From: Amnibacterium kyonggiense
GTDB lineage: Bacteria; Actinomycetota; Actinomycetes; Actinomycetales; Microbacteriaceae
Length of the DNA stretch: 64,000 nt
NCBI RefSeq assembly: GCF_004364555.1
Contig: NZ_SOAM01000004.1
Location: 248,001 to 312,000, forward strand
Direction: 5' to 3'
Below, one piece after another: positions 1-64,000 of the stretch (the stretch's first letter is position 1; each line of letters opens with the position of its first letter). A model generated the notes under the pieces. The model did no database searches. It worked only from the letters and a program-made list of their open reading frames with translations, and was not told the origin of the DNA. The position numbers and the translations under genes were made by a program.

Positions 1-624
<624 letters not shown>

Positions 625-630
625 CGGTCC

Positions 631-636
631 ACGCTA
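631..636 (-). promoter_or_regulatory. -10 element for leaderless deoA
   Basis: On the minus strand TAGCGT is followed by exactly six bases (GGACCG) and then the GTG start of deoA. With a usual 6-7 nt gap from -10 to transcription start, the mRNA would begin at the start codon. No clear -35 is seen. Confidence 0.5.
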
Positions 637-658
637 CCGACGCCGACCGGGCCCGGGC

Positions 659-1303
659 TCACCGCGCTGCGACCGGCCCGACGGTCATGAACGCGGGTCC
701 CGGCGCGCAGGCGACCGCCTTCGGGTCCGAATAGAAGAACGCCGTCGTCGAGTGCGGCGGGTACACGCGGTAGCCGTCGCCCTTCCGCACCGTGCAGCCG
801 TCGAGCGGGCCGCCGTTCGTGCCGATGTTCACGATCGACAGCGGTGCGGCGACCGTGTCGCCGGCCTGCAGCGTCAGCGTGCGGACGTCGGACTGGTTCC
901 GCGTCGCCGGCCTGCCGAGCTGCGTGCCGTTCCCGTCGCCGACCACGGAGACGCCCGGCGTGCCGCGCAGCGCGCACGGGGTGCCGCCGGTGTTCGTGAA
1001 GAGCACCTGGTACCCGACGCTGCCCGCACCGCCGCCGTCCCGATCCGCGATGACGCTCACGCCGAGGTCCGTGCACTGGTTCGCCGGGCGCCCGGGATCC
1101 GGATCCGCGCGCGTCGTCGTCGGCTCGGGCGTCGCGGTGGGCGCCGTCTCGGTCGGCGTCGGGGCCGCGCTCGAGGGCGGGGCGGACGCGGTGGGCGCGA
1201 CCGTGATCGTCGGCGAGGACGTCGGCTGCGTCGCCTGCGACCCGCATCCCGTCAGCGCCAGCACCAGCGCGGCGCCGAGCGCCGCTCCCCCGAGGACCCG
1301 CAT
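659..1303 (-). CDS. DUF4232 lipoprotein
   Basis: A 214-residue exported lipoprotein. Residues 1-20 form a lipoprotein signal with lipobox LTGC. A Thr/Pro/Ala/Ser-rich linker of about 50 residues follows, then a DUF4232 domain to the end (CTDLGVSVIADRDGG, GYQVLFTNTGGTPCALRGTPG, near-terminal YSDPKAVAC). DUF4232 proteins are common in actinomycetes, fold as a beta-sandwich and have no established function. The ATG at 1303 is chosen because it starts the signal peptide and has a -10-like TACGGT 6 nt upstream. It lies between deoA and a divergent deaminase gene, but nothing ties it to nucleosides. Confidence 0.85.
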   Translation of the reverse strand: MRVLGGAALGAALVLALTGCGSQATQPTSSPTITVAPTASAPPSSAAPTPTETAPTATPEPTTTRADPDPGRPANQCTDLGVSVIADRDGGGAGSVGYQVLFTNTGGTPCALRGTPGVSVVGDGNGTQLGRPATRNQSDVRTLTLQAGDTVAAPLSIVNIGTNGGPLDGCTVRKGDGYRVYPPHSTTAFFYSDPKAVACAPGPAFMTVGPVAAR

Positions 1304-1309
1304 GGCTGC

Positions 1310-1315
1310 ACCGTA
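1310..1315 (-). promoter_or_regulatory. -10 element for the leaderless DUF4232 gene
   Basis: Minus-strand TACGGT, six bases (GCAGCC), then the ATG at 1303. The spacing is the same as for deoA and many other genes in the window. Confidence 0.5.
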
Positions 1316-1375
1316 GCCCGCTCCGGCGACCGGCCGGTGGTCCCACGACGGCCGGGACTGCTCCCGCGGTCCTCC

Positions 1376-1381
1376 TAGGCT
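1376..1381 (+). promoter_or_regulatory. -10 element for the leaderless amidohydrolase gene
   Basis: TAGGCT, six bases (CGTCCG), then the GTG at 1388. No Shine-Dalgarno sequence precedes the start. Confidence 0.5.
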
Positions 1382-1387
1382 CGTCCG

Positions 1388-2779
1388 GTGGCTCCCGTGG
1401 ACCTGCTCATCAGCGATGCGACCGTCCTCACGCACACGGAGGGCGCGGCACCCGGCTACCCGGACGATCCCGGCGCAGCCCGGGCGGTCGCGCACCTGCT
1501 CGAGCACCACGACGTCGGGATCGCGGACGGCGCGATCGCCTGGGTGCTGCCGACCGGCACCGCGGCGCCGGAGGAGCGCGAGGGCGCCCGCGTGATCGAC
1601 GGCCGCGGCCGCCTCGCCATGCCGGGGCTCATCAACTGCCACACCCACTCCGCCATGACGATGTTCCGCGGGTCGGCGGAGGACGTGCCGGTGCACTCGT
1701 GGTTCAACGACCACATCTGGCCGATGGAGGTGAACCTCACGCCGCACGACGTCGCACTCGGGGCCCGCCTGGCGATCGCGGAGATGCTGCTCGCCGGTGT
1801 GACCACCTTCTGCGACCACTACTTCTCGATGGACGAGATCGCGAAGGAGGTGTCGGCGAGCGGCGCCCGCGCCGTGCTGGCGCCGACCTACTTCTCGTCG
1901 GAGGGGGCGGCCGGGCTGGACCGCTCGGCGGCCTTCGCCGCGGAGTGGCACGGCGCCGCCGACGGCCGCATCACCGCGATGATGGGCCCGCACGCGACCT
2001 ACACGGTCGTCGACGCCGACCTCGAGCGCACCGCGCGCATCGCGATGGAGCTCGGGATCCGCACCCACCTCCACGCCGCGGAGGGCATGTTCCAGACCGA
2101 GTCGAGCCTCGAGCAGCGCGGCGTCACGCCGATGCAGGTGCTCCAGGACACGGGGCTCCTCGAAGCGGGCGTGCTCATCGCGCACGGCGCGGGCATCACG
2201 CCCGACGACGTCCGATGGCTCGCCCCGGTCGCCGACCGGATCGGCGTCGCGGCCTGCGACAAGGTCTACCTGAAGCACGCGCAGCAGAGCACGACGCCCG
2301 TGCGCCTGCTCCACGACGCCGGCGTCCCGGTCGGCATCGGCACGGACGGCCCGGCCTCCGGCAACACGCTCAGCGTGCTCGAGAGCATGCGGACGCTCTC
2401 GCTCGTCGAGAAGCAGAAGGAGGCGGACGCCACCTGGCTGACGAGCGCGCACGCGCTCGACCTCGCGACCCGGCAGAGCGCACTCACGGCGGGGCTCGGC
2501 GACCGGATCGGCGCGCTCCTCCCCGGCCGGCGCGCGGACGTCGTCCTGGTCGACCTCGGCCGGCCGCACCTGCAGCCCCTGCACGACATCGCCGCCGCGC
2601 TCGTGCTCAGCGTGCAGGAGTCGGACGTCCGCACCGTCCTCGTCGACGGTCGCGTCGTCGTCGACGAGGGGCGGCTGACGACGCTCGACGTGCAGGAGGC
2701 GATCGACGGCCTGACCGCCCGCATCCCGCAGCTGCGCGACCGCTCGCACGGCCGCCGCATCCAGGACTACGCCCCCTGA
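1388..2779 (+). CDS. Amidohydrolase, SAH/MTA/adenosine deaminase-like
   Basis: A 463-residue metal-dependent hydrolase of the TRZ/ATZ (MtaD/SahH deaminase) group, which deaminates S-adenosylhomocysteine, methylthioadenosine or related purine compounds. The metal motif HxH is at H85/H87 (NCHTHSAMT), a second histidine pair at H227/H229 (HLHAAE), then IAHGAGI and GTDGPASGN, the order expected for the alpha/beta barrel. The C-terminal composite domain ends ADVVLVDLGRPHLQPLHD. About 20 extra residues near positions 16-40 (Ala/His-rich) lengthen the N-terminal beta part. It stands beside nucleoside salvage genes, so a purine nucleoside or its thioether is the likely substrate. Exact specificity cannot be read from the sequence; guanine or cytosine-type deaminases are alternatives. 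Confidence 0.82.
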   Translation: MAPVDLLISDATVLTHTEGAAPGYPDDPGAARAVAHLLEHHDVGIADGAIAWVLPTGTAAPEEREGARVIDGRGRLAMPGLINCHTHSAMTMFRGSAEDVPVHSWFNDHIWPMEVNLTPHDVALGARLAIAEMLLAGVTTFCDHYFSMDEIAKEVSASGARAVLAPTYFSSEGAAGLDRSAAFAAEWHGAADGRITAMMGPHATYTVVDADLERTARIAMELGIRTHLHAAEGMFQTESSLEQRGVTPMQVLQDTGLLEAGVLIAHGAGITPDDVRWLAPVADRIGVAACDKVYLKHAQQSTTPVRLLHDAGVPVGIGTDGPASGNTLSVLESMRTLSLVEKQKEADATWLTSAHALDLATRQSALTAGLGDRIGALLPGRRADVVLVDLGRPHLQPLHDIAAALVLSVQESDVRTVLVDGRVVVDEGRLTTLDVQEAIDGLTARIPQLRDRSHGRRIQDYAP

Positions 2780-2784
2780 GGACT

Positions 2785-2847
2785 GCTGGTTCACCGATAC
2801 GGAGATCCGCGCGCGGAGCGCCCGGATCTCCGTATCGGTGAACCAGC
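2785..2847. repeat. Palindrome family A, copy 1; probable bidirectional terminator
   Basis: A perfect 25-bp inverted repeat: the left arm is 2785-2809, the right arm 2823-2847, with a 13-nt loop. The core is GATACGGAGATCCG. It lies between convergent genes (deaminase ending 2779, permease ending 2858) and would form a very stable hairpin in either transcript. There is no T-tract. Related copies are at 8666-8728 and 49751-49817. Confidence 0.85.
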
Positions 2848-2857
2848 GACGGAGGGG

Positions 2858-4129
2858 TCAGCCCTTGACGTAGGGGCGGCCCGCGGCGGCCGGACCGCGG
2901 ACGCGGCCGACGAGGCCGGCGACCGCGACGATCGTCACGACGTAGGGCAGCGTGAGCAGGATGTCGGACGGGACGGGGCTGCCGACGATGCCGAGGATGT
3001 TCGCCACCTGGCTCGCGAAGCCGAACAGCAGGCCGGCGGCGGAGGCGCGCAGCGGGTCCCAGCGGCCGAAGATCACCGCGGCGAGGGCGATGTAGCCGGC
3101 GCCCGAGGTGATGTTCTGGCTGAACGCACCGACCGAGCCGAGCGTGAAGTACGCGCCGCCGAGTCCGACGATCGCGCCGGCGAGCGCCACGTTCCAGAAG
3201 CGCGTCCGGGCGACGTTGATGCCGACGGTGTCGGCCGCCTGCGGGTGCTCGCCGACCGCGCGGAGGCGGAGCCCCCAGCGGGTGCGGGTCAGCCCGATCC
3301 AGACCACGAACACGGCGATGATCATCAGGTAGGTGACGATCGACTGGTCGAACAGCAGCGGCCCGAGGACCGGGATCAGCGAGAGCCCGGGGATCGGGAG
3401 GTTCGAGAACGTGGGCGGCTGATTCAGGGTGTCCGTCGCCGGGATGAGCACCGACTGGTACAGGAACGTCGTCAGGCCGAGCACGAGCACGTTGAGCACG
3501 ACGCCCACGATGACCTGGTTCACGACGTACTTGATCGACAGCGCCGCGAGCACGAACGAGACGAGCGTGCCGGCGATCACCGCGCCGACGAGGCCGACGA
3601 AGAGGTTCTTCGTGACGGAGGCGAGCACCGCCGAGACGAAGGCGCCGGCGAGCAGCTGCCCCTCGATGGCGATGTTCACGACGCCCACGCGCTCGGACAC
3701 GACGCCGCCGAGCGCGCCGAAGATGAGCGGGGCGGCGAGCGCGAGCGAGCCGGTGAGCAGGCCGATGATCGGCAGCCGCTGGCCCGCGGTCGCCCAGGCG
3801 AGGAAGCCGACGACGAGCGCGAGGGCGAACACGACGACGAGCCAGCGCGAGGAGGCGCCGCGGAGCCGCACGAGCGCCGCGGCGACGACCGCGAGCAGCA
3901 CCGCGATCACGGCGACGACGACACCGGTGCCGCGGACCGGGAACCGGACGTCGGGCAGCGCGACGGTGCCGGACTGCGCGAACGAGAACGTCGAGACGCC
4001 GTCCCGGCCGAACACGACGAACAGCAGGATCGCGAGCAGCGCGAACGCACCCAGTGCGATCGGCGTCTTGTAGCTGACGCCCTTCGTCGTGGTCGCGGTG
4101 GCGGCGGGCTCGGTCGTGGTCGCGGTCAC
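2858..4129 (-). CDS. Nucleoside ABC transporter permease (second subunit)
   Basis: A 423-residue inner-membrane permease of the branched-chain amino acid/BMP-type ABC family. An N-terminal Thr/Ala-rich cytoplasmic tail and about 10 hydrophobic segments are seen. The family signature GVVNIAIEGQLLAGAFVSAV is near the middle, followed by a loop with LRAVGEHPQAADTVGINV, which contacts the ATPase. The GTG at 4129 overlaps the stop of the preceding permease by 4 nt (GTGA), so the two are translationally coupled. With the other permease, the double ATPase and the BMP lipoprotein it should form a nucleoside importer (assignment by family and by the salvage neighbours). Confidence 0.88.
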   Translation of the reverse strand: MTATTTEPAATATTTKGVSYKTPIALGAFALLAILLFVVFGRDGVSTFSFAQSGTVALPDVRFPVRGTGVVVAVIAVLLAVVAAALVRLRGASSRWLVVVFALALVVGFLAWATAGQRLPIIGLLTGSLALAAPLIFGALGGVVSERVGVVNIAIEGQLLAGAFVSAVLASVTKNLFVGLVGAVIAGTLVSFVLAALSIKYVVNQVIVGVVLNVLVLGLTTFLYQSVLIPATDTLNQPPTFSNLPIPGLSLIPVLGPLLFDQSIVTYLMIIAVFVVWIGLTRTRWGLRLRAVGEHPQAADTVGINVARTRFWNVALAGAIVGLGGAYFTLGSVGAFSQNITSGAGYIALAAVIFGRWDPLRASAAGLLFGFASQVANILGIVGSPVPSDILLTLPYVVTIVAVAGLVGRVRGPAAAGRPYVKG

Positions 4130-5412
4130 GCGACGACCCCCTTCGGCTGCGGGAGGCGGAAGATCCACCGGACGAGGGGCGGCGCCGCGATGAAGAGCAC
4201 GATCACCGACTGCACGACCTGGACGGCGTTGATGTCGACGTTCTGCGCCGCCTGCATCGTGTAGCCGCCGGCCTGGAACACGCCGAAGAGGATCCCGGCC
4301 CAGAACACGCCCCAGGGGCGCGAGCGGCCGAGCAGTGCGACCGTGATCGCGTTGAAGCCGATGCCGGCGTCGACGCCGCTCGTGAAGCCCGTGGTCGTGG
4401 TGCCGAGCACCTGGTAGACGCCGGCGAAGCCGACGAGCACGCCGGAGATCACCATGGCGGCGGTGAACACGCGGTCGACCTCGATGCCGGCGACCCGGGC
4501 GGCGCGCGCGTTCTCGCCGACCGCGCGCATCTTGAAGCCGATGCTCGAGCGGGAGAGCAGCCAGGAGCAGGCGAAGGTCGCCGCGATCGCGAGGACGAAG
4601 CCGATGTTCACGTGGTACTCGGCGGGCAGCACGTTGAAGAAGATCGCGTTCGCGTTCTCGGGCGGACTGATCGGGTTCACCGACTTCGGGTCCTGGAGGA
4701 GCGGCGTCTGCAGCGCGAAGTCGAGCAGGTAGTAGACGACGTAGTTGAGCATGATCGTGACGATCACCTCGTTGGCGCCGGTGCGCGCCTTCAGGACGCC
4801 GACGAGGCCCGCGAGCAGACCGCCGCCGAGCAGGCCGAACAGCACCGCGACGATGAGCGTGATGATCGGCGGCCCGTCCCAGGTGAAGCCGACGTAGCCG
4901 GCGAACGCCGCGCCCATCAGCACCTGGCCCTGCCCGCCGATGTTGAAGACGCCGGATCGGAACGCGACCGCGATGCCGAGGCCGGCCGCGATCAGCGGGG
5001 TCGCGAAGCCGATCGAGTGGCCGAGCGACTGGAGCGCGACGAGCGGGTTCGCCTGCGAGAAGTCGTAGACGCCGCCCTGGAACAGGGCGAGGTACGACCC
5101 GCTGACGCACGCCCAGATGGCGGAGAGCATGTCGGTCGGGCGGGCGAAGAAGTAGCCGGCCGTCGACTGCACGGTCGGGTTCGTGGCGGCGATCAGGATC
5201 GCGCCGACGACGAGCGCGATGACGACCGCGAGGATCGTCGTCAGCGCGTTGCCGTCGCGGATCGCGATGAGCGTCGAGCCGATCGGGCCGCGCTCCGGCG
5301 GCTTCGGGAGCCTCGCGCGCTCCTCCGGCGGGATCGACTCGGGGTCGAGGCCGGCGCCCGCCATCCCGGTCTCGCCGACGGGGACGCCGCCGGCCGGGCT
5401 CATCCCGCTCAC
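4126..5412 (-). CDS. Nucleoside ABC transporter permease (first subunit)
   Basis: A 428-residue permease of the same family as its downstream partner. An unusual soluble N-terminus of about 45 residues (Gly/Pro/Glu-rich) precedes the first membrane segment. Family motifs are SGVFNIGGQGQVLMGAAFAG and MRAVGENARAARVAGIEV, the loop that docks on the ATPase. The GTG at 5412 overlaps the ATPase stop by 4 nt (GTGA). An internal ATG three codons later is possible. It forms the heteromeric membrane channel with the next gene. Confidence 0.88.
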   Translation of the reverse strand: MSGMSPAGGVPVGETGMAGAGLDPESIPPEERARLPKPPERGPIGSTLIAIRDGNALTTILAVVIALVVGAILIAATNPTVQSTAGYFFARPTDMLSAIWACVSGSYLALFQGGVYDFSQANPLVALQSLGHSIGFATPLIAAGLGIAVAFRSGVFNIGGQGQVLMGAAFAGYVGFTWDGPPIITLIVAVLFGLLGGGLLAGLVGVLKARTGANEVIVTIMLNYVVYYLLDFALQTPLLQDPKSVNPISPPENANAIFFNVLPAEYHVNIGFVLAIAATFACSWLLSRSSIGFKMRAVGENARAARVAGIEVDRVFTAAMVISGVLVGFAGVYQVLGTTTTGFTSGVDAGIGFNAITVALLGRSRPWGVFWAGILFGVFQAGGYTMQAAQNVDINAVQVVQSVIVLFIAAPPLVRWIFRLPQPKGVVA

Positions 5413-6926
5413 GCGGCGGTCCGCACGTCATCGGGCAGCTCGCCCGCCATCATCAGGCCGAGCACGTCGCGGGACGTGTCCCCGGGCACGATGCCGACGA
5501 TGCGGCCGCGGTACATCACGGCGATGCGGTCGGCCAGCGCGGCGACCTCGTCGAGCTCCGTGGAGATCACGATCACCGGCACTCCTTCGTCACGGGTCGC
5601 CACGATCCTCTCGTGGACGAACTCGATCGACCCCACGTCCAGGCCCCGCGTCGGCTGCGCGGCCACGAACAGGCGGAGGTCGCGCGAGAGCTCGCGCGCG
5701 AGGACGACCTTCTGCTGGTTGCCGCCGGACAGGCGACCGACGTGCGTGTCGATCCCCTGGGCGCGGACGTCGAACTCCTTGACCGTCGCGGTGGCAAAGG
5801 ACTCGAGGTCGCGGCGCTGCACCGCGCCGCCCTTCACGAACGGCGCGCCGTCGGAGCGGTCGAGCATGAGGTTCTCCGCGATCGAGAACTCGGCGACGAG
5901 CGCGTCCTCCTGCCGGTCCTCCGGCACGAACCCGACGCCCGCGTCGAGCACCTGCCGCACGGAGGCCCCGGTGATGTCCCGACCGTCGAGGGTGATCGTG
6001 CCGCGCACGTCGTCCTGCAGCCCGAGCAGCGCCTCGGTGAGCTCGGTCTGCCCGTTGCCCTGCACACCCGCGATCGCGAGGATCTCGCCCCGGCGCACGA
6101 CGAAGTCGACGTCGTCGACGACGATCTGGCCCGCGGCGTCGAGCACGCTGAGGCCCGCGACCTGCAGGCCGACGTCGCCGCCCGTCGACGGGGCGCGCTG
6201 GACCGTCAGCTCGACGCTCCGGCCGACCATCAGCGACGCGAGCTCCGCGTTCGAGGCGGTCGGCTCGGCCTCGCCGACGACCTTGCCGAGGCGGACGACC
6301 GTGATGCGGTCCGCGACCTCGCGGACCTCCCGCAGCTTGTGCGTGATGAAGACGATGGCGGTGCCCGCGTCGCGGAGCTGCCGCATGATCGCGATCAGCT
6401 CATCGGTCTCCTGCGGCGTGAGGACCGCCGTGGGCTCGTCGAACACGAGCACCTTCGCGTCGCGCGACAGCGCCTTCACGATCTCGACGCGCTGCTGGAC
6501 GCCGACGGGCAGGTCCTCGACGAGCGCGTCCGGGTCGAGGTCGAAGCCGAAGCGCGCGGAGATCTCCTGCACGCGCGCCCGGGCGGCCGGGAGGTCGAGG
6601 AATCCGGCCTTCGTCTGCTCGTGGCCGAGCATGAGGTTCTCCGCCACGGTGAAGACGGGGATGAGCATGAAGTGCTGGTGCACCATGCCGATGCCCGCGC
6701 GCATCGCGTCGCCCGGGCCGGTGAAGTGCTGCGCGACGCCGTCGAGCCGGATCTCCCCCGAGTCCGCCCGCAGCAGCCCGTAGAGGATGTTCATCAGCGT
6801 CGACTTGCCCGCGCCGTTCTCACCGAGCAGGCAGTGGATCTCCCCCGGTTCGACGGTGAGATCGATGTGGTCGTTGGCCACGAGAGCGCCGAACGCCTTC
6901 GTGATGCCGCTGAGCTCGAGGCGCAC
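5409..6926 (-). CDS. Nucleoside ABC transporter ATPase (two nucleotide-binding domains)
   Basis: A 505-residue protein with two ABC domains, like RbsA/NupO-type sugar or nucleoside importers. Domain 1 has Walker A GENGAGKST at residues 35-43 but a degenerate signature (LPVGVQQRVEI). Domain 2 has a degenerate Walker A (GVQGNGQTEL) and a canonical signature LSGGNQQKVVLAREL. This asymmetry is normal in the family and means one composite ATP site is likely the main active one. The GTG at 6926 follows AAGGAGGG closely. A 13-bp hairpin separates it from the lipoprotein gene. Confidence 0.9.
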   Translation of the reverse strand: MRLELSGITKAFGALVANDHIDLTVEPGEIHCLLGENGAGKSTLMNILYGLLRADSGEIRLDGVAQHFTGPGDAMRAGIGMVHQHFMLIPVFTVAENLMLGHEQTKAGFLDLPAARARVQEISARFGFDLDPDALVEDLPVGVQQRVEIVKALSRDAKVLVFDEPTAVLTPQETDELIAIMRQLRDAGTAIVFITHKLREVREVADRITVVRLGKVVGEAEPTASNAELASLMVGRSVELTVQRAPSTGGDVGLQVAGLSVLDAAGQIVVDDVDFVVRRGEILAIAGVQGNGQTELTEALLGLQDDVRGTITLDGRDITGASVRQVLDAGVGFVPEDRQEDALVAEFSIAENLMLDRSDGAPFVKGGAVQRRDLESFATATVKEFDVRAQGIDTHVGRLSGGNQQKVVLARELSRDLRLFVAAQPTRGLDVGSIEFVHERIVATRDEGVPVIVISTELDEVAALADRIAVMYRGRIVGIVPGDTSRDVLGLMMAGELPDDVRTAA

Positions 6927-6948
6927 GTGCCCTCCTTGACGCAGGACG

Positions 6949-6978
6949 GCCGGAGCCGGGCGGGTGCCCGGCTCCGGC
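6949..6978 (-). terminator. Intergenic hairpin between BMP lipoprotein and ATPase genes
   Basis: A perfect 13-bp stem (6949-6961 with 6966-6978) and a 4-nt loop GGGT lie 20 nt after the lipoprotein stop and before the ATPase ribosome-binding site. Such hairpins after binding-protein genes usually protect the upstream mRNA and reduce read-through, giving excess binding protein over transporter. Confidence 0.7.
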
Positions 6979-6998
6979 TCGAACCGAATTGCTTCTTC

Positions 6999-8087
6999 TT
7001 ACTTGAGCGTGGTCGCCGCCGGCGAGTCGACCGTGATCGACCCGTCGATGATGCCCGCCTTGATCGTGTCGAGCTCGCTCGAGAGCGACGACGGCACCTT
7101 CGACTCGTAGTCGTGGAACGGGGCGAGCGCGACGCCGCCGTTCTTCAGGTCGCCGATGTAGGTGCTGTTGTCGAACTTGCCGGACGCCGCGAGGGACGTC
7201 GCGGTCTGCGCCGCCAGGTCGACCTTCTTGACGATCGAGGTGAGGATCTTGTCCTTCACCGTCGCGTCGGACTGGAACACGTCGGCGTCCACACCCTCGA
7301 GCACCGCGTCGCCGCTGCCGATCGCCTTGTAAGCGCCCTGGTAGAGCGAGCCGGCGACCGGGATGATCACGTTCGCGCCCTGGTCGAGGAAGCCGGAGGC
7401 GATCTGCTTCGACTTGTTCTGGTCGGTGAAGTTGCCGACGAACGAGCCGTTCTGGCTCTTCACGTTCCAGCCGAGGAGCTTGACGCTCTTCTTCTTCTGC
7501 GTGTTGTAGTACGCGACGCCGTCCGCGACGCCGTCCATGAAGATGGTGACGGTCGGGAACTTCTGGCCGCCGTACGTGGCGACCGCGGGGGTCTTCGAGA
7601 CGCTGTCCGCGTAGGCGGCCGCGGCGTAGCCGCCGAGGAAGGCCGCCTCCGACGTCTTGAAGACGACGTCCTTGACGTTCGGCAGCTCCGGCGTCGTGGT
7701 GTTGTCGATCATCACGTAGTCGATCTTCGGGTTGGCCTTCGCCGACGCGACCAGCGGGTCGCCGAACTGGAAGCCGGCGGCGACGATCGAGTTGCACTTC
7801 TGCGCGACGAGGCTCGCGAACGCAGGCGCGTAGTCGGTGGAGGTCTGCGACTGCACCTTCTTCGCGGTGGTGCCGATCTGCTTGGCCGCGGCCTGGACGC
7901 CCTCGAGGGAGAGCTCGTTGAAGGAGTGGTCGTTGAAGCCGCCGACGTCGCCGACCACGCAGGGCAGGAAGGTGGACTTCGAGGCGGAGGAGGTCGCGCT
8001 GGGCGCCGAACCGCAGCCGGTGAGGAGGGCGACGGTGCCGAGCGCCGCCACGGCGCCCAGGCCGATCCGCTTGGTGAGCGATGTCAA
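6999..8087 (-). CDS. BMP-family nucleoside-binding lipoprotein
   Basis: A 362-residue substrate-binding lipoprotein of the Med/BMP family (PnrA-like), which binds purine and pyrimidine nucleosides outside the membrane. The signal peptide ends in lipobox LLTGC at about residue 25, followed by a Ser/Ala linker. Family motifs are VVGDVGGFNDHSFNEL near the N-terminus of the mature part, FGDPLVASAKANPKIDYV, and the PVAGSLYQGA region. The start is a TTG at 8087 preceded by GAAGGG 7 nt upstream. It heads the transporter operon; the hairpin downstream probably sets its excess over the ATPase and permeases. Confidence 0.9.
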   Translation of the reverse strand: MTSLTKRIGLGAVAALGTVALLTGCGSAPSATSSASKSTFLPCVVGDVGGFNDHSFNELSLEGVQAAAKQIGTTAKKVQSQTSTDYAPAFASLVAQKCNSIVAAGFQFGDPLVASAKANPKIDYVMIDNTTTPELPNVKDVVFKTSEAAFLGGYAAAAYADSVSKTPAVATYGGQKFPTVTIFMDGVADGVAYYNTQKKKSVKLLGWNVKSQNGSFVGNFTDQNKSKQIASGFLDQGANVIIPVAGSLYQGAYKAIGSGDAVLEGVDADVFQSDATVKDKILTSIVKKVDLAAQTATSLAASGKFDNSTYIGDLKNGGVALAPFHDYESKVPSSLSSELDTIKAGIIDGSITVDSPAATTLK

Positions 8088-8239
8088 GGAGGGACCCTTC
8101 GTCAGGTGCTGTGAAGCCGTGCAGCGCGTGTGGGCGCGGCGGGCCGTCCGTCAGGGTAATGACGCCGTGTTACGGACGACGACCTCGTGCACCGCCTGCG
8201 GCGGATGGTTATCGATCCGATACCCCTGGAACCCGGGGG
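8088..8239 (-). promoter_or_regulatory. Leader region between cdd and the BMP lipoprotein gene
   Basis: 152 bp between two minus-strand genes. It holds an inverted repeat TATCG-ATC-CGATA at 8210-8222 and a weak ACCCC/GGGGT hairpin (8222-8240) touching the cdd stop. Either could be a terminator for cdd or a regulatory site for the transporter. No convincing -35/-10 pair was seen, so a separate promoter here is only an inference. Confidence 0.3.
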
Positions 8240-8656
8240 TCAGTCCTCCGGCCGCGTCGCCGCGTACTCGACGAGCTGCCGCGGGCCGAAGGCGTCGGGC
8301 AGCACCTGGTCGATCGTCCGCACGCCCGAGACCGTCTCGAGCACCATGCCCGGAGCGGCGTGCTCGACGAGCAGCTGGCGGCACCGGCCGCACGGCATGA
8401 GCGCCCGGCCGTCGCCGTCGACGCAGGCGAACGCCGTCAGCAGGCCGCCGCCGGTCATGACGAGCTCGGAGACCATCGAGCACTCCGCGCAGAGCGTGAC
8501 GCCGTAGGAGGCGTTCTCGACGTTGCACCCGGAGACGATGCGGCCGTCGTCCACGAGCGCCGCGGCCCCGACCGGGAAGTGCGAGTAGGGGACGTAGGCC
8601 TTCTCCATCGCGGCGCGAGCCGCATCCCGCAACCTGCCCCAGTCGACGTCGCTCAT
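8240..8656 (-). CDS. cdd: Cytidine deaminase
   Basis: A 138-residue homotetrameric-type cytidine/deoxycytidine deaminase. Zinc ligands are C56 (in CAE, with catalytic E58), C89 and C92 (PCGRCR). The substrate-binding stretch is GCNVENASYG. It converts cytidine to uridine for breakdown by the phosphorylase. The ATG at 8656 is chosen: an in-frame GTG at 8674 lies inside a palindromic repeat and would add only six residues. It belongs with the downstream nucleoside importer and deoA. Confidence 0.93.
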   Translation of the reverse strand: MSDVDWGRLRDAARAAMEKAYVPYSHFPVGAAALVDDGRIVSGCNVENASYGVTLCAECSMVSELVMTGGGLLTAFACVDGDGRALMPCGRCRQLLVEHAAPGMVLETVSGVRTIDQVLPDAFGPRQLVEYAATRPED

Positions 8657-8665
8657 GCTCCGATT

Positions 8666-8728
8666 CTCGTTCACGGATACGGAGATCCGCGGCGCGGAGC
8701 GTCCCGGATCTCCGTATCCGTGAACGAG
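8666..8728. repeat. Palindrome family A, copy 2
   Basis: A perfect 24-bp inverted repeat (8666-8689 with 8705-8728) around a 15-nt loop, with the same core (GATACGGAGATCCG) as the copy at 2785. It lies just after the manC stop (8739) and before cdd, both minus strand, so it can terminate manC transcription. Confidence 0.85.
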
Positions 8729-8738
8729 GAACGTGGGG

Positions 8739-9890
8739 CTACAGCACGTCGGTGCGGCCGCTCAGCTTCAGCGCGTCGACGACGCTCTTCACGCGCTGGG
8801 CGTGCTCGCTCGTCGTGACGAGCAGGGCGTCCTCCGTGTCGACGACGACGATGTTCTCGACGCCGATCAGCGTGATGAGGCGGTCGCGGTCGGTCACGAC
8901 GATGCCGCTCGACGAGTCCGCGAGGACGCGCGCGTGCTCGCCGAGGATCGCCAGGTCGCTCCCCCGGCCGCCCGACTGCAGCTTCGCGATGGAGGCGAAG
9001 TCGCCCACGTCGTCCCAGGGGAACTCGCCGACGACGACCGCGAGGCGGCCGGCCGCGGCGGCCGGCTCCGCGACGGAGTAGTCGATCGCGATCTTCTCGA
9101 GCCTCGGCCACTCCTCGTCGACGACGACGCCGCGCTCCGGCGTGTCCCACGCGGCGGCGAGCCGGCGGAGGCCCGCGACGAGCTGCGGCTTCGTCTTCGC
9201 CATCTCGTCGAGCAGGGCGTCCGCCCGGGCGATGAACATGCCGCCGTTCCAGAGGTAGCGGCCCGACTCGACGTACTCGCGGGCGGTGGCGAGGTCCGGC
9301 TTCTCCACGAACCGCGTCACGGCGTAGGCGGCGGTCGTGCCGGGCACGTCGAGCTTCTGGCCGCCCTCGATGTACCCGAACCCGATCGCCGGCTCGCTCG
9401 GGAGGATGCCGATCGTGGCGATGTAGCCGGCGTCCGCCACCGCGACCGCCTCGACGACGGCCTGGCGGAAGCGGCGCTGGTCGCCGATGACGTGGTCCGC
9501 CGCGAACGAGCCGATGATCACGCCGGGCTCGCGGTGCTCGAGGATCGCGGCCGCGAGGCCGATCGCCGCCGAGGAGTCCTTCCCCTCGCTCTCGAGCACC
9601 ACGTTGCGGTCCTCGAGCTTCGGCAGCTGCTCCTCCACCGCGGCGCGGTGCGCGCGGCCGCAGACGACCATCACGCGGTCGTCGCCGGCGATCGGCGAGA
9701 GCCGGTCCCACGTCTCCTTGAGCAGCGTCTGCCCCGACCCGGTGAGGTCGTGGAGGAATTTCGGCGCGTCGGCCCGGGAGAGCGGCCAGAGCCGCGAGCC
9801 GATCCCGCCGGCGGGGATCACGGCGTAGAACCGCTCGACCGCCTCCGGCTCCGTGCCCCGACCGGCCCAGCGCATCGTCCCGTCCGTCAT
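8739..9890 (-). CDS. manC: Mannose-1-phosphate guanylyltransferase
   Basis: A 383-residue nucleotidyltransferase making GDP-mannose from GTP and mannose-1-phosphate. The signature GGIGSRLWPLSRADAPKFL is near residues 28-46. Other family stretches are GSFAADHVIG, GFGYIEGG, VEKPD, YLWNGGMFI and a late FPWDDVGDF. It lacks the C-terminal isomerase domain of long (type II) enzymes, as usual in actinomycetes. GDP-mannose feeds cell-wall and glycolipid mannosylation. The ATG at 9890 has -10-like TACTGT 6 nt upstream. It is transcribed divergently from sdhC and is probably a single gene. Confidence 0.92.
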   Translation of the reverse strand: MTDGTMRWAGRGTEPEAVERFYAVIPAGGIGSRLWPLSRADAPKFLHDLTGSGQTLLKETWDRLSPIAGDDRVMVVCGRAHRAAVEEQLPKLEDRNVVLESEGKDSSAAIGLAAAILEHREPGVIIGSFAADHVIGDQRRFRQAVVEAVAVADAGYIATIGILPSEPAIGFGYIEGGQKLDVPGTTAAYAVTRFVEKPDLATAREYVESGRYLWNGGMFIARADALLDEMAKTKPQLVAGLRRLAAAWDTPERGVVVDEEWPRLEKIAIDYSVAEPAAAAGRLAVVVGEFPWDDVGDFASIAKLQSGGRGSDLAILGEHARVLADSSSGIVVTDRDRLITLIGVENIVVVDTEDALLVTTSEHAQRVKSVVDALKLSGRTDVL

Positions 9891-9896
9891 GGGGCC

Positions 9897-9902
9897 ACAG
9901 TA
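9897..9902 (-). promoter_or_regulatory. -10 element for leaderless manC
   Basis: Minus-strand TACTGT, six bases (GGCCCC), then ATG. This matches the leaderless spacing seen elsewhere in the window. Confidence 0.45.
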
Positions 9903-9917
9903 ACGACGGGCCCCGCT

Positions 9918-9939
9918 CGGGGGCGGGACAGCGCCCCCG
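9918..9939. other. Hairpin in the manC-sdhC divergent region
   Basis: An 8-bp perfect stem (CGGGGGCG / CGCCCCCG) with a 6-nt loop lies between the two divergent starts. Further on, TAGGAT at 9970-9975 could be the -10 of the sdh promoter. Function is not clear. Confidence 0.3.
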
Positions 9940-10013
9940 TTCCTGTGCGAGGCGCCCCCGCGCCCAACGTAGGATCGCCGTCGAACGACGTACTGGAGAG
10001 GCTGCGGAGAACG

Positions 10014-10439
10014 ATGGTGTCACTCAGGCCCGAGACCGTGACGAAGCCCGTCGCGGCACCGAGGAGGCCCGCCGGGACCGTGTACCGCGGCCATGAGGGC
10101 ATGTGGTCGTGGGTCCTGCACCGGATCACCGGCGTCGCGATCTTCTTCTTCCTGCTCGTGCACGTGCTCGACACCGCGCTCGTCCGGATCTCGCCGCAGA
10201 CCTACAACGGCGTCATCGAGACGTACAAGAACCCGATCATGGGGCTCGGCGAGCTCGCCCTCGTGGCGGCGATCGTGTTCCACGCCTTCAACGGGCTGCG
10301 GATCATCCTCATCGACTTCTGGAGCGTCGGCACGAAGCACCAGCGCGCGATGTTCTGGATCGTGATCGCGCTCTGGGTCGTGCTCATGGCCGGCTTCGCG
10401 CCGCGCCAGCTGATGGTGATCATGACGGAGGTGCAGTGA
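10014..10439 (+). CDS. sdhC: Succinate dehydrogenase cytochrome b556 subunit
   Basis: A 141-residue membrane anchor of complex II. The N-terminus carries [19 protein letters not shown], the family signature, and three hydrophobic helices are visible. The histidines of HRITG, LVHVLD and VFHAFNG are heme or quinone-site candidates. The ATG at 10014 follows GGAGA with short spacing. Its stop overlaps the sdhD start by one base (TGATG). The subunit passes electrons from SdhB to menaquinone in the cytoplasmic membrane. Confidence 0.93.
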
Positions 10440-10882
10440 TGGCCACGACCATCGAGGCCCCCCGCACCGCGCGCCCCCGCCGCAACGTCGAGAAGTGGGG
10501 CTGGATCTACATGCGCGCCTCCGGCGTCGTGCTGGTCGTGCTGATCTTCGGCCACCTCTTCATCAACCTCGTCGCCGGCGAGGGCGTGAAGCAGGTCGAC
10601 TTCGCCTTCATCGCGGGCAAGTGGGCGAACCCGTTCTGGATGGTCTGGGACGGGCTCATGCTCTGGCTCGCGCTCATCCACGGCGGCAACGGGATGCGCA
10701 CGATCACGAACGACTACGTGACGAACCCGACCGCGAACCGCCTCCTGAAGGGCGCCATCCTCGTGGCGGTCGTCCTCCTCATCATCCTGGGAACCCTCGT
10801 GATCACGACCTTCGACCCCTGCCCGCCGAACGCCGCCCCGGGCACCCTCGACGTCTCGCTCTGCCGGGCGCTCGGCCGGTGA
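10439..10882 (+). CDS. sdhD: Succinate dehydrogenase hydrophobic anchor subunit
   Basis: A 147-residue second membrane anchor of complex II with three predicted helices. The motif [19 protein letters not shown] holds the likely heme-ligand histidine, and [16 protein letters not shown] is typical of actinobacterial SdhD. The ATG overlaps the sdhC stop, and its own stop overlaps the likely sdhA GTG (GTGA), so the operon is tightly coupled. Confidence 0.93.
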
Positions 10883-12807
10883 ACGCTCGCATCGAGAACC
10901 CGACGGGGCCGATCCGCCGGGTCGCGGAGCGCATCGCGCACCGCGCGGCGGAGGCCGTCGCGCCGCCGAAGCGCGCGTCCGAGACGATGGGCTGGACCGA
11001 CGACGGCCCCGACGAGCGCGAGATCGACGGGATCCTCTACCACCGGCACGACGTCGTCATCGTCGGTGCCGGCGGTGCGGGCATGCGCGCGGCGATCGAG
11101 GCCGGTCCGAAGGCGAAGACCGCCGTCATCACGAAGCTCTATCCCACCCGCTCCCACACGGGCGCGGCGCAGGGCGGCATGGCCGCCGCGCTCGCGAACG
11201 TGGAGGAGGACAGCTGGGAGTGGCACACCTTCGACACGGTGAAGGGCGGCGACTACCTGGTGGACCAGGATGCCGCCGAGATCCTCGCGAAGGAGGCCAT
11301 CGACGCGGTCATCGACCTCGAGAACATGGGCCTGCCGTTCAACCGCACGCCCGAGGGCAAGATCGACCAGCGCCGCTTCGGCGGCCACACGGCCGACCAC
11401 GGCAAGAGCCCGGTCCGCCGCGCCTGCTACGCCGCGGACCGCACCGGTCACATGATCCTGCAGACGCTGTACCAGAACTGCGTCAAGCACGGCATCGACT
11501 TCTACAACGAGTACTACGCGCTCGACCTCGCGATGACGGACGTGGAGGAGAACGGGCGGATCGTCTCGCGCCCCTCCGGCGTCGTCGCGTACGAGCTCGC
11601 GACCGGCCGCATCCACGTCTTCCAGGCGAAGTCGATCGTGTTCGCGACGGGCGGCTTCGGGAAGATCTACAAGACGACCTCGAACGCGCACACGCTCACG
11701 GGCGACGGCGTCGGGATCGTCTGGCGCAAGGGCCTCCCGCTCGAGGACATGGAGTTCTTCCAGTTCCACCCGACCGGCCTCGCGAAGCTCGGCATCCTCC
11801 TCACGGAGGGCGCCCGCGGTGAGGGCGCGATCCTCCGCAATGCGTCCGGCGAGCGGTTCATGGAGCGCTACGCGCCCACGATCAAGGACCTCGCGCCGCG
11901 CGACATCGTCTCCCGCTGCATGGTGCAGGAGGTCGCGGAGGGCCGCGGCGCCGGTCCGCTGAAGGACTACGTGCTCCTCGACTGCACCCACCTGGGCGCC
12001 GAGGTGCTCGAGACGAAGCTGCCGGACATCACCGAGTTCGCCCGCACCTACCTCGGCGTCGACCCCGTCGTCGAGCCGGTGCCGGTCATGCCGACCGCGC
12101 ACTACGCGATGGGCGGCATCCCGACCAACGTGAAGGCGGAGGTGCTCTCGGACAACGACACCGTCGTGCCCGGCCTGTACGCCGCCGGCGAGTGCGCGTG
12201 CGTGTCCGTCCACGGCTCGAACCGCCTCGGCACGAACTCGCTGCTCGACATCAACGTGTTCGGCAAGCGCGCCGGCAACAACGCGGTCGACTACGCGCGC
12301 AGCGCCCGGTTCGTGCCGCTCCCGAAGGACCCGGCGAAGGCCGTGCGCGACCTCGTCGAGCAGCTCCGCACCTCCACCGGCACCGAGCGGATCGCGGACC
12401 TCCGCAAGGAGCTCCAGGACAACATGGACGCCTCCGCCCAGGTGTTCCGCACGGACGAGTCCCTCGCGAAGGTCACCGAGACCATTCACGGGCTGCGCGA
12501 GCGCTACCGGAACATCGGCATCCAGGACAAGGGCAAGCGGTTCAACACCGACCTGCTCGAGGCCATCGAGCTCGGGTTCCTGCTCGACCTCGCCGAGGTC
12601 GTCGTCTACTCCGCGCGGAACCGCAAGGAGAGCCGCGGCGGTCACATGCGCGACGACTTCCCGAAGCGCGACGACGCGAACTACATGCAGCACACGATGG
12701 CGTACCTCACGGGCGACCCGCACTCGTCCGACGCCGCCGACCACATCAAGCTCGACTGGAAGCCCGTCGTCGTGACCCGCTACCAGCCGATGGAGCGGAA
12801 GTACTGA
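10879..12807 (+). CDS. sdhA: Succinate dehydrogenase flavoprotein subunit
   Basis: The FAD-carrying catalytic subunit of complex II, oxidising succinate to fumarate in the TCA cycle. Visible motifs are the FAD dinucleotide fold [14 protein letters not shown], the [14 protein letters not shown] flavin-linkage region, [17 protein letters not shown] and [22 protein letters not shown]. Starting at the GTG at 10879 (4-nt overlap with sdhD) gives 642 residues with about 55 extra residues before the FAD fold. An in-frame ATG at 10987 would remove 36 of them, and neither start has a good ribosome-binding site. The enzyme sits on the inner face of the membrane with SdhB. Confidence 0.93.
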
Positions 12808-12814
12808 AGCAGCC

Positions 12815-13615
12815 ATGACGATCACTGCTCTCCCCGGCGTCACCGACGCCGTCATGAACCCCGCGATCAAGCGCCGGCCCGCCGAGGGCTTCACGACGAT
12901 CACGCTGATCGTCCGACGCTTCGACCCCGAGGTGGACGACGAGCCGCGCTGGGTCGACTACGACGTGGACACGTTGCCGACGGACCGCATCCTCGACGCG
13001 CTGCACAAGATCAAGTGGGAGCAGGACGGCTCGCTCACGTTCCGCCGCTCGTGCGCCCACGGCGTCTGCGGCTCGGACGCGATGCGCATCAACGGCCGCA
13101 ACCGCCTCGCGTGCAAGACGCTCGTGAAGGACCTCGACGTCTCGAAGCCGATCTACGTCGAGGCGATCAAGGGCCTGCCCCTCGAGAAGGACCTCGTCGT
13201 CGACATGGAGCCGTTCTTCGCCTCCTTCCGCGCCGTGCAGCCCTTCCTCCAGTCGCACACCGCGCCGCCGGAGGGCCGCGAGCGTCTGCAGTCCGCCGCC
13301 GACCGCGAGCGGTTCGACGACACCACGAAGTGCATCCTCTGCGCCGCGTGCACGTCGTCCTGCCCGGTGTTCTGGACCGACGGGCAGTACTTCGGGCCGG
13401 CCGCGATCGTGAACGCGCACCGCTTCATCTTCGACAGCCGCGACGAGGAGGCGGAGGTCCGCCTCGACATCCTCAACGACAAGGAGGGCGTCTGGCGCTG
13501 CCGCACGACCTTCAACTGCTCCGAGGCCTGCCCGCGCGGCATCCAGATCACGAAGGCGATCAGCGAGGTCAAGGCGGCGACGATCCGCCGGCCCGACAAG
13601 ATCAAGATCGCGTAG
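12815..13615 (+). CDS. sdhB: Succinate dehydrogenase iron-sulfur subunit
   Basis: A 266-residue iron-sulfur protein. The [2Fe-2S] ligands are C80, C85 and C100 with D88 in the fourth position (SCAHGVCGSD), as in classical SdhB. Two further clusters are served by CILCAACTSSCP and CRTTFNCSEACPRGI in the C-terminal half. It links SdhA to the membrane anchors. It starts 7 nt after the sdhA stop and ends the operon, with a large palindrome 20 nt downstream. Confidence 0.95.
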   Translation: MTITALPGVTDAVMNPAIKRRPAEGFTTITLIVRRFDPEVDDEPRWVDYDVDTLPTDRILDALHKIKWEQDGSLTFRRSCAHGVCGSDAMRINGRNRLACKTLVKDLDVSKPIYVEAIKGLPLEKDLVVDMEPFFASFRAVQPFLQSHTAPPEGRERLQSAADRERFDDTTKCILCAACTSSCPVFWTDGQYFGPAAIVNAHRFIFDSRDEEAEVRLDILNDKEGVWRCRTTFNCSEACPRGIQITKAISEVKAATIRRPDKIKIA

Positions 13616-13634
13616 CCCTCGCGGCTCGAGCACC

Positions 13635-13695
13635 ACTTTGCTCACGCTTCTTGCCGCCTGACCGAGGGTCGGGCGGCAAGAAGCGTGAGCAAAGT
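13635..13695. repeat. Palindrome family B, copy 1; probable sdh terminator
   Basis: A perfect 24-bp inverted repeat (13635-13658 with 13672-13695). The arms contain TGCTCACGCTTCTTGCCGCC, and a second small stem (GACC/GGTC) sits in the loop. It lies 20 nt after sdhB. Its arms are related to the element at 18376-18428. Confidence 0.85.
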
Positions 13696-13759
13696 CCGTT
13701 TCGGCGGGGCGATCGGGCGCCGCTCCGTGTGGCGCCCGCCCTCGGGCGGGGGTCGCCCG

Positions 13760-13765
13760 TAGCGT
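13760..13765 (+). promoter_or_regulatory. Possible -10 for the 13775 gene
   Basis: TAGCGT lies 9 nt before the GTG at 13775. This is a slightly longer gap than the 6 nt common in the window, so the message would be leaderless or carry only a few leader bases. Confidence 0.35.
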
Positions 13766-13774
13766 GACCGCGCT

Positions 13775-15781
13775 GTGGGACGACGAACGGAAGGCGCGGG
13801 ATCGAGGCGGATCCTCGCGGCGGTGGCGGCGGGCGCGCTGAGCGTGGCGACCCTGACCGGCCTGGTCGCCGCTCCCGCGAACGCGGTCACGCCGACGCCG
13901 ACGGTCACCTCCAAGCCCACCTCAAAGCCCACCGGGAAGCCCACGCCCTCCCCCACGGCGACGCCCTGGCCCGTCGGCGTCGCGCTGCAGGCCCGGGTCG
14001 CCGTGAACGGCGCCGTGCTCACGCTGCCCGCGACCGACGGGCTGCGCGACCGGACGACCGTGCGCGTCCTGGCCGCCTCCGGCGGGAAGGTCGACCTCGA
14101 CGCCTACCGCGGGAAGAAGGTCGTCCACCTCGCCGCCCGGATCGCGCTCCGGAAGGTGCAGCAGGGCTGGGCGAAGACGATCACCGTCGACGCCGCCGAC
14201 CTGACGACGGGGACCTGGCGGCTCCGCACGAAGCGCTCCGACCTGCCCGGCGTCTGGGCGTGGGGCACGACCTCCGTCCGCGTGGGGTCCGGCGCCGCCG
14301 TCCACGTTGCGGTCCGACCGGCCGCGACCGTGCTCTACCCGTACCGGGACGGCGTCCTCGATGCGGCGGTCGTCCGCGTGACCGGGCAGGACGAGACGCG
14401 GACGGCGGTGCCCGTCGTCGGCACGGTCCGCATCGACGCGGGCCGGAAGCACCTGACGCGAACGCTGTCGAAGGCCGGCGCCGCGTCGCTGCCGGTGACG
14501 GCGCTGCCCCTCGGTCCGGCGACGCTCACCACCACGGTCACCGGCCCGACGGGGAAGAAGGCGGTGCGCCGCACGGCGTTGACCCTCGCGCCGACCGCGG
14601 TCGGGAGCCTCCGCATCGCGCGGTCCTCGGACACCGTGCAGCCGGTGGTCGACGGTCTGCTCGACTCCGTCGTGCTGACGACCTCGGGTGCGGCGTCCGG
14701 CGGCTCGCCGGCGAAGGTCTCCGGGACCCTGACGGTGTCCAAGGGGAGCACGGTCGCGCAGCGGTTCGTCGTGAAGGACGGGAAGCAGCACGCCTTCACC
14801 TGGAACGGGCGCGTCAAGGGCGTCGTCGTCCCCGGCACCTGGACCGCGACCCTCGCCCTCAAGGGACCGCAGGGCGTCGTCCGGACGAGGACGGCGAAAC
14901 TCGTCGTCACGAAGAAGCACCTGCCGTACGCGGTCCGCGAGATGTTCACGATCGCCGCCGGCAACCAGCAGGGGCTCGCCGTCCGGAACGGCTTCTTCTA
15001 CGTCGGCTACGACATCGGGAACGGGCAGTCGAAGATCGAGCGCTACGACGGCACGGGGATGCCGGCCGGCACGCTCGGCCCGCTGCCGATCGAGCACGTC
15101 GCGGAGCTCGCCTACTCCACGACCACGGACAGGATCTACGCGGCGAACGGCGGCAGCAGCACGCCGACGATGGTCTACGCGATCGACCCGGTGTGGGACC
15201 CGGACGCACCGCCCGCCGACCCGTCGACCGCGATCACGCAGCGGTTCGACCTCACCGCGCTCGGCGTCAACGGCATGGTCGCGGTCGACGACGTGAACAA
15301 GCGGCTCCTGGTCTTCTCGAGCACGGCGAAGAGCTCCGGCTACCAGGTGAGCTCCGTGACGCTCACCGACACCCCCGTCCTCGATGCGAACGGCGCGCCC
15401 GTGCTGAACGACGACGGCACGCCGAAGGTCGTCCCGGCGGGCACCGTCACCGCGACCGTCCCGGTGTCGATCGACGGCGTGCCGCAGGGCATCGACCTCG
15501 TCGGGCAGCAGCTCTGGATCTACACGAGCCTGAAGAAGGTCAACCACGTCGCGAAGTACGACCTGCGGTCGAACGCGCTGCTGACGGCGTCCGCCGCGAC
15601 CGCCTCGTCCGACCTGTACTGGGGCGGCGAGGGCGAGGGCATGGCCACCGTCCAGGCGACGGACACCGGCGACGGCCTCCCCGCATGGATCTACGTCGGC
15701 GCCCACGACCTGATGTACAAGAAGAACCCGCTCGCGCCGAACCACATCGGACAGCTGGTCCCGGTCACCGACAACGACTGA
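13775..15781 (+). CDS. Secreted protein with propeller-like C-terminal domain, unknown function
   Basis: I do not recognise this 668-residue protein. Residues 1-38 are a Sec signal peptide (RR near residues 11-12, then an Ala/Leu core ending near AAPANA). A Thr/Pro/Lys repeat follows (TPTPTVTSKPTSKPTGKPTPSP). Residues about 70-380 are Val/Thr-rich with repeated beta-strand patterns, resembling tandem Ig-like modules. From about residue 388 the style changes: FTIAAGNQQGLAVRNGFFYVGYDIGNG, YSTTTDRIYAANGG and PQGIDLVGQQLWIYTSLKK look like blades of a beta-propeller with repeated Tyr/Trp-Gly strands. No sortase motif or C-terminal membrane segment is present, so it is probably released. It stands alone, between the sdh operon and a regulator. 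Confidence 0.7.
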   Translation: MGRRTEGAGSRRILAAVAAGALSVATLTGLVAAPANAVTPTPTVTSKPTSKPTGKPTPSPTATPWPVGVALQARVAVNGAVLTLPATDGLRDRTTVRVLAASGGKVDLDAYRGKKVVHLAARIALRKVQQGWAKTITVDAADLTTGTWRLRTKRSDLPGVWAWGTTSVRVGSGAAVHVAVRPAATVLYPYRDGVLDAAVVRVTGQDETRTAVPVVGTVRIDAGRKHLTRTLSKAGAASLPVTALPLGPATLTTTVTGPTGKKAVRRTALTLAPTAVGSLRIARSSDTVQPVVDGLLDSVVLTTSGAASGGSPAKVSGTLTVSKGSTVAQRFVVKDGKQHAFTWNGRVKGVVVPGTWTATLALKGPQGVVRTRTAKLVVTKKHLPYAVREMFTIAAGNQQGLAVRNGFFYVGYDIGNGQSKIERYDGTGMPAGTLGPLPIEHVAELAYSTTTDRIYAANGGSSTPTMVYAIDPVWDPDAPPADPSTAITQRFDLTALGVNGMVAVDDVNKRLLVFSSTAKSSGYQVSSVTLTDTPVLDANGAPVLNDDGTPKVVPAGTVTATVPVSIDGVPQGIDLVGQQLWIYTSLKKVNHVAKYDLRSNALLTASAATASSDLYWGGEGEGMATVQATDTGDGLPAWIYVGAHDLMYKKNPLAPNHIGQLVPVTDND

Positions 15782-15812
15782 TCCGGACCGCCTCCCGTCC
15801 TCCGCCCGGCGC

Positions 15813-15818
15813 TACGCT
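15813..15818 (+). promoter_or_regulatory. -10 element for the leaderless XRE regulator
   Basis: TACGCT, six bases (GGCGCC), then the GTG at 15825. Confidence 0.5.
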
Positions 15819-15824
15819 GGCGCC

Positions 15825-16757
15825 GTGTCGGCCGGTGAGCTCGGCTCCTACCTCCGCGCACGGCGGGAGGCCGTGCCGCCGGAGTCCGTCGGCGTCGCCA
15901 CCGGCGCCCGCCGCCGCGTCGCGGGCCTCCGCCGCGAGGAGGTCGCGCTGCTCGCCGGCATCAGCGCCGAGTACTACGTCCGGCTCGAGCAGGGCCGCGA
16001 GCGGAACCCGTCGCCGCAGGTCGTCGCGGGCCTCGTCCGGGCGCTGGCCCTCGACCGCCCCGCGGAGGACTTCCTTCGCGCCCTCGCCGGTCAGCCGCCG
16101 TCGCCCCGGCGCAGCGCCACCACCGACCCGGGCCTCGTCGCGTTCCTCGACGCGCTGTCGACGACCCCCGCGATGGCGCACGACCGCGTCCTGACGGTCG
16201 TCGCGTCCAACCGGCTCGCCCGCGGACTGACGCCGGCGTTCACCCCCGGCGTCAACCTCCTCCGCGCCGCGCTGTTCGACCCGGGTCTCCGCTCCCTCTA
16301 CCAGGGTGCCGAGGAGGCGATCGGCCGCCTGGTGTCCTACCTGCGCGCGCAGGCGGCGGTGCCCCCGCCCGACCCCCGGCTGGCGGACCTCGTCGCGGAG
16401 CTCTCCGCCGCGAGTCCCCTCTTCGCCTTGCTCTGGGCCCGCCAGGAGGTCGTGCCCGCGGCGAACGGCGTGAACCTGCTCCTGCACGAGCGGTACGGGG
16501 CGCTCGAGCTGCGGTTCGAGCGCCTGACGCCCGCCGGCAGCGACGACCCCGTCGTGGTCGTGTACCACGCGGCCCCCGGCAGCGCGACGGAGCGGGCGCT
16601 CGAGGCGCTCGCCCGGGATCAGCTCGGCGCCGCCGCCGCACTCGGGGCGGAGGACGGCAGCGCCACGGTTCGGATCCACTCGAGCGCCGCATCGGCCACG
16701 TCGGGCCAGCCCGAGTCGAGCGTCAAGGAGTGGCCCCGCCCCTCGAACTCGCGGTAG
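15825..16757 (+). CDS. XRE-family regulator with MmyB-like ligand domain
   Basis: A 310-residue transcription factor. Residues 5-75 form an HTH_31/XRE domain (LGSYLRARREAV, GLRREEVALLAGISAEYYVRLEQGRERNPS). From about residue 100 an MmyB-like PAS-type domain follows (VVASNRLARGLTP, GVNLLRAALFDP), thought to bind a small hydrophobic ligand. The last 45 residues or so run through the 3' end of the convergent hydrolase gene (overlap 16619-16757) and have no family likeness, so the original stop may have been lost. Such regulators often control a neighbouring hydrolase or SDR; here the hydrolase and SDR lie downstream on the other strand. Confidence 0.85.
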   Translation: MSAGELGSYLRARREAVPPESVGVATGARRRVAGLRREEVALLAGISAEYYVRLEQGRERNPSPQVVAGLVRALALDRPAEDFLRALAGQPPSPRRSATTDPGLVAFLDALSTTPAMAHDRVLTVVASNRLARGLTPAFTPGVNLLRAALFDPGLRSLYQGAEEAIGRLVSYLRAQAAVPPPDPRLADLVAELSAASPLFALLWARQEVVPAANGVNLLLHERYGALELRFERLTPAGSDDPVVVVYHAAPGSATERALEALARDQLGAAAALGAEDGSATVRIHSSAASATSGQPESSVKEWPRPSNSR

Positions 16758-17452
16758 TCCGTCACGGCCGGCCCGCCCTCGTAGAGCTTCAGCACGGCCC
16801 GGGTGACGGAGGCCGGGACGGTGTGGTCCTCCGTGCCGGACACGAGCAGCAGCGGACCGCGCTCCGCGGCGGTGTCCACGGTCGCCGGGGAGCGGCGCGA
16901 GAGGTTCGCGGTCGCGTCCTCGAACAGCGGGCGCCCGGGACCCGGGATGGTCCACGCCTCATGGAGGCGGTCGGACTCCTCCCGCGGGATCGCGTTGCCG
17001 AACGCATACCGGAACTGGGACGGCGTGAGGGAGACGGTCCTCCCGCGGTTCGCCGGGTTGCCGAGCACGGGCAGCGCCGAGCGGAGCTGGGCGAACGGCA
17101 GGACGCGCACCCCCTTGATCGGCGCGGGGTCGACGGCGATCGCCGCCGACGCGTACCCGTGCACCAGCAGCTCCTGCGCGATGAGGCCGCCGAAGGAGTG
17201 CCCCACGACGATCGGGCGGGCCGGCAGCCCCTCGATCAGCTCGGCGAAGGCGTGGCAGATCGCCTCGATGCCGACCCCTTCGAGCGCGGACGGGTCCTCC
17301 CGCGTCGCCGCGACAGTGGCCCGGTCGCCGGGCCAGCCGGGCGCGCTGGTGGTGAACCCCTCCTGCTCGAAGCGGGCCTGCCAGGGTGCCCAAGCGCTCG
17401 CGTGGATCCAGAGTCCGTGGATGAAGAGGACGTGGGGGACGGGGTCGGTCAT
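16619..17452 (-). CDS. Alpha/beta hydrolase
   Basis: A 277-residue cytosolic hydrolase of the AB_hydrolase_6 type. The oxyanion stretch HVLFIHGLWIHASAW is near residues 7-21, the nucleophile elbow is VVGHSFGGL (serine in GHSFGG), and a late histidine is in GRGHSLTLDSGW. An acidic residue in SGTEDHTVP completes the triad. Close relatives are esterases or chloroperoxidase-like enzymes; the substrate cannot be read. The ATG at 17452 is 50 nt from the end of the SDR gene on the same strand, so they may form a two-gene unit. Its 3' end overlaps the convergent XRE gene by 139 bp. Confidence 0.83.
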   Translation of the reverse strand: MTDPVPHVLFIHGLWIHASAWAPWQARFEQEGFTTSAPGWPGDRATVAATREDPSALEGVGIEAICHAFAELIEGLPARPIVVGHSFGGLIAQELLVHGYASAAIAVDPAPIKGVRVLPFAQLRSALPVLGNPANRGRTVSLTPSQFRYAFGNAIPREESDRLHEAWTIPGPGRPLFEDATANLSRRSPATVDTAAERGPLLLVSGTEDHTVPASVTRAVLKLYEGGPAVTDYREFEGRGHSLTLDSGWPDVADAALEWIRTVALPSSAPSAAAAPS

Positions 17453-17502
17453 GACGGGTTCGCTCTCTCGTTCGGGGCGGGGTGGACTCGGCGCAGGTCG
17501 GG

Positions 17503-18288
17503 TCAGAGGGTTTGCACGAGGCCGCCGTCGATCCGCAGGTCGGCGCCCGTGACATTGCCCGCCCGGCCGCCGGCGAGCAGCAGCACGAGGTCGGCGACCT
17601 CCTCGGGACGGGTGAAGCGGCCGGTGCTGAAGCCCGCCCGGGCCGCCCGGACGACGGACTCGGGGTCGACGCCGGATGCGGCGCCGAGCGTCGAGGCGAC
17701 ACCGCCGCCGCCGAGCCACAGGTCCGTCTCGACCGGGCCGGGGCTGATCGTGTTGAACCGGATGCCGGCCGGACCGAACTCCTTGGACAGCGACTTCGAG
17801 ATGTTCCAGAGCGCCGCCTTCGCGGCGGAGTAGTCGACGACGACCGGGTCCGGGAGGTAGGCGTTTACGGACGCGATCGAGACGACCGCGCCGCGGCCGC
17901 GCTCGACCATGCCCGGGAGGACGGCGCGGATCGCGCGAAGGGCGGCGAAGAGGTCGAGCTCGAAGGTCCGGCGCCAGTCGCCGTCGGACACGGCGAGGAA
18001 GCCGTCGGTGCGCGGGGCGACGGCACCCGCGTTGTTCACGAGGACGTCGACGTCGCCGAGCTCGGCCGCGCGCGCCACGAGCTCGGCCGGGCCGCCCTCG
18101 GTCGCCAGATCGACCTCGACCGGGTGCACCCGCCCGGCGTCGGCGAGCGTCTGCAGCGCGGGCGGCACCGACCGCGAGCCGGTCACCACGACGGCGCCCT
18201 CGTCGACGAGCGCGCGGGTCACGGCCAGGCCGATCCCCCGGCTGGCACCGGTCACGATCGCGAGGCGCCCCTCGAGCTCAAGATCCAC
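17503..18288 (-). CDS. SDR-family oxidoreductase
   Basis: A 261-residue classical short-chain dehydrogenase/reductase. The NAD(P) site is VTGASRGIG (about residues 13-21). DVLVNNAGA, a serine in VSIASVN and the catalytic YSAAK (Tyr and Lys 4 apart) follow, then the PG motif ISPGPVETDLW. A basic residue after the Rossmann strand (GSRSV) suggests NADP(H). The C-terminus GNVTGADLRIDGG is typical of the family. Its substrate is unknown. The GTG at 18288 has TACGGT 6 nt upstream. The hydrolase downstream may share its transcript. Confidence 0.87.
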   Translation of the reverse strand: MDLELEGRLAIVTGASRGIGLAVTRALVDEGAVVVTGSRSVPPALQTLADAGRVHPVEVDLATEGGPAELVARAAELGDVDVLVNNAGAVAPRTDGFLAVSDGDWRRTFELDLFAALRAIRAVLPGMVERGRGAVVSIASVNAYLPDPVVVDYSAAKAALWNISKSLSKEFGPAGIRFNTISPGPVETDLWLGGGGVASTLGAASGVDPESVVRAARAGFSTGRFTRPEEVADLVLLLAGGRAGNVTGADLRIDGGLVQTL

Positions 18289-18294
18289 GTCGCG

Positions 18295-18300
18295 ACCGTA
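18295..18300 (-). promoter_or_regulatory. -10 element for the leaderless SDR gene
   Basis: Minus-strand TACGGT, six bases (CGCGAC), then the GTG at 18288. Confidence 0.5.
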
Positions 18301-18375
18301 GGACCGCGCCGCCGGCGCCGGGGAGGCCGCCGTTCTCCTAGCAGCGGCGCACCCACCCGGGCAGAGACGCCGAAG

Positions 18376-18428
18376 TGCTCACGCTTCGTGCCGCATGATC
18401 GTCCATCAGGCGGCACGAAGCGTGAGCA
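18376..18428. repeat. Palindrome family B, copy 2; probable ptsI terminator
   Basis: 24-nt arms (18376-18399 and 18405-18428) pair with one mismatch around a 5-nt loop. The arm TGCTCACGCTTCGTGCCGC matches the element after sdhB except at one base. It begins 10 nt after the ptsI stop (reading the minus strand). Confidence 0.85.
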
Positions 18429-18438
18429 AGTCGGGCAG

Positions 18439-20103
18439 TCAGGCGGAGGCGGGGACCTTCGCGACCTCGGCCGCCGCGGCGCGCGCCGCAGCCGCGCTCG
18501 GGGCCTTCAGCGCGGCGGCCGCGCGGGCCCTCGCCTCGTCCAGGGTCACGGTCAGCAGCTCCGCCCGCACGTCGGCGAGCGCCGCCGGCGTCATCGACAG
18601 GCTCTTCGCGCCCAGGCCGACGAGGACGACCGCGAGGGCCGGGTCCGCCGCGGCCTCACCGCAGATGCCGACGCTCTTGCCCGCTTCGGCGCCGGCCTTC
18701 CCGACCTCCGCGACGAGCCGGAGGACGGCCGGGTGCCACGGGTCCTGGAACGCGGCCACGGTGCCGAGCAGGCGGTCCGCCGCGAGCGTGTACTGGGTGA
18801 GGTCGTTCGTGCCGATCGACACGAAGTCGGCCGACTCGAGGATCTGCGGGGCGAGCAGGGCCGCGGAGGGCACCTCCACCATCACGCCGGGCGTCTTGAT
18901 GCCGAGCTCGCGGGCGAGCGCGGTGAAGTACTCGGACTCCTCCGGCTCGGACACCATCGGGGCCATCACCCAGAGGTCCGCCTCGGTCGCCTCAGCGGCC
19001 TCCGCGAGCGCGGTGAGCTGCTCGCGGAGGATGTCCTCGTGGACGCGGAGCACCCGCAGGCCGCGGAGGCCGAGCGCCGGGTTCTCCTCCTCGCTGTCGT
19101 TGAGGAAGGACAGCGGCTTGTCCGCACCGGCGTCGAGCGCGCGCACGACGACCTTCTTGCCCGGGAAGGCCTTCAGCACGGCGACGTACTGCTCCTTCTG
19201 CTGCTGCACGGTCGGCGCCGACTTCGAGTCGAGGAAGAGGAACTCGGTGCGGAACAGGCCGACGCCCTCGGCTCCCAGCTCGACCGCCTTCGCCGCGTCC
19301 TTCGCGCCGCCGATGTTCGCGAGCAGCTGGACCTTCGTGCCGTCGCCGAGCGCACCCGGCGTGATGGGAGCGTTCGCCGCGGCCTTCCGCTCCTCGATCG
19401 TCCGCAGCGTCGCGGCGACCGTCTCCTCGCTCGGTTCGACCTCCACCGTGCCGGCGCCCGCGTCGACCACGACGACCTGCCCGTCCTGCAGCGAGTCCGC
19501 CGCGGAGACGCCGACGATCGCCGGGATGGAGCGCGAGCGGGCGAGGATCGCCGTGTGCGACGTCGGGCCGCCGTCCCGCGTGATGAGCGCGAGGACCTTG
19601 TCGAGGTCGAGCAGCGCCGTGTCGGCCGGCGCCAGGTCCCGCGCCACGAGCACGAACGGGGTGTCCGAGTCGGGCACGCCGGGCGCCGGGACGCCGGTGA
19701 GCTTCGCGATGATGCGCTGCGCCACGTCGCCGAGGTCGGCGGCGCGCTCGGCCATGTAGCCGCCGAGCCCCACGAGCATCACCTGGAACTCGAGGAACGC
19801 CTCGTGCACCGCCCGCTGACCGGTGCGGCCGGACCGGATGCGCGCGACCACGTCGTCGACCAGCGTCGGGTCCTCCGCCATCAGCGCCTGCGCCTCGAGC
19901 ACGCCCTGGGCGTCGCCGCCTGCGCGGTGCCCGCGCTCGACGAGCTCCGCGGCGACCTGCTGCAGCGCGGTGCGCGTGCGGGCGACCTCCGCGTCGAGAT
20001 CATCGGGCCGCTCGCCCTCCGGCGGCTCCGGCAGCGGATCCGGCATGCGCCGCACCGGCCCCGTCGCGAGCGCTCGTCCCACACCGATCCCGTTCAACGC
20101 CAT
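18439..20103 (-). CDS. ptsI: Phosphoenolpyruvate-protein phosphotransferase (enzyme I)
   Basis: A 554-residue general PTS enzyme I, transferring phosphate from PEP to HPr in the cytosol. The phosphorylated histidine is H183 in GGPTSHTAILARS. The C-terminal PEP-binding barrel shows GVGLFRTEFLFLD, FVSIGTNDLTQYTLAADR and the catalytic cysteine in GICGEAA. The ATG at 20103 follows a GAAGGAG ribosome-binding site about 7 nt upstream. The N-terminus is somewhat short (554 residues against the usual 560-575) and the C-terminus Ala-rich. No HPr or EII gene lies in the window. A palindromic operator overlaps its predicted promoter. Confidence 0.95.
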   Translation of the reverse strand: MALNGIGVGRALATGPVRRMPDPLPEPPEGERPDDLDAEVARTRTALQQVAAELVERGHRAGGDAQGVLEAQALMAEDPTLVDDVVARIRSGRTGQRAVHEAFLEFQVMLVGLGGYMAERAADLGDVAQRIIAKLTGVPAPGVPDSDTPFVLVARDLAPADTALLDLDKVLALITRDGGPTSHTAILARSRSIPAIVGVSAADSLQDGQVVVVDAGAGTVEVEPSEETVAATLRTIEERKAAANAPITPGALGDGTKVQLLANIGGAKDAAKAVELGAEGVGLFRTEFLFLDSKSAPTVQQQKEQYVAVLKAFPGKKVVVRALDAGADKPLSFLNDSEEENPALGLRGLRVLRVHEDILREQLTALAEAAEATEADLWVMAPMVSEPEESEYFTALARELGIKTPGVMVEVPSAALLAPQILESADFVSIGTNDLTQYTLAADRLLGTVAAFQDPWHPAVLRLVAEVGKAGAEAGKSVGICGEAAADPALAVVLVGLGAKSLSMTPAALADVRAELLTVTLDEARARAAAALKAPSAAAARAAAAEVAKVPASA

Positions 20104-20143
20104 CGCCCGTCTCCTTCGCCGTGGCCGTGTCGGACAGTCGATC

Positions 20144-20173
20144 AGTGTAGGACCGTGGTTGTCGAGGACAACC
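20144..20173 (-). promoter_or_regulatory. ptsI promoter overlapped by a palindromic operator
   Basis: On the minus strand TTGTCC (20166-20171) and TACACT (20144-20149) are 16 bp apart and fit a sigma-A promoter, with about 35 nt of leader to the ATG. A perfect inverted repeat GGTTGTC-GAG-GACAACC (20157-20173) covers the -35 box. Its arms suit a dimeric repressor such as a GntR or ROK regulator; the identity is an inference. Confidence 0.55.
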
Positions 20174-20229
20174 GTGCGGGCTTCGCCGGCGCCCAGCGCG
20201 CTCCCACCGCGACGGCAGCGGTCGCTCGG

Positions 20230-20235
20230 TAGCCT
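20230..20235 (+). promoter_or_regulatory. -10 element for the leaderless yihY-like gene
   Basis: TAGCCT, six bases (CGCGGG), then the GTG at 20242. Confidence 0.5.
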
Positions 20236-20241
20236 CGCGGG

Positions 20242-21495
20242 GTGAGCTACTCGCGCGACGATCAGGGCGTCCGCGACGAGGCGGCACCGGTCCGCGCCTC
20301 GGGTGCGCAGGAGGACGCCGCGCCGCGCCCCACCGGCATCGCCGGGCTGATCGACCGCGTCTTCAAGCTGCGCCCCGTACGCGTCTTCTTCCACTACGCC
20401 GGCGACAACGGGCCGCTCATCGCGTCCGGCATGACCTACCAGGCGTTCTTCGCGCTCGCCGGTGCGCTCTGGCTGTCCTTCGCGCTGCTCGGCTTCGCGC
20501 TGCGGGGGAACCTCGCGCTCCAGGCGAGCGTGTTCGGCGCGATCAACCAGTTCCTGCCGGGCCTCATCGGGTACGACATCGCCGGCACGCAGGTCCAGGG
20601 CGCCATCGACAGCGCGGCGCTGCTCGAGAACTCGTCGCTCTCCTGGTCGAGCGCGATCTCGCTGCTGATCGTGCTCTGGACCGCCGTCGGCTTCCTCGCG
20701 ACGCTGCGCACCGCGATCCGGATCATGTTCGGCCTGCCGAACGAGCAGGGGAACTTCATCCTCCTGAAGCTCCGCGACCTCGGGTACACCGTCGCGTTCG
20801 GCGCCGTCGTGCTGCTGACCGCCGCGATCACGGTGCTCAGCAACGCCGCGCTCGACGTCGTGCTGAGCCTGCTCGGGCTCGGGCAGGCCGGTCCGGTGCA
20901 GCAGGTGCTCACGGCGGCCGTCGCACTCGTGCTGCTCGCCGCGATCGAGACCGCCATGCTCGCGGCGGCGTTCCGCATCCTCTCGGGCATCCCGGTGCCG
21001 CACCGACGGCTGTGGGCCGGGTCGCTGCTCGGCGGCGTCGCGCTCGCCGTGCTGCAGACGCTCGCCTCCACACTCCTGCACTTCGGCACCAACAACCCGG
21101 TCATCAAGGGCTTCGCGGTCCTCGTGGGCCTGCTCGTCTTCTTCAACATCGTCTGCCAGCTGATCCTCCTCGCCGCCGCGTGGGTGGCGGTCGGCATGCT
21201 CGACGCCGGCATCGACGCCTCGTCGCTCTCGCCCGACCAGCGGGAGAACGCGGAGGCGCAGCGCCTCGAGGACGCCCGGCGGCTCGTGGCGCGCGCGAAC
21301 CGGGAGGCGCTCGAGGACCGCCTCCGGAACGCCCGCGGGCTCGCGCGGTGGCGCCTGTCGCGGCAGCTGCAGCGCGAGGTGCGGGACGAGGCGCGACGGC
21401 GGCAGGAGGTGCCGACGACGAGCGAGTACCGGGAGGCGCAGCAGCGCACGGGCGACAGCTCCCCGGACGAGCGCCAGGTGGAGCGCGCGGGCTGA
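20242..21495 (+). CDS. YihY/BrkB-family membrane protein
   Basis: A 417-residue integral membrane protein of the YihY (Virul_fac_BrkB) family. About 45 cytoplasmic residues precede six hydrophobic helices. The family stretch HYAGDNGPLIASGMTYQAFFAL lies before the first long helix, and NNPVIKGFAVLVGLLVFFNIVCQL near the end. The last 90 residues are strongly charged (Arg/Glu-rich: ARRLVARANREALEDRLRNA) and probably helical in the cytoplasm. The family is widespread and its function is still unsettled despite the old name ribonuclease BN. It is divergent from ptsI. Confidence 0.87.
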   Translation: MSYSRDDQGVRDEAAPVRASGAQEDAAPRPTGIAGLIDRVFKLRPVRVFFHYAGDNGPLIASGMTYQAFFALAGALWLSFALLGFALRGNLALQASVFGAINQFLPGLIGYDIAGTQVQGAIDSAALLENSSLSWSSAISLLIVLWTAVGFLATLRTAIRIMFGLPNEQGNFILLKLRDLGYTVAFGAVVLLTAAITVLSNAALDVVLSLLGLGQAGPVQQVLTAAVALVLLAAIETAMLAAAFRILSGIPVPHRRLWAGSLLGGVALAVLQTLASTLLHFGTNNPVIKGFAVLVGLLVFFNIVCQLILLAAAWVAVGMLDAGIDASSLSPDQRENAEAQRLEDARRLVARANREALEDRLRNARGLARWRLSRQLQREVRDEARRRQEVPTTSEYREAQQRTGDSSPDERQVERAG

Positions 21496-21506
21496 TCCTC
21501 CTCACT

Positions 21507-21578
21507 CGCTGCCGGGGCCTTCCGCTGCATTCCGGGCAGTGCGCACGGCCGATCGTGCAGCGGGAGGCCCCGGCAGCG
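21507..21578. repeat. Long palindrome after the yihY-like gene; probable terminator
   Basis: 23-nt arms (21507-21529 and 21556-21578) pair with a single mismatch around a 26-nt loop. It lies 12 nt after the stop. Its sequence differs from palindrome families A and B. Confidence 0.8.
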
Positions 21579-21619
21579 GAGGGTCCGGCGGCGGTGCGCA
21601 GCGCGGCGGCGCCTGCTCG

Positions 21620-21625
21620 TAGGGT
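21620..21625 (+). promoter_or_regulatory. Possible -10 for the exonuclease III gene
   Basis: TAGGGT lies 8 nt before the GTG at 21634. It also covers an alternative TTG start at 21625, which argues against that start. Confidence 0.4.
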
Positions 21626-21633
21626 TGAGGACC

Positions 21634-22473
21634 GTGGCGCAGCAGACGGTGAGACTGGCGACCGTCAACGTGAACGGCGTGCGGGCGGCGTTCCGGAAGG
21701 GCATGGGCGCGTGGCTCGACGGCCGCGGCGTCGACATCCTCGCGCTGCAGGAGGTGCGCGCCGAGACCTCCGACCTCGAGTCGCTGCTCGGCCCCGAGTG
21801 GAACGTCCTCCACGACGCCGCGACCGCGAAGGGCCGCGCCGGCGTCGCGATCGCGTCCCGGGGGAAGGCGCAGATCCACCGCGTCGCGATCGGCGAGGAG
21901 GACTTCGACACCGCGGGCCGCTGGCTCGAGGCGGACTACGCCGTGGGGGACGAGGTCGTGACCGTCGTGTCGGCGTACGTCCACTCCGGCGAAGCGGGCA
22001 CGCAGAAGCAGGTCGACAAGTACCGGTTCCTCGACGCGTTCGAGGCGCGGCTGCCAGAGCTCACCGCCCACAACCCCCTCGCGGTCGTGGTCGGCGACCT
22101 GAACGTCGCCCACCGCAGCCTCGACATCAAGAACTGGAAGGGCAACCTGAAGAACTCCGGCTTCCTGCCGGAGGAGCGCGCCTACTGGGACCGCTTCGTC
22201 GGCGCGGAGGGCGACGCGGACTACAACGCGGGCGGCGGCCTCGGCTGGGTCGACGTCGGCCGCCGCGCGGCCGGCGAGGTCCAGGGCCCGTACACCTGGT
22301 GGTCGTGGCGCGGGCAGACGTTCGCCAACGACGCGGGCTGGCGGATCGACTACCACCTCGCCTCCCCCGCGCTCGCGGAGCGGGTCGACGCGGTCGTCGT
22401 CGATCGCGCGGCGACCCGCGAGGAGCGATGGTCCGACCACACGCCCGTGGTCGTCGACTACCGCGTCGGCTGA
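21634..22473 (+). CDS. xthA: Exodeoxyribonuclease III / AP endonuclease
   Basis: A 279-residue exonuclease III-type enzyme for base-excision repair. Motifs in order are LATVNVNGVRAAF, LALQEVRAE (metal-binding Glu), a YVHSGE region, VVGDLNVAH (Asp/Asn pair), WVDVGRR, and WRIDYHLAS with the terminal SDHTPVVVDY (catalytic His-Asp). The GTG at 21634 is preferred to an in-frame TTG at 21625 because the latter falls inside a -10-like hexamer. It is followed by trpS after 42 nt, so read-through is possible. Confidence 0.93.
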   Translation: MAQQTVRLATVNVNGVRAAFRKGMGAWLDGRGVDILALQEVRAETSDLESLLGPEWNVLHDAATAKGRAGVAIASRGKAQIHRVAIGEEDFDTAGRWLEADYAVGDEVVTVVSAYVHSGEAGTQKQVDKYRFLDAFEARLPELTAHNPLAVVVGDLNVAHRSLDIKNWKGNLKNSGFLPEERAYWDRFVGAEGDADYNAGGGLGWVDVGRRAAGEVQGPYTWWSWRGQTFANDAGWRIDYHLASPALAERVDAVVVDRAATREERWSDHTPVVVDYRVG

Positions 22474-23523
<1,050 letters not shown>

Positions 23524-23559
23524 GCCGCCCCGCGACACGAACGCGCAACACGGGGCGAG

Positions 23560-23565
23560 CAGGAT
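23560..23565 (+). promoter_or_regulatory. -10 element for the leaderless DAO-type gene
   Basis: CAGGAT, six bases (GACGGC), then the ATG at 23572. The spacing is identical to that of the other candidate leaderless genes. Confidence 0.4.
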
Positions 23566-23571
23566 GACGGC

Positions 23572-24672
23572 ATGAGCATCAGCGCGGACATCGCGATCAT
23601 CGGCGGCGGCATCGCCGGGCTGTCGCTGGCCGCGGCGATCGGCGACCGGGCGTCGACGGTCGTGATCGAGGCCGAGCCGGAGCTCTTCCACCACACGTCG
23701 AGCCGTTCCGCGCAGCAGATGCAGCCGACCTACGGGCCGGCGCCGGTGCGCGCGCTCACGACCGCGTCGATCCCGCTCGTCGAGGCGCGCGCCGAGCGGG
23801 CGGGCCGAGGCGTCTACGTGCCGCGACCGCTGCTCTGGCTGCACGCCGACGAGGACCGGTCCGAGCTCGAGCACCTGCTCGCCACCGTGCCCGGGCTGAC
23901 GCCGATCGGTGCGGACGAGGCGGTGCGCCTCCTGCCGCCGCTCAAGCGCGACCTCCTGGTCGACGCGGCCGTCGACCTCTCCGCCGTCGAGGTGGACGTG
24001 CCGCTGCTGCTGTCCTGGTACCGGGAGGACGCGCTCGCCGGCGGCACCGAGCTCGTCACCGGTGCGCGCGTCACGGCCGCCGAGCGGGCTGGCGACGTGT
24101 GGCGGCTGACCGCGGGCGCGACGACGGTCGAGGCGCCGGTCGTCGTGAACGCCGCGGGCGCCTGGGTGGACCGCGTCGGCGCGCTGCTCGGCGCCCGGTC
24201 CCGGGGCCTCACGCCGAAGCGCCGCACCGTCGCGGTCGCGCCGCCCTCCCGCCCGATCGACCCGGGCTGGCCGATGGCGGCGGACGTGGCCGACCGGTTC
24301 TACTTCCGGCCGCGGGGCGAGGCCGTGCTGGCGTCGGCGCTCGAGGACGTCGTGAGCGAACCGGAGGACGCGCAGCCGACCGCGGACGTCGTCGCGACCG
24401 TCCTGGAGCGGGTGAACGCGGTCACCGATCTCGGGCTCGGCGCGCCCGTCACCACCTGGACGGGGCTGCGGACCCTCTCCCCCGATGCGTCGCCCGTGGT
24501 CGGGTTCGACGGCGAGGTCGACGGCCTCTACTGGCTCGCGGGGCAGGGCGGGTACGGGATCCAGACGTCGGCGGCGCTCGCGGCGGTCGTCGCCGCGGAC
24601 CTGCTCGGGGCCGACCACGGCCTCCGCGGGCTCGACGGGGTGCTCGCCGATCTCTCCCCCGCCCGGTTCTGA
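23572..24672 (+). CDS. FAD-dependent oxidoreductase (DAO family)
   Basis: A 366-residue flavoprotein of the D-amino-acid oxidase/glycine oxidase superfamily. The FAD fold is IIGGGIAGLSLAAAIGDRAS near the N-terminus. A Ser/Arg-rich TSSRSAQQMQPTYG stretch follows, then VVNAAGAWVDRVGALLG, and late TGLRTLSPDASPVVGF and GLYWLAGQGGYGIQTSAALA, which are typical of the C-terminal FAD part. Substrates could be D-amino acids, glycine or sarcosine-type amines. Nothing in the neighbourhood fixes the substrate. No signal peptide. Confidence 0.85.
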   Translation: MSISADIAIIGGGIAGLSLAAAIGDRASTVVIEAEPELFHHTSSRSAQQMQPTYGPAPVRALTTASIPLVEARAERAGRGVYVPRPLLWLHADEDRSELEHLLATVPGLTPIGADEAVRLLPPLKRDLLVDAAVDLSAVEVDVPLLLSWYREDALAGGTELVTGARVTAAERAGDVWRLTAGATTVEAPVVVNAAGAWVDRVGALLGARSRGLTPKRRTVAVAPPSRPIDPGWPMAADVADRFYFRPRGEAVLASALEDVVSEPEDAQPTADVVATVLERVNAVTDLGLGAPVTTWTGLRTLSPDASPVVGFDGEVDGLYWLAGQGGYGIQTSAALAAVVAADLLGADHGLRGLDGVLADLSPARF

Positions 24673-24707
24673 CCCGCCGGCGCGCGGGACCGCGCCGAAC
24701 AGCTGCC

Positions 24708-25577
24708 GTGGATGAGGCGGCGCTCGGGCTCTCGCGCGTCGTAGTCCCGACCGCGGCGGGGCCCGTCGTCGCCCGCGTCGGCGCGGGCGACGACGAGCGC
24801 GGGCTCCTCCTGATCCACGGCGCCGCCGGCTCGTGGCGGGCGTGGATCCCGATGCTGCGGGAGGCGGCGCGGGCCGGACGGCCGCTGCCCCGCGTGGCGG
24901 CGGTCGACCTGCCGGGGTGGGGCGAGAGCCCCGAGCCCGTACGGCCGCTCGACGCGGGCGCAGCGGCGGAGGCCGTCGTCGCCGTGGCGCGGGCCGTCGG
25001 CGTCACGCGCTGGACGGTCGTCGGTCACTCGCTCGGCGGCGTGGTGGCGCTCGAGATCGCCGTCCGCGAGCCCGACCGGACCGAGCGCGTCGTCCTCGTG
25101 TCGCCGACGGGCCCCGCGGTGCTCGACGCCATCCGCCGACCGGTCCGGGGCGGCGTCCGGCTGCCGTGGTTCGCCGGGATGCTGCTCGCGATGCGGGTGC
25201 TCAGCGCCCTGCCGGGCGGCGGGCGCCCACTGCTGCGCGCCCTCGGTCGGACCGGCGCGCTCGGCGTCCTCGCCGGCCCGCTCTTCGCCGATCGCGCCGG
25301 GGTCGACCCGCAGGTGCTCAGGGACTTCGGCGAGGAGACCCGCCCGGCCGCGTTCGTCCGCGCCGCGCGCTCGGCCGCTCGGCTGCGGCTGCCGTCGGAC
25401 GCGGTCCGCTGCGCGGTCCGGTCCGTGCGCGGTGGCCGCGACCGCTTCATCGGCGCGCGCGACGCGACGGCGTTCGCCCGCGTGCTCCCGGGGTTCCGCG
25501 AGACGGTCGTCCCGGGCGCGGGGCACTTCGCGCTCGCGGAGCGGCCGGAAGCGGTCCTCGCCGTGCTCGACGACTGA
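24708..25577 (+). CDS. Alpha/beta hydrolase
   Basis: A 289-residue alpha/beta hydrolase. The oxyanion region LLLIHGAAGSWRAW, the acidic VAAVDLPGWGES, the nucleophile elbow VVGHSLGGV and the C-terminal VVPGAGHFALAERPE (catalytic His) form the complete pattern. A hydrophobic cap (LPWFAGMLLAMRVLSALPG) lies after the core strand. The GTG at 24708 is the first plausible start after the preceding gene (35 nt). Specificity is unknown. It directly precedes the riboflavin riboswitch without visible functional connection. Confidence 0.8.
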   Translation: MDEAALGLSRVVVPTAAGPVVARVGAGDDERGLLLIHGAAGSWRAWIPMLREAARAGRPLPRVAAVDLPGWGESPEPVRPLDAGAAAEAVVAVARAVGVTRWTVVGHSLGGVVALEIAVREPDRTERVVLVSPTGPAVLDAIRRPVRGGVRLPWFAGMLLAMRVLSALPGGGRPLLRALGRTGALGVLAGPLFADRAGVDPQVLRDFGEETRPAAFVRAARSAARLRLPSDAVRCAVRSVRGGRDRFIGARDATAFARVLPGFRETVVPGAGHFALAERPEAVLAVLDD

Positions 25578-25627
25578 GCGCCGCGTCCTGAGGACCGCCG
25601 CCCCGCGCGGGCTGCTGGCCGCCGGCG

Positions 25628-25633
25628 CTACAC
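25628..25633 (+). promoter_or_regulatory. -10 element of the riboflavin operon
   Basis: TACACT lies about 12 nt before the first bases of the FMN riboswitch, so transcription would begin almost at the aptamer's first stem. No good -35 box is seen. Confidence 0.5.
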
Positions 25634-25639
25634 TCCGGT

Positions 25640-25778
25640 CAAGCACGTGCTCCGGGGTCGGTGGAAGTCCGAACCGGCGGTCAAAGTCCGCGAACCCGCT
25701 CGACCCGCGAGGGTCGGCCGGGCCGATCCGGTGGAACTCCGGAACCGACAGTCACAGTCTGGATGGGAGAAGCACGAG
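25640..25778 (+). promoter_or_regulatory. FMN riboswitch (RFN element)
   Basis: The conserved FMN aptamer segments appear in order: GCTCCGGGGTCGGTGGAAGT, then CGAACCGGCGGTCAAAGTCCG, a variable arm, GATCCGGTGGAACTCCGGAAC, CGACAGTCACAGTCTGGATG and GGAGAAGCAC. The closing stem pairs GTGCT (25646-25650) with AGCAC (25771-25775). About 75 nt of very G+C-rich sequence separates it from the ribD ATG and can fold into hairpins, but there is no U-run. Control of translation or Rho-type termination is therefore more likely than intrinsic termination. It should shut down the rib operon when FMN is abundant. Confidence 0.95.
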
Positions 25779-25851
25779 GGCGATCCGCGCGCGGACCGCC
25801 CCGCGGCGCCGTCCCGCGACCCCCGGAGCACCCGGACGAGGACAGGGACGC

Positions 25852-26892
25852 ATGGACACCGCGGCTGCGGGCACGGAGGTGCTCCTCGAGCGCGCCATGC
25901 GCCGCGCCCTCGAGCTCGCCCGGCTCGGGCCCTCCGGCGGCCCCAACCCGCAGGTCGGCTGCGTGCTGCTCGGCCCCGACGGGGACGTGCTGGCCGAGGG
26001 GTGGCATCGCGGTGCGGGCACGCCCCACGCGGAGGCGGACGCGCTCGCGAAGGTGCCGGAGGGCGCCGCGGCGGGGGCGACCGCAGTCGTCACGCTCGAG
26101 CCCTGCGACCACACGGGTCGGACCGGCCCGTGCTCGGTCGCGCTGATCGACGCCGGCGTCGCGCGGGTCGTGGTCGCGCAGCCCGACCCGAACCCGCTCG
26201 CGGCCGGCGGAGCCGAGCGCCTCCGTGCCGCGGGCGTCGCGGTCGAGATCGGCGTGCTCGGGGACGAGGCGGCGGCGCTGAACGAGCGCTGGGCCACCGC
26301 GCTCCGGCTCGGGCGGCCGTGGGTGACCGCGAAGTGGGCGTCGAGCCTCGACGGGCGGATCGCCGCGGCCGACGGCTCGAGCCGGTGGATCACGGGACCG
26401 GCGGCCCGGGCGGACGTGCATCGGCGCCGCGCCGAGCACGGCGCGATCCTCGTCGGCTCGGGCACCGTGCTCACCGACGATCCCGCGCTCACCGCCCGCG
26501 ACGGCGACGCCCTGCTCCCCCACCAGCCGCGGCCCGTCGTCGTCGGCCTCCGCGAGCCCGCGCCGGACGCCGCCGTCCGCGCCCACCCGGAGCCGCTCCT
26601 CCGCGTCCGCTCGCACGATCCCGCTGCAGCGCTCGAGGCGATCGCCGACACGGGTGCGACGAGCGCGTTCCTCGAGGGCGGCCCGACGCTCCTCTCCGCC
26701 TTCCTCGCCGCCGACCTCGTCGACGAGGTGCTCGTCTACCTAGCGCCGACGCTGCTCGGCGGCGACCGCCTCGCGACCCTCGACCTCGGCGTGCCGACGA
26801 TCGGCGCACAGCGCCGGCTCACGATCCGCGAGGTCCACCGACTCGGCGACGACCTGCTCGTCGTCGCCCACCCCGACCACAGGGAGGCCTGA
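25852..26892 (+). CDS. ribD: Bifunctional diaminohydroxyphosphoribosylaminopyrimidine deaminase / reductase
   Basis: A 346-residue two-domain enzyme of riboflavin synthesis. The N-terminal deaminase domain carries the zinc site: His in TPHAEADAL with catalytic Glu, and the two cysteines in EPCDHTGRTGPCS. The C-terminal NADPH-dependent reductase starts at about residue 155 (VTAKWASSLDGRIAA, ILVGSGTVLTDDP, FLEGGPTLLSAF). The ATG at 25852 lies downstream of the riboswitch with a weak AGGGA site. Its stop overlaps the ribE start by one base. Confidence 0.95.
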   Translation: MDTAAAGTEVLLERAMRRALELARLGPSGGPNPQVGCVLLGPDGDVLAEGWHRGAGTPHAEADALAKVPEGAAAGATAVVTLEPCDHTGRTGPCSVALIDAGVARVVVAQPDPNPLAAGGAERLRAAGVAVEIGVLGDEAAALNERWATALRLGRPWVTAKWASSLDGRIAAADGSSRWITGPAARADVHRRRAEHGAILVGSGTVLTDDPALTARDGDALLPHQPRPVVVGLREPAPDAAVRAHPEPLLRVRSHDPAAALEAIADTGATSAFLEGGPTLLSAFLAADLVDEVLVYLAPTLLGGDRLATLDLGVPTIGAQRRLTIREVHRLGDDLLVVAHPDHREA

Positions 26893-27518
26893 TGTTCACC
26901 GGCATCATCGAGGAGCGCGGCCGCATCGTCGGCTGGGAGACGACGCCCGACGGCGGCGCCCGGCTGACGATCGACGCGCCGACGACCTCGGCGGACGCGC
27001 ACCACGGCGACTCGATCGCCGTGAGCGGCGTCTGCCTCACGGTCGTCCGGTTCGGCGACGGCCGCTTCACCGCGGACGTGATGGGCCAGACGCTCGCGGT
27101 CAGCGCGATCGCCGACCTGGCGGAGGGCGACGAGGTCAACCTCGAGCGCGCCGCGAAGGTCGGCGACCGGCTCGGCGGCCACATCGTCCAGGGGCACGTC
27201 GACGGCGTCGGCGAGCTGCTGCAGGTCCGCGACGAGGGGGCGTGGCGCGTCCTCCGCATCTCCCTCCCCGCCGATCTCGCGCCCCTCGTGGTCGACAAGG
27301 GCTCGATCGCCGTCGCGGGCACGTCCCTCACGGTCTCCGCGATCGGGCAGGAGGGTCCGGCGCACTGGTTCGAGGTCAGCCTCATCCCCGAGACGCTCCA
27401 GGCGACCACGCTCGGCGCCCTCGCCGTCGGCGGCCGGGTGAACCTGGAGACGGACGTGCTCGCCCGGCACGTCGCACGGCTGCTGGCGCTCACGCCGGCC
27501 TCGGAAGGGATGGCGTGA
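26892..27518 (+). CDS. ribE: Riboflavin synthase (alpha subunit type)
   Basis: A 208-residue enzyme that dismutates two 6,7-dimethyl-8-ribityllumazines to riboflavin. It has the two-fold repeated lumazine-binding domain: MFTGIIEERG with GDSIAVSGVCLTV in the first half, GHIVQGHVDG and KGSIAVAGTSLTV in the second. Length is normal. It is coupled by TGATG overlaps to ribD upstream and ribBA downstream. Confidence 0.96.
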   Translation: MFTGIIEERGRIVGWETTPDGGARLTIDAPTTSADAHHGDSIAVSGVCLTVVRFGDGRFTADVMGQTLAVSAIADLAEGDEVNLERAAKVGDRLGGHIVQGHVDGVGELLQVRDEGAWRVLRISLPADLAPLVVDKGSIAVAGTSLTVSAIGQEGPAHWFEVSLIPETLQATTLGALAVGGRVNLETDVLARHVARLLALTPASEGMA

Positions 27519-28792
27519 TGCCGCTGGCGCCGGTGGAGGAGGTCGTCGCCGCGCTCCGCGACGGCCGCATCGTGATCGTCGCGGACGACGAGACTCGGGA
27601 GAACGAGGGCGACGCGATCGTGTCGGCGGTGCTCGCGACGCCGGAGACGATCACCTGGATCGTGAACCACACGTCCGGGTTCATCTGCGCACCCATGACG
27701 AACGCGATCGCCGACCGCCTCGACCTGCCGATGATGGTCCGCGACAACCAGGACCCGCGCGGCACCGCCTACACGGTGAGCGTCGACGCGACCGACCGCC
27801 TCTCGACCGGCATCAGCGCCGCCGACCGGGCGCACACGCTGAACGTCCTCGCCGACCCGGACTCGACGCCCGCCCTGGTGAGCCGCCCGGGGCACATCCT
27901 CCCCCTGCGCGCCGTCGACGGCGGGGTGCGGCAGCGCGGCGGCCACACCGAGGCGGCCGTCGACCTGATGAAGCTCGCAGGTCTCCCGCCGGTCGCCGCG
28001 ATCTCGGAGATCGCGTCCCCGGACGGCACCATGACGCGGCTCCCGGGGCTGCTCGAGCTCGGCGAGCGCGAGGGCATCCTCGTGACGACCGTCGCGGCGA
28101 TCCGGGAGCACCTCGACGCGCATCCGGCGGCGTGCGACGAGGCCGGGATCACCGAGCCGCCCGCGGCGCCGCGGGTGCGCTTCGAGGTGGAGACGAACCT
28201 CCGCACCGTCCACGGCGTCTTCCGTACGCGCGCCTACCGCGACCTGCTGACGGGGGACGAGCACGTCGCCCTCGTGGCGGACGGCGACGGCTCGACGCCG
28301 CCGCTCGTGCGGGTGCATTCCGAGTGCCTGACCGGGGAGGCCTTCGGCTCCGCGCAGTGCGAGTGCGGCCCGCAGCTCGACGCGGCGCTCGACCGGGTGC
28401 AGGCGGAGGGCGGCGCCGTCGTCTACCTCCGGGGGCAGGAGGGCCGCGGCATCGGCCTGATCGACAAGCTCCGCGCGTACCGGCTGCAGGAGGACGGGCT
28501 CGACACCCTCGACGCGAACCTCGCGCTGGGTCTGCCGGTCGACGCCCGCGAGTACGGGGCCGCGGCAGCGATCCTCGAGGATCTCGGGTTCGACTCGGTG
28601 CGGCTGCTCACGAACAACCCGGACAAGATCGCGCAGCTCGAGGCGCACGGCGTGACCGTCGCGCACCGCGAGCCGCTCGTGGTCGGCGTCGGCGCCGCGA
28701 ACCAGGGGTACCTCGACACGAAGCGCGAGCGCATGGGCCACCTGATCGACCGCCCCCGGGCGGTCGCGGACACGAAGCGGAGGGCCGGATGA
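27518..28792 (+). CDS. ribBA: Bifunctional 3,4-dihydroxy-2-butanone-4-phosphate synthase / GTP cyclohydrolase II
   Basis: A 424-residue fusion providing both precursors of lumazine. Residues 1-205 are the DHBP synthase (VADDETRENEGDA, DNQDPRGTAYTVSVDA, RPGHILPLRA, RGGHTEAAVDL). From about residue 215 comes GTP cyclohydrolase II, with zinc cysteines C270, C281 and C283 (SECLTGEAFGSAQCECG), then RGQEGRGIGLIDK and LLTNNPDK. All key residues of both halves appear intact. It overlaps ribE by one base and ribH by four. Confidence 0.97.
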   Translation: MPLAPVEEVVAALRDGRIVIVADDETRENEGDAIVSAVLATPETITWIVNHTSGFICAPMTNAIADRLDLPMMVRDNQDPRGTAYTVSVDATDRLSTGISAADRAHTLNVLADPDSTPALVSRPGHILPLRAVDGGVRQRGGHTEAAVDLMKLAGLPPVAAISEIASPDGTMTRLPGLLELGEREGILVTTVAAIREHLDAHPAACDEAGITEPPAAPRVRFEVETNLRTVHGVFRTRAYRDLLTGDEHVALVADGDGSTPPLVRVHSECLTGEAFGSAQCECGPQLDAALDRVQAEGGAVVYLRGQEGRGIGLIDKLRAYRLQEDGLDTLDANLALGLPVDAREYGAAAAILEDLGFDSVRLLTNNPDKIAQLEAHGVTVAHREPLVVGVGAANQGYLDTKRERMGHLIDRPRAVADTKRRAG

Positions 28793-29265
28793 GCGGCGAG
28801 GGAAGGCCTGCGGCGCAGGAGATCGACGGCAGCGGCCTCACGGTCGCCGTCGTGCACGGGACGTGGCACCCGATGATCGCGGACGGGCTCCTCGCCGGAG
28901 CGCGCCGGACGATCGAGGCGGCGGGCGCCACCGCCGTCGAGTACGCGGTGCCCGGCAGCTTCGAGCTGCCGGTTGTCGCGAAGGCGGCGCTGCTCGCAGG
29001 CGCCGACGCGGCGGTCGCGCTCGGCGTGATCATCCGCGGCGGCACTCCGCACTTCGAGTACGTGTCGAGCGCCGCGACCGACGGGCTCACCCGCGTCGCC
29101 CTCGACACCGGCAAGCCGGTGGGCTTCGGCGTGCTGACGCTCGACGACGAGGAGCAGGGTCTGGACCGGGCCGGTCTGCCGCACAGCCGCGAGGACAAGG
29201 GCGCGGAGGCGGCGGAGGCGGCCCTCCGGACGGCGCTGATCCTCCGCGGGATCCGCGCGAGCTGA
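28789..29265 (+). CDS. ribH: 6,7-dimethyl-8-ribityllumazine synthase
   Basis: A 158-residue lumazine synthase, which usually assembles into pentamers or icosahedral shells. Family landmarks are VPGSFELPV, LGVIIRGGTPHFEYV (with the catalytic His) and FGVLTLDDEEQ. The ATG overlaps the ribBA stop (ATGA). It ends the four-gene riboflavin operon; the convergent ribokinase gene follows after 56 nt. Confidence 0.96.
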   Translation: MSGEGRPAAQEIDGSGLTVAVVHGTWHPMIADGLLAGARRTIEAAGATAVEYAVPGSFELPVVAKAALLAGADAAVALGVIIRGGTPHFEYVSSAATDGLTRVALDTGKPVGFGVLTLDDEEQGLDRAGLPHSREDKGAEAAEAALRTALILRGIRAS

Positions 29266-29306
29266 GGCCGGGCCGTCGGCGTCGCGCGTCGGTGCCGAGG
29301 GTCCGG

Positions 29307-29330
29307 GGTGGTTTCGAGGCCTCAACCACC
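29307..29330. terminator. Hairpin between convergent ribH and ribokinase genes
   Basis: GGTGGTT (29307-29313) pairs with AACCACC (29324-29330), and an internal GAGGCCTC palindrome lies in the loop. It overlaps the last codons of the ribokinase gene and can act in both directions. Confidence 0.5.
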
Positions 29331-30152
29331 GAGGACGGGTGGCTCGGGTTGCGCGCCCTCGTGCTCGACCGAACGTGCTCCGGCGACGGCGGCCGCACGC
29401 ATCGCCTGGTCCGGGTCGCTGCCGGCCGCGAGCGCCGCGGCGAGCGCGCCGCAGTAGGTGTCGCCCGCACCGGTCGTGTCGACGACCCGTGCCGCGCGGT
29501 CGGCCGGCACCGATCGCGCCCCCCACTCGGAGCCGTGCTCGCCGCGGGTCACGAGGAGCGACCGAGGAGCCGCGCCCGATGCGCGCAGCAGCGCCGCTTC
29601 GGACTCGTTCGCGACCACCGGATCCGCCAGGGCCAGCACATCGGCGGGGAGCTCTGCGAAGGGCGCGACGTTGAGCACGATCCGCGCCCCGGCCGCGCCG
29701 GCCCGCCGCGCCGCCTCGGCGACGACGCCGAGGTCGACCTCCAGCTGCAGCAGGAGGACGTCGCCGGCCGCGATCCCGTCGAGGGCGGCGAGGTCGTCGT
29801 CGCCGACCGCGGCGTTCGCCCCGGGCGACACGATGATCGTGTTCTCCCCGTCGTCCGCGACCGCGATGAACGCGCGCCCCGTCGGACCGGGCACGGTCCG
29901 CAGCCGGGTGACGTCGATCCGGAAGGCGGCGAGCCGGTCCCGGTAGGCGGCACCCTCCGCATCGTCCCCGACGGCGCCGATCATGCGCACGCGGGCGCCG
30001 GCCACGGCTGCGGCGACGGCCTGGTTCGCCCCCTTGCCGCCGAAGGCCGTCTCGGGATCGCCCCCGGTCAGGGTCTCCCCCGGCGCGGGATGGCGCTGCA
30101 CCCGCACCACCACGTCCACGTTCAGCGAGCCGAGCACCCAGACGTCCGCCAC
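29322..30152 (-). CDS. rbsK: Ribokinase (PfkB family)
   Basis: A 276-residue PfkB-family sugar kinase, most like ribokinase. The first PfkB signature is GGKGANQAVAAA near residue 41, the second DTTGAGDTYCGALAAAL with the catalytic Asp (GAGD). LLQLEV and VVANESEA are typical. It phosphorylates ribose, such as that released from nucleosides, to ribose-5-phosphate; other pentoses or deoxyribose are possible. The GTG at 30152 is 20 nt after the TetR stop on the same strand. A CACGAT hexamer 6 nt upstream could also allow an own leaderless transcript. Confidence 0.85.
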   Translation of the reverse strand: MADVWVLGSLNVDVVVRVQRHPAPGETLTGGDPETAFGGKGANQAVAAAVAGARVRMIGAVGDDAEGAAYRDRLAAFRIDVTRLRTVPGPTGRAFIAVADDGENTIIVSPGANAAVGDDDLAALDGIAAGDVLLLQLEVDLGVVAEAARRAGAAGARIVLNVAPFAELPADVLALADPVVANESEAALLRASGAAPRSLLVTRGEHGSEWGARSVPADRAARVVDTTGAGDTYCGALAAALAAGSDPDQAMRAAAVAGARSVEHEGAQPEPPVLGG

Positions 30153-30158
30153 CGCTCC

Positions 30159-30164
30159 ATCGTG
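30159..30164 (-). promoter_or_regulatory. Possible -10 for leaderless ribokinase mRNA
   Basis: Minus-strand CACGAT, six bases (GGAGCG), then the GTG. It is weaker than the others because GGAG could also serve as a close ribosome-binding site. Confidence 0.25.
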
Positions 30165-30172
30165 GCAGGCGC

Positions 30173-30772
30173 TCAGAGCGGAACGGTGAGCCGTTCCTGC
30201 ACGTGCTGCCGCACGAGGTCGGCCATGTCGCTCGTGCAGCCGTCGAGCAGCCACTGCACCTGCAGGCCGTCCATGACCGCGACGAGCTCGCGGGCCGCGA
30301 CGTCGGGATCAACGCCGTCGCGCAGGGCGCCGTCCTCCCGCGCCTGCTCGTAGGACTCCCGCATTTCGGCCCGGCTGGCCCGGTAGCGGCGGACGAAGTA
30401 GGCGTGCGCCGGGTGATCGGCTGCGGTCGCCTCGGCCGAGAGCACCGTGTACAGCTCGACGATGCCGCGGCGCCCCTCGTTGCGGCGGGCCAGCTCGACC
30501 ACGCGGCGCAGCTGGGCCACCCCGCGCACCGGCGGCGTGAAGAACTGCGCGATGTCCTGCTCGTCGCGGTGCTCGAGCACGGCGATCAGCAGCGCCTCCT
30601 TCGTCGCGAAGTGATGCAGCAGGCCGGGGTGCGAGATCCCGCAGCGGGACGCGATCTCGCGGAGCGAGGCACCGCGGTAGCCCACCTCCCCGAACAGCGC
30701 CGTGGCGCGCTCGATGATCTCGGCGCGCTTCGCCCGCCCCTTCGCGTAGCCCCGCTCCGCTGCGATGGTCAT
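30173..30772 (-). CDS. TetR-family regulator
   Basis: A 199-residue repressor. Residues 15-60 form the TetR helix-turn-helix (RAEIIERATALFGEVGYRGASLREIASRCGIS, given here in part: SLREIASRCGIS, HPGLLHHFATKEALL). The C-terminal ligand/dimer domain ends with MDGLQVQWLLDG, common in regulators beside sugar transporters. The ATG at 30772 follows GAGGAG (about 3 nt). It is divergent from the MFS-GH3 genes, and the shared 121-bp region contains a candidate operator, so it likely represses them and itself. Confidence 0.9.
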   Translation of the reverse strand: MTIAAERGYAKGRAKRAEIIERATALFGEVGYRGASLREIASRCGISHPGLLHHFATKEALLIAVLEHRDEQDIAQFFTPPVRGVAQLRRVVELARRNEGRRGIVELYTVLSAEATAADHPAHAYFVRRYRASRAEMRESYEQAREDGALRDGVDPDVAARELVAVMDGLQVQWLLDGCTSDMADLVRQHVQERLTVPL

Positions 30773-30814
30773 GCGCTCCTCGATCCGCTCCTGGGCAGTT
30801 TCTCACGCGCTTAC

Positions 30815-30843
30815 TTACCAAATGGTCGGTTTTGGGGTTATCG
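30815..30843 (+). promoter_or_regulatory. MFS-GH3 promoter with TetR operator
   Basis: TTACCA (30815-30820) and TTATCG (30838-30843) are 17 bp apart. The palindrome ACCA-AA-TGGT (30817-30826) overlaps the -35 box. The A+T-rich ACTTACCAAATGGTCGGTTT stretch contrasts with its surroundings, as expected for the operator of the divergent TetR. Confidence 0.6.
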
Positions 30844-30893
30844 TGGGCGCCGCACCGGCCGACGCGGGCCGGCGGAGAGGACAGAGGAGTCCC

Positions 30894-32201
30894 ATGGCCG
30901 TCATCGAACCGACCGGCGTCGCTGCGGCGAGCGCCGGCGCAGGAGCCGTGCCCGGGTCCCGCCGCAGCGCGGGCAACGGCGTGATCGTCGCCTACGTCAT
31001 CGCCTACCTGGCGCTGTACATCGCGCTCATCACGCCCGTCATCTCGACCCTCGCGGTCAAGGTCAACGAGATCTCGACCGTCGCGACCCGCGCGGGCGAC
31101 CTCAGCCTCGTCACCGGGATCGGCGCCTTCTTCGCCTTCGTCGCCAACCCGATCGCGGGCGCCCTCTCCGACCGCACGACGAGCCGCTTCGGCATGCGCC
31201 GGCCGTGGCTCGTCATCGGTGTGATCGGGGGCGCGGTCGGCCTGCTCGTCATCGCGACCGCCTCCGGCATCTGGCAGGTCGTCGTCGGCTGGGCCATCGC
31301 GCAGACCGCGTTCAACGGCACGCAGGCCGCGCTCCAGGCGGTCCTGCCCGACCAGGTCGAGGAGCACCGCCGCGGAAAGGTGTCGGGCTGGCTCGGCATC
31401 GCCCAGAACGCGTCCTCGCTCATCGGCATCGGCCTGGCGACGCTGTTCGCCGCTGCGGGACTGACGTCCTTCTGGTCGATCGCCGTCCCGGCCGCGATCG
31501 GCGTCGTCGGCGTGGTCGTCTTCGCCGCACTCCTGCACGACCGGCGGCTGTCGAAGGCCGACGCCGTCCCGTTCCATCTCGGCGCGTTCGTCAAGGGCTT
31601 CTGGATCAGCCCTCGGAAGCACCCCGACTTCGCCTGGGCCTTCACCGGCCGGTTCCTGATGCTGCTCGGCTTCGCGGCGTACAACGGTTACCAGGTGTAC
31701 TTCCTGCTCACCCGGTTCGGCTTCGACACCCCCACCGCGCTCTCCTGGCAGCTCCGGCTGTCCGTCGTCCAGACGATCGTCCTGGTCGTCGCGGCCGCGC
31801 TGGGCGGCTGGCTCTCGGACCGCACCGGCCGTCGGAAGGTCTTCGTGATCGTGGCGACCGTCCTGGCCGGCGTCGGCCTCATCGTCTTCGCGTCGGCGCA
31901 GGACCCGAACATCCTGTTCGTCGCCGCCGCGCTGTTCGGCGCCGGGCTCGGCGCCTACTTCGCGGTCGACCTCGCCCTCGTCACGGACGTGCTGCCGAAC
32001 CGAGAGACCGACGCGGCGAAGAACATGGGCGTGTTCAACATCGCGAACGCGCTGCCGCAGTCCCTCGCACCCGCGCTCGCGCCGCTGCTGCTCGGCATCG
32101 GTTCCACGACCGCGGGCAACTACACGCTCCTGTTCGTGGTCGCGGCGGTCGTGATCCTCGCGGGTGCGGCGAGCACCATGTTCATCAAGGGCGCGCGCTG
32201 A
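30894..32201 (+). CDS. MFS sugar transporter
   Basis: A 435-residue permease with 12 predicted membrane helices. An N-terminal Ala/Gly tail precedes helix 1, the conserved loop 2-3 motif is GALSDRTTSRFGMRRPW, and its repeat is GGWLSDRTGRRKV between helices 8 and 9. Such transporters move glycosides or sugars with protons or other cations. The ATG at 30894 follows AGAGGAG. It directly precedes two GH3 glycosidase genes, so uptake of the glycoside or its products is likely. The charged-residue pattern resembles the sugar-H+ group more than drug exporters. Confidence 0.87.
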   Translation: MAVIEPTGVAAASAGAGAVPGSRRSAGNGVIVAYVIAYLALYIALITPVISTLAVKVNEISTVATRAGDLSLVTGIGAFFAFVANPIAGALSDRTTSRFGMRRPWLVIGVIGGAVGLLVIATASGIWQVVVGWAIAQTAFNGTQAALQAVLPDQVEEHRRGKVSGWLGIAQNASSLIGIGLATLFAAAGLTSFWSIAVPAAIGVVGVVVFAALLHDRRLSKADAVPFHLGAFVKGFWISPRKHPDFAWAFTGRFLMLLGFAAYNGYQVYFLLTRFGFDTPTALSWQLRLSVVQTIVLVVAAALGGWLSDRTGRRKVFVIVATVLAGVGLIVFASAQDPNILFVAAALFGAGLGAYFAVDLALVTDVLPNRETDAAKNMGVFNIANALPQSLAPALAPLLLGIGSTTAGNYTLLFVVAAVVILAGAASTMFIKGAR

Positions 32202-32224
32202 CGCGCGCATCGGACGGAGACGAC

Positions 32225-34495
32225 ATGAGCACCACCACGCCCGCGACCATCGACGTCGAGGAGGTCCTCGCGGGCCTCACCCTCGAGGAGAAGGCCGAGC
32301 TGCTCGACGGCAGCGACTTCTGGAACACCACCCCGATCGAGCGGCTCGGCGTCCCGGCCGTCATGGTGACGGACGGCCCGCACGGGCTGCGCAAGCAGTC
32401 CGGTGCCGCCGACCACGTGGGCCTGAACGACAGCGTCCCGGCGACCTGCTTCCCGCCCGCCGCGGGGCTCGTGTCCTCCTGGGACCCGCAGCTGCTGCGC
32501 CGCGTCGGCGTCGCGCTCGGCGACGAGTGCCGGGCGGAGCGCGTCGCGGTCCTGCTCGGCCCGGGCGTGAACATGAAGCGGTCCCCGCTGAACGGGCGGA
32601 ACTTCGAGTACTTCTCGGAGGACCCGCTGCTCGCCGGCGAGCTCGCCTCCGGCCTCGTGCAGGGCATCCAGTCCCGCGGGGTCGGCACGTCGCTGAAGCA
32701 CTTCGCCGCGAACAACCAGGAGACGGACCGCATGACGGTCTCCGCGGAGGTCGACGAGCGGACGCTCCGCGAGGTCTACCTCCCGGCCTTCGAGCGGGTC
32801 GTCACCGCGGCGCAGCCGTGGACGGTCATGTGCTCCTACAACCGCATCAACGGCGTCTACGCCTCCGAGGACCCGTGGCTGCTCACCGACGTCCTGCGCG
32901 GCGACTGGGGCTACGAGGGGCTCGTCGTCTCCGACTGGGGCGCGACGAACGTGCGCGAGGCGGGCGTGGCCGCGGGCATGGACCTCGAGATGCCGTCCTC
33001 CAGCGGCGCCGGGACGAAGCGGATCCTCGACGCGGTGCGCGAGGGGCGCCTGGCGGAGGCCGACGTGGACCGCGCCGCCCGCCGCGTGCTCGAGCTCGTC
33101 GCGAAGGCGCAGCCCGCGCTGACGTCGCCCGCCGAGCCCTTCGACGTCGACGCGCACCACGCGCTCGCCCGCGAGGCCGCGACCGCCGCCGCGGTCCTGC
33201 TGAAGAACGAGGACGGGATCCTCCCGCTCGCGCCGACCGGCGGCCGCGTCGCCGTGATCGGCGAGTTCGCCCGCACCCCGCGCTACCAGGGCGCCGGTTC
33301 CTCCCAGGTGAACCCGACCCGGCTCGACGCCGCGCTCGACGCGCTCACCGCCGCGCTCCCGGATCGGGAGGTCGTCTTCGCGCCCGCGTTCGAGGTCGAG
33401 GCGGAGGAGGCCGACCCCGCGCTCGTCGCCGAGGCCGTCGCCGCCGCGCGGGACGCCGAGGTGGTCCTCCTGTTCCTCGGGCTGCCCGCGTCCTACGAGT
33501 CGGAGGGCTACGACCGCGCGCACATGGACCTGCCGGCGCAGCAGGTCGCGCTCGTCGACGCGATCGCGGACGCCAACCCGAACGTCGCGGTGGTCCTGTC
33601 GAACGGGTCCGTCGTCACGCTCGACCCGTGGCAGGACCGCGTCAAGGGCCTGCTCGAGGCGTGGCTCGGCGGCCAGGCGGGCGGGGCGGCGATCGCCGAC
33701 CTGCTCACCGGCGCGGCGGAGCCCTCCGGGCGCCTCGGCGAGACGATCCCGGTCCGCTACGAGGACAACCCGACGATCGGGAACTTCCCCGGCGAGCAGG
33801 GGAGGGTCCGCTACGGCGAGGGCCTGCTGATCGGCTACCGCTGGTACGACGCCCACCGCCTGCCGGTCGCGTATCCGTTCGGACACGGCCTCGGCTACAC
33901 GACGTTCGCCCACGAGGACCTCGCGGTCACCGTCGAGGCGGACGGCGCCGCGCCGCGGGTCGTCGTCGAGGCGACCGTGCGGAACACCGGCTCCCGCCGC
34001 GGCACCGAGACCGTTCAGGTCTACGTGGCCGACCCGGCCGCGACGGTGTTCCGCCCGGACCAGGAGCTGCGCGGCTTCGCCCGCACGACGCTCGAGCCGG
34101 GCGCGTCCGAGCGGGTGCGCATCGAGCTCGACGCCCGCGCGTTCGCGTACTGGGACGTCTCGCGGGGTCGCTTCGTCGTGGAGGGCGGCGCCTTCGAGAT
34201 CCGCGTCGGCGCCTCCAGCCGCGACGTCCGCGCCAGCGCGACGATCGAGCTGACGGGCGAGGAGCTCCTTCCGCCGCTCGCGCCGGACTCGACCGTCCAG
34301 GCGTGGCTCGACCACCCGCGGGCGGGCGCGTGGGTCCGCGAGCGGATCGCCGACCACCCGTTCGGCGGGATGCTGTTCGACCCGACGCACGGCGAGATGA
34401 TGCGGGCGATCCCCCTCGTGCGCATCGCGCGCTTCCCGGGCTCGCCGGTCTCGGAGTCCGAGATCGACGACGCGGTCGCACGGTTCGGCGCATGA
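32225..34495 (+). CDS. GH3 beta-glucosidase
   Basis: A 756-residue glycoside hydrolase family 3 enzyme without signal peptide, so probably cytosolic. The N-terminal barrel carries VMVTDGPHGLRKQ, GPGVNMKRSPLNGRNFEYFSEDP (in part), SLKHFAANNQE and the nucleophile D237 in VVSDWGATN. The second domain with KNEDGILPL and QGAGSSQVNP follows, then a fibronectin-III-like domain (VRNTGSRRGTETVQVYV), and a C-terminal extension of about 80 residues (LLPPLAPDSTVQAWL). It hydrolyses beta-glucosides imported by the MFS protein. The stop overlaps the next gene (ATGA). Confidence 0.9.
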   Translation: MSTTTPATIDVEEVLAGLTLEEKAELLDGSDFWNTTPIERLGVPAVMVTDGPHGLRKQSGAADHVGLNDSVPATCFPPAAGLVSSWDPQLLRRVGVALGDECRAERVAVLLGPGVNMKRSPLNGRNFEYFSEDPLLAGELASGLVQGIQSRGVGTSLKHFAANNQETDRMTVSAEVDERTLREVYLPAFERVVTAAQPWTVMCSYNRINGVYASEDPWLLTDVLRGDWGYEGLVVSDWGATNVREAGVAAGMDLEMPSSSGAGTKRILDAVREGRLAEADVDRAARRVLELVAKAQPALTSPAEPFDVDAHHALAREAATAAAVLLKNEDGILPLAPTGGRVAVIGEFARTPRYQGAGSSQVNPTRLDAALDALTAALPDREVVFAPAFEVEAEEADPALVAEAVAAARDAEVVLLFLGLPASYESEGYDRAHMDLPAQQVALVDAIADANPNVAVVLSNGSVVTLDPWQDRVKGLLEAWLGGQAGGAAIADLLTGAAEPSGRLGETIPVRYEDNPTIGNFPGEQGRVRYGEGLLIGYRWYDAHRLPVAYPFGHGLGYTTFAHEDLAVTVEADGAAPRVVVEATVRNTGSRRGTETVQVYVADPAATVFRPDQELRGFARTTLEPGASERVRIELDARAFAYWDVSRGRFVVEGGAFEIRVGASSRDVRASATIELTGEELLPPLAPDSTVQAWLDHPRAGAWVRERIADHPFGGMLFDPTHGEMMRAIPLVRIARFPGSPVSESEIDDAVARFGA

Positions 34496-36330
34496 GCCGC
34501 GAACGCCTCGTCGCGCCGGACGGCACGGCCTTCCGCGACCTCGACCACGACGGCGTCATGGCGCCGTTCGAGGACCCGCGACTGAGTGCGGAGGAGCGCG
34601 CCGACGACCTGGTCGCACGGCTGTCCCTCGAGGAGAAGGCCGGCCTCTGCTTCCAGGACATGCTCGCGGTCGGGTCGGCGGACGACCTCGACGACCCCGG
34701 CCCGTACGGCGCCTCCCCCGCGTCGCTGGCGCAGGGGCTGCTCCTCAACCACTTCAACCTGCACGGCCTGCCCGCGCCCGCGGAGGCGGCCCGGTGGCAG
34801 AACGCCATGCAGGACCTCGCGGCCGCGACGCCGCACGGTGTCCCGATCACGTTCTCCTCCGACCCGCGGCACGCGGTCGCCGACGCCGAGGGCGGGGAGA
34901 ACGTCGGCGTCGCGCTGGCGACGGGCGCGATGTCGGCGTGGCCGGAGCCGCTCGGACTCGCCGCGATCGGTGACGCCGACGTGGTCCGCTCCGCCGCGGA
35001 GGCCGCACGGCGCGAGTACGTCGCGGTCGGGATCCGCGCGGCGCTGCACCCGCAGGCGGACGTCTCCGCGGACCCGCGCTGGGGCCGGCAGGCGCAGACG
35101 TACGGCACCGATGCCGCGCTCGTCGCGCGGCTGACGGTCGCGGAGCTCGAGGGGCTGCACGGCGACGGGGTCGGCCCGGACGCCGTCGCGGCGACCGTGA
35201 AGCACTTCCCCGGCGGCGGCGTGCGCGACGGCGGCGAGGACTCCCACTTCCCCTACGGCGCCGACCAGTCCTACCCGGGCGACCGCTTCGAGGAGCACCT
35301 CGCGCCGTTCCGCGCCGCGATCGACGCCGGCGTCGCGAACGTCATGCCGGCCTACGGGAAGCCGGTCGGCCTGGTGCTCGACGGCGAGCCGGTGCCGGAG
35401 GTCGCGTTCGGCTTCAACCGCCCGGTCATCACGGGCCTGCTCCGCGAGGAGCTCGGGTTCGACGGGGTCGTGGTCACCGACTGGGGGCTCGTCAGCGACC
35501 TGGTGATCGGCCCGCTGACCCTGCCCGCCCGCGCCTGGGGCCTCGAGGACGCGTCCGCGGAGGACCGGATGGTCGCGATCTTCGACGCGGGCTGCGACCA
35601 GCTCGGCGGCGAGCGCCTCCCCGGCATGCTCGCCGAGCTCGTGCGCAGCGGGCGGATCGCGGCGGAGCGCCTCGACGAGTCGGTCCGCCGCCTGCTGCTC
35701 GTGAAGTTCCGGCTCGGGCTGTTCGACGACCCGTACGTCGACCCCTCGGCCGCGGAGGCGGCGCTCGGTGCGCCCGATCTCGTGGCCGCTGGGCGGCGGG
35801 CGCAGTCCGAGGCGGTCACGGTGATCGAGGACCGCGGGGCGGCGCTGCCGCTCCGGCCGGGCGCGCGGGTGCTCCCCGTGCACCTCGCGGCGGACGCGGT
35901 GACGGGCGCCGGGCTCGTGCCGGTGACCGAGGCGTCGGAGGCGGAGCTCGCGATCGTGCGGATCACGGCGCCGTTCGAGCCGCGGAACCGGTACTTCCTC
36001 GAGGGCATGTTCCATGCGGGCTCGCTCGAGCCGGCCGCGGAGACGATCGCCGAGGTCCGCGACCTCGCGGAGCGGCTCCCGGTCGTGCTCGTCGTGTCGT
36101 TGGACCGGCCAGCGATCCTCACGCCGGTGGCGGACGCGGTCGCGGCGCTCGTCGGCGTCGTCGGCTGCTCGGACGCGGCGCTGCTCGACGCACTGACCGG
36201 CGCCGTGCCGCCGCGCGGCCGGCTCCCGTTCGACCTGCCGCGCTCCGCCGAGGCGGTCGCCGCGGTGCGGCCGGACGTGCCGAACGACACGGCCGACCCG
36301 CTGTTCCGGGCCGGCACCGGCGGCGCCTGA
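34492..36330 (+). CDS. GH3 glycosidase, second type
   Basis: A 612-residue family 3 glycosidase, distinct from the preceding one. It begins with about 20 residues (LDHDGVMAPFEDP) typical of exo-beta-glucosidases or xylosidases. Motifs are ADPRWGRQAQTYG-like ADVSADPRWGRQ, TVKHFPGGG with EDSHFPYG, and the nucleophile D330 in VVVTDWGLVSD. The C-terminal sandwich domain is short and there is no fibronectin domain or signal peptide. Natural substrates could be beta-glucosides or beta-xylosides. It is translationally coupled to the first GH3 gene, so both probably act on one imported material. Confidence 0.88.
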   Translation: MSRERLVAPDGTAFRDLDHDGVMAPFEDPRLSAEERADDLVARLSLEEKAGLCFQDMLAVGSADDLDDPGPYGASPASLAQGLLLNHFNLHGLPAPAEAARWQNAMQDLAAATPHGVPITFSSDPRHAVADAEGGENVGVALATGAMSAWPEPLGLAAIGDADVVRSAAEAARREYVAVGIRAALHPQADVSADPRWGRQAQTYGTDAALVARLTVAELEGLHGDGVGPDAVAATVKHFPGGGVRDGGEDSHFPYGADQSYPGDRFEEHLAPFRAAIDAGVANVMPAYGKPVGLVLDGEPVPEVAFGFNRPVITGLLREELGFDGVVVTDWGLVSDLVIGPLTLPARAWGLEDASAEDRMVAIFDAGCDQLGGERLPGMLAELVRSGRIAAERLDESVRRLLLVKFRLGLFDDPYVDPSAAEAALGAPDLVAAGRRAQSEAVTVIEDRGAALPLRPGARVLPVHLAADAVTGAGLVPVTEASEAELAIVRITAPFEPRNRYFLEGMFHAGSLEPAAETIAEVRDLAERLPVVLVVSLDRPAILTPVADAVAALVGVVGCSDAALLDALTGAVPPRGRLPFDLPRSAEAVAAVRPDVPNDTADPLFRAGTGGA

Positions 36331-36368
36331 CGCGCCTCCTGCCGCCGCCCCTCCCCTCGTCGAGCACG

Positions 36369-36445
36369 TCGGCAGGCTCATCTCGCTTCGACAGGCCCGG
36401 AGGTCTGCCTGGAGCCTGCCGAAGTGGATCCGGCCTGCCGAAGTG
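36369..36445. repeat. Palindrome and tandem repeat downstream of the GH3 genes
   Basis: TCGGCAGGCT (36369-36378) pairs with AGCCTGCCGA (36413-36422), with an inner AGGC/GCCT stem. CCTGCCGAAGTG occurs twice in tandem (36415-36426 and 36434-36445). The family resembles the CTTCGACAGGCTC intergenic repeat common in this bacterial group (from memory). Probable terminator for the GH3 transcript. Confidence 0.6.
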
Positions 36446-36479
36446 CTCCGCGCAAGGCGCCGACGCTCGGGTGGGGAGC

Positions 36480-36577
36480 GGGACGCCGGACGCATCGACG
36501 ACACGGACCTCCGCCGGATGGAGGACCGGCTCGACATCGAGGAGCTGCGGCTCTCCCCCCGTCGCCGCGGACGACTG
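36480..36577 (+). other. Possible remnant of a small coding gene
   Basis: In one plus frame the 260-bp gap reads RIDDTDLRRMEDRLDIEELRL before losing sense. This resembles the N-terminus of SnoaL/NTF2-like proteins (DRLAIEEL...). There is no start, no further family sequence and no ribosome-binding site, so it may be a decayed fragment or chance. Confidence 0.2.
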
Positions 36578-36590
36578 AGCCGCCCGGGCG

Positions 36591-37589
36591 TCAGCGACCG
36601 GCGCTCGACGCCCGGACGACCAGCTCCGGCTGGAGCACGATGCGGCTGCGCTCCGTCGCGCCGTCGATCTCGGCGAGCAGGAGGTCGACGGCGGTCGCGC
36701 CCATGCGGTCGCGTGGCTGCCGGACCGAGGTGATGGGCACGCCCGCGGACGCCGCGAACTCGATGTCGTCGTAGCCGACGATCGCCAGGTCGTCCGGCAC
36801 CCGCAGGCCGCCGAGCAGGCCGACGGCCTGCAGCACGCCGAGCGCGACGAGGTCGTTCGCGGCGAAGACGGCGTCCGGCGGCTCGGGCATGGCGAGGATC
36901 TCCCGCCCGGCGTCGACGCCGTGCCGGACGGTCAGCGCGCCGATCGGCAGCGCCTCGAGCGTCGCGCCGGTCACCGCCGCGACCGCGTCCCGCGCCCCCT
37001 GCAGCCGGTCCCGGACCTGCTCGAGGTCGAGCGGACCGCCGACGAAGAGGAGCCGGCGGCGGCCGCCCTCGAGCAGGTGCCGGGCGGCGAGGCGCCCGCC
37101 CGCGACGTCGTCGACGGACACCGAGGAGAACCCGGGCGTGGAGGCGACGCGGTCGACGAGCACGGCGGGCGTCCCCCGGCTCCGCAGCCGCTCCAGCCGC
37201 TCGCTGATCTCGCCGACCGGCGAGACGAGCACGCCGCGGACCCGCTGCTCCTCGAACAGATCGATGCCGGCGGCCTCCCGCGCCTGCTGCTCGCCGCTGT
37301 TGGCGATGAGGACCGCGAGGCCGGACTCGGCCGCACGCTCCTCGGCCGCACGGACGAGGTCGGTGAAGAACGGGTTGCCCACGTCGAGCACGACGAAGCC
37401 GATGCTCCGGGACGTCCCCGCGCGCAGCTGGCGCGCCGCGTCGTTGCGGACGAAGCCGAGCTCCGCGATCGCCCGGTGCACGCGCTCCGCGGTCTCCGCG
37501 GCGACCTTCGCCGGGGTGTTCAGCACGTTCGAGACGGTGCCGACGGAGACGCCGGCGCGCGCCGCCACGTCCTTGACGCTCACGCTCAT
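36591..37589 (-). CDS. LacI-family regulator of rhamnose genes
   Basis: A 332-residue repressor. Residues 1-50 form the LacI helix-turn-helix (SVKDVAARAGVSVGTVSNVL) with a hinge at NDAARQLRAG. The periplasmic-binding-like sugar domain follows (SIGFVVLDVGNPFFTDL, GYDDIEFAA, TSVRQPRDRMG). The ATG at 37589 follows GGAGG. It is divergent from rhaI, and a LacI-type operator with central CG overlaps the rhaI -10 region, so it probably represses the rha genes; L-rhamnose or rhamnulose is the guessed inducer. Confidence 0.9.
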   Translation of the reverse strand: MSVSVKDVAARAGVSVGTVSNVLNTPAKVAAETAERVHRAIAELGFVRNDAARQLRAGTSRSIGFVVLDVGNPFFTDLVRAAEERAAESGLAVLIANSGEQQAREAAGIDLFEEQRVRGVLVSPVGEISERLERLRSRGTPAVLVDRVASTPGFSSVSVDDVAGGRLAARHLLEGGRRRLLFVGGPLDLEQVRDRLQGARDAVAAVTGATLEALPIGALTVRHGVDAGREILAMPEPPDAVFAANDLVALGVLQAVGLLGGLRVPDDLAIVGYDDIEFAASAGVPITSVRQPRDRMGATAVDLLLAEIDGATERSRIVLQPELVVRASSAGR

Positions 37590-37680
37590 CGGGCCTCCGG
37601 GGTGCTCCGGCGCATCGTAACGACCGATCCCCGGCGCGCCGCACCGTCGGCTTGCGGTCGAACCCCGTGTGATGCGACGC

Positions 37681-37694
37681 TATGAAACGATTCA
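37681..37694 (+). promoter_or_regulatory. rhaI -10 with LacI-type operator
   Basis: TATGAA (37681-37686) is a plausible -10, and TGAAACGATTCA (37683-37694) is a LacI-type palindrome with the central CG and one imperfect base pair. Binding would block RNA polymerase. The -35 (TCGAAC, 17 bp upstream) is weak. Confidence 0.6.
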
Positions 37695-37725
37695 ACACCA
37701 GCGCCGAGAAGAGAGCCGAGGAACG

Positions 37726-38892
37726 ATGCCGTCCTTCGACCAGATCACCGACGCCCTGGCGCAGCAGGCGATCGAGCTGCCCTCGTGGGCGTTCGGCAAC
37801 TCCGGCACGCGGTTCCGCGTGTTCCCGCAGGCCGGCGTCCCGCGCGACCCCTTCGAGAAGGTCGCCGATGCCGCCGAGGTGCACCGACTCACCGGGCTCG
37901 CACCGAAGGTCGCGCTGCACATCCCGTGGGACCTCGTCGACGACTTCGCCGCACTCCGCCGGCACGCGGAGGACCACGGCGTCGCGCTCGGGACCATCAA
38001 CTCGAACACGTTCCAGGACGAGGCCTACAAGCTCGGCAGCCTCGCGCACCGCGACGCGGCGGTGCGCCGCAAGGCGATCGACCACCACCTGCGCTGCATC
38101 GAGATCATGGGCGAGACCGGCTCGCAGGACCTGAAGATCTGGCTCGCTGACGGGACGAACTACCCCGGCCAGGACGACATGCGCGCCCGGCAGGACCACC
38201 TGAGCGAGTCGCTGACCGAGATCTACGCCGCGATCGGCGAGGGCCAGCGCCTGGTGCTCGAGTACAAGATCTTCGAGCCGGCGTTCTACCACACGGACGT
38301 GCCGGACTGGGGCACCTCCTACGCCCAGGTGACCGCGCTCGGCGACAAGGCGTTCGTGTGCCTGGACACCGGCCACCACGCGCCGAGTACGAACATCGAG
38401 TTCATCGTCATGCAGCTGCTGCGTCTCGGGAAGCTCGGGTCCTTCGACTTCAACAGCCGCTTCTACGCCGACGACGACCTGATCGTCGGCGCAGCCGACC
38501 CGTTCCAGCTGTTCCGCATCCTCGTCGAGGTGATCCGGGGCGGCGGCTACGGCACGGGCTCCGGGGTCGCGTTCATGCTCGACCAGTGCCACAACATCGA
38601 GAAGAAGATCCCCGGCCAGATCCGCAGCGTGCTGAACGTGCAGGAGATGACCGCGCGGGCGCTGCTGCTCGACCGGAAGGCGCTCGACGCGGCGCAGCGC
38701 GACGGCGACGTGCTCACCGCCAACGGCGTCTTCATGGACGCCTTCTCCACCGACGTCCGACCCGCGCTCGCCGAGTGGCGGGAGTCCCGCGGTCTGCCCG
38801 CCGACCCGATGGCCGCCTACGCGGCGAGCGACTACCAGTCGCGGATCGAGGCCGACCGCGTCGGCGGGGACCAGGCCGGCTGGGGCGCCTGA
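37726..38892 (+). CDS. rhaI: L-rhamnose isomerase
   Basis: A 388-residue TIM-barrel isomerase (RhaI type, as in Pseudomonas stutzeri and Bacillus) converting L-rhamnose to L-rhamnulose. Family sequence stretches are [41 protein letters not shown]-like [12 protein letters not shown] (metal-binding Glu), [10 protein letters not shown] (metal-binding Asp and His), [20 protein letters not shown] and MLDQCHNIE. The ATG at 37726 follows GAGGAACG. It is the first gene of the rha set, 37 nt before rhaD. Confidence 0.95.
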   Translation: [388 protein letters not shown]

Positions 38893-38928
38893 ACGCCTCC
38901 CGCCCCGCACCACCATCACGAGGAAGCC

Positions 38929-40965
38929 ATGACGAACCCTGCTGTCGCCGCCCTGATCGCCCGATCCAACCGGCTGGCCGCCGACCCGACCGTGACGAAC
39001 TACGCGGGCGGCAACACGTCCGCGAAGGGCGAGGAGACCGACCCCGTGACCGGTGAGCCGGTCGAGCTCATGTGGGTGAAGGGGTCCGGCGGCGACCTCG
39101 GGACGCTGACCGAGGCCGGCCTGGCCGTCCTCCGCGTCGACCGCCTCCGGGCGCTGCAGCAGGTCTACCCCGGCGTCGACCGCGAGGACGAGATGGTCGC
39201 CGCGTTCGACTTCACGCTGTTCGGGAAGGGCGGCGCGGCACCCTCCATCGACACCGCGATGCACGGGCTCGTCGACGCGGCGCACGTCGACCACCTCCAT
39301 CCCGACGCCGGGATCGCGATCGCGACCGCGGCGGACGGTGAGCGCCTGACCCGCGAGATCTTCGGCGACGAGGTCGTCTGGGTGCCGTGGCGGCGGCCCG
39401 GGTTCCAGCTCGGCCTCGACATCGCCGCCATCGAGGCCGCGAATCCGCAGGCGATCGGCACGATCCTCGGCGGCCACGGCATCACCGCGTGGGGCGACAC
39501 CAGCCAGGAGGCCGAGGCGAACTCCCTGCGGATCATCCGCACCGCGGAGGCGTGGATCACGGAGCACGGGAAGGCGGACCCGTTCGGCCCGGCCCTCGAC
39601 GGGTACGGCGCCCTGCCCGAGGAGGAGCGGCGCGCCCGCGCGGTCGCGCTCGCCCCGACCATCCGCGGACTCGCGTCCCACGACCGGCCCGTGGTCGGGC
39701 ACTTCACCGACTCCCCCGTCGTGCTCGACTTCCTGGCCTCGGCGGAGCACCCGCGGCTCGCGGCGCTCGGCACGTCCTGCCCCGACCACTTCCTCCGCAC
39801 CAAGGTGAAGCCGCTGGTGCTCGACCTGCCGGCGACCGCGCCGGTCGAGGAGCAGATCGCTCGGCTGCAGGCGCTGCACGAGGCGTACCGCGCCGACTAC
39901 CAGGCGTACTACGACCGCAACGCGGATGCGGAGTCCCCCGCGATCCGCGGCGCCGACCCGGCGATCGTGCTGGTGCCGGGCGTCGGGATGTTCTCCTACG
40001 GCGCGAACAAGCAGACCGCGCGCGTGGCCGGCGAGTTCTACATCAACGCGATCACCGTCATGCGCGGCGCCGAGGCGCTCTCCACCTACGCGCCCATCGA
40101 CGAGCGCGAGAAGTTCCGCATCGAGTACTGGGCGCTCGAGGAGGCGAAGCTGCAGCGGCTGCCGAAGCCGAAGAGCCACGCCACCCGCATCGCGCTCATC
40201 ACCGGCGCGGCCTCGGGCATCGGCAAGGCGATCGCCACCCGGCTCGCCGCGGAGGGCGCGTGCGTCGTCATCGCCGACCTCGATCTCGAGAAGGCGCGCA
40301 CCGCGGCCGCGGAGCTCGGCGGCACCGACGTCGCCGTCGGCGTGCAGGCGGACGTGACCGACGAGGCCCAGGTGCAGGCCGCGATCGATGCGACCGTGCT
40401 CGCGTTCGGCGGGATCGACCTCGTCGTGAACAACGCAGGGCTCTCCCTCTCCAAGCCGCTGCTCGAGACGAGCGCCGCGGACTGGGACCTGCAGCACGAC
40501 GTCATGGCGAAGGGCTCCTTCCTCGTCTCGAAGGCGGCCGCGAAGCCGCTCATCGAGCAGGGCCTCGGCGGCGACGTGATCTACATCTCGAGCAAGAACT
40601 CCGTGTTCGCGGGGCCGAACAACATCGCCTACTCGGCGACGAAGGCCGACCAGGCGCACCAGGTGCGGCTGCTGGCCGTCGAGCTCGGCGAGCACGGCGT
40701 GAAGGTGAACGGCATCAACCCCGACGGGGTCGTCCGCGGGTCCGGCATCTTCGCGTCCGGCTGGGGTGCGAACCGGGCGAAGACGTACGGCATCGACGAG
40801 CAGGACCTCGGGAAGTTCTACGCGCAGCGCACGATCCTGAAGCGCGAGGTGCTGCCGGAGCACGTCGCGAACGCGGTCGCCGTGCTGACCGGGCCCGACC
40901 TCTCGCACACGACCGGGCTGCACATCCCGGTCGACGCGGGCGTCGCCGCCGCCTTCCTCCGATGA
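38929..40965 (+). CDS. rhaD: Rhamnulose-1-phosphate aldolase / short-chain dehydrogenase fusion
   Basis: A 678-residue fusion known in this family (RhaEW type). Residues 1-415 are a class II aldolase: YAGGNTSAKGEET, LMWVKGSGGDLGTL, metal histidines in VDHLHPDAG and GGHGITAWGD. Residues 420-678 are an SDR domain: TGAASGIGKA near 426, then the catalytic Y568 and K572 in YSATKAD. It cleaves rhamnulose-1-phosphate to DHAP and L-lactaldehyde and would oxidise the aldehyde to lactate with NAD. The aldolase in a short version without SDR would be the alternative, but the frame is continuous. lldD downstream fits the lactate route. Confidence 0.95.
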   Translation: MTNPAVAALIARSNRLAADPTVTNYAGGNTSAKGEETDPVTGEPVELMWVKGSGGDLGTLTEAGLAVLRVDRLRALQQVYPGVDREDEMVAAFDFTLFGKGGAAPSIDTAMHGLVDAAHVDHLHPDAGIAIATAADGERLTREIFGDEVVWVPWRRPGFQLGLDIAAIEAANPQAIGTILGGHGITAWGDTSQEAEANSLRIIRTAEAWITEHGKADPFGPALDGYGALPEEERRARAVALAPTIRGLASHDRPVVGHFTDSPVVLDFLASAEHPRLAALGTSCPDHFLRTKVKPLVLDLPATAPVEEQIARLQALHEAYRADYQAYYDRNADAESPAIRGADPAIVLVPGVGMFSYGANKQTARVAGEFYINAITVMRGAEALSTYAPIDEREKFRIEYWALEEAKLQRLPKPKSHATRIALITGAASGIGKAIATRLAAEGACVVIADLDLEKARTAAAELGGTDVAVGVQADVTDEAQVQAAIDATVLAFGGIDLVVNNAGLSLSKPLLETSAADWDLQHDVMAKGSFLVSKAAAKPLIEQGLGGDVIYISSKNSVFAGPNNIAYSATKADQAHQVRLLAVELGEHGVKVNGINPDGVVRGSGIFASGWGANRAKTYGIDEQDLGKFYAQRTILKREVLPEHVANAVAVLTGPDLSHTTGLHIPVDAGVAAAFLR

Positions 40966-40974
40966 GCCCTCTTG

Positions 40975-41056
40975 TCACGGATCAGGACGGATCCGGCGAC
41001 ACGCCGTCCTACGCCCTTCCGGCTGCGGCGTGTCGCGAAAAGGGCCTGATCCGTGA
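40975..41056. repeat. Nested palindrome inside the rha operon
   Basis: Outer arms TCACGGATCAGG (40975-40986) and CCTGATCCGTGA (41045-41056) pair over 12 bp. Inside, GCGACACGCCG (40996-41006) pairs with CGGCGTGTCGC (41026-41036) over 11 bp. The element sits between rhaD and rhaB and could attenuate or process the transcript. Confidence 0.75.
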
Positions 41057-41068
41057 AAGCTGCGGGCG

Positions 41069-42493
41069 ATGAGGTCGGTCGCGGCGATCGATCTGGGGGC
41101 GACGTCCGGCCGCGTGATCGTCGGCGCAGTGGAGGGCGGCGAACTGCGGCTGCGGCACGTCGCGCGCTTCCCGAACACGCCCGTCCGGCTCGCGGACGGC
41201 CTGCACTGGGACGTCCTCTCCCTCTACTCCGCGGCGATGCAGGGGCTCGGCCGGGCGTCCCGGGAGGACGACGAGCTCGTCGGCGCGGCGATCGACTCCT
41301 GGGCCGTCGACTACGGCCTCCTGCACGGCGCCCGCCTGCTCGGCAACCCGTTCCACTACCGGGACGCCCGGAACGAAGCCGCCGTCACCCGCGTGCACGC
41401 CGTCGTCGGGCCGGAGGAGCTCTTCCGCCGCAACGGCCTGCAGCACCTCCCCTTCAACACGGTGTTCCAGCTCGCCGCAGCCGCTGCCGCCGGCGAGCTG
41501 GACGAGGCGGAGCAGCTGCTGCTCGTCCCCGACCTGCTCGGGTACTGGGCGACCGGCAGCCGCGTCGCCGAGCGCACGAACGCCTCCACCACCGGCCTGC
41601 TGCGGGTCGGCGGCGACTGGGACGTCGAGCTGCTGCCGCGGCTCGCACTGCGGCGCAGCCTGCTCCCGCCGGTCGTGGACCCGGGCACCGACCTCGGCCC
41701 CGTCCTGCCGGAGGTCGCCGCGGAGTTCGGCATCGCCGACCGCATCCGGTTCAGCACCGTCGGGTCCCACGACACGGCGTCCGCCGTCGTGGGCGTGCCG
41801 ATGGCGGACGACGGCGCGGTGTACATCTCCTGCGGCACCTGGTCGCTCGTCGGGGCTGAACTGCCCGCCCCTGTCGTGAGCGACGACGCCCGCGCCGCCG
41901 GCTTCACGAACGAGGGCGGCGTCGACGGCCGCACCCGGTTCCTGAAGAACGTGATGGGGCTCTGGCTGCTGTCGGAGTCCGTGCGGGCGTGGGAGAAGGT
42001 CGGCGAGCAGCAGGAGCTCGGCGCGCTGCTCAAGCAGGCCGCGGAAGCGCCGGCGGACGTGCCGACCTTCGACGCGAACGACCCGCGGCTGCTCGCCCCC
42101 GGCGACATGCCCGCCCGCATCGAGGCGCTGCTCCTCGAACGCGGCTCGCGCGTCCCCGCCTCCGTCCCGGAGTTCGTGCGGGGCGTGCTGCAGAGCCTCG
42201 CGAACGCGTACGCCGACGCGGTCCGCGAAATCGAGCGGCTCACGGGCCGCACGGTCCGCACCGTGCACCTCGTCGGCGGCGGGGCGCAGAACGCCCTGCT
42301 CTGCCAGCTGACCGCCGACACGGTCGGCGTCCCCGTCGTCGCCGGCCCGGTGGAGGCGACCGCGATCGGCAACCTCCTGGTCCAGGCCCGCACGCACGGC
42401 ATCCTGTCCGGGGACCTGGAGGCGCTCCGCGCCGTGACCGCCCGCTCCTTCCCGCCGCGCACGTACGCCGTGCGCCCGTTCGCGAGAGGCTGA
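41069..42493 (+). CDS. rhaB: Rhamnulokinase
   Basis: A 474-residue FGGY-family kinase phosphorylating L-rhamnulose at C1. The N-terminal ATP/phosphate loop is [14 protein letters not shown], the substrate region is [12 protein letters not shown] and [10 protein letters not shown], and the C-terminal signature [19 protein letters not shown] includes the adenosine site. The length is typical. The ATG at 41069 has a weak GCGGG site and lies just after the nested palindrome, so it may be less strongly expressed than rhaI-rhaD. lldD follows 4 nt later. Confidence 0.94.
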
Positions 42494-42497
42494 CCCC

Positions 42498-43736
42498 ATG
42501 GTGCAGCGCCGGTTCCCGAAGCCCGTCGACGTGTTCGAGTACCTGCAGTTCAAGAAGCCGCAGCTCGACCGGAAGAAGGCGCGGCTCGACGCCGCGCTCA
42601 CGATCGAGGACCTCCGGAGGATCGCGAAGCGGCGCACCCCGGCCGCGGCCTTCGACTACACGGACGGGTCCGCGGAGGCGGAGATCTCGATCAAGCGCGC
42701 CCGCCAGGCGTTCCGCGACGTCGAGTTCCACCCGCAGGTCCTCCGCGACGTCGCGCACGTGGACACCGCCGCGACCGTCTTCGGCGCGCCGTCCGCCATG
42801 CCCTTCGGCATCGCGCCGACCGGCTTCACCCGGCTGATGCAGACGGAGGGCGAGACCGCCGGCGCGGGCGCCGCTGCCGCCGCGGGCATCCCCTTCACCC
42901 TCTCGACGCTCGGGACGAACTCCGTCGAGGGCGTGAAGGCCGCGAACCCGCACGGACGGAACTGGTTCCAGCTCTATGTGATGCGGCAGCGGGAGATCTC
43001 CTACGGCCTCGTCGAGCGCGCGGCGCAGGCGGGCTTCGAGACGCTCTTCTTCACCGTCGACACCCCGGTCGCGGGCAACCGCCTCCGCGACAGGCGCAAC
43101 GGCTTCTCGATCCCGCCGCAGCTCACCGTGAGGACGATCGCCGACGCGCTGCCCCGGCCGTGGTGGTGGATCGACTTCCTCACGACGCCGAAGCTCGAGT
43201 TCGCGTCGCTGTCGGACACCGGCGGCACGGTCGGGGACCTGCTCGACATGGCCATGGACCCCACGATCTCCTTCGAGGACCTGAAGGTCATCCGCGACCT
43301 CTGGCCGGGCAAGCTCGCGATCAAGGGCGTGCAGACGCTCGAGGACGCGAAGACCTTCGCGGACCTGGGCGTCGACGGGATCGTGCTGTCGAACCACGGC
43401 GGCCGGCAGCTGGACCGCGCTCCGATCCCGTTCCACCTGCTGCCGGAGGTCGCCCGGGAGGTCGGCCGCGACACGGACGTGATCGTCGACACCGGGATCA
43501 TGAACGGCGCGGACGTCGTCGCGTCGATCGCGCTCGGCGCGAAGTTCACGCTCATCGGGCGCGCGTACCTGTACGGCCTGATGGCCGGAGGCCGGGCGGG
43601 CGTCGACCGGGCGATCGCGATCCTGTCCGACCAGGTGGTGCGGACGATGAAGCTGCTCGGCGCGCACTCGCTCGAGGAGCTGACCCCGGCGCACGTCACT
43701 CAGCTCGAGCGGCTCGTCCCCCGCGCCCGCGGCTGA
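42498..43736 (+). CDS. lldD: L-lactate dehydrogenase (FMN, quinone-type alpha-hydroxy acid oxidase)
   Basis: A 412-residue FMN protein of the alpha-hydroxy acid oxidase family. Key stretches are [12 protein letters not shown], the FMN region [44 protein letters not shown] and the catalytic H300 in [11 protein letters not shown], with ILDSGIRS-type region as [10 protein letters not shown]. It oxidises L-lactate to pyruvate and passes electrons to menaquinone at the membrane. Its place directly after rhaB (4 nt) suggests it deals with L-lactate from L-lactaldehyde. Mandelate or glycolate oxidase is an alternative. Confidence 0.88.
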
Positions 43737-43779
43737 GCGAGAGCCCTCGACCCGCTTCGCACTGGTCCATCGCTCGGGC

Positions 43780-43785
43780 CAGGAT
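43780..43785 (+). promoter_or_regulatory. -10 element for the leaderless lactonase gene
   Basis: CAGGAT, six bases (GGAGGC), then the GTG at 43792. GGAGG is too close to the start to be a normal ribosome-binding site, which supports leaderless initiation. Confidence 0.4.
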
Positions 43786-43791
43786 GGAGGC

Positions 43792-44766
43792 GTGACCGGG
43801 TTCTGGGTGGGCGGGTACACCGCCGATGACGCGACCGGAGGGGTGCGCCGACTGGATGCCGCCACCGGCATGAACGAGGTCGTCGTCGCGACCCCGGACC
43901 CCTCCTATCTGCTCGCCTCGCCGACCACGGACCTGCTCTACGCGGTGGACGAGGGCGGCGACGCGGTGGTCGCCCTCCGCGACGGCGTCGTCGTCGCGCG
44001 GGTCGCGGCGGCGGGCAGCGCCCCCTGCCACCTCTCGATCACCGCGGACGGAACGCTCCTGCTCGCGGCCTGCTACGGCGACGGCCGGGTCGGCGTCCAC
44101 GACCTCGCCGAGGACGGGACGCCGGGGCCCGCCCGGGCCCTGCCCGATCCCCCGCCCGCGTCGATCGGCCCGCACCCGGCGCAGGACGGCCCGCACGCCC
44201 ACAGCACGCTCGAGCTCGGCGATCTGCTGCTCGTCGCCGACCTCGGCACCGACCGGGTACTCGTGCACCGCCGCCGCGGCGCGGACTTCGCGTTCGACGG
44301 CGCGATCGCGCTGCCGGCGGGGTCGGGGCCGCGGGACCTCCTCCTCGTGCCGTCCGGGCCGGTGCTCGTGCTCGGGGAGCACGACGCGCGCATCCACGTG
44401 CTCGACGTCGCGGCCCGCAGCGTGCGCGTCTCCGTGCCGACGACCACCGATCCGGTGCGCGGCGATCAGGCGGCGGGGATGACCCTCGTCGGGCGGCGGC
44501 TCACCGCCGGGCTGCGCGGCAGCGACCGGATCGCCCTCCTCCGCCTCGACGACGACGGCGTCCCGGAACCGGTGGACGCCGCGCTCACGGGCGGCACGTG
44601 GCCGCGGCACCACGCGGTCGACGGCGACCGGCTGCTCGTCGCGAACGAGCGGTCGGGCACCGTGACCGCGCTCGCGTTCCGGTCGGACGAGTCGCTCGGC
44701 TCCCCCGGCCCGGTGGCGCGGATCCCCTCCCCCACCTTCCTCCTCGCGACGGGCGGCGCCGCATGA
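43792..44766 (+). CDS. pgl: Lactonase-family protein (6-phosphogluconolactonase, Pgl type)
   Basis: A 324-residue seven-bladed beta-propeller lactonase (Lactonase family, like E. coli PgL). Blades repeat the pattern of Ser/Ala-Pro-Cys-His-Leu (GSAPCHLSITADGTLLLAACYG, in part) and GPHAHSTLEL, with GPRDLLLVPSGPVLVL and WPRHHAVDGDRLLVANE. It lacks a signal peptide. It hydrolyses 6-phosphogluconolactone or other sugar lactones. Its stop is overlapped by the start of an ABC1/AarF gene (ATGA), an unusual partner. A role in rhamnose use (rhamnonolactone) is possible but the rest of that oxidative route is missing. Confidence 0.8.
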   Translation: MTGFWVGGYTADDATGGVRRLDAATGMNEVVVATPDPSYLLASPTTDLLYAVDEGGDAVVALRDGVVVARVAAAGSAPCHLSITADGTLLLAACYGDGRVGVHDLAEDGTPGPARALPDPPPASIGPHPAQDGPHAHSTLELGDLLLVADLGTDRVLVHRRRGADFAFDGAIALPAGSGPRDLLLVPSGPVLVLGEHDARIHVLDVAARSVRVSVPTTTDPVRGDQAAGMTLVGRRLTAGLRGSDRIALLRLDDDGVPEPVDAALTGGTWPRHHAVDGDRLLVANERSGTVTALAFRSDESLGSPGPVARIPSPTFLLATGGAA

Positions 44767-46499
44767 ACGCGGACGCGGACCTCGACCTGCTCGGCGTGCT
44801 CGTCACGCGCCGCGATCGCCTGATCGAGGTCGCGGGCGTCCTCCGGCGCTACGGCTTCGCGTCGATCGCGGCCCAGCTCGAGGGCGCGGGCGGGCCGGTG
44901 CGTCGCGCGGCCGCCGCGGTCGCCGACCGGCTCATCGACCCGGAGCTCGAGGCCGAATCGGCCGGGCAGCGCCTGCGCGGCGCCCTGACGGAGATCGGGA
45001 CGACCGCGATCAAGCTCGGTCAGCTGCTCAGCCTGCGTCCGGACGTCGTCGGTCCGGCGGTCGCCGCGGAGCTGAGCACCCTCCGGTCGAGCGTGCCCGC
45101 CGATCCGCCCGGGTACGCGGAGACGACGGTGCAGGAGGAGCTCGGCGCGGACGTGAGCGAGCTCTTCGCGAGCTTCGATCCGGAGCCGCTCGCCTCCGGC
45201 TCGGTCGCGCAGGTGCATCGCGCCGTGCTGCACGACGGCTCGCGGGTCGTCGTGAAGGTGCTGCACCGGCACGTCCGCCGCCGCGTGCTCGAGGACCTCG
45301 AGCTGCTCAGCGCGCTCTCGGTCTGGGCGGAGGCCGTCTCGCCCGTCGCGCACCGCCTCCGGTTCGCGGCGGTCGTCGCGGACTTCGACCGCAGCATGCG
45401 CGGCGCCGTCGACCTCGGGCAGGAGCTCGCGAACCTCCAGCGGTTCGGCGCGATGTTCGCGGACGACGACGGCGTCCGCATCCCCGCCGCGCACCCGGAC
45501 CGCTCCGCGACCGGCGTGCTCACGATGGAGGAGATGGCCGGGACCGTCCTCGACGGCCCGGACAGCGTGCGCGCCGCGGGCTGGACGCCCGACGACCTCG
45601 CGAACCGCACCGCGAACGTGTACCTGACGATGGTCTTCCGGCACGGGGCGTACCACACCGACCCGCATTCCGGGAACTTCCTGCTCAACCCGGGCGTGAT
45701 CACCATCCTCGACTTCGGCGACGTGGCGCGGATCACGCGCACGAAGCGCGAGCAGCTCGAGGACCTCATCGCGGCGGTCGGGACGGGCGACCCCGCGGCG
45801 ACGACGGAGGCGCTGCTCGCGATCACGGACGCGCCGCCGGACCTCGAGCCCGGCGACGTGCAGGACGACGTCGAGTCGCTGATCACCGACCACCTCTCCG
45901 GCGGGGTCGACACGATCGACCTGACCGCGGTCTCCCGGGGCGTCGCGGTCGTCGTGCAGCGGCACGGCCTCTCGCTGCCTGGCGAGATCGCGCTCGTCCT
46001 CCGCGTGATCACGCTGCTGCAGGGCCTCGCGGCCGACATCGGGGCGGACATCGACCTCGCCGAGATCAGCCGGCCGTTCGCGCTCGACGTCGCGCGGCAC
46101 AGCCTCGATCCGCGCGCGGCGCTCGCCCGCGCGCTGCGGACCAGCCGCTCGTGGGAGCGGCTGCTCGAGACGCTGCCCGGTGAGGTGACCGCGCTGCTGC
46201 AGCAGGTCCGTCGCGAGGGCGGTGCGGACCTGCGCATCAAGGACCCGGACGGCATCGCGGACCGGATCGTCGACGGCCTCCTGACGGCGGCCCTCGTGCT
46301 CTCGGCGGGCGAGCTGGTGTCGCGCGGCACCGCGCCCCGACTCGGGTCGATCTCCGTGCCCGGCGTCGCCGTCGCGGGCGCCGCCTGGCTGCGCTGGCGG
46401 TCCCTGCGCGCCCGCCGCTCCGGTGCCCCGTCCGCGGCCGCCCGCCTCCGGCTGGCCGAGCGCGTCATCCGCTCCGCCCGCCGCCCGTCGGCGCCGTGA
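44763..46499 (+). CDS. ABC1/AarF/UbiB-family atypical kinase
   Basis: A 578-residue ABC1-family protein. The KxGQ-motif is KLGQLLSLRPD, and the A-rich nucleotide-loop-like SGSVAQVHRAVLHDG is followed by the DPHSGNFLLNPG and ILDFGDV motifs (DFG-like), all in order. A hydrophobic segment near the end (SISVPGVAVAGAAWLRWRSLRA) may contact the membrane. The family supports quinone or lipid metabolism and has an ATP-binding fold. This organism should use menaquinone rather than ubiquinone. The gene is translationally coupled to the lactonase. The substrate is unknown. Confidence 0.88.
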   Translation: MNADADLDLLGVLVTRRDRLIEVAGVLRRYGFASIAAQLEGAGGPVRRAAAAVADRLIDPELEAESAGQRLRGALTEIGTTAIKLGQLLSLRPDVVGPAVAAELSTLRSSVPADPPGYAETTVQEELGADVSELFASFDPEPLASGSVAQVHRAVLHDGSRVVVKVLHRHVRRRVLEDLELLSALSVWAEAVSPVAHRLRFAAVVADFDRSMRGAVDLGQELANLQRFGAMFADDDGVRIPAAHPDRSATGVLTMEEMAGTVLDGPDSVRAAGWTPDDLANRTANVYLTMVFRHGAYHTDPHSGNFLLNPGVITILDFGDVARITRTKREQLEDLIAAVGTGDPAATTEALLAITDAPPDLEPGDVQDDVESLITDHLSGGVDTIDLTAVSRGVAVVVQRHGLSLPGEIALVLRVITLLQGLAADIGADIDLAEISRPFALDVARHSLDPRAALARALRTSRSWERLLETLPGEVTALLQQVRREGGADLRIKDPDGIADRIVDGLLTAALVLSAGELVSRGTAPRLGSISVPGVAVAGAAWLRWRSLRARRSGAPSAAARLRLAERVIRSARRPSAP

Positions 46500-46506
46500 A
46501 GCCGAT

Positions 46507-46524
46507 CCGGTAGGTTCCCACCGG
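46507..46524. promoter_or_regulatory. Inverted repeat and possible promoter before the CitE-like gene
   Basis: CCGGT (46507-46511) and ACCGG (46520-46524) flank 8 nt. A -10-like TAGGTT (46511-46516) lies within. The start of the next gene is about 38 nt downstream. No clear -35. Confidence 0.3.
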
Positions 46525-46561
46525 CCGCGGAAGCGGCAGCCCTTCGCCGATCGGAGCACCG

Positions 46562-47407
46562 TTGAGCAGCACCGGACAGGAACGCCGGACCGTCGATCCC
46601 GAGATCGCCCGGTCCTGGCTCCTCGTGAACGGCACCCGGACCGACACCTTCGACGCGGCCCGCGCGTCGCGCGCCGACCAGATCATCCTCGACATCGAGG
46701 ACGCGGTGGACCCGGCGAAGAAGGACGACGCGCGCCGGGCGGTGATCGACTGGCTCGCCGCGGGCAACCGGGCCTGGGTGCGGATCAACGACCGCTCCAC
46801 GACGTTCTGGGGCGACGACGTCGCGCTCCTCGCGGGCGTGCCCGGGCTCGACGGGGTCCTGCTCGCGAAGACGGAGGCGCCGGAGCACGTCACGGAGACG
46901 TTCGACCGCCTCGGCGGCTCGGTACCCGTCCTCCCCCTCATCGAGTCCGCAGTCGGGATCGAGAACGCGGTCGCCGTCGCCTGCGCGCGTGGCGCGTTCC
47001 GCCTCGCGTTCGGCAGCGGCGACTACCGCCGCGACACCGGCACGAGCGCCGCGGACCTCGCGATGGCGTATCCGCGGTCCCGCCTCGTCGTCGCGAGCCG
47101 CGTCGGCGGCCTCCCCGGCCCGATCGACGGGCCCACGGTCGGCACCAGCCACGGCGTGCTGCGGGAGCAGTCCCAGATCACCGTCGAGCTCGGGATGACG
47201 GGCAAGCTCTGCCTCGACGTCGGCCAGCTGCCGGTCATCAACGAGGTCATCAGCCCGACGCCCTCCGACGTCGCGTGGGCGCGGGACTTCCTCGCCGACT
47301 TCGAGGCGCGGGGCCGCGTGATCCGCGACGGCAGCGACCTGCCGAGGCTCGGCCGGGCCCAGAAGATCGAGAAGCTCGCGACAGCGTTCGGGGTCAATCC
47401 GCTCTGA
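46562..47407 (+). CDS. CitE-like HpcH/HpaI aldolase (acyl-CoA lyase)
   Basis: A 281-residue protein of the HpcH/HpaI aldolase/citrate lyase beta family. ILDIEDAVDPAKKDDAR gives the metal-binding Glu/Asp, VRINDRS the phosphate/CoA-binding Arg, PLIESAVGIENA the second acid, and GSGDYRRDTG the third. Such enzymes are malyl-CoA, citramalyl-CoA or beta-methylmalyl-CoA lyases/thioesterases. The start is a TTG at 46562 after GGAG (5 nt). An IclR regulator and an MHS symporter follow, suggesting a unit for a dicarboxylic or hydroxy acid; no citrate lyase alpha or gamma genes are present. Confidence 0.85.
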   Translation: MSSTGQERRTVDPEIARSWLLVNGTRTDTFDAARASRADQIILDIEDAVDPAKKDDARRAVIDWLAAGNRAWVRINDRSTTFWGDDVALLAGVPGLDGVLLAKTEAPEHVTETFDRLGGSVPVLPLIESAVGIENAVAVACARGAFRLAFGSGDYRRDTGTSAADLAMAYPRSRLVVASRVGGLPGPIDGPTVGTSHGVLREQSQITVELGMTGKLCLDVGQLPVINEVISPTPSDVAWARDFLADFEARGRVIRDGSDLPRLGRAQKIEKLATAFGVNPL

Positions 47408-47454
47408 CCGGGAAGAACCGCACGGCGTGCGGCGCTGGGGGATGCATCATCGAG

Positions 47455-47485
47455 TTGTCATCGAACCGTTACCTGCTCCTAGACT
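47455..47485 (+). promoter_or_regulatory. Possible promoter of the IclR gene
   Basis: TTGTCA (47455-47460) and TAGACT (47480-47485) are 19 bp apart, a little longer than ideal. Transcription from here would leave a 25-nt leader with GGAGA before the CTG at 47516. Confidence 0.45.
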
Positions 47486-47548
47486 CCCCAGGATCGACGG
47501 AGATCGGAGAACCCCCTGGATCCGGATACCGAAGAGCGCGACCGATCG

Positions 47549-48283
47549 GTGCTCGGCCGCGCCGTGGGCGTGCTCGACGCGTTCGCCGGCGCCGAGGGTC
47601 CTGAGCTGTCCCTGACGGAGCTCGCGGACCGCGCGGACCTGCCGCTCACCACCACGCACCGCCTCGCGGGCCAGCTCGTCAACGAGCGGCTCCTCGAGCG
47701 GCTCCCCTCCGGCCGGTTCCGCATCGGGCCGCACGTGCAGGAGCTCGTCTCCCTCGCCCCCCGCGACGTCGCCGCGGAGGACGTCGCCCACCCGTACCTC
47801 CAGGACCTCGCGGACGTGACCGGGCAGCCCGTGCAGCTCGTCGTCCTGGACGGCGGCGAGTCCGTCACCGTCGACCGGGCGGACGGACAGCTGCCGAGCC
47901 GCGCACCGACTCGCTCGCCCGCCCACGCCTCCTGCGGCGGCCTCGTGCTCCTCGCGCACGCGCCCTCCGGCCTCGTCGACGCGGTGATCGAGCACGGCCA
48001 GTTCGAGCGCCGGTGGGACGCCGCGCCCGGGGTCACCGAGCGCGTGCGGACCGCGATCGAGGTCGCGCGCCGACAGGGGCACCTCGAGCTCCGCAGCAAG
48101 CAGACCGGCACCGTCTCCGTCGCCGCGCCCGTCATCGTCGACGACGCCCCGGTCGCCGCCGTCGCGATCAGCGGGGCGCCGCACTCGGAGCGCTCGCTCG
48201 CGCCCGCGGTGCTGACGACCGCCCGGAGCATCGCCCGGGCAATGGGGGCGCCGCCGACCGGGCCCATCCCGACCGTTCACTGA
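47549..48283 (+). CDS. IclR-family regulator
   Basis: A regulator of 244 residues from the GTG at 47549. The winged helix is at SVLGRAVGVLDAFAG ... LSLTELADRADLPLTTTHRL, and the ligand domain runs from GPHVQELVSL to the end (SVTVDRADGQLPSRAPT, AHASCGGLVLLAHAP). The family start often lies before SVLGRA. An in-frame CTG at 47516, with GGAG 6 nt upstream, would add 11 residues including DPDTEERDRS. It is between a CitE-like lyase gene and an MHS symporter gene, which it probably controls. Confidence 0.88.
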   Translation: MLGRAVGVLDAFAGAEGPELSLTELADRADLPLTTTHRLAGQLVNERLLERLPSGRFRIGPHVQELVSLAPRDVAAEDVAHPYLQDLADVTGQPVQLVVLDGGESVTVDRADGQLPSRAPTRSPAHASCGGLVLLAHAPSGLVDAVIEHGQFERRWDAAPGVTERVRTAIEVARRQGHLELRSKQTGTVSVAAPVIVDDAPVAAVAISGAPHSERSLAPAVLTTARSIARAMGAPPTGPIPTVH

Positions 48284-48297
48284 GCGCCGGCCGCTCC

Positions 48298-48303
48298 TAG
48301 GCT
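48298..48303 (+). promoter_or_regulatory. -10 of the MHS symporter gene
   Basis: TAGGCT lies 33 nt before the ATG at 48337, with TTCACT (48276-48281) 16 bp upstream as a weak -35 box. Confidence 0.4.
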
Positions 48304-48336
48304 GTCGGGGTCCTTCACGAACCCCTCGGAGACCCG

Positions 48337-49746
48337 ATGCCCAGTGCGACCGCCGATCCCACCGCCGTCAACAGCCGCGGGCGGGTGATCGTCGCGAGCC
48401 TCATCGGCACGTCGATCGAGTTCTACGACTTCTACGTCTACGCGACCGCCGCGGTGCTCGTCTTCCCGGCCCTCTTCTTCCCGAACGACAGCCCCGCCGC
48501 GGCGCAGCTCTCGTCGTTCGTGACCTTCGGGCTCGCCTTCCTCGCCCGCCCGGTCGGCTCGGTCCTGTTCGGCCACTTCGGCGACCGGGTCGGGAGGAAG
48601 ACGACGCTCGTCGCGTCCCTCCTCGTGATGGGCATCGCGACCTTCCTGATCGGCGTGCTGCCGACCTTCGACGCGATCGGGATCGCGGCGCCTGCGCTGC
48701 TGGCGGTCCTCCGCTTCACGCAGGGCATCGGGCTCGGCGGCGAGTGGAGCGGCGCCGCGCTGCTCGCGACCGAGAACGCGCCGCGGGCCAGGCGGGCGAT
48801 CTACGGCACGTTCCCGCAGCTGGGCGCGCCGATCGGCTTCATCCTCGCGAACTCGCTGTTCCTCGTGCTGTCCCTGACGGTCGACGACGCCGCGTTCGCC
48901 GCCTGGGGCTGGCGCGTCCCGTTCCTGCTGTCCGCGGTCCTCGTGATCGTCGGCCTCTACGTGCGGCTGCGGCTCGTGGAGACGCCCGCGTTCCGCCGGA
49001 CGCTCGAGACCGGCACGCGGGTGCGCGTGCCGCTCGGCAGCGTACTGCGCTCGAGCTGGCCGCAGCTCATCCGCGGGACGTTCATCATGGTCGCGACGTA
49101 CGTCCTCTTCTACTTCATGACGACCTTCACGCTGACCTTCGGCACCGCGGCGCACACCGTGGAGGCCGGCGCCGCGGCCGCGCAGGCGGCGGGCAAGCCG
49201 TTCAACCCGGCCACGTTCCAGATCGGGCTCGGCTACCTGCGGAACGACTTCCTCGTGATGCTCATCGTCGGCGTCGTGTTCTTCGGGGTCTTCACCCCGA
49301 TCGCGGGCGTGCTCGCGGACCGGTTCGGCCGACGGCCGATGCTGCTCGTCACGACCGCGCTCATCGCGCTGTTCGGCCTCTCGTTCCAGCCGTGGTTCGG
49401 CAGCAGCGCCGGGGCGCCGGTCGCGACGACCGCGTTCCTCGCCGTCGGGCTGGCGCTGATGGGCCTGACCTTCGGGCCGATGGGCGCCCTGCTGCCGGAG
49501 CTGTTCCCGACGAACGTCCGGTACACCGGTTCGGCGATCGCGTACAACGTCGCGAGCATCCTCGGCGCCTCCATCGCCCCGATCGTCGCCGTGCTGCTCT
49601 GGGACCGGGACGGCAGCATCCTCAAGGTCGGCCTCTACCTCACGGGCGCCGCGGTCGTCACGTTCGTGGCGCTGCTGCTCACCCGCGAGACGCGCGACGT
49701 GGACCTCGTCGAGGCCGCGGTCGCGGAGGCCGCCGCAGCCCCCTGA
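48337..49746 (+). CDS. MHS-family symporter (MFS)
   Basis: A 469-residue transporter of the metabolite:H+ symporter family (KgtP/ProP/ShiA type). It has 12 predicted helices. Family motifs are GTSIEFYDFYVYATAA in helix 1, LFGHFGDRVGRKTTL in loop 2-3, RFTQGIGLGGEWSGAALL and the second loop motif AGVLADRFGRRPML. This group carries dicarboxylates, shikimate, alpha-ketoglutarate or betaines. The adjacent CitE-like lyase and IclR suggest a carboxylic acid substrate. The substrate itself cannot be read. Confidence 0.87.
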   Translation: MPSATADPTAVNSRGRVIVASLIGTSIEFYDFYVYATAAVLVFPALFFPNDSPAAAQLSSFVTFGLAFLARPVGSVLFGHFGDRVGRKTTLVASLLVMGIATFLIGVLPTFDAIGIAAPALLAVLRFTQGIGLGGEWSGAALLATENAPRARRAIYGTFPQLGAPIGFILANSLFLVLSLTVDDAAFAAWGWRVPFLLSAVLVIVGLYVRLRLVETPAFRRTLETGTRVRVPLGSVLRSSWPQLIRGTFIMVATYVLFYFMTTFTLTFGTAAHTVEAGAAAAQAAGKPFNPATFQIGLGYLRNDFLVMLIVGVVFFGVFTPIAGVLADRFGRRPMLLVTTALIALFGLSFQPWFGSSAGAPVATTAFLAVGLALMGLTFGPMGALLPELFPTNVRYTGSAIAYNVASILGASIAPIVAVLLWDRDGSILKVGLYLTGAAVVTFVALLLTRETRDVDLVEAAVAEAAAAP

Positions 49747-49750
49747 CGGA

Positions 49751-49817
49751 CGGGTCCGTCGATACGGAGATCCGCGGCGCGAAGCGTCCCGGATCTCCGC
49801 ATCGGTGAACCGGACCC
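49751..49817. repeat. Palindrome family A, copy 3 (decayed left arm)
   Basis: The core GATACGGAGATCCG is followed by GCG-AAGCGTCC and the right arm CGGATCTCCGCATCGGTGAACCGGACCCG (in part). Outer arms CGGGTCCG/CGGACCCG still pair, but the left arm lacks about seven bases (GTTCACC) found in copies at 2785 and 8666. It starts 5 nt after the symporter stop. Confidence 0.75.
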
Positions 49818-49875
49818 GGCCATGTGCCGCCCGCGGTACGAGAGGCCGTCCGGGGGCGAGCATCATGGACTCCCG

Positions 49876-51672
49876 ATGACCACCAGCACCGCCGCCGCGC
49901 CCCGGCGTGGCCTCTTCCGCCGGAGCGCCGACACGGGGCCGCGGGCCCGCTTCCGCGACCTCCTCCCCTATCTGACCGAGCACCGGGGCCCGCTCGTCGC
50001 GGTCGTCGTGCTCAGCGTCGTCGGCGCCGGCCTCTCGCTCGCGCAGCCGCTGCTCGTCGAGCAGGTCGTGACGCGGGTGCAGCGCTCCCAGCCCCTCGGC
50101 GGGGTGGTCGCCCTCGTCGCCGTGATCGTCGCGGTCGGCGCCGTGCTGTCGGGCGTGCAGCACTACCTCCTCCAGCGCACCGGAACCTCGGTGGTGCTGT
50201 CCGCCAGGACGCGGCTGATCCGGCACCTGCTGCGGCTGCCGGTCGCGGACTTCGACCGGCGGCGCACCGGCGACCTCGTGGCCCGCGTCGGCACCGACAC
50301 GACCCTGCTCTACGCCGTGCTCACCCAGGGGCTCGTGGACGCGGTCGGCGGCGCGTTCACCTTCGTCGGCGCGATCATCGGCATGGCCCTGCTCGACCCG
50401 GTGCTGCTCGGCCTGACGGTGCTGATCGTCCTCTTCGCGATCGTGGTCGTCGGCGGGCTGTCGCGCCGGATCCGCACCGCGAGCCGCACGCAGCAGGACG
50501 CGGTCGGCGCCCTCACCGCGGATGTCGAGCGGTCCATCTCCGCCGTCCGGACGATCCGCGCCTCCGGGGCGACCGAGCGGGAGACCGAGTCCGTGCTCCA
50601 GGGCGCGAAGCGCGCGTGGGACGCCGGCCTCGGCGTCGCGCGTGCCTCGGCACCGGTCGTGCCGATCGCCTCCCTCACCCTGAACCTCGCGTTCCTCGTC
50701 GTGATCGGCGTCGGCGGCTTCCGCGTCGCGTCCGGCGCGATCGGGATCGGGAGCCTCGTCGCGTTCCTCCTGTTCCTCTTCCTCATGGTGATGCCGCTCG
50801 GCAGCGCGTTCGGGGCGGCGAGCTCGGTCGCGAGCGCGCTCGGTGCGCTCGGCCGGATCACGGAGGTGCTCGAGCTGCCGTCCGAGACCGCCTCGGACCG
50901 CGCCGACCAGCAGGTGCCGGCGGGGTCGGCGGCGCCCGCCGTCGAGTTCGACCACGTCTCGTTCGCGTACTCGGGAGCGGACGGCGAACGCGTCGACGTG
51001 CTGCACGACGTGACCTTCGCGGTGCCGCGCGGCACCCGCACCGCCCTCGTCGGTCCGTCCGGAGCGGGCAAGAGCACGATGCTGTCGCTGCTCGAGCGGT
51101 TCTACGACATCGACGGCGGCGCGATCCGGCTCGGCGGCGTCGACGTCCGGCGCCTCCCCCGCGACGTGCTGCGGAGCCAGTTCGGCTACGTCGAGCAGGA
51201 CGCGCCGGCCCTCGCCGGGACGATCCGCGACAACCTCGTGCTCGCGGCGCCGCTCGCCACCGACGAGGACTGCCTCCGGGCGCTCGACGCGGTGAACCTC
51301 CGCGGTACGGTGCTGAAGCACGCGGACGGGCTCGCCGCCCAGGTCGGCGAGGAGGGCGTGCTGCTGTCGGGCGGCGAGCGCCAGCGCCTCGCGATCGCGC
51401 GGGCGCTGCTCGCGGACGCGCCGATCCTGCTGCTCGACGAGTCGACCTCGAACCTCGACGGCCGCAACGAGCAGCTGCTGCGCGACTCCCTGGCCGCGGC
51501 GGCGGCGGGGCGAACGACGATCGTCATCGCACACCGCCTGTCCACGGTCGTGGACGCGGACCAGATCGTGGTCGTCGACGGCGGCCGCGTCGTGGCCGCC
51601 GGGTCGCACGAGGAGCTCCTGACGGCCTCCCCGCTCTACCGCGAGCTCGCCGCGACGCAGCTCCTGGTCTGA
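49876..51672 (+). CDS. ABC exporter (fused transmembrane-ATPase half transporter)
   Basis: A 598-residue type I ABC half-exporter. About 330 residues contain six membrane helices, then the ATPase with Walker A GPSGAGKST, signature LSGGERQRLAIARALL, Walker B ILLLDESTSNLDG and the switch His in IVIAHRLSTV. It should homodimerise to export lipids, peptides or drugs. The ATG at 49876 begins MTTSTAAAPRRG; an upstream in-frame start is not better supported. No regulator or partner half-transporter is next to it, so the substrate is unknown. Confidence 0.9.
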   Translation: MTTSTAAAPRRGLFRRSADTGPRARFRDLLPYLTEHRGPLVAVVVLSVVGAGLSLAQPLLVEQVVTRVQRSQPLGGVVALVAVIVAVGAVLSGVQHYLLQRTGTSVVLSARTRLIRHLLRLPVADFDRRRTGDLVARVGTDTTLLYAVLTQGLVDAVGGAFTFVGAIIGMALLDPVLLGLTVLIVLFAIVVVGGLSRRIRTASRTQQDAVGALTADVERSISAVRTIRASGATERETESVLQGAKRAWDAGLGVARASAPVVPIASLTLNLAFLVVIGVGGFRVASGAIGIGSLVAFLLFLFLMVMPLGSAFGAASSVASALGALGRITEVLELPSETASDRADQQVPAGSAAPAVEFDHVSFAYSGADGERVDVLHDVTFAVPRGTRTALVGPSGAGKSTMLSLLERFYDIDGGAIRLGGVDVRRLPRDVLRSQFGYVEQDAPALAGTIRDNLVLAAPLATDEDCLRALDAVNLRGTVLKHADGLAAQVGEEGVLLSGGERQRLAIARALLADAPILLLDESTSNLDGRNEQLLRDSLAAAAAGRTTIVIAHRLSTVVDADQIVVVDGGRVVAAGSHEELLTASPLYRELAATQLLV

Positions 51673-51675
51673 CGC

Positions 51676-51712
51676 CTCCTGATCCCGGCGCATCCCGCGC
51701 CGGGATCAGGAG
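51676..51712. terminator. Bidirectional terminator hairpin between convergent genes
   Basis: A perfect 16-bp stem (51676-51691 with 51697-51712) with a 5-nt loop lies immediately after the exporter stop. It faces the dehydrogenase gene on the other strand. No T-tract. Confidence 0.8.
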
Positions 51713-51810
51713 CCGGGACGGCGTTCAGGACGATCCGCCCTGCCGCGTCCTGCACTCGGCACGCGGTCCTGAGCCGCGCACGGACGCGCCGCCCCACCCC
51801 GCGCGGTCGG

Positions 51811-53283
51811 TCAGGCGAAGGGGGACGGGGTCATCGTGTACTTCGTGTCGAGGTACTCGTGGATCCCCTCGGCGCCGCCCTCGCGGCCGATGCCGGACTG
51901 CTTCACGCCGCCGAACGGGGCGGACGCGTTCGAGATGACGCCGACGTTCAGCCCCATCATCCCGGTCTGCAGCCGCTCGATCATCCGCTGACCGCGCGCC
52001 AGGTCCTTCGTGAACACGTAGGAGACGAGCCCGTACTCGGTGCCGTTCGCGATCCGGACGGCCTCGTCCTCGTCCGTGAACCGGACGATGGACACGACCG
52101 GTCCGAAGATCTCGGTGCGGAGGATGTCGCTGCCCGCGTCGACGCGGTCGAGCACCGTCGGCGCGTAGAAGGTGCCCGGGCCGTCCACGGGACCGCCGCC
52201 CAGCCTCACGTCGGCGCCGCGGCCGATCGCGTCCTGGACCAGGTCGTCCGCCTTCGAGACGGCGGCACGGTTGATGAGCGGCCCGATGCCGACGCCGTCC
52301 TCCGTGCCCCGCCCGACCTTCAGCGCCGCGACCTTCGCCGTGAGCCGCTCCGCGAACTCGTCCGCGACGGACTCGTGCACGATGAAGCGGTTCGCCGCGG
52401 TGCACGCCTCCCCCACGTTCCGGAACTTCGCGAGCATCGCCCCGGTGACCGCGGAGTCGAGGTCCGCGTCGTCGAACACGAGGAACGGGGCGTTGCCGCC
52501 GAGCTCCATCGAGGTCCGCAGCACGTTCTCCGCGGCCTGAGCGATGAGCTTCTTCCCGACCGGCGTGGACCCGGTGAAGCTGAGCTTGCGGAGGCGCGGG
52601 TCGCGGAGGACCGGCTCGGTGAGCGCGCCGGCCTTCGTCGTCGGCACCACGTTCAGCACGCCCGCGGGCAGCCCGGCCTCCTCGAGGATCCGCGCCGTGG
52701 CGAGCGTCGTCAGCGGCGTCAGCTCCGCGGGCTTGACGACGACGGTGCAGCCGGCCGCGAGGGCCGGGCCGATCTTCCGCGTCGCCATCGCGAGCGGGAA
52801 GTTCCAGGGGGTGATGAAGTAGCAGGGCCCGACCGGGTGCTGCGAGACGATCGTGCGCCCGGAGCCCTCCGGGTTCACGCCGTAGCGGCCCGTGATCCGC
52901 ACGGCCTCCTCGGAGAACCAGCGGAAGAACTCCGATCCGTAGACAACCTCGCCCGCGGCCTCCGCGAGCGGCTTGCCCATCTCCAGCGTCATGAGCAGCG
53001 CGAGGTCGTCCTTGCGGTCCTGCATGAGCTGCCAGGCGCCGCGGAGGATCTCGCCGCGCTTCCTCGGCGCGGTCGATGCCCACGCGTCCTGCGCGGCGAC
53101 CGCCGCGTCGAGCGCCGCGATCCCGTCCTCCGGCGTCGCGTCGGCGACCGACACGAGCACCGAGCCCGTCGAGGGGTCGAGGACGTCGAACCGCTCCCCG
53201 CCGCTCGCGTCCCGCCACTCGCCGCCGATCAGCAGCCCGGTGGGCAGCCCTCCGAGCAGCCTCGCCTCATCGTCCACGGACAT
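51811..53283 (-). CDS. gabD: NAD(P)-dependent aldehyde dehydrogenase (succinate-semialdehyde type)
   Basis: A 490-residue aldehyde dehydrogenase. Catalytic residues are E260 (SMELGGNAPF) and C294 (GEACTAANRF), with cofactor motif FTGSTPVGKKL and the substrate-side ITPWNFPLAMATRK. The layout resembles GabD, which oxidises succinate semialdehyde to succinate, and this family often uses NADP. The ATG at 53283 follows GGGAGG about 6 nt upstream, and TAGGAT further on may be its -10. No gab transaminase gene is nearby, so other semialdehydes remain possible. Confidence 0.87.
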   Translation of the reverse strand: MSVDDEARLLGGLPTGLLIGGEWRDASGGERFDVLDPSTGSVLVSVADATPEDGIAALDAAVAAQDAWASTAPRKRGEILRGAWQLMQDRKDDLALLMTLEMGKPLAEAAGEVVYGSEFFRWFSEEAVRITGRYGVNPEGSGRTIVSQHPVGPCYFITPWNFPLAMATRKIGPALAAGCTVVVKPAELTPLTTLATARILEEAGLPAGVLNVVPTTKAGALTEPVLRDPRLRKLSFTGSTPVGKKLIAQAAENVLRTSMELGGNAPFLVFDDADLDSAVTGAMLAKFRNVGEACTAANRFIVHESVADEFAERLTAKVAALKVGRGTEDGVGIGPLINRAAVSKADDLVQDAIGRGADVRLGGGPVDGPGTFYAPTVLDRVDAGSDILRTEIFGPVVSIVRFTDEDEAVRIANGTEYGLVSYVFTKDLARGQRMIERLQTGMMGLNVGVISNASAPFGGVKQSGIGREGGAEGIHEYLDTKYTMTPSPFA

Positions 53284-53330
53284 CGTGCCTCCCGTGGTCC
53301 GATCCTACGGAGGGGCGGGAGGGCGTCCGC

Positions 53331-53903
53331 TCAGACGGTCTCGACGCCGACCGCGCGGAACTCCTCCAGCGCCGCCGCGCTCGTCTCCGGCGCGACGCCC
53401 GCGACGAGGTCGGTCAGGACGCGGACGCGCTCGCCGCTCTCCAGCGCGTCGAGCGCGGAGGCGCGCACGCAGTAGTCGGTGGCGATCCCGACGACGTCGA
53501 GGTCGGTGATCCCGCGCTCGGCGAGCACCTCCGCCAGGCTGCGGCCGTCCTCGGTCGTCCCCTCGAACGCGGAGTAGGCGGGCTTCCCCTGCCCCTTCCG
53601 CACGTGCACCTCGATGTCGGAGGTGTCGAGGGCCGGGTGGTACTCGGCTCCGGGCGTGCCCGCCACGCAGTGCACGGGCCAGGTCACCGTGAAGTCCGGC
53701 GCCGCGGACGTCGCGAAGTGGCCGCCGTTGTCGTTCCCGCCGTCGTGCCAGTCGCGGGAGGCCGCGACGAGCGCGTACTCGTCGCGGTGCGCTGCGAGGT
53801 GCTCGCTGATGCGCTGCGCGACCGCGGCGCCGCCGTCGACACCGAGGGCGCCGCCCTCCGTGAAGTCGTTCTGCACGTCGACGATGAGCAGGCCCCGGGT
53901 CAT
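53331..53903 (-). CDS. pncA: Nicotinamidase
   Basis: A 190-residue isochorismatase-fold nicotinamidase, hydrolysing nicotinamide to nicotinate for NAD salvage. The catalytic triad is D9 (LLIVDVQNDF), K103 (VRKGQG) and C145 (ATDYCVRA). Metal ligands are D51, H53 (SRDWHDGG) and H62. The ATG at 53903 has CAGGAT 6 nt upstream, supporting a leaderless transcript. Confidence 0.92.
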   Translation of the reverse strand: MTRGLLIVDVQNDFTEGGALGVDGGAAVAQRISEHLAAHRDEYALVAASRDWHDGGNDNGGHFATSAAPDFTVTWPVHCVAGTPGAEYHPALDTSDIEVHVRKGQGKPAYSAFEGTTEDGRSLAEVLAERGITDLDVVGIATDYCVRASALDALESGERVRVLTDLVAGVAPETSAAALEEFRAVGVETV

Positions 53904-53909
53904 GCCTCC

Positions 53910-53915
53910 ATCCTG
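53910..53915 (-). promoter_or_regulatory. -10 element for leaderless pncA
   Basis: Minus-strand CAGGAT, six bases (GGAGGC), then ATG. The same arrangement precedes the lactonase gene. Confidence 0.4.
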
Positions 53916-53942
53916 ACCGACCTGGGAGCGCCGCGGGGGCGC

Positions 53943-55355
53943 TCAGCGGTTCGAGAGCCGCTTCCCGCAGGACCAGACGTCCGCCGTGAGCGAGTCGAGC
54001 GCCTGCTTCGCCGTCGAGCTGACGATCGGCGGACCGAGCGCGTAGAACGCGAACGTGAGCGGCGTCCCGTCCTTCGCCCGGATGATCCCGGCGAGGGTGT
54101 AGCCGGAGTCGATCCAGCCCGTCTTCGCGCGCACCTTCCCGTCCGCGCGCGACGCGGCGCCGGAGAAGCGGTCGCTGTAGGCGAGGGATCCGGTGCGGCC
54201 GGCGATCGGCAGGCCGTCGAACACGGGTCCGAGGCCGCCGCTCCTGTGCAGCACCTTCACGAACAGCTTCGTCAGGTACGAGGGCGGGATGCGGTTGTCG
54301 TCGCTGAGCCCGCTGCCGTCGACGACGCGGACGCCGGTCGGCGCGATCCCGTAGGCCTGCAGGGCCGGGACGACGGCGGCGTCGATGGCCGAGAACGTGT
54401 TGCCCGCGCCCGCCTCGATCGCCGTCACGCGGGCGAGGGCCTCCGCGATCGTGTTGTCCGAGACGATGAGCTCCTGCTGCACGAGCGTGCCGACCGGCTG
54501 CGACCGCACCGTGCCGAGCACCGCGGCGCCGCTCGGCGCGGTGCCGCGGACGACGGTCACCCCGCCGCCGAAGTAGGAGGCGAAGGCGGCGCCGGCACGG
54601 CCGATCGGGTCGGAGCCGCGCGGCGAGGTGTTCAGCGCCGGATTCGCGCGGTCGCCGTCGACCATCAGCGCGGTGATCTTCGGCGTGGAGCCGAGACGCC
54701 GCTCCTTCAGGTCCCACGTCGGCTGCCAGGTCGGGCCGCCGAAGTAGGACGCGTCGAGCACGATGCGGGTGATGCGCTGCCCGGGGTGCTTCGCCTTCCA
54801 CGCGGCCTTCACCTGCCGCGCGAGCGTCGACAGGTGCGGGGCGCCGGCGTAGGCTGTCGTCGTGCCGGCCGGGGTGCGGGACAGGGTGGGGTCGCCGCCG
54901 CCGACCAGCACGATCTCGCCCGCGCGGGAGCCCTGCACGACCTTCGTCGTGAGGCGGTGGTCGGGACCGAGCACCTCGAGCGCCGCGGCGGAGGTGAGCA
55001 CCTTCATGACGCTCGCGGCGCGGGATGCCTTCGAGCCGCCTCGGTCGAACAGGACCTCGCCCGTGCGGGCGTTCCGCACCTGGCCCTGGAAGCTGTGCAG
55101 TCGCGGGTCGCGCGCCGCGGCCGCGACGGAGCAGGTCCGGGCCACCGGCGCGGCCGTCCTCGTCCGCGTGGCGGTCGGGGTCGGCTTCGCACTCGCGGTG
55201 ACGGCGGGCGTGCTCGCCGCGGCGACCGGCGCGGTGCTCGACGCGATCGCGGCCGGCACGGGCTCGCCGAGCGCGTATCCCGCGGCCCAGCTCGCGGCGA
55301 TCAGCCCGACGAGCACGGCACCGCCGGAGGCGGCGAGGGCGGTCCGACTGCGCAT
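53943..55355 (-). CDS. dacB: D-alanyl-D-alanine carboxypeptidase (PBP4, peptidase S13)
   Basis: A 470-residue secreted penicillin-binding protein. A signal or anchor segment (residues 5-30) and an Ala/Thr/Pro-rich linker precede the transpeptidase-like domain. The active-site motifs are SVMK (S115 and K118), SDN in IVSDNTIAEAL and KTG in RAKTGWIDSG, all intact. The S13 insertion domain lies between. It trims D-alanine from cell-wall stem peptides. The ATG at 55355 has TACCCT 7 nt upstream. The gene stands beside tRNA-Thr. Confidence 0.9.
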   Translation of the reverse strand: MRSRTALAASGGAVLVGLIAASWAAGYALGEPVPAAIASSTAPVAAASTPAVTASAKPTPTATRTRTAAPVARTCSVAAAARDPRLHSFQGQVRNARTGEVLFDRGGSKASRAASVMKVLTSAAALEVLGPDHRLTTKVVQGSRAGEIVLVGGGDPTLSRTPAGTTTAYAGAPHLSTLARQVKAAWKAKHPGQRITRIVLDASYFGGPTWQPTWDLKERRLGSTPKITALMVDGDRANPALNTSPRGSDPIGRAGAAFASYFGGGVTVVRGTAPSGAAVLGTVRSQPVGTLVQQELIVSDNTIAEALARVTAIEAGAGNTFSAIDAAVVPALQAYGIAPTGVRVVDGSGLSDDNRIPPSYLTKLFVKVLHRSGGLGPVFDGLPIAGRTGSLAYSDRFSGAASRADGKVRAKTGWIDSGYTLAGIIRAKDGTPLTFAFYALGPPIVSSTAKQALDSLTADVWSCGKRLSNR

Positions 55356-55362
55356 GCCCGCC

Positions 55363-55368
55363 AGGGTA
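55363..55368 (-). promoter_or_regulatory. -10 element for leaderless dacB
   Basis: Minus-strand TACCCT, seven bases, then ATG. Confidence 0.4.
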
Positions 55369-55416
55369 GGTGCCCCGAACGGGGGCGGCCGGGCGCGCCA
55401 CGCGTCCGGGCGGTTC

Positions 55417-55444
55417 CTGACCGGGGCGGCGCATCGTCTACACT
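55417..55444 (+). promoter_or_regulatory. tRNA-Thr promoter
   Basis: CTGACC (55417-55422) and TACACT (55439-55444) are 16 bp apart; the tRNA begins about 14 nt after the -10. Confidence 0.5.
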
Positions 55445-55458
55445 CGTCCGGGCACCGC

Positions 55459-55534
55459 GCCGCCTTAGCTCAGTCGGCAGAGCGATTCACTCGTAATGAA
55501 TAGGTCTGGGGTTCGATTCCCCAAGGCGGCTCCA
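55459..55534 (+). tRNA. tRNA-Thr (CGU anticodon)
   Basis: A complete cloverleaf can be folded: acceptor arms GCCGCCT/AGGCGGC, D-arm GCTC/GAGC, anticodon stem ATTCA/TGAAT with loop CTCGTAA (anticodon at 55492-55494), and T-arm TGGGG/CCCCA with TTCGATT. The 3' CCA is encoded (55532-55534). It reads ACG threonine codons. Confidence 0.97.
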
Positions 55535-55538
55535 CGAT

Positions 55539-55570
55539 CGAAGGCCCGTCCCGCGAGGGGCGGGCCTTCG
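55539..55570 (+). terminator. Terminator after tRNA-Thr
   Basis: CGAAGGCCCG and CGGGCCTTCG pair perfectly, and TCCC/GGGG extends the stem around GCGA. It begins 4 nt after the encoded CCA. Confidence 0.8.
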
Positions 55571-55593
55571 TGCTCCGCCCGGGGCCCGTCGGG

Positions 55594-56241
55594 TCAGACG
55601 GCCGAGGCGGCCGCCGCGGCCGCGATCTCCCCGAACTCTCCCAGCGCGGCGAGCATGCACTCGCCGAGCGGCGTCGCGCCCTCGCTCGAGACCCAGCGGC
55701 TCCAGCCGTGCCGCGCGATCGTCATGCAGAGCATCGCGGTGAAAGCGGCCCGATCCGCGAGCGCGACCTCGTCGGGCATCCGACCGGAGCGCAGCGCGTC
55801 GGCGCGGAGGCGCTCCGCGATCATCTCGACGATCTGCTCGCGGATCCGCTGCATCGTCCCCGCCTTGTCGCCGAGGAGCCGGGACTCGCGGTGCATGAGC
55901 TCGCGGCGCAGGCCGTGCAGCTCGAAGTCCTCCTCGTCGCCGACCCGGCCCGCCATGAGGCCGATGAAGTCGGTGAGCGGGTCCCCGGGGCCCTCCACGT
56001 AGCGCGCCACCTCGTCGGCGGTCAGCTCGTGCGGGCCGTGCGGCATGGCGACGGCCTCGTCCTTCGACGCGAAGTAGTTGAAGAACGTCCGCGGCGAGAC
56101 CTGGGCGGCCTGCGCGACCTCCTCGACGGTGACGTTGTCGAACCCGCGCTCGAGGGCGAGCCGCAGCAGCGCGACCTGCAGGGCGCGCTTCGTCGCGATG
56201 CGCTTCTGCTCGCGCAGGCCCGGGGCCGCGGTATCCGTCAC
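55594..56241 (-). CDS. TetR-family regulator
   Basis: A 215-residue regulator. The helix-turn-helix is at about residues 15-60 (TVEEVAQAAQVSPRTFFNYFASKDEAVA). The remainder is a helical ligand domain with Ala-rich C-terminus. The GTG at 56241 begins 36 nt after the stop of the S33 peptidase gene on the same strand. A TTGCA-N5-TGCAA palindrome immediately upstream suggests autoregulation. Target genes are not obvious. Confidence 0.88.
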   Translation of the reverse strand: MTDTAAPGLREQKRIATKRALQVALLRLALERGFDNVTVEEVAQAAQVSPRTFFNYFASKDEAVAMPHGPHELTADEVARYVEGPGDPLTDFIGLMAGRVGDEEDFELHGLRRELMHRESRLLGDKAGTMQRIREQIVEMIAERLRADALRSGRMPDEVALADRAAFTAMLCMTIARHGWSRWVSSEGATPLGECMLAALGEFGEIAAAAAASAV

Positions 56242-56252
56242 GCCTTCAATTC

Positions 56253-56267
56253 TTGCACGGACTGCAA
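56253..56267. promoter_or_regulatory. Candidate TetR operator
   Basis: TTGCA-CGGAC-TGCAA, a perfect 5+5 inverted repeat, 12 nt before the TetR GTG and overlapping a possible -10 (AAGAAT at 56249-56254 on the minus strand). Confidence 0.5.
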
Positions 56268-56277
56268 AGTTCTCGCG

Positions 56278-57795
56278 TCATCCGCAGGTGACGGCACGGG
56301 GCAGGGTCCCGTCGACGAAGAAGCGGTCGACCCGGTCGTTGATGCACGGCACCTGGTTCCGGTAGGCGGTGTGCCCCTCGCCGCGCAGCGAGAGCAGCAC
56401 GCCGCCCGGCAGCTGGCCGGCAAGGCTCTGCGCCCAGGCGTAGGGCGTGGCGGGGTCGCCGGTCGTGCCGAGCACGACGATCGGCGGGGCGCCCTTCGCG
56501 GTGACGCGTTTCGGCGCCCCCTCCGGCTTCACGGGCCAGTTGCCGCACACCGCGTCGCCCAGGTCGTTCGTGTTGTCCGCGGCGCGCAGGGGGTCGGCCG
56601 CGTCGAGCTGCTCCCCCTGCGCCTCGAGGGTCGCCCGGTCCGTCGTCACCGGCTTGTCGAGGCAGTTGACCGCGTAGATGGCCTCGAAGAGGTTGCTGGT
56701 GTAGCCCGAGCGCCCGCGGTCGACGTAGGCGTCCGCGAGCGCCTGCACGGCGTCGGGGCGACCGCGGAGCAGGGCGTCGATCGCCTCCGACAGCACGGGC
56801 CAGGACTGCTCGTCGTAGAGCGACGCGTCGATGGCGGTGCGGAGGACCGCGCTGTTCACCGCCCGGCCGTCCTTCGCTCGCATCGGGGTGGCCCGCAGCT
56901 CGAGCAGCAGGTCGGCGATCCGGGCGATCGCACCGTCGACGTCGTCGCCTCGGAACGGGCACGACGACGCGCTCAGGCAGTTCCGCAGGTAGGCGCGCAG
57001 CGCCGCACCGAACGCCTTGGTGTTCGCGAGGGACTCCTGGAACGTGGAGAGCGACGGGTCGACCGCGCCGTCGAGCACCATCCGCCCCACCCGCGGTCCG
57101 AAGCGGTCCGCGTACAGCGCGCCGATGTAGGTGCCGTAGGAGAAGCCGAAGTAGTCGAGCTTCGACTCCCCCGCCGCGGCGCGGAGCATGTCGAGGTCCT
57201 GGATCGTGTCCGCCGTGCCGACGTGCGCGAGCCGATCCCCCGACCGGTCGAGGCACGCCCTGCCGAACGCCTTCGCCCCGTCCTCGACATCGGTCCGGAG
57301 CGCGGAGCTGCCCTCGGGCAGGTCGGGGTCGTCGAACAGGAACCCGTCGAGCTGCCGGGTGCCGTAGCAGTCGACCGGGGCGGACGCGCCGACGCCCCGC
57401 GGGTCCCAGGCCACGAGGTCGTAGTGGTCGAGCAGGTCCTTGTCGTAGAACGTGCTCGCCGCCCCGCGGAGGAAGTCCACGCCGGACACGCCCGGGCCGC
57501 CGGGGTTCGTGAACAGCGTGCCGAGCCGTTTCCCCGACGCCGGTCGCTGGATCAGGGCGAGCGAGATGCGCGCGCCTCCCGGGTCGGCCCAGTCCTCGGG
57601 CGCCGTCGCGGTCGTGCAGCGGAAGCCGCCGCCGCAGTCCTTCCACACGAGCCGCTGTCCGTAGTACGGCCGCAGCGCCGCCGACACCCCGTCGGTGTCG
57701 GGCGTCGTCGTCACGGTCGGCAGCGGCAGCACCCCGCACCCCGCCAGCAGCACCGCGCAGAGCACGGCGACCGCTGCGGCGAGCGCCCGCCTCAC
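56278..57795 (-). CDS. Secreted tripeptidyl aminopeptidase-like hydrolase (S33)
   Basis: A 505-residue exported alpha/beta hydrolase (TAP-like). A lipoprotein-like signal (residues 1-20, LLAGCG) precedes the catalytic domain. Oxyanion region LFTNPGGPGVSGVDF, YDLVAWDPRGVGAS, nucleophile serine in FGFSYGTYIGALY, then a helical cap and a C-terminal TAP-like domain with Asp in TTGDPATPYAWA and His in GEGHTAYRNQVPC. It probably trims peptides outside the membrane. Its GTG overlaps the holB stop by four bases (GTGA). Confidence 0.88.
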   Translation of the reverse strand: MRRALAAAVAVLCAVLLAGCGVLPLPTVTTTPDTDGVSAALRPYYGQRLVWKDCGGGFRCTTATAPEDWADPGGARISLALIQRPASGKRLGTLFTNPGGPGVSGVDFLRGAASTFYDKDLLDHYDLVAWDPRGVGASAPVDCYGTRQLDGFLFDDPDLPEGSSALRTDVEDGAKAFGRACLDRSGDRLAHVGTADTIQDLDMLRAAAGESKLDYFGFSYGTYIGALYADRFGPRVGRMVLDGAVDPSLSTFQESLANTKAFGAALRAYLRNCLSASSCPFRGDDVDGAIARIADLLLELRATPMRAKDGRAVNSAVLRTAIDASLYDEQSWPVLSEAIDALLRGRPDAVQALADAYVDRGRSGYTSNLFEAIYAVNCLDKPVTTDRATLEAQGEQLDAADPLRAADNTNDLGDAVCGNWPVKPEGAPKRVTAKGAPPIVVLGTTGDPATPYAWAQSLAGQLPGGVLLSLRGEGHTAYRNQVPCINDRVDRFFVDGTLPRAVTCG

Positions 57796-58973
57796 GCGGT
57801 CCTCGCGAGCACGGCGGAGACGAGCATCGCCTCGAGGGCGAGCAGGGGCGGCACGTTCGCGGGCAGACGGCGGCGCGCGTCGGCGATCGCCTCGAGCACC
57901 TGCAGGGTCGCCGTCGGCCGGGTGCGGGCCGCGAGGTCGGCGACCTCCTTCGCCCACGCCGCGTTGACCGGCGCGAGCCCGGCGCCGAGCTGCACCATGA
58001 GCACGTCCCGGTACACCGACAGGAGGTCGACGAGCACGCGGTCGATGCCGTCCCGGAGGCCCCGGGTCGCCCGCCGCTTCTGGTCCTCCTCGAGCTGTCG
58101 CAGCACGCCCCGCAGCTGCGGCGGCACCGCGCCACCCGGCTGCACGCCCATCGAAGCGAGGGCCTTCTCCCGCTCCGAGTCCTCGCGCTCGTGCGTGAGC
58201 GCCGTCGAGTCGGCCTTCGCGATCTCGAGCAGCTTCGCCGCGCCCCGCACCGCCTTCGGCACGGTGTCCGTCTCGAGCACGAGTCGGATGCTGTCGTGCC
58301 GACGCGCCCGCGCCTCGGCGTCGGTCGCGAGCCGGTGCGCCATGCCGATGTGGCTCTGCGCCTCCTGCGCGGCCCGGAGCGCGACGTCGGGATCGACGCC
58401 GTCGCGCTCGACGAGCAGCCCGGCCACGGCGGCCGGCTCCGGCACCTGGAGGCGGACGACGCGGACCCGCGACCGGATGGTGGGCAGCAGGTCCGCCTCG
58501 CTCGGCGCACAGAGGATCCACACCGTGCGCTCCGGCGGCTCCTCGAGCGCCTTGAGCAGCACGTTCGACGTGCGCTCGGTCATGCGGTCCGCGTCCTCGA
58601 CGACCATGACCCGGTAGCGGGCGACCGACGGGGAGTACTGCGAGGAGGTGACGAGCCGCCGGACCTCGTCGATGGAGATGGTGACGCGGTCCGAGGCGAG
58701 CACCGTGAGGTCCGGATGGGTCCGGGCGTCGACCTGAGCGCGCACGCGCTCCCGGCCGGCGGGGTCGTCGTCCTCCTCCGTCGTCAGCAGCGCGGTCGCG
58801 AACGCGTACGCGAGGTTCGACCGGCCCGAGCCCGGAGGTCCCGTGATCAGCCAAGCGTGCGTCATCACGCCGACGCCGCCGTCGGCGCGCTTCGAGTCGC
58901 GGGCCGCTGCGGCGATCGCCTCGACGGCGGCCGTCTGGCCCACGAGCTCCGCGTACGCGCCGACGTCCGTCAT
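57792..58973 (-). CDS. holB: DNA polymerase III delta-prime subunit
   Basis: A 393-residue clamp-loader subunit. The AAA+ P-loop is degenerate (ITGPPGSGRSNLAYAFA), followed by VVEDADRMTERTSNVLLKALEEPP and SRVRVVRLQVP. No zinc-binding cysteine cluster of the E. coli form is visible, as usual in actinomycetes. It loads the sliding clamp with DnaX and delta. The ATG overlaps the tmk stop (ATGA), and the S33 gene overlaps its own stop. Confidence 0.92.
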   Translation of the reverse strand: MTDVGAYAELVGQTAAVEAIAAAARDSKRADGGVGVMTHAWLITGPPGSGRSNLAYAFATALLTTEEDDDPAGRERVRAQVDARTHPDLTVLASDRVTISIDEVRRLVTSSQYSPSVARYRVMVVEDADRMTERTSNVLLKALEEPPERTVWILCAPSEADLLPTIRSRVRVVRLQVPEPAAVAGLLVERDGVDPDVALRAAQEAQSHIGMAHRLATDAEARARRHDSIRLVLETDTVPKAVRGAAKLLEIAKADSTALTHEREDSEREKALASMGVQPGGAVPPQLRGVLRQLEEDQKRRATRGLRDGIDRVLVDLLSVYRDVLMVQLGAGLAPVNAAWAKEVADLAARTRPTATLQVLEAIADARRRLPANVPPLLALEAMLVSAVLARTA

Positions 58974-59578
58974 CGCTCGAGGCGCGGCTCGACCGCGGCG
59001 CGGACGTCGGCCGCCACGACCTCGGCCGGTCGCGCGCCGTCCACGACGACGAAGCGCTCCGGGGACGCGGCGGCGAGCGCCAGGAAGGCGGCGCGCACGC
59101 GGGCATGGAAGTCGTCCTGCTCCGCCTCGAGCCGGTCCTCGGCGGCGCGGCCGCCGCGCCGGGCGCGCGCCTCCACCGGGTCGACGTCGAGCAGGATCGT
59201 CAGGTCGGGCAGGAGCCCCTCGGTCGCCCAGGTGGACAGCCCCCGCACCTCCTCCGGGTCGAGCACCCGGCCGGCGCCCTGGTACGCCACGGACGAGTCG
59301 AGGTACCGGTCCTGCACGACCACGTCGCCGCGCTCGAGCGCGGGGCGCACGACGGTCGCGACGTGGTGGGCGCGGTCCGCCGCGTAGAGCAGCGCCTCCG
59401 CGCGGGGCGCGACGTGACCGCCGTGCAGCAGGAGGTTCCGGATCTCGGCGCCGAGCTCGGTCCCGCCGGGCTCGCGGGTGCGCACGACGGTGCGGCCCCG
59501 CTCGACCAGCCAGCGTTCGAGGGCGACGGCCTGCGTGGTCTTGCCCGCCGCGTCGCCGCCCTCGAGCGTGAGGAACAC
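58970..59578 (-). CDS. tmk: Thymidylate kinase
   Basis: A 202-residue dTMP kinase. The P-loop GGDAAGKTT is at residues 7-15, the DR motif in VVQDRYLDSSVAYQG, and the LID region near GRAAEDRLEAE. The GTG at 59578 lies 2 nt after the topA stop. It is the short form, without the membrane extension found in some actinomycetes. It supplies dTDP for DNA. Confidence 0.95.
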   Translation of the reverse strand: MFLTLEGGDAAGKTTQAVALERWLVERGRTVVRTREPGGTELGAEIRNLLLHGGHVAPRAEALLYAADRAHHVATVVRPALERGDVVVQDRYLDSSVAYQGAGRVLDPEEVRGLSTWATEGLLPDLTILLDVDPVEARARRGGRAAEDRLEAEQDDFHARVRAAFLALAAASPERFVVVDGARPAEVVAADVRAAVEPRLER

Positions 59579-59580
59579 GC

Positions 59581-62313
59581 CTACGCCTTCTTCGTCGCGC
59601 GCTTCGTGGTCGTGGTGCGCTTCGCCGGCGTGCGGGCCGTCGTCTTCTTCTTCGGCGCCGGACCCTTCGCGCGCTTGTCGGCCAGGAGCTGCTTGGCCCG
59701 CTCGAAGTCGACGGCCTCCACATCCTCGCCGCGCGGGATGGTCGCGTTCGTCTCGCCGTCGGTGACGTAGGCGCCGAAGCGGCCGTCCTTGATGCGGATC
59801 GGCTTGCCGCTCACCGGGTCGGCGTCGAACTCCTTCAGCGCCGACGACGCACGGCGCGCGCCGTACTTCGGCTGCGCGAACAGCTCGAGTGCCCCGGGGA
59901 GGTCGACGGAGAAGATGCTGTCCTCGTCGGGCAGCGTCCGGGTGTCCGTCCCCTTCTTCAGGTAGGGCCCGTAGCGGCCGTTCTGCGCCGTGATCGGCTC
60001 GCCGCTCTCCGGGTCCTCCCCGACGGTGCGGGGCAGCGCCAGCAGCTGCACGGCGGTGTCGAGGTCGACCGTGTCGGGCGACATCGACTTGAAGAGGGAC
60101 GCGGTCCGCGGCTTCGGCGCGGTCTTCGCCGCCTTGCCGGTCGGCACCTCGTCCTCCGGGATCACCTCGGTGACGTAGGGGCCGAACCGGCCGTCCTTCG
60201 CGACGAGCGTGCGGCCCGTCTCCGGGTGCTGTCCGAGGACGCGGTCCTCCTGCGGCGGGGCGTCGACGAGCTCGCGCGCCTTCGCCGGGGTCAGCTCGTC
60301 CGGCGCCAGGTCCGGCGGCAGGTTCACGCGCCGCACGGCGGGCTCCCCCTCGGCGAGCTGCCCGGTCTCCGGGTCGACGACCGGCTCGGTCGGCTCCGCC
60401 ACCTCGAGGTAGGGGCCGTACCGGCCGATGCGGAGCGTGATCCCGTCGCCGACCGGCACCGAGTTGATGCTCTTCGCGTCGATCTCGCCGAGGTTGTCGA
60501 CGACGGAGCGCAGGCCGGGGTGTCCGGTGTGCCCGAAGTAGAACTCGCGCAGCCAGTCGACGCGCTCGGCGTCGCCGTCGGCGATGCGGTCGAGGTCGTT
60601 CTCCATCTCGGCGGTGAAGTCGTAGGCGACGAGCTCGGTGAAGAACTCCTCGAGCAGCTTCACGACCGAGAACGCGATCCAGTTCGGCACGAGCTGGGTG
60701 CCGCGCGGGACGACGTAGTTGCGGTCGACGATGGTCGAGAGGATCGAGGCGTAGGTGGAGGGCCGCCCGATGCCGAGCTCCTCCAGCTTCTTCACGAGGC
60801 TCGCCTCCGTGTACCGCGGCGGCGGGGAGGTCTCGTGGCCGTTCGCGGTCGGCTCGGAGGGGGTCAGCGCCTGCCCCTGCACGAGCTGCGGGAGGCGCTC
60901 GTCGTCACCGTCGGCGTCGCGATCCTCGTCGCGCCCCTCCTCGTACGCCGCGAGGAAACCGCGCACCGTGATCACGGTGCCGCTCGCCGAGAACTCGGCA
61001 TCGCGGCCGCCCGCCGTCAGGCCGACGACGACGGTGGCCGTCGAGCCGGTCGCGTCGATCATCTGCGAGGCGACGGTCCGCCGCCAGATCAGGTCGTAGA
61101 GCCGCTGCTCGGTCGAGGTCAGGGTGCCGCGCAGGGAGTCCGGCGTCGGGAACACCTCACCGGAGGGGCGGATGGCCTCGTGCGCCTCCTGCGCGTTCTT
61201 CGACTTGCCCGTGTAGATGCGCGGGGCGTCCGGCACGGTGTCCGCGCCGTACAGGGCACGGGCCTGCGACCGGGCCGCCTGCGTCGCCTGCGACGACAGC
61301 GAGGGCGAGTCGGTGCGCATGTACGTGATGTGGCCGTTCTCGTACAGGCTCTGCGCGACGGACATCGTCTGCTTCGCGCTGAAGCGGAGCTTGCGCGCCG
61401 CCTCCTGCTGCAGGGTGCTCGTCGTGAACGGCGCGGCCGGGCGACGGCGGTAGGGCTTCGTCTCGAGCGAGACGACGCGCGCCGTCGGGGACTCCGCCTC
61501 GATGGCGGCCACGAGGGCGCGGGCCCCCGCCTCGTCGAGCACGACCGCGTCGGTCCGCAGCGCGCCGCGGTCGTCGAAGTCGCGGCTCCCCGAAGCGACG
61601 CGCTTGCCGTCGATCCGCTGCAGGCGGGCGCCGAACGCGGACCCTCCTGAGGCTCTCGAGGGGCTGCCGCCCTCCGGAGCGAAGCGTGCGAGCACGTCCC
61701 AGTAGGACGCGGAGACGAACGCGAGGCGCTCGCGCTCCCGGTCGACCACGAGCCGCGTGGCCGCGGACTGGACGCGACCGGCGGAGAGGCCCGGCCCGAC
61801 CTTGCGCCACAGCACCGGCGAGACCTCGTAGCCGTAGAGGCGGTCGAGGATGCGCCGGGTCTCCTGCGCGTCGACGAGCGCGGTGTCGAGCTCGCGGGTG
61901 TTGTCCCGCGCCTTCGTGATCGCATCCTTGGTGATCTCGTGGAACACCATCCGGCGCACGGGGACCTTCGGCTTCAGCACCTCGAGGAGGTGCCACGCGA
62001 TGGCCTCGCCCTCGCGGTCCTCATCAGTCGCGAGGTAGAGCTCGTCGGCGTCCTTGAGCGCGCGCTTCAGATCCGCGACCGTCTTCTTCTTCTGGTCGGA
62101 GACGACGTAGTAGGGCTCGAACCCGTTGTCGACGTCGACGGAGAACTTGCCCATCGACCCCTTCTTCAGCTCGGGCGGAAGGTTCTTCGGCTCGATGAGG
62201 TCCCGGATGTGCCCGACCGAGGCCTGGACCTCGTAGTCGGGTCCCAGGTACTTGCCGATCGTCTTCGCCTTGGCCGGCGACTCGACGATGACGAGCTTCT
62301 TGCTTCCGGGCAT
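59581..62313 (-). CDS. topA: DNA topoisomerase I
   Basis: A 910-residue type IA topoisomerase relaxing negative supercoils. The toprim domain opens with KKLVIVESPAKAKTIGKYLG and ATDEDREGEAIAWHLLE. The catalytic tyrosine is Y331 in HITYMRTDSPS. About 300 residues of C-terminal repeats (RFGPYVTE, RYGPYLKK, RFGAYVTD) lack zinc cysteines, and a Lys/Thr/Arg tail (KKTTARTPAKRTTTTKRATKKA, in part) ends the protein. The ATG at 62313 has GAGGAGG 5 nt upstream; an in-frame GTG at 62319 has no room for a ribosome-binding site. Confidence 0.96.
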   Translation of the reverse strand: MPGSKKLVIVESPAKAKTIGKYLGPDYEVQASVGHIRDLIEPKNLPPELKKGSMGKFSVDVDNGFEPYYVVSDQKKKTVADLKRALKDADELYLATDEDREGEAIAWHLLEVLKPKVPVRRMVFHEITKDAITKARDNTRELDTALVDAQETRRILDRLYGYEVSPVLWRKVGPGLSAGRVQSAATRLVVDRERERLAFVSASYWDVLARFAPEGGSPSRASGGSAFGARLQRIDGKRVASGSRDFDDRGALRTDAVVLDEAGARALVAAIEAESPTARVVSLETKPYRRRPAAPFTTSTLQQEAARKLRFSAKQTMSVAQSLYENGHITYMRTDSPSLSSQATQAARSQARALYGADTVPDAPRIYTGKSKNAQEAHEAIRPSGEVFPTPDSLRGTLTSTEQRLYDLIWRRTVASQMIDATGSTATVVVGLTAGGRDAEFSASGTVITVRGFLAAYEEGRDEDRDADGDDERLPQLVQGQALTPSEPTANGHETSPPPRYTEASLVKKLEELGIGRPSTYASILSTIVDRNYVVPRGTQLVPNWIAFSVVKLLEEFFTELVAYDFTAEMENDLDRIADGDAERVDWLREFYFGHTGHPGLRSVVDNLGEIDAKSINSVPVGDGITLRIGRYGPYLEVAEPTEPVVDPETGQLAEGEPAVRRVNLPPDLAPDELTPAKARELVDAPPQEDRVLGQHPETGRTLVAKDGRFGPYVTEVIPEDEVPTGKAAKTAPKPRTASLFKSMSPDTVDLDTAVQLLALPRTVGEDPESGEPITAQNGRYGPYLKKGTDTRTLPDEDSIFSVDLPGALELFAQPKYGARRASSALKEFDADPVSGKPIRIKDGRFGAYVTDGETNATIPRGEDVEAVDFERAKQLLADKRAKGPAPKKKTTARTPAKRTTTTKRATKKA

Positions 62314-62447
62314 GGCCACCTCCTCGCCGTACTCCCGACGCCCCCGTCATGACCGGCCCGCACCAGCGCGGCCGGGGGCCGGTCCCGCACACCATACACA
62401 CGGCGCCGACACCCGTCGGCCGCTCGCGCTCGGCCCCCACCCCTGCT

Positions 62448-62789
62448 TCAGGGCGCGCGAGGCGGCCCGGCGAGGGCGTCCGCAGCCACCGGGATCCCGA
62501 GGACGACCGTCGACGCGCGCACCCGGACGAGCACGCCCCGCTGCGCGCAGCGGTCGAGCCGCAGCCCGGCGTCCGCGACGAGGTCGGCGGCCCGCCCGCA
62601 CGGCGTGCCGGTGGCGTTGCCGAGCGCGACGTCCGCCCCGGCGAGCGCCGCCGCGTCGGCGGCCGCGACCACGCGCCGGTGGGCGTCGAGGACGACCGCG
62701 GCCGCCGCCGCGAGGACGAACACGGCGATCACGGCCGCGATCACCGCCGCGGCGAGGGCGGTCCCGGCGCCGCCCTCCCGGTCGGTCAC
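62448..62789 (-). CDS. Rv3654c/TadE-like Tad-locus protein
   Basis: A 113-residue small membrane protein of the Rv3654c/TadE-like group. One N-terminal hydrophobic helix (GTALAAAVIAAVIAVFVLAAAAAVVLDAH, in part) precedes ADAAALAGADVALG, the usual Ala-rich helix of pseudopilins, and two cysteines (GTPCGRA, DRCAQ). The GTG at 62789 overlaps the TadE stop by four bases. It is probably a minor pilin or assembly factor of the Tad pilus and ends the locus before topA. Confidence 0.85.
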   Translation of the reverse strand: MTDREGGAGTALAAAVIAAVIAVFVLAAAAAVVLDAHRRVVAAADAAALAGADVALGNATGTPCGRAADLVADAGLRLDRCAQRGVLVRVRASTVVLGIPVAADALAGPPRAP

Positions 62790-63103
62790 GGCGTGACGCC
62801 GGCCAGCGCGCACGCCGTCGCGTCGACGGGCACCGGGAGGCCGAGCAGCGGCACCTCCCGCCGCACGGTCGCGCAGACGGTCTCGCGGCGTCGCTCCGTG
62901 CCGGTGACCCCGGACGGCAGCGGCTGCCCGACGGCCGCGGCGCGGGCGGCCTGCGCCGCGGCGTCGACGACGCGCAGCCGCTCGACCCCGATCCGGAGGC
63001 CGCCGAGGCAGGCCGCCAGCACGAGCAGCACCGCCGGCACGGCGACCGCGAACTCGGCGGTCACCGTGCCGCGCTCCCCGTCAGCTCGGCGCGGCGAGCG
63101 CAC
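62786..63103 (-). CDS. TadE-like pilus assembly protein
   Basis: A 105-residue TadE-family pseudopilin. GERGTVTAEFAVAVPAVLLVLA is the Tad signature, with the conserved Glu at +5 of the prepilin-type site and a single membrane helix. Cysteines in VCATV and DATACALAG match the family. The GTG at 63103 overlaps the preceding pilin gene by 23 nt; no better start is visible. Confidence 0.82.
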   Translation of the reverse strand: MRSPRRADGERGTVTAEFAVAVPAVLLVLAACLGGLRIGVERLRVVDAAAQAARAAAVGQPLPSGVTGTERRRETVCATVRREVPLLGLPVPVDATACALAGVTP

Positions 63104-63260
63104 GGGTGATGAGGCCGAGCAGCAGGCCGCGGACCTCGTCGCTCCGCAGCACCACCACGAGCAGCGCCGCGAAGCCGACGGCGGCGATCGTCGCGATCGC
63201 GTACTCGGCGGTGACGGCGCCCTCCTCGTCGATCCGACCGGACAGCGGTTCCCTGTGCAT
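63081..63260 (-). CDS. DUF4244 Flp-type pilin
   Basis: A 59-residue protein: MHREPLSGRIDEEGAVTAEY, then one hydrophobic helix (AIATIAAVGFAALLVVVL) and a short tail ending TRALAAPS. This is the DUF4244 family, the Flp-like major pilin of the actinobacterial Tad pilus (Rv3656c relative, from memory). It starts at the ATG at 63260. It lies downstream of a TadC-like gene and upstream of TadE on the same strand. Confidence 0.85.
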   Translation of the reverse strand: MHREPLSGRIDEEGAVTAEYAIATIAAVGFAALLVVVLRSDEVRGLLLGLITRALAAPS

Positions 63261-63342
63261 CCCGTACCTCTTTCACTGCGTCTTCTCGGCGCACGTCGAT
63301 CCCGGCACGGGCAGGACCATCCTGCGCCGCCCCGGTCCCGGA

Positions 63343-64000
63343 TCACAGCGGGACGGCTGTGGAGGAGAGGACCGCCAGCCCGACGGGCAGCGCACCGAGC
63401 ACCAGGAACGAGGGCAGCACCAGCAGACCGAGCGGGAGCAGGAGCCGCACGGCCAGCACCTCCGCGCGGATCCGGGCCGCCGCCAGCGCCGCTCCGCGCA
63501 CGCGGTCCGCCTCAGCGGCCAGCAGCGCCACGACCGGGAGCCCGGCCGTCGCGGCGAAGCGCAGCACCGCCTCGAGCTCGTCGGACGGCTCGAGCACCGC
63601 GCCCGTGCCCTCGGCCGCCTCCGCGGCCAGCCGCCGGGCCGTCGACACCGGGAGGCCGGCGCCGACAGCGGTGCGCACCAGCTCGAGGTCCAGTCCGGCG
63701 GTCCAGGTCGTGCGCCGGGCGTCGCGGATGAGGCGGCGACTCCAGACGGCCGCGGCGGCGAGCAGCCCGCCGCCGATGAGGAGGGCGAGCGCCCCCGGTG
63801 GGGACACCAGCACCCTCGGGACGTCGAACCCGAACGCCCAGCCGAGCAGCGCGGTGGCGGGCGGCAGCAGGAGCACGAGGCGGGCGCTCGCGACCGGTCC
63901 GGCCATCGAGGCGGCCACCGCCCGGTGGAGCTCGGCGGTCCGGCGCGCGCCCGTCGCGGCCGTGCGGACGGCCGCGGCGAGGGGTGCGCCGGTCTCGGCC
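63343..64000 (-). CDS. Type II secretion system F / TadC-like protein (partial)
   Basis: The reading frame is open from the window edge (63999) to the stop at 63343, giving about 218 C-terminal residues. It shows the T2SSF pattern: two F domains and hydrophobic helices (LVLLLPPATALLGWAFGF, LLLPLGLLVLPSFLVLG) with the family stretch LRFAATAGLPVVALLAAEADRVRGAALAA. It is an inner-membrane platform protein for the Tad pilus, here cut at its N-terminus. The pilin genes follow on the same strand. Confidence 0.85.
   Translation of the reverse strand, partial: AETGAPLAAAVRTAATGARRTAELHRAVAASMAGPVASARLVLLLPPATALLGWAFGFDVPRVLVSPPGALALLIGGGLLAAAAVWSRRLIRDARRTTWTAGLDLELVRTAVGAGLPVSTARRLAAEAAEGTGAVLEPSDELEAVLRFAATAGLPVVALLAAEADRVRGAALAAARIRAEVLAVRLLLPLGLLVLPSFLVLGALPVGLAVLSSTAVPL

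Follow-up and report, generated by a model that had tools for sequence, protein, structure and literature searches.

The new sequence analysis indicates that many genes of Amnibacterium kyonggiense probably begin their transcripts at the start codon itself. Specifically, the hexamers that end a few nucleotides before these starts are very likely the -10 elements of housekeeping-type promoters, with the A or G of the ATG or GTG as the transcription start, which would make about one fifth of genes leaderless. The analysis set out from a single window, a stretch of 64,000 nt of contig NZ_SOAM01000004.1, and was extended to 1.57 Mb of the genome (42%) and to the congener G006. The original prediction of widespread leaderless mRNA appears well supported for genes with a TANNNT hexamer by the position of the motif, the scarcity of Shine-Dalgarno (SD) sequences, its rarity inside operons, its retention in the congener and the avoidance of purines ahead of the start; its enrichment and the scarcity of -35 elements are likewise features of the sequence itself.

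In the proposed mechanism, RNA polymerase with the main sigma factor would recognise the -10 element through T1, A2 and T6, mostly without a -35 element and probably with help from RbpA and CarD, two factors of actinobacteria. Polymerase would then start on the first suitable purine 7-10 nt past the hexamer, the first base of ATG or GTG, and the resulting RNA, beginning with the start codon, would be translated without a Shine-Dalgarno sequence. The RbpA family has two matches in the genome and CarD_TRCF_RID also two, the latter in frames of 1,209 codons (probably Mfd/TRCF) and 283 codons (which may be CarD).

Position of the hexamer in the window and across the genome

All 14 hexamers of the original prediction were confirmed in place and on the strand given, 11 of them with a gap of exactly 6 nt and three with gaps close to it (Table 1). 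The start at 42498 (GAGGCT, gap 6) was left out, as a co-directional gene ends 4 nt before it and it carries GAGAGG.

Table 1 Hexamers ahead of 14 start codons in the window; gap, nucleotides between hexamer end and start codon
Hexamer	Position	Strand	Gap (nt)	Start codon	Gene product (Pfam)	Remark
TAGCGT	631..636	-	6	GTG at 624	glycosyl transferase family 3	
TACGGT	1310..1315	-	6	ATG at 1303	DUF4232 protein	start chosen motif-blind
TAGGCT	1376..1381	+	6	GTG at 1388	amidohydrolase	motif-blind start 1397
TACTGT	9897..9902	-	6	ATG at 9890	nucleotidyl transferase	
TAGCGT	13760..13765	+	9	GTG at 13775	without Pfam match	motif-blind start 13823
TACGCT	15813..15818	+	6	GTG at 15825	HTH regulator with MLTR_LBD	
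TACGGT	18295..18300	-	6	GTG at 18288	short-chain dehydrogenase	
TAGCCT	20230..20235	+	6	GTG at 20242	BrkB family protein	
TAGGGT	21620..21625	+	8	GTG at 21634	exonuclease/endonuclease/phosphatase family	labelled xth-like in this analysis
CAGGAT	23560..23565	+	6	ATG at 23572	FAD-dependent oxidoreductase	
CACGAT	30159..30164	-	6	GTG at 30152	PfkB kinase	hexamer after TGC
CAGGAT	43780..43785	+	6	GTG at 43792	lactonase beta-propeller	
CAGGAT	53910..53915	-	6	ATG at 53903	isochorismatase family	
TACCCT	55363..55368	-	7	ATG at 55355	peptidase S13	

Starts were called by a gene caller relying on codon statistics alone, blind to the motif and to Shine-Dalgarno sequences, and 1,397 genes of the sample had 60 nt upstream. 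Trained on 766 kb, the caller placed 12 of the 14 window starts exactly, and trained on 1.57 Mb, 11; it missed 1388 and 13775 and, in the second run, also 18288 (18255 chosen). The start at 13775 gains support from Amnibacterium setariae (L038), the sole matching relative, where TAGCGT again ends 9 nt ahead of the aligned start, and for 18288 the relative search matched distant paralogs only.

Counting TANNNT across offsets and against shuffles, a check put forward with the original prediction, gave a clear result on the 1,397 genes. The hexamer occurs at gap 6 in 109 of them, against 2.0 +/- 1.3 (maximum 5) in 50 dinucleotide shuffles, and at gaps 7, 8 and 9 in 47, 28 and 11, or 195 genes for gaps 6-9 together. 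Gaps 0-5 hold 2, 2, 1, 1, 1 and 0 genes, gaps 10 and 11 hold 4 and 1, and the background at gaps 12-49 averages 3.5 per gap (maximum 11). The proposed rigid spacing thereby stands as a peak at gap 6, but was slightly overstated, since the genome-wide TANNNT counts range over 6-9. At 16,100 internal in-frame ATG or GTG codons, the scaled count at gap 6 is 0.1, with no peak. A count free of start choice, of in-frame ATG or GTG after TANNNT near gene 5' ends, yielded 129, 67, 29 and 16 at gaps 6-9, against 1, 1, 1 and 2 per out-of-frame register. Furthermore, an unsupervised six-class mixture model supplied with no motif recovered a TA...T class at -12 with 19% of genes and an AGGAG class with 13%. 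The congener holds TANNNT at gaps 6-9 in 86, 47, 33 and 5 of 1,109 genes, and there the mixture model separated TA...T classes for three different gaps (15%, 10% and 6%), with an only diffuse Shine-Dalgarno class.

Hexamers of the form CANNNT (69 genes) and GANNNT (60), together SANNNT (S = C or G), likewise peak at gap 6. These peaks stand because the internal-codon control is low at that gap (scaled 0.8 and 1.6, respectively); their gap-7 counts (20 and 19) are unreadable because the same control is codon-periodic, with scaled values of 22-34 at gaps 1, 4, 7, 10 and 13. For AANNNT the gap-6 peak is small (10, where the mean is 2.6; in the congener 13, where it is 1.4), and the gap of hexamers without the first T is nearly always 6. 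The hexamer excess amounts to about one fifth of genes. Since CANNNT and GANNNT also peak at gap 6, the CAGGAT and CACGAT cases of the window mostly belong; they are supported as a class and individually less sure.

Context of the start codon, retention and rival readings

Most of these window starts had been said to lack a usable Shine-Dalgarno sequence, and 11 of 14 indeed carry none of GGAG, GAGG, AGGA or AAGG in -18 to -5 (called starts checked by program; 1388, 13775 and 18288 by eye), the AGGA at 23572, 43792 and 53903 lying inside CAGGAT. Across the sample, such SD-like 4-mers precede 4% of TANNNT genes with a gap of 6, 11% with a gap of 7 or of 8 and 0% with a gap of 9, as well as 35% of SANNNT gap-6 genes and 50% of the remaining genes; the anti-Shine-Dalgarno sequence at the 16S 3' end is normal. 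TANNNT is found in 19 of 397 genes lying at most 25 nt behind a co-directional gene, in 50 of 260 with such a neighbour at 26-100 nt and in 102 of 504 with an upstream neighbour on the opposite strand. Where the co-directional neighbour is more than 100 nt away, the frequency (23 of 222) is half that beside opposite-strand neighbours, which counts against the leaderless reading. Purines are avoided before the start at gaps 7 and 8, as expected if transcription begins on the A or G of the start codon: a purine stands at -1 in 22 of 94 gap-7 genes (against 799 of 1,923) and at -2 in 3 of 61 gap-8 genes (against 794 of 1,923), and in the 190 genes whose sole TANNNT hexamers lie at gaps 12-44 the purine frequency is 42% at both positions.

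The hexamers are also retained in relatives. Orthologs in the congener carry TANNNT at gap 6-9 in 22 of 28 TANNNT genes versus 3 of 86 unmarked genes, counts that use 130 of 212 mapped starts, the 82 without ATG or GTG at the mapped position being dropped. The identity of T1, A2 and T6 in these 22 pairs is 100% by construction and is given no weight as evidence. Retention of SANNNT is weaker (kept in 6 of 16 orthologs, with TANNNT in 2 more). The xth-like gene was compared across 104 distinct relative loci (109 minus five duplicates, and not independent), of which 99 have TANNNT 6-8 nt before a start no more than 8 codons from the aligned one; other gap windows average 1.2 of 109. These loci are mostly from Microbacteriaceae, but also from other families of the order. 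Among the other window genes, the BrkB gene has gap-6 hexamers in four Amnibacterium loci (TAGCCT in L038, TACAGT in L041 and L040, TACGGT in L039). The congener has TACAGT at gap 7 for 9890, TAGGAT at gap 7 for 53903 and AAGGAT at gap 6 for 624, where T1 is lost and A2 and T6 are kept. The PfkB gene is preceded by GACGAT at gap 6 in L038 and L039, and no similar hexamer precedes it in the distant locus L055. Conservation is imperfect at 23572, where A. setariae has TAGGAC and L039, L040 and L041 have sequences of the GGAGG type.

These data also bear on other readings of the motif. CAGGAT and GAGGAT might be Shine-Dalgarno sequences rather than promoters, as their AGGA, 7 nt before the start, falls within the Shine-Dalgarno spacing peak; the three CAGGAT starts of the window, the GGAGG-type relatives of 23572 and the 35% of SANNNT gap-6 genes with SD-like 4-mers agree with this. 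However, 84 of the 129 SANNNT gap-6 genes have no such 4-mer and still form a sharp peak (the other gaps of 0-29 average about 9), the middle letters vary, and A2 and T6 are kept while AGGA is absent or changing, as in the ortholog pairs CACGAT/GACGAT, GAGATT/GAGAGT and CATGAT/CAGACT. The congener's TAGGAT at 53903 likewise speaks against it, though AGGA is kept there too. This reading is unlikely for the class, but some of its members are Shine-Dalgarno genes, because of that 35% and because chance alone would supply about 21 of the 129. It is also rather improbable that polymerase begins a fixed 7 nt past the hexamer, so that gaps 7-9 would mark leaders of 1-3 nt. Such leaders would fit a gap that varies from 6 to 9 and the 16 gap-9 genes of the two genomes, which show no purine avoidance at -3, 7 nt past the hexamer (purine in 62%), but with gaps 7-9 pooled the base at that distance is C in 121 of 171 genes and a purine in 35, and the purine avoidance at gaps 7 and 8 contrasts with the genes whose hexamer lies further upstream.

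Two further explanations were rejected. TA could represent the stop codon (TAG or TAA) of an upstream frame in packed operons, and TAG does begin half of the gap-6 TANNNT hexamers; yet their third letter is G in 50%, C in 41%, T in 6% and A in 3%, and the motif is rarest in exactly this same-strand packing and commonest beside opposite-strand neighbours. Contradicted by these counts, and leaving the T at position 6 unexplained, a stop-codon origin has next to no chance of being right. Just as negligible is an artefact of start selection or base composition. The starts were first picked with the motif in view, and the motif-blind caller disagrees at 3 of 14 in its second run, but the motif-blind calls, the shuffle and internal-codon controls and the in-frame versus out-of-frame counts led to the rejection of start-choice bias, and retention in relatives likewise opposes such an artefact.

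Promoter elements

The leaderless TANNNT promoters depart from the classical -35/-10 architecture in showing little -35 signal. TTG at 16-19 nt spacing occurs at 5 of 194, with no excess over shuffles (3.8 +/- 1.7). Individual leaderless promoters may have a -35 element, because TTGAC is found at 2 of 194 versus 0.1 +/- 0.4 in shuffles. Among leadered first genes (any TANNNT within 145 nt), TTG occurs in 15 of 407 versus 1.5 +/- 1.2 shuffled, and TTGAC in 3 of 407 versus 0.3, suggesting a leaner promoter architecture in leaderless than in leadered genes. The extended -10 element, TGN directly before the hexamer, is found in part of the SANNNT class only (44 of 195 SANNNT, 1 of 366 TANNNT and 54 of 1,923 other genes; two genomes). 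A at position 5 and GG are also commoner with hexamers lacking the first T. Pfam searches with 10 of the 24 TGN-SANNNT genes of A. kyonggiense matched 7, to unrelated families with no shared function. An eleventh gene of this kind, the PfkB gene, has its Pfam assignment in Table 1.

A possible but doubtful extension is that there are two largely exclusive leaderless promoter designs, set apart from the elements of leadered genes and coupled to leader type. Design I would be a bare TANNNT at gap 6-9 with little -35, almost never TGN, and often a T four bases upstream; design II would be C/G-A-G-R-A-T, nearly only at gap 6, enriched in TGN, position-5 A and GG after the hexamer. TGN with TANNNT and -35 elements would then be mainly reserved for leadered genes, and a different holoenzyme, with another sigma factor or one of two RbpA paralogs, could serve design II. 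If this were true, joint selection of promoter architecture and leader type would become testable. The genome has 17 matches to Sigma70_r2.

Relation to known leaderless systems

As the original prediction noted, many leaderless mRNAs are a known actinobacterial feature in the parts of the literature drawn on here (PMC3160421, PMC3898074, PMC4895711). The phenomenon is already well known in this phylum, and the signal in this genome is real and strong. Zheng et al. 2011 (PMC3160421) describe TA-led genes with TANNNT about 12 bp upstream of the start, validated by dinucleotide shuffles, which make up more than 20% of genes in Actinobacteria, with an uninformative middle in high-GC genomes and turnover between relatives. 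The present TANNNT genes resemble them in hexamer position beyond shuffles, scarcity of Shine-Dalgarno sequences and location at the start of transcription units. The Amnibacterium-group genome, the breakdown over gaps 6-9, the purine avoidance and the class without T1 go beyond the portions of that paper considered. Among the matches listed for Clavibacter and leaderless mRNA literature, none has Microbacteriaceae in its title. On independent sequence grounds, the findings point to leaderless expression as a major mode in two Amnibacterium-group genomes and offer a practical rule for correcting start codons there.

In Mycobacterium tuberculosis, the leaderless transcriptome shows a TANNNT -10 element without a conserved -35 and RNA starts preferably at a purine preceded by C (Cortes 2013, PMC3898074), and leaderless translation in mycobacteria has a 5'-terminal ATG or GTG as its necessary and sufficient condition (Shell 2015, PMC4633059). 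Leaderless RNA was measured there, whereas the Amnibacterium-group case is deduced from sequence. TGN precedes TANNNT in 7% of cases in M. tuberculosis (PMC3898074), far more often than at the leaderless hexamers of the two genomes analysed here. In Deinococcus-Thermus, another phylum, the hexamer is placed similarly, and close to one third of D. radiodurans genes have TANNNT about 6-7 bp ahead of the ORF; this ORF-adjacent -10 mostly lacks a -35, and its promoter action was shown experimentally by mutation (PMC12340547). For Streptomyces coelicolor, the sections consulted give 21% of primary start sites as leaderless with a TANNNT -10, a -35 NTGACC at 58.6% of all start sites and a preference for AUG in leaderless mRNAs (76.4%; Jeong 2016, PMC4895711). 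By comparison, the leaderless TANNNT promoters described here have little -35, and GTG equals ATG at gap 6 (56 and 53 genes, respectively).

Hexamer counts upstream of start codons

According to the original prediction, many genes in this stretch carry a -10-like hexamer exactly 6 nt before the start codon. All 14 hexamers had been read correctly, and the fixed spacing applies to 11 of them; the other three lie 7, 8 and 9 nt upstream. The products of the 14 genes are ordinary. Specifically, Pfam matches comprise a family 3 glycosyl transferase, an amidohydrolase, a nucleotidyl transferase, an HTH regulator, a short-chain dehydrogenase, a BrkB-family protein, an exonuclease/endonuclease/phosphatase family protein (here xth), an FAD oxidoreductase, a PfkB kinase, a lactonase, an isochorismatase, a peptidase S13 and a DUF4232 protein, with one gene lacking a match.

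Genes were called from codon statistics alone in the window and 76 other stretches of its genome (together 1.57 Mb), and the 1,397 genes with 60 nt upstream were counted. TANNNT ends 6 nt before the start codon (gap 6) in 109 genes, compared with 2.0 +/- 1.3 in dinucleotide shuffles and a scaled 0.1 at 16,100 internal in-frame ATG/GTG codons. Gaps 7, 8 and 9 hold 47, 28 and 11 genes, and each gap from 0 to 5 holds 0-2. Hexamers lacking the first T (CANNNT and GANNNT, together SANNNT) also peak at gap 6, with 69 versus 7.5 +/- 2.6 and 60 versus 13.4 +/- 3.6 shuffled, respectively. With either background used, the excess over chance falls at 181-187 TANNNT; together with about 108 SANNNT this makes roughly one-fifth of genes. 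Counts in a congener, G006, agree (86, 47, 33 and 5 TANNNT at gaps 6-9; n=1,109). Counting without any choice of start finds in-frame ATG/GTG codons at gaps 6-9 in 129, 67, 29 and 16 cases and 1-2 in each other register, and both a TA...T class (at -12) and an AGGAG class emerge from a mixture model given no motif. The predicted signal is thus real by motif-blind counts, shuffles and the internal-codon control. GTG starts occur in 20/28 gap-8 but 2/11 gap-9 TANNNT genes, which are small numbers.

The phylum is already known for leaderless expression. In the accessible portions of the published accounts, exactly such a signal is described, with >20% leaderless genes in Actinobacteria (Zheng 2011, PMC3160421); leaderless RNAs were measured in M. 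tuberculosis (PMC3898074), S. coelicolor (21%, PMC4895711) and M. smegmatis (40.5% of 5' UTRs <10 nt, PMC5741613), the motif was tested by mutation in Deinococcus (PMC12340547), and for leaderless translation in mycobacteria it suffices that the RNA begins with ATG or GTG (PMC4633059). A literature search outside which many journals lie yielded no paper on leaderless genes in Microbacteriaceae, judged by title, no account of them in Amnibacterium, and none of the CANNNT class among the matches listed. The detail added here (gaps of 6-9, purine avoidance and two designs) is modest.

Where transcription begins

Shine-Dalgarno (SD) scarcity, transcription-unit position, retention in relatives and purine avoidance make it very probable that these RNAs begin on the A or G of the start codon. 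SD-like 4-mers precede 4% of TANNNT genes at gap 6, 11% at gaps 7 and 8 and 0/11 at gap 9, compared with 50% of the remaining genes, despite a normal 16S 3' end. The sole 16S match lies on a contig of 5.6 kb, and the assembly may therefore have collapsed rRNA copies. TANNNT is rare close behind a co-directional gene (19/397), common next to an upstream gene on the opposite strand (102/504), and intermediate behind co-directional neighbours at 26-100 nt (50/260) or >100 nt (23/222).

A sharper indication of the RNA start comes from gaps above 6, where any purine lying after the hexamer and before the start codon would allow transcription to begin earlier. Purines occupy -2 in 3/61 gap-8 genes (794/1,923 in others) and -1 in 22/94 gap-7 genes (799/1,923); at -1, gap-6 genes do not differ significantly (70/195), and the 190 genes with TANNNT solely at gaps 12-44 have 42% at both positions. 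A start fixed at 7 nt past the hexamer fits this avoidance less well on the whole, but would agree with the 16 gap-9 genes, where purines make up 19% at -1 and at -2 and 62% at -3, such that transcription may begin at -3. Overall, the pattern fits initiation on the A or G of the start codon.

Two possible promoter designs

Leaderless TANNNT promoters have little -35 element: TTG at -35 spacing occurs in 5/194 (3.8 shuffled) and TTGAC in 2/194 (0.1), whereas TTG-spacer-TANNNT precedes 15/407 leadered first genes (1.5) in a looser test accepting any TANNNT within 145 nt. TGN precedes 1/366 leaderless TANNNT across both genomes (0/195 in the own genome), compared with 12/169 intergenic TANNNT upstream of its leadered genes and 44/195 SANNNT at gap 6. 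The latter also have A at hexamer position 5 (101/195 versus 44/366 TANNNT) and G-rich bases past the hexamer, while only TANNNT is enriched in T four bases upstream (110/366, versus 13/195 SANNNT and 256/1,923 others). The simplest reading of these sequences would be one sigma factor with compensating contacts; use of the SANNNT design by a second holoenzyme is possible. Some gap-6 SANNNT genes are SD genes or chance members, given that SD-like 4-mers precede 35% of them and chance predicts about 21 of the 129.

In mycobacteria, RbpA and CarD stimulate open-complex formation (PMC5302886, accessible portion). The genome holds two RbpA-family genes and two CarD-type domain matches, one probably Mfd; these proteins might serve the leaderless promoters here.

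Retention in relatives

Relatives were sought in 40 genomes, including six further congeneric ones. G006 orthologs have TANNNT at gaps 6-9 in 22/28 cases for TANNNT genes versus 3/86 for unmarked ones. At least one relative could be compared for 8/14 window genes, and the hexamer is kept in six. The xth-like gene has TANNNT at gaps 6-8 in 99/104 distinct loci, with variable remaining upstream sequence among the 14 loci shown.

Coordinates of the features discussed (single positions count within the window; G000, own genome)
Position	Feature	Observation
G000:C4:248001-312000	window	part of a 3.71 Mb genome
624		AAGGAT at gap 6 in the congener
9890		TANNNT or SANNNT kept
13775		TANNNT or SANNNT kept
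20242		TANNNT or SANNNT kept
21634	xth	TANNNT or SANNNT kept
23572		clean retention not found in its compared relatives
30152		TANNNT or SANNNT kept; absent in the most distant of three relatives
53903		TANNNT or SANNNT kept
53283 (minus)	aldehyde dehydrogenase gene	TAGGAT 18 nt upstream of ATG, plus GGGAGG; candidate short-leader promoter with SD
G000:C2:316694-317017	RbpA family	
G000:C2:647851-648168	RbpA family	
G000:C6:3848-5367	16S rRNA	

The window's trpS product has its nearest named relative in Amnibacterium setariae (Microbacteriaceae; 89% identity). Among trpS relatives (within L038-L117 and L159-L187), TANNNT leads 55/100 distinct loci but 0/6 of the Amnibacterium type, whose proteins share >=75% identity with that of the window; a switch of initiation mode within the family is thereby suggested.
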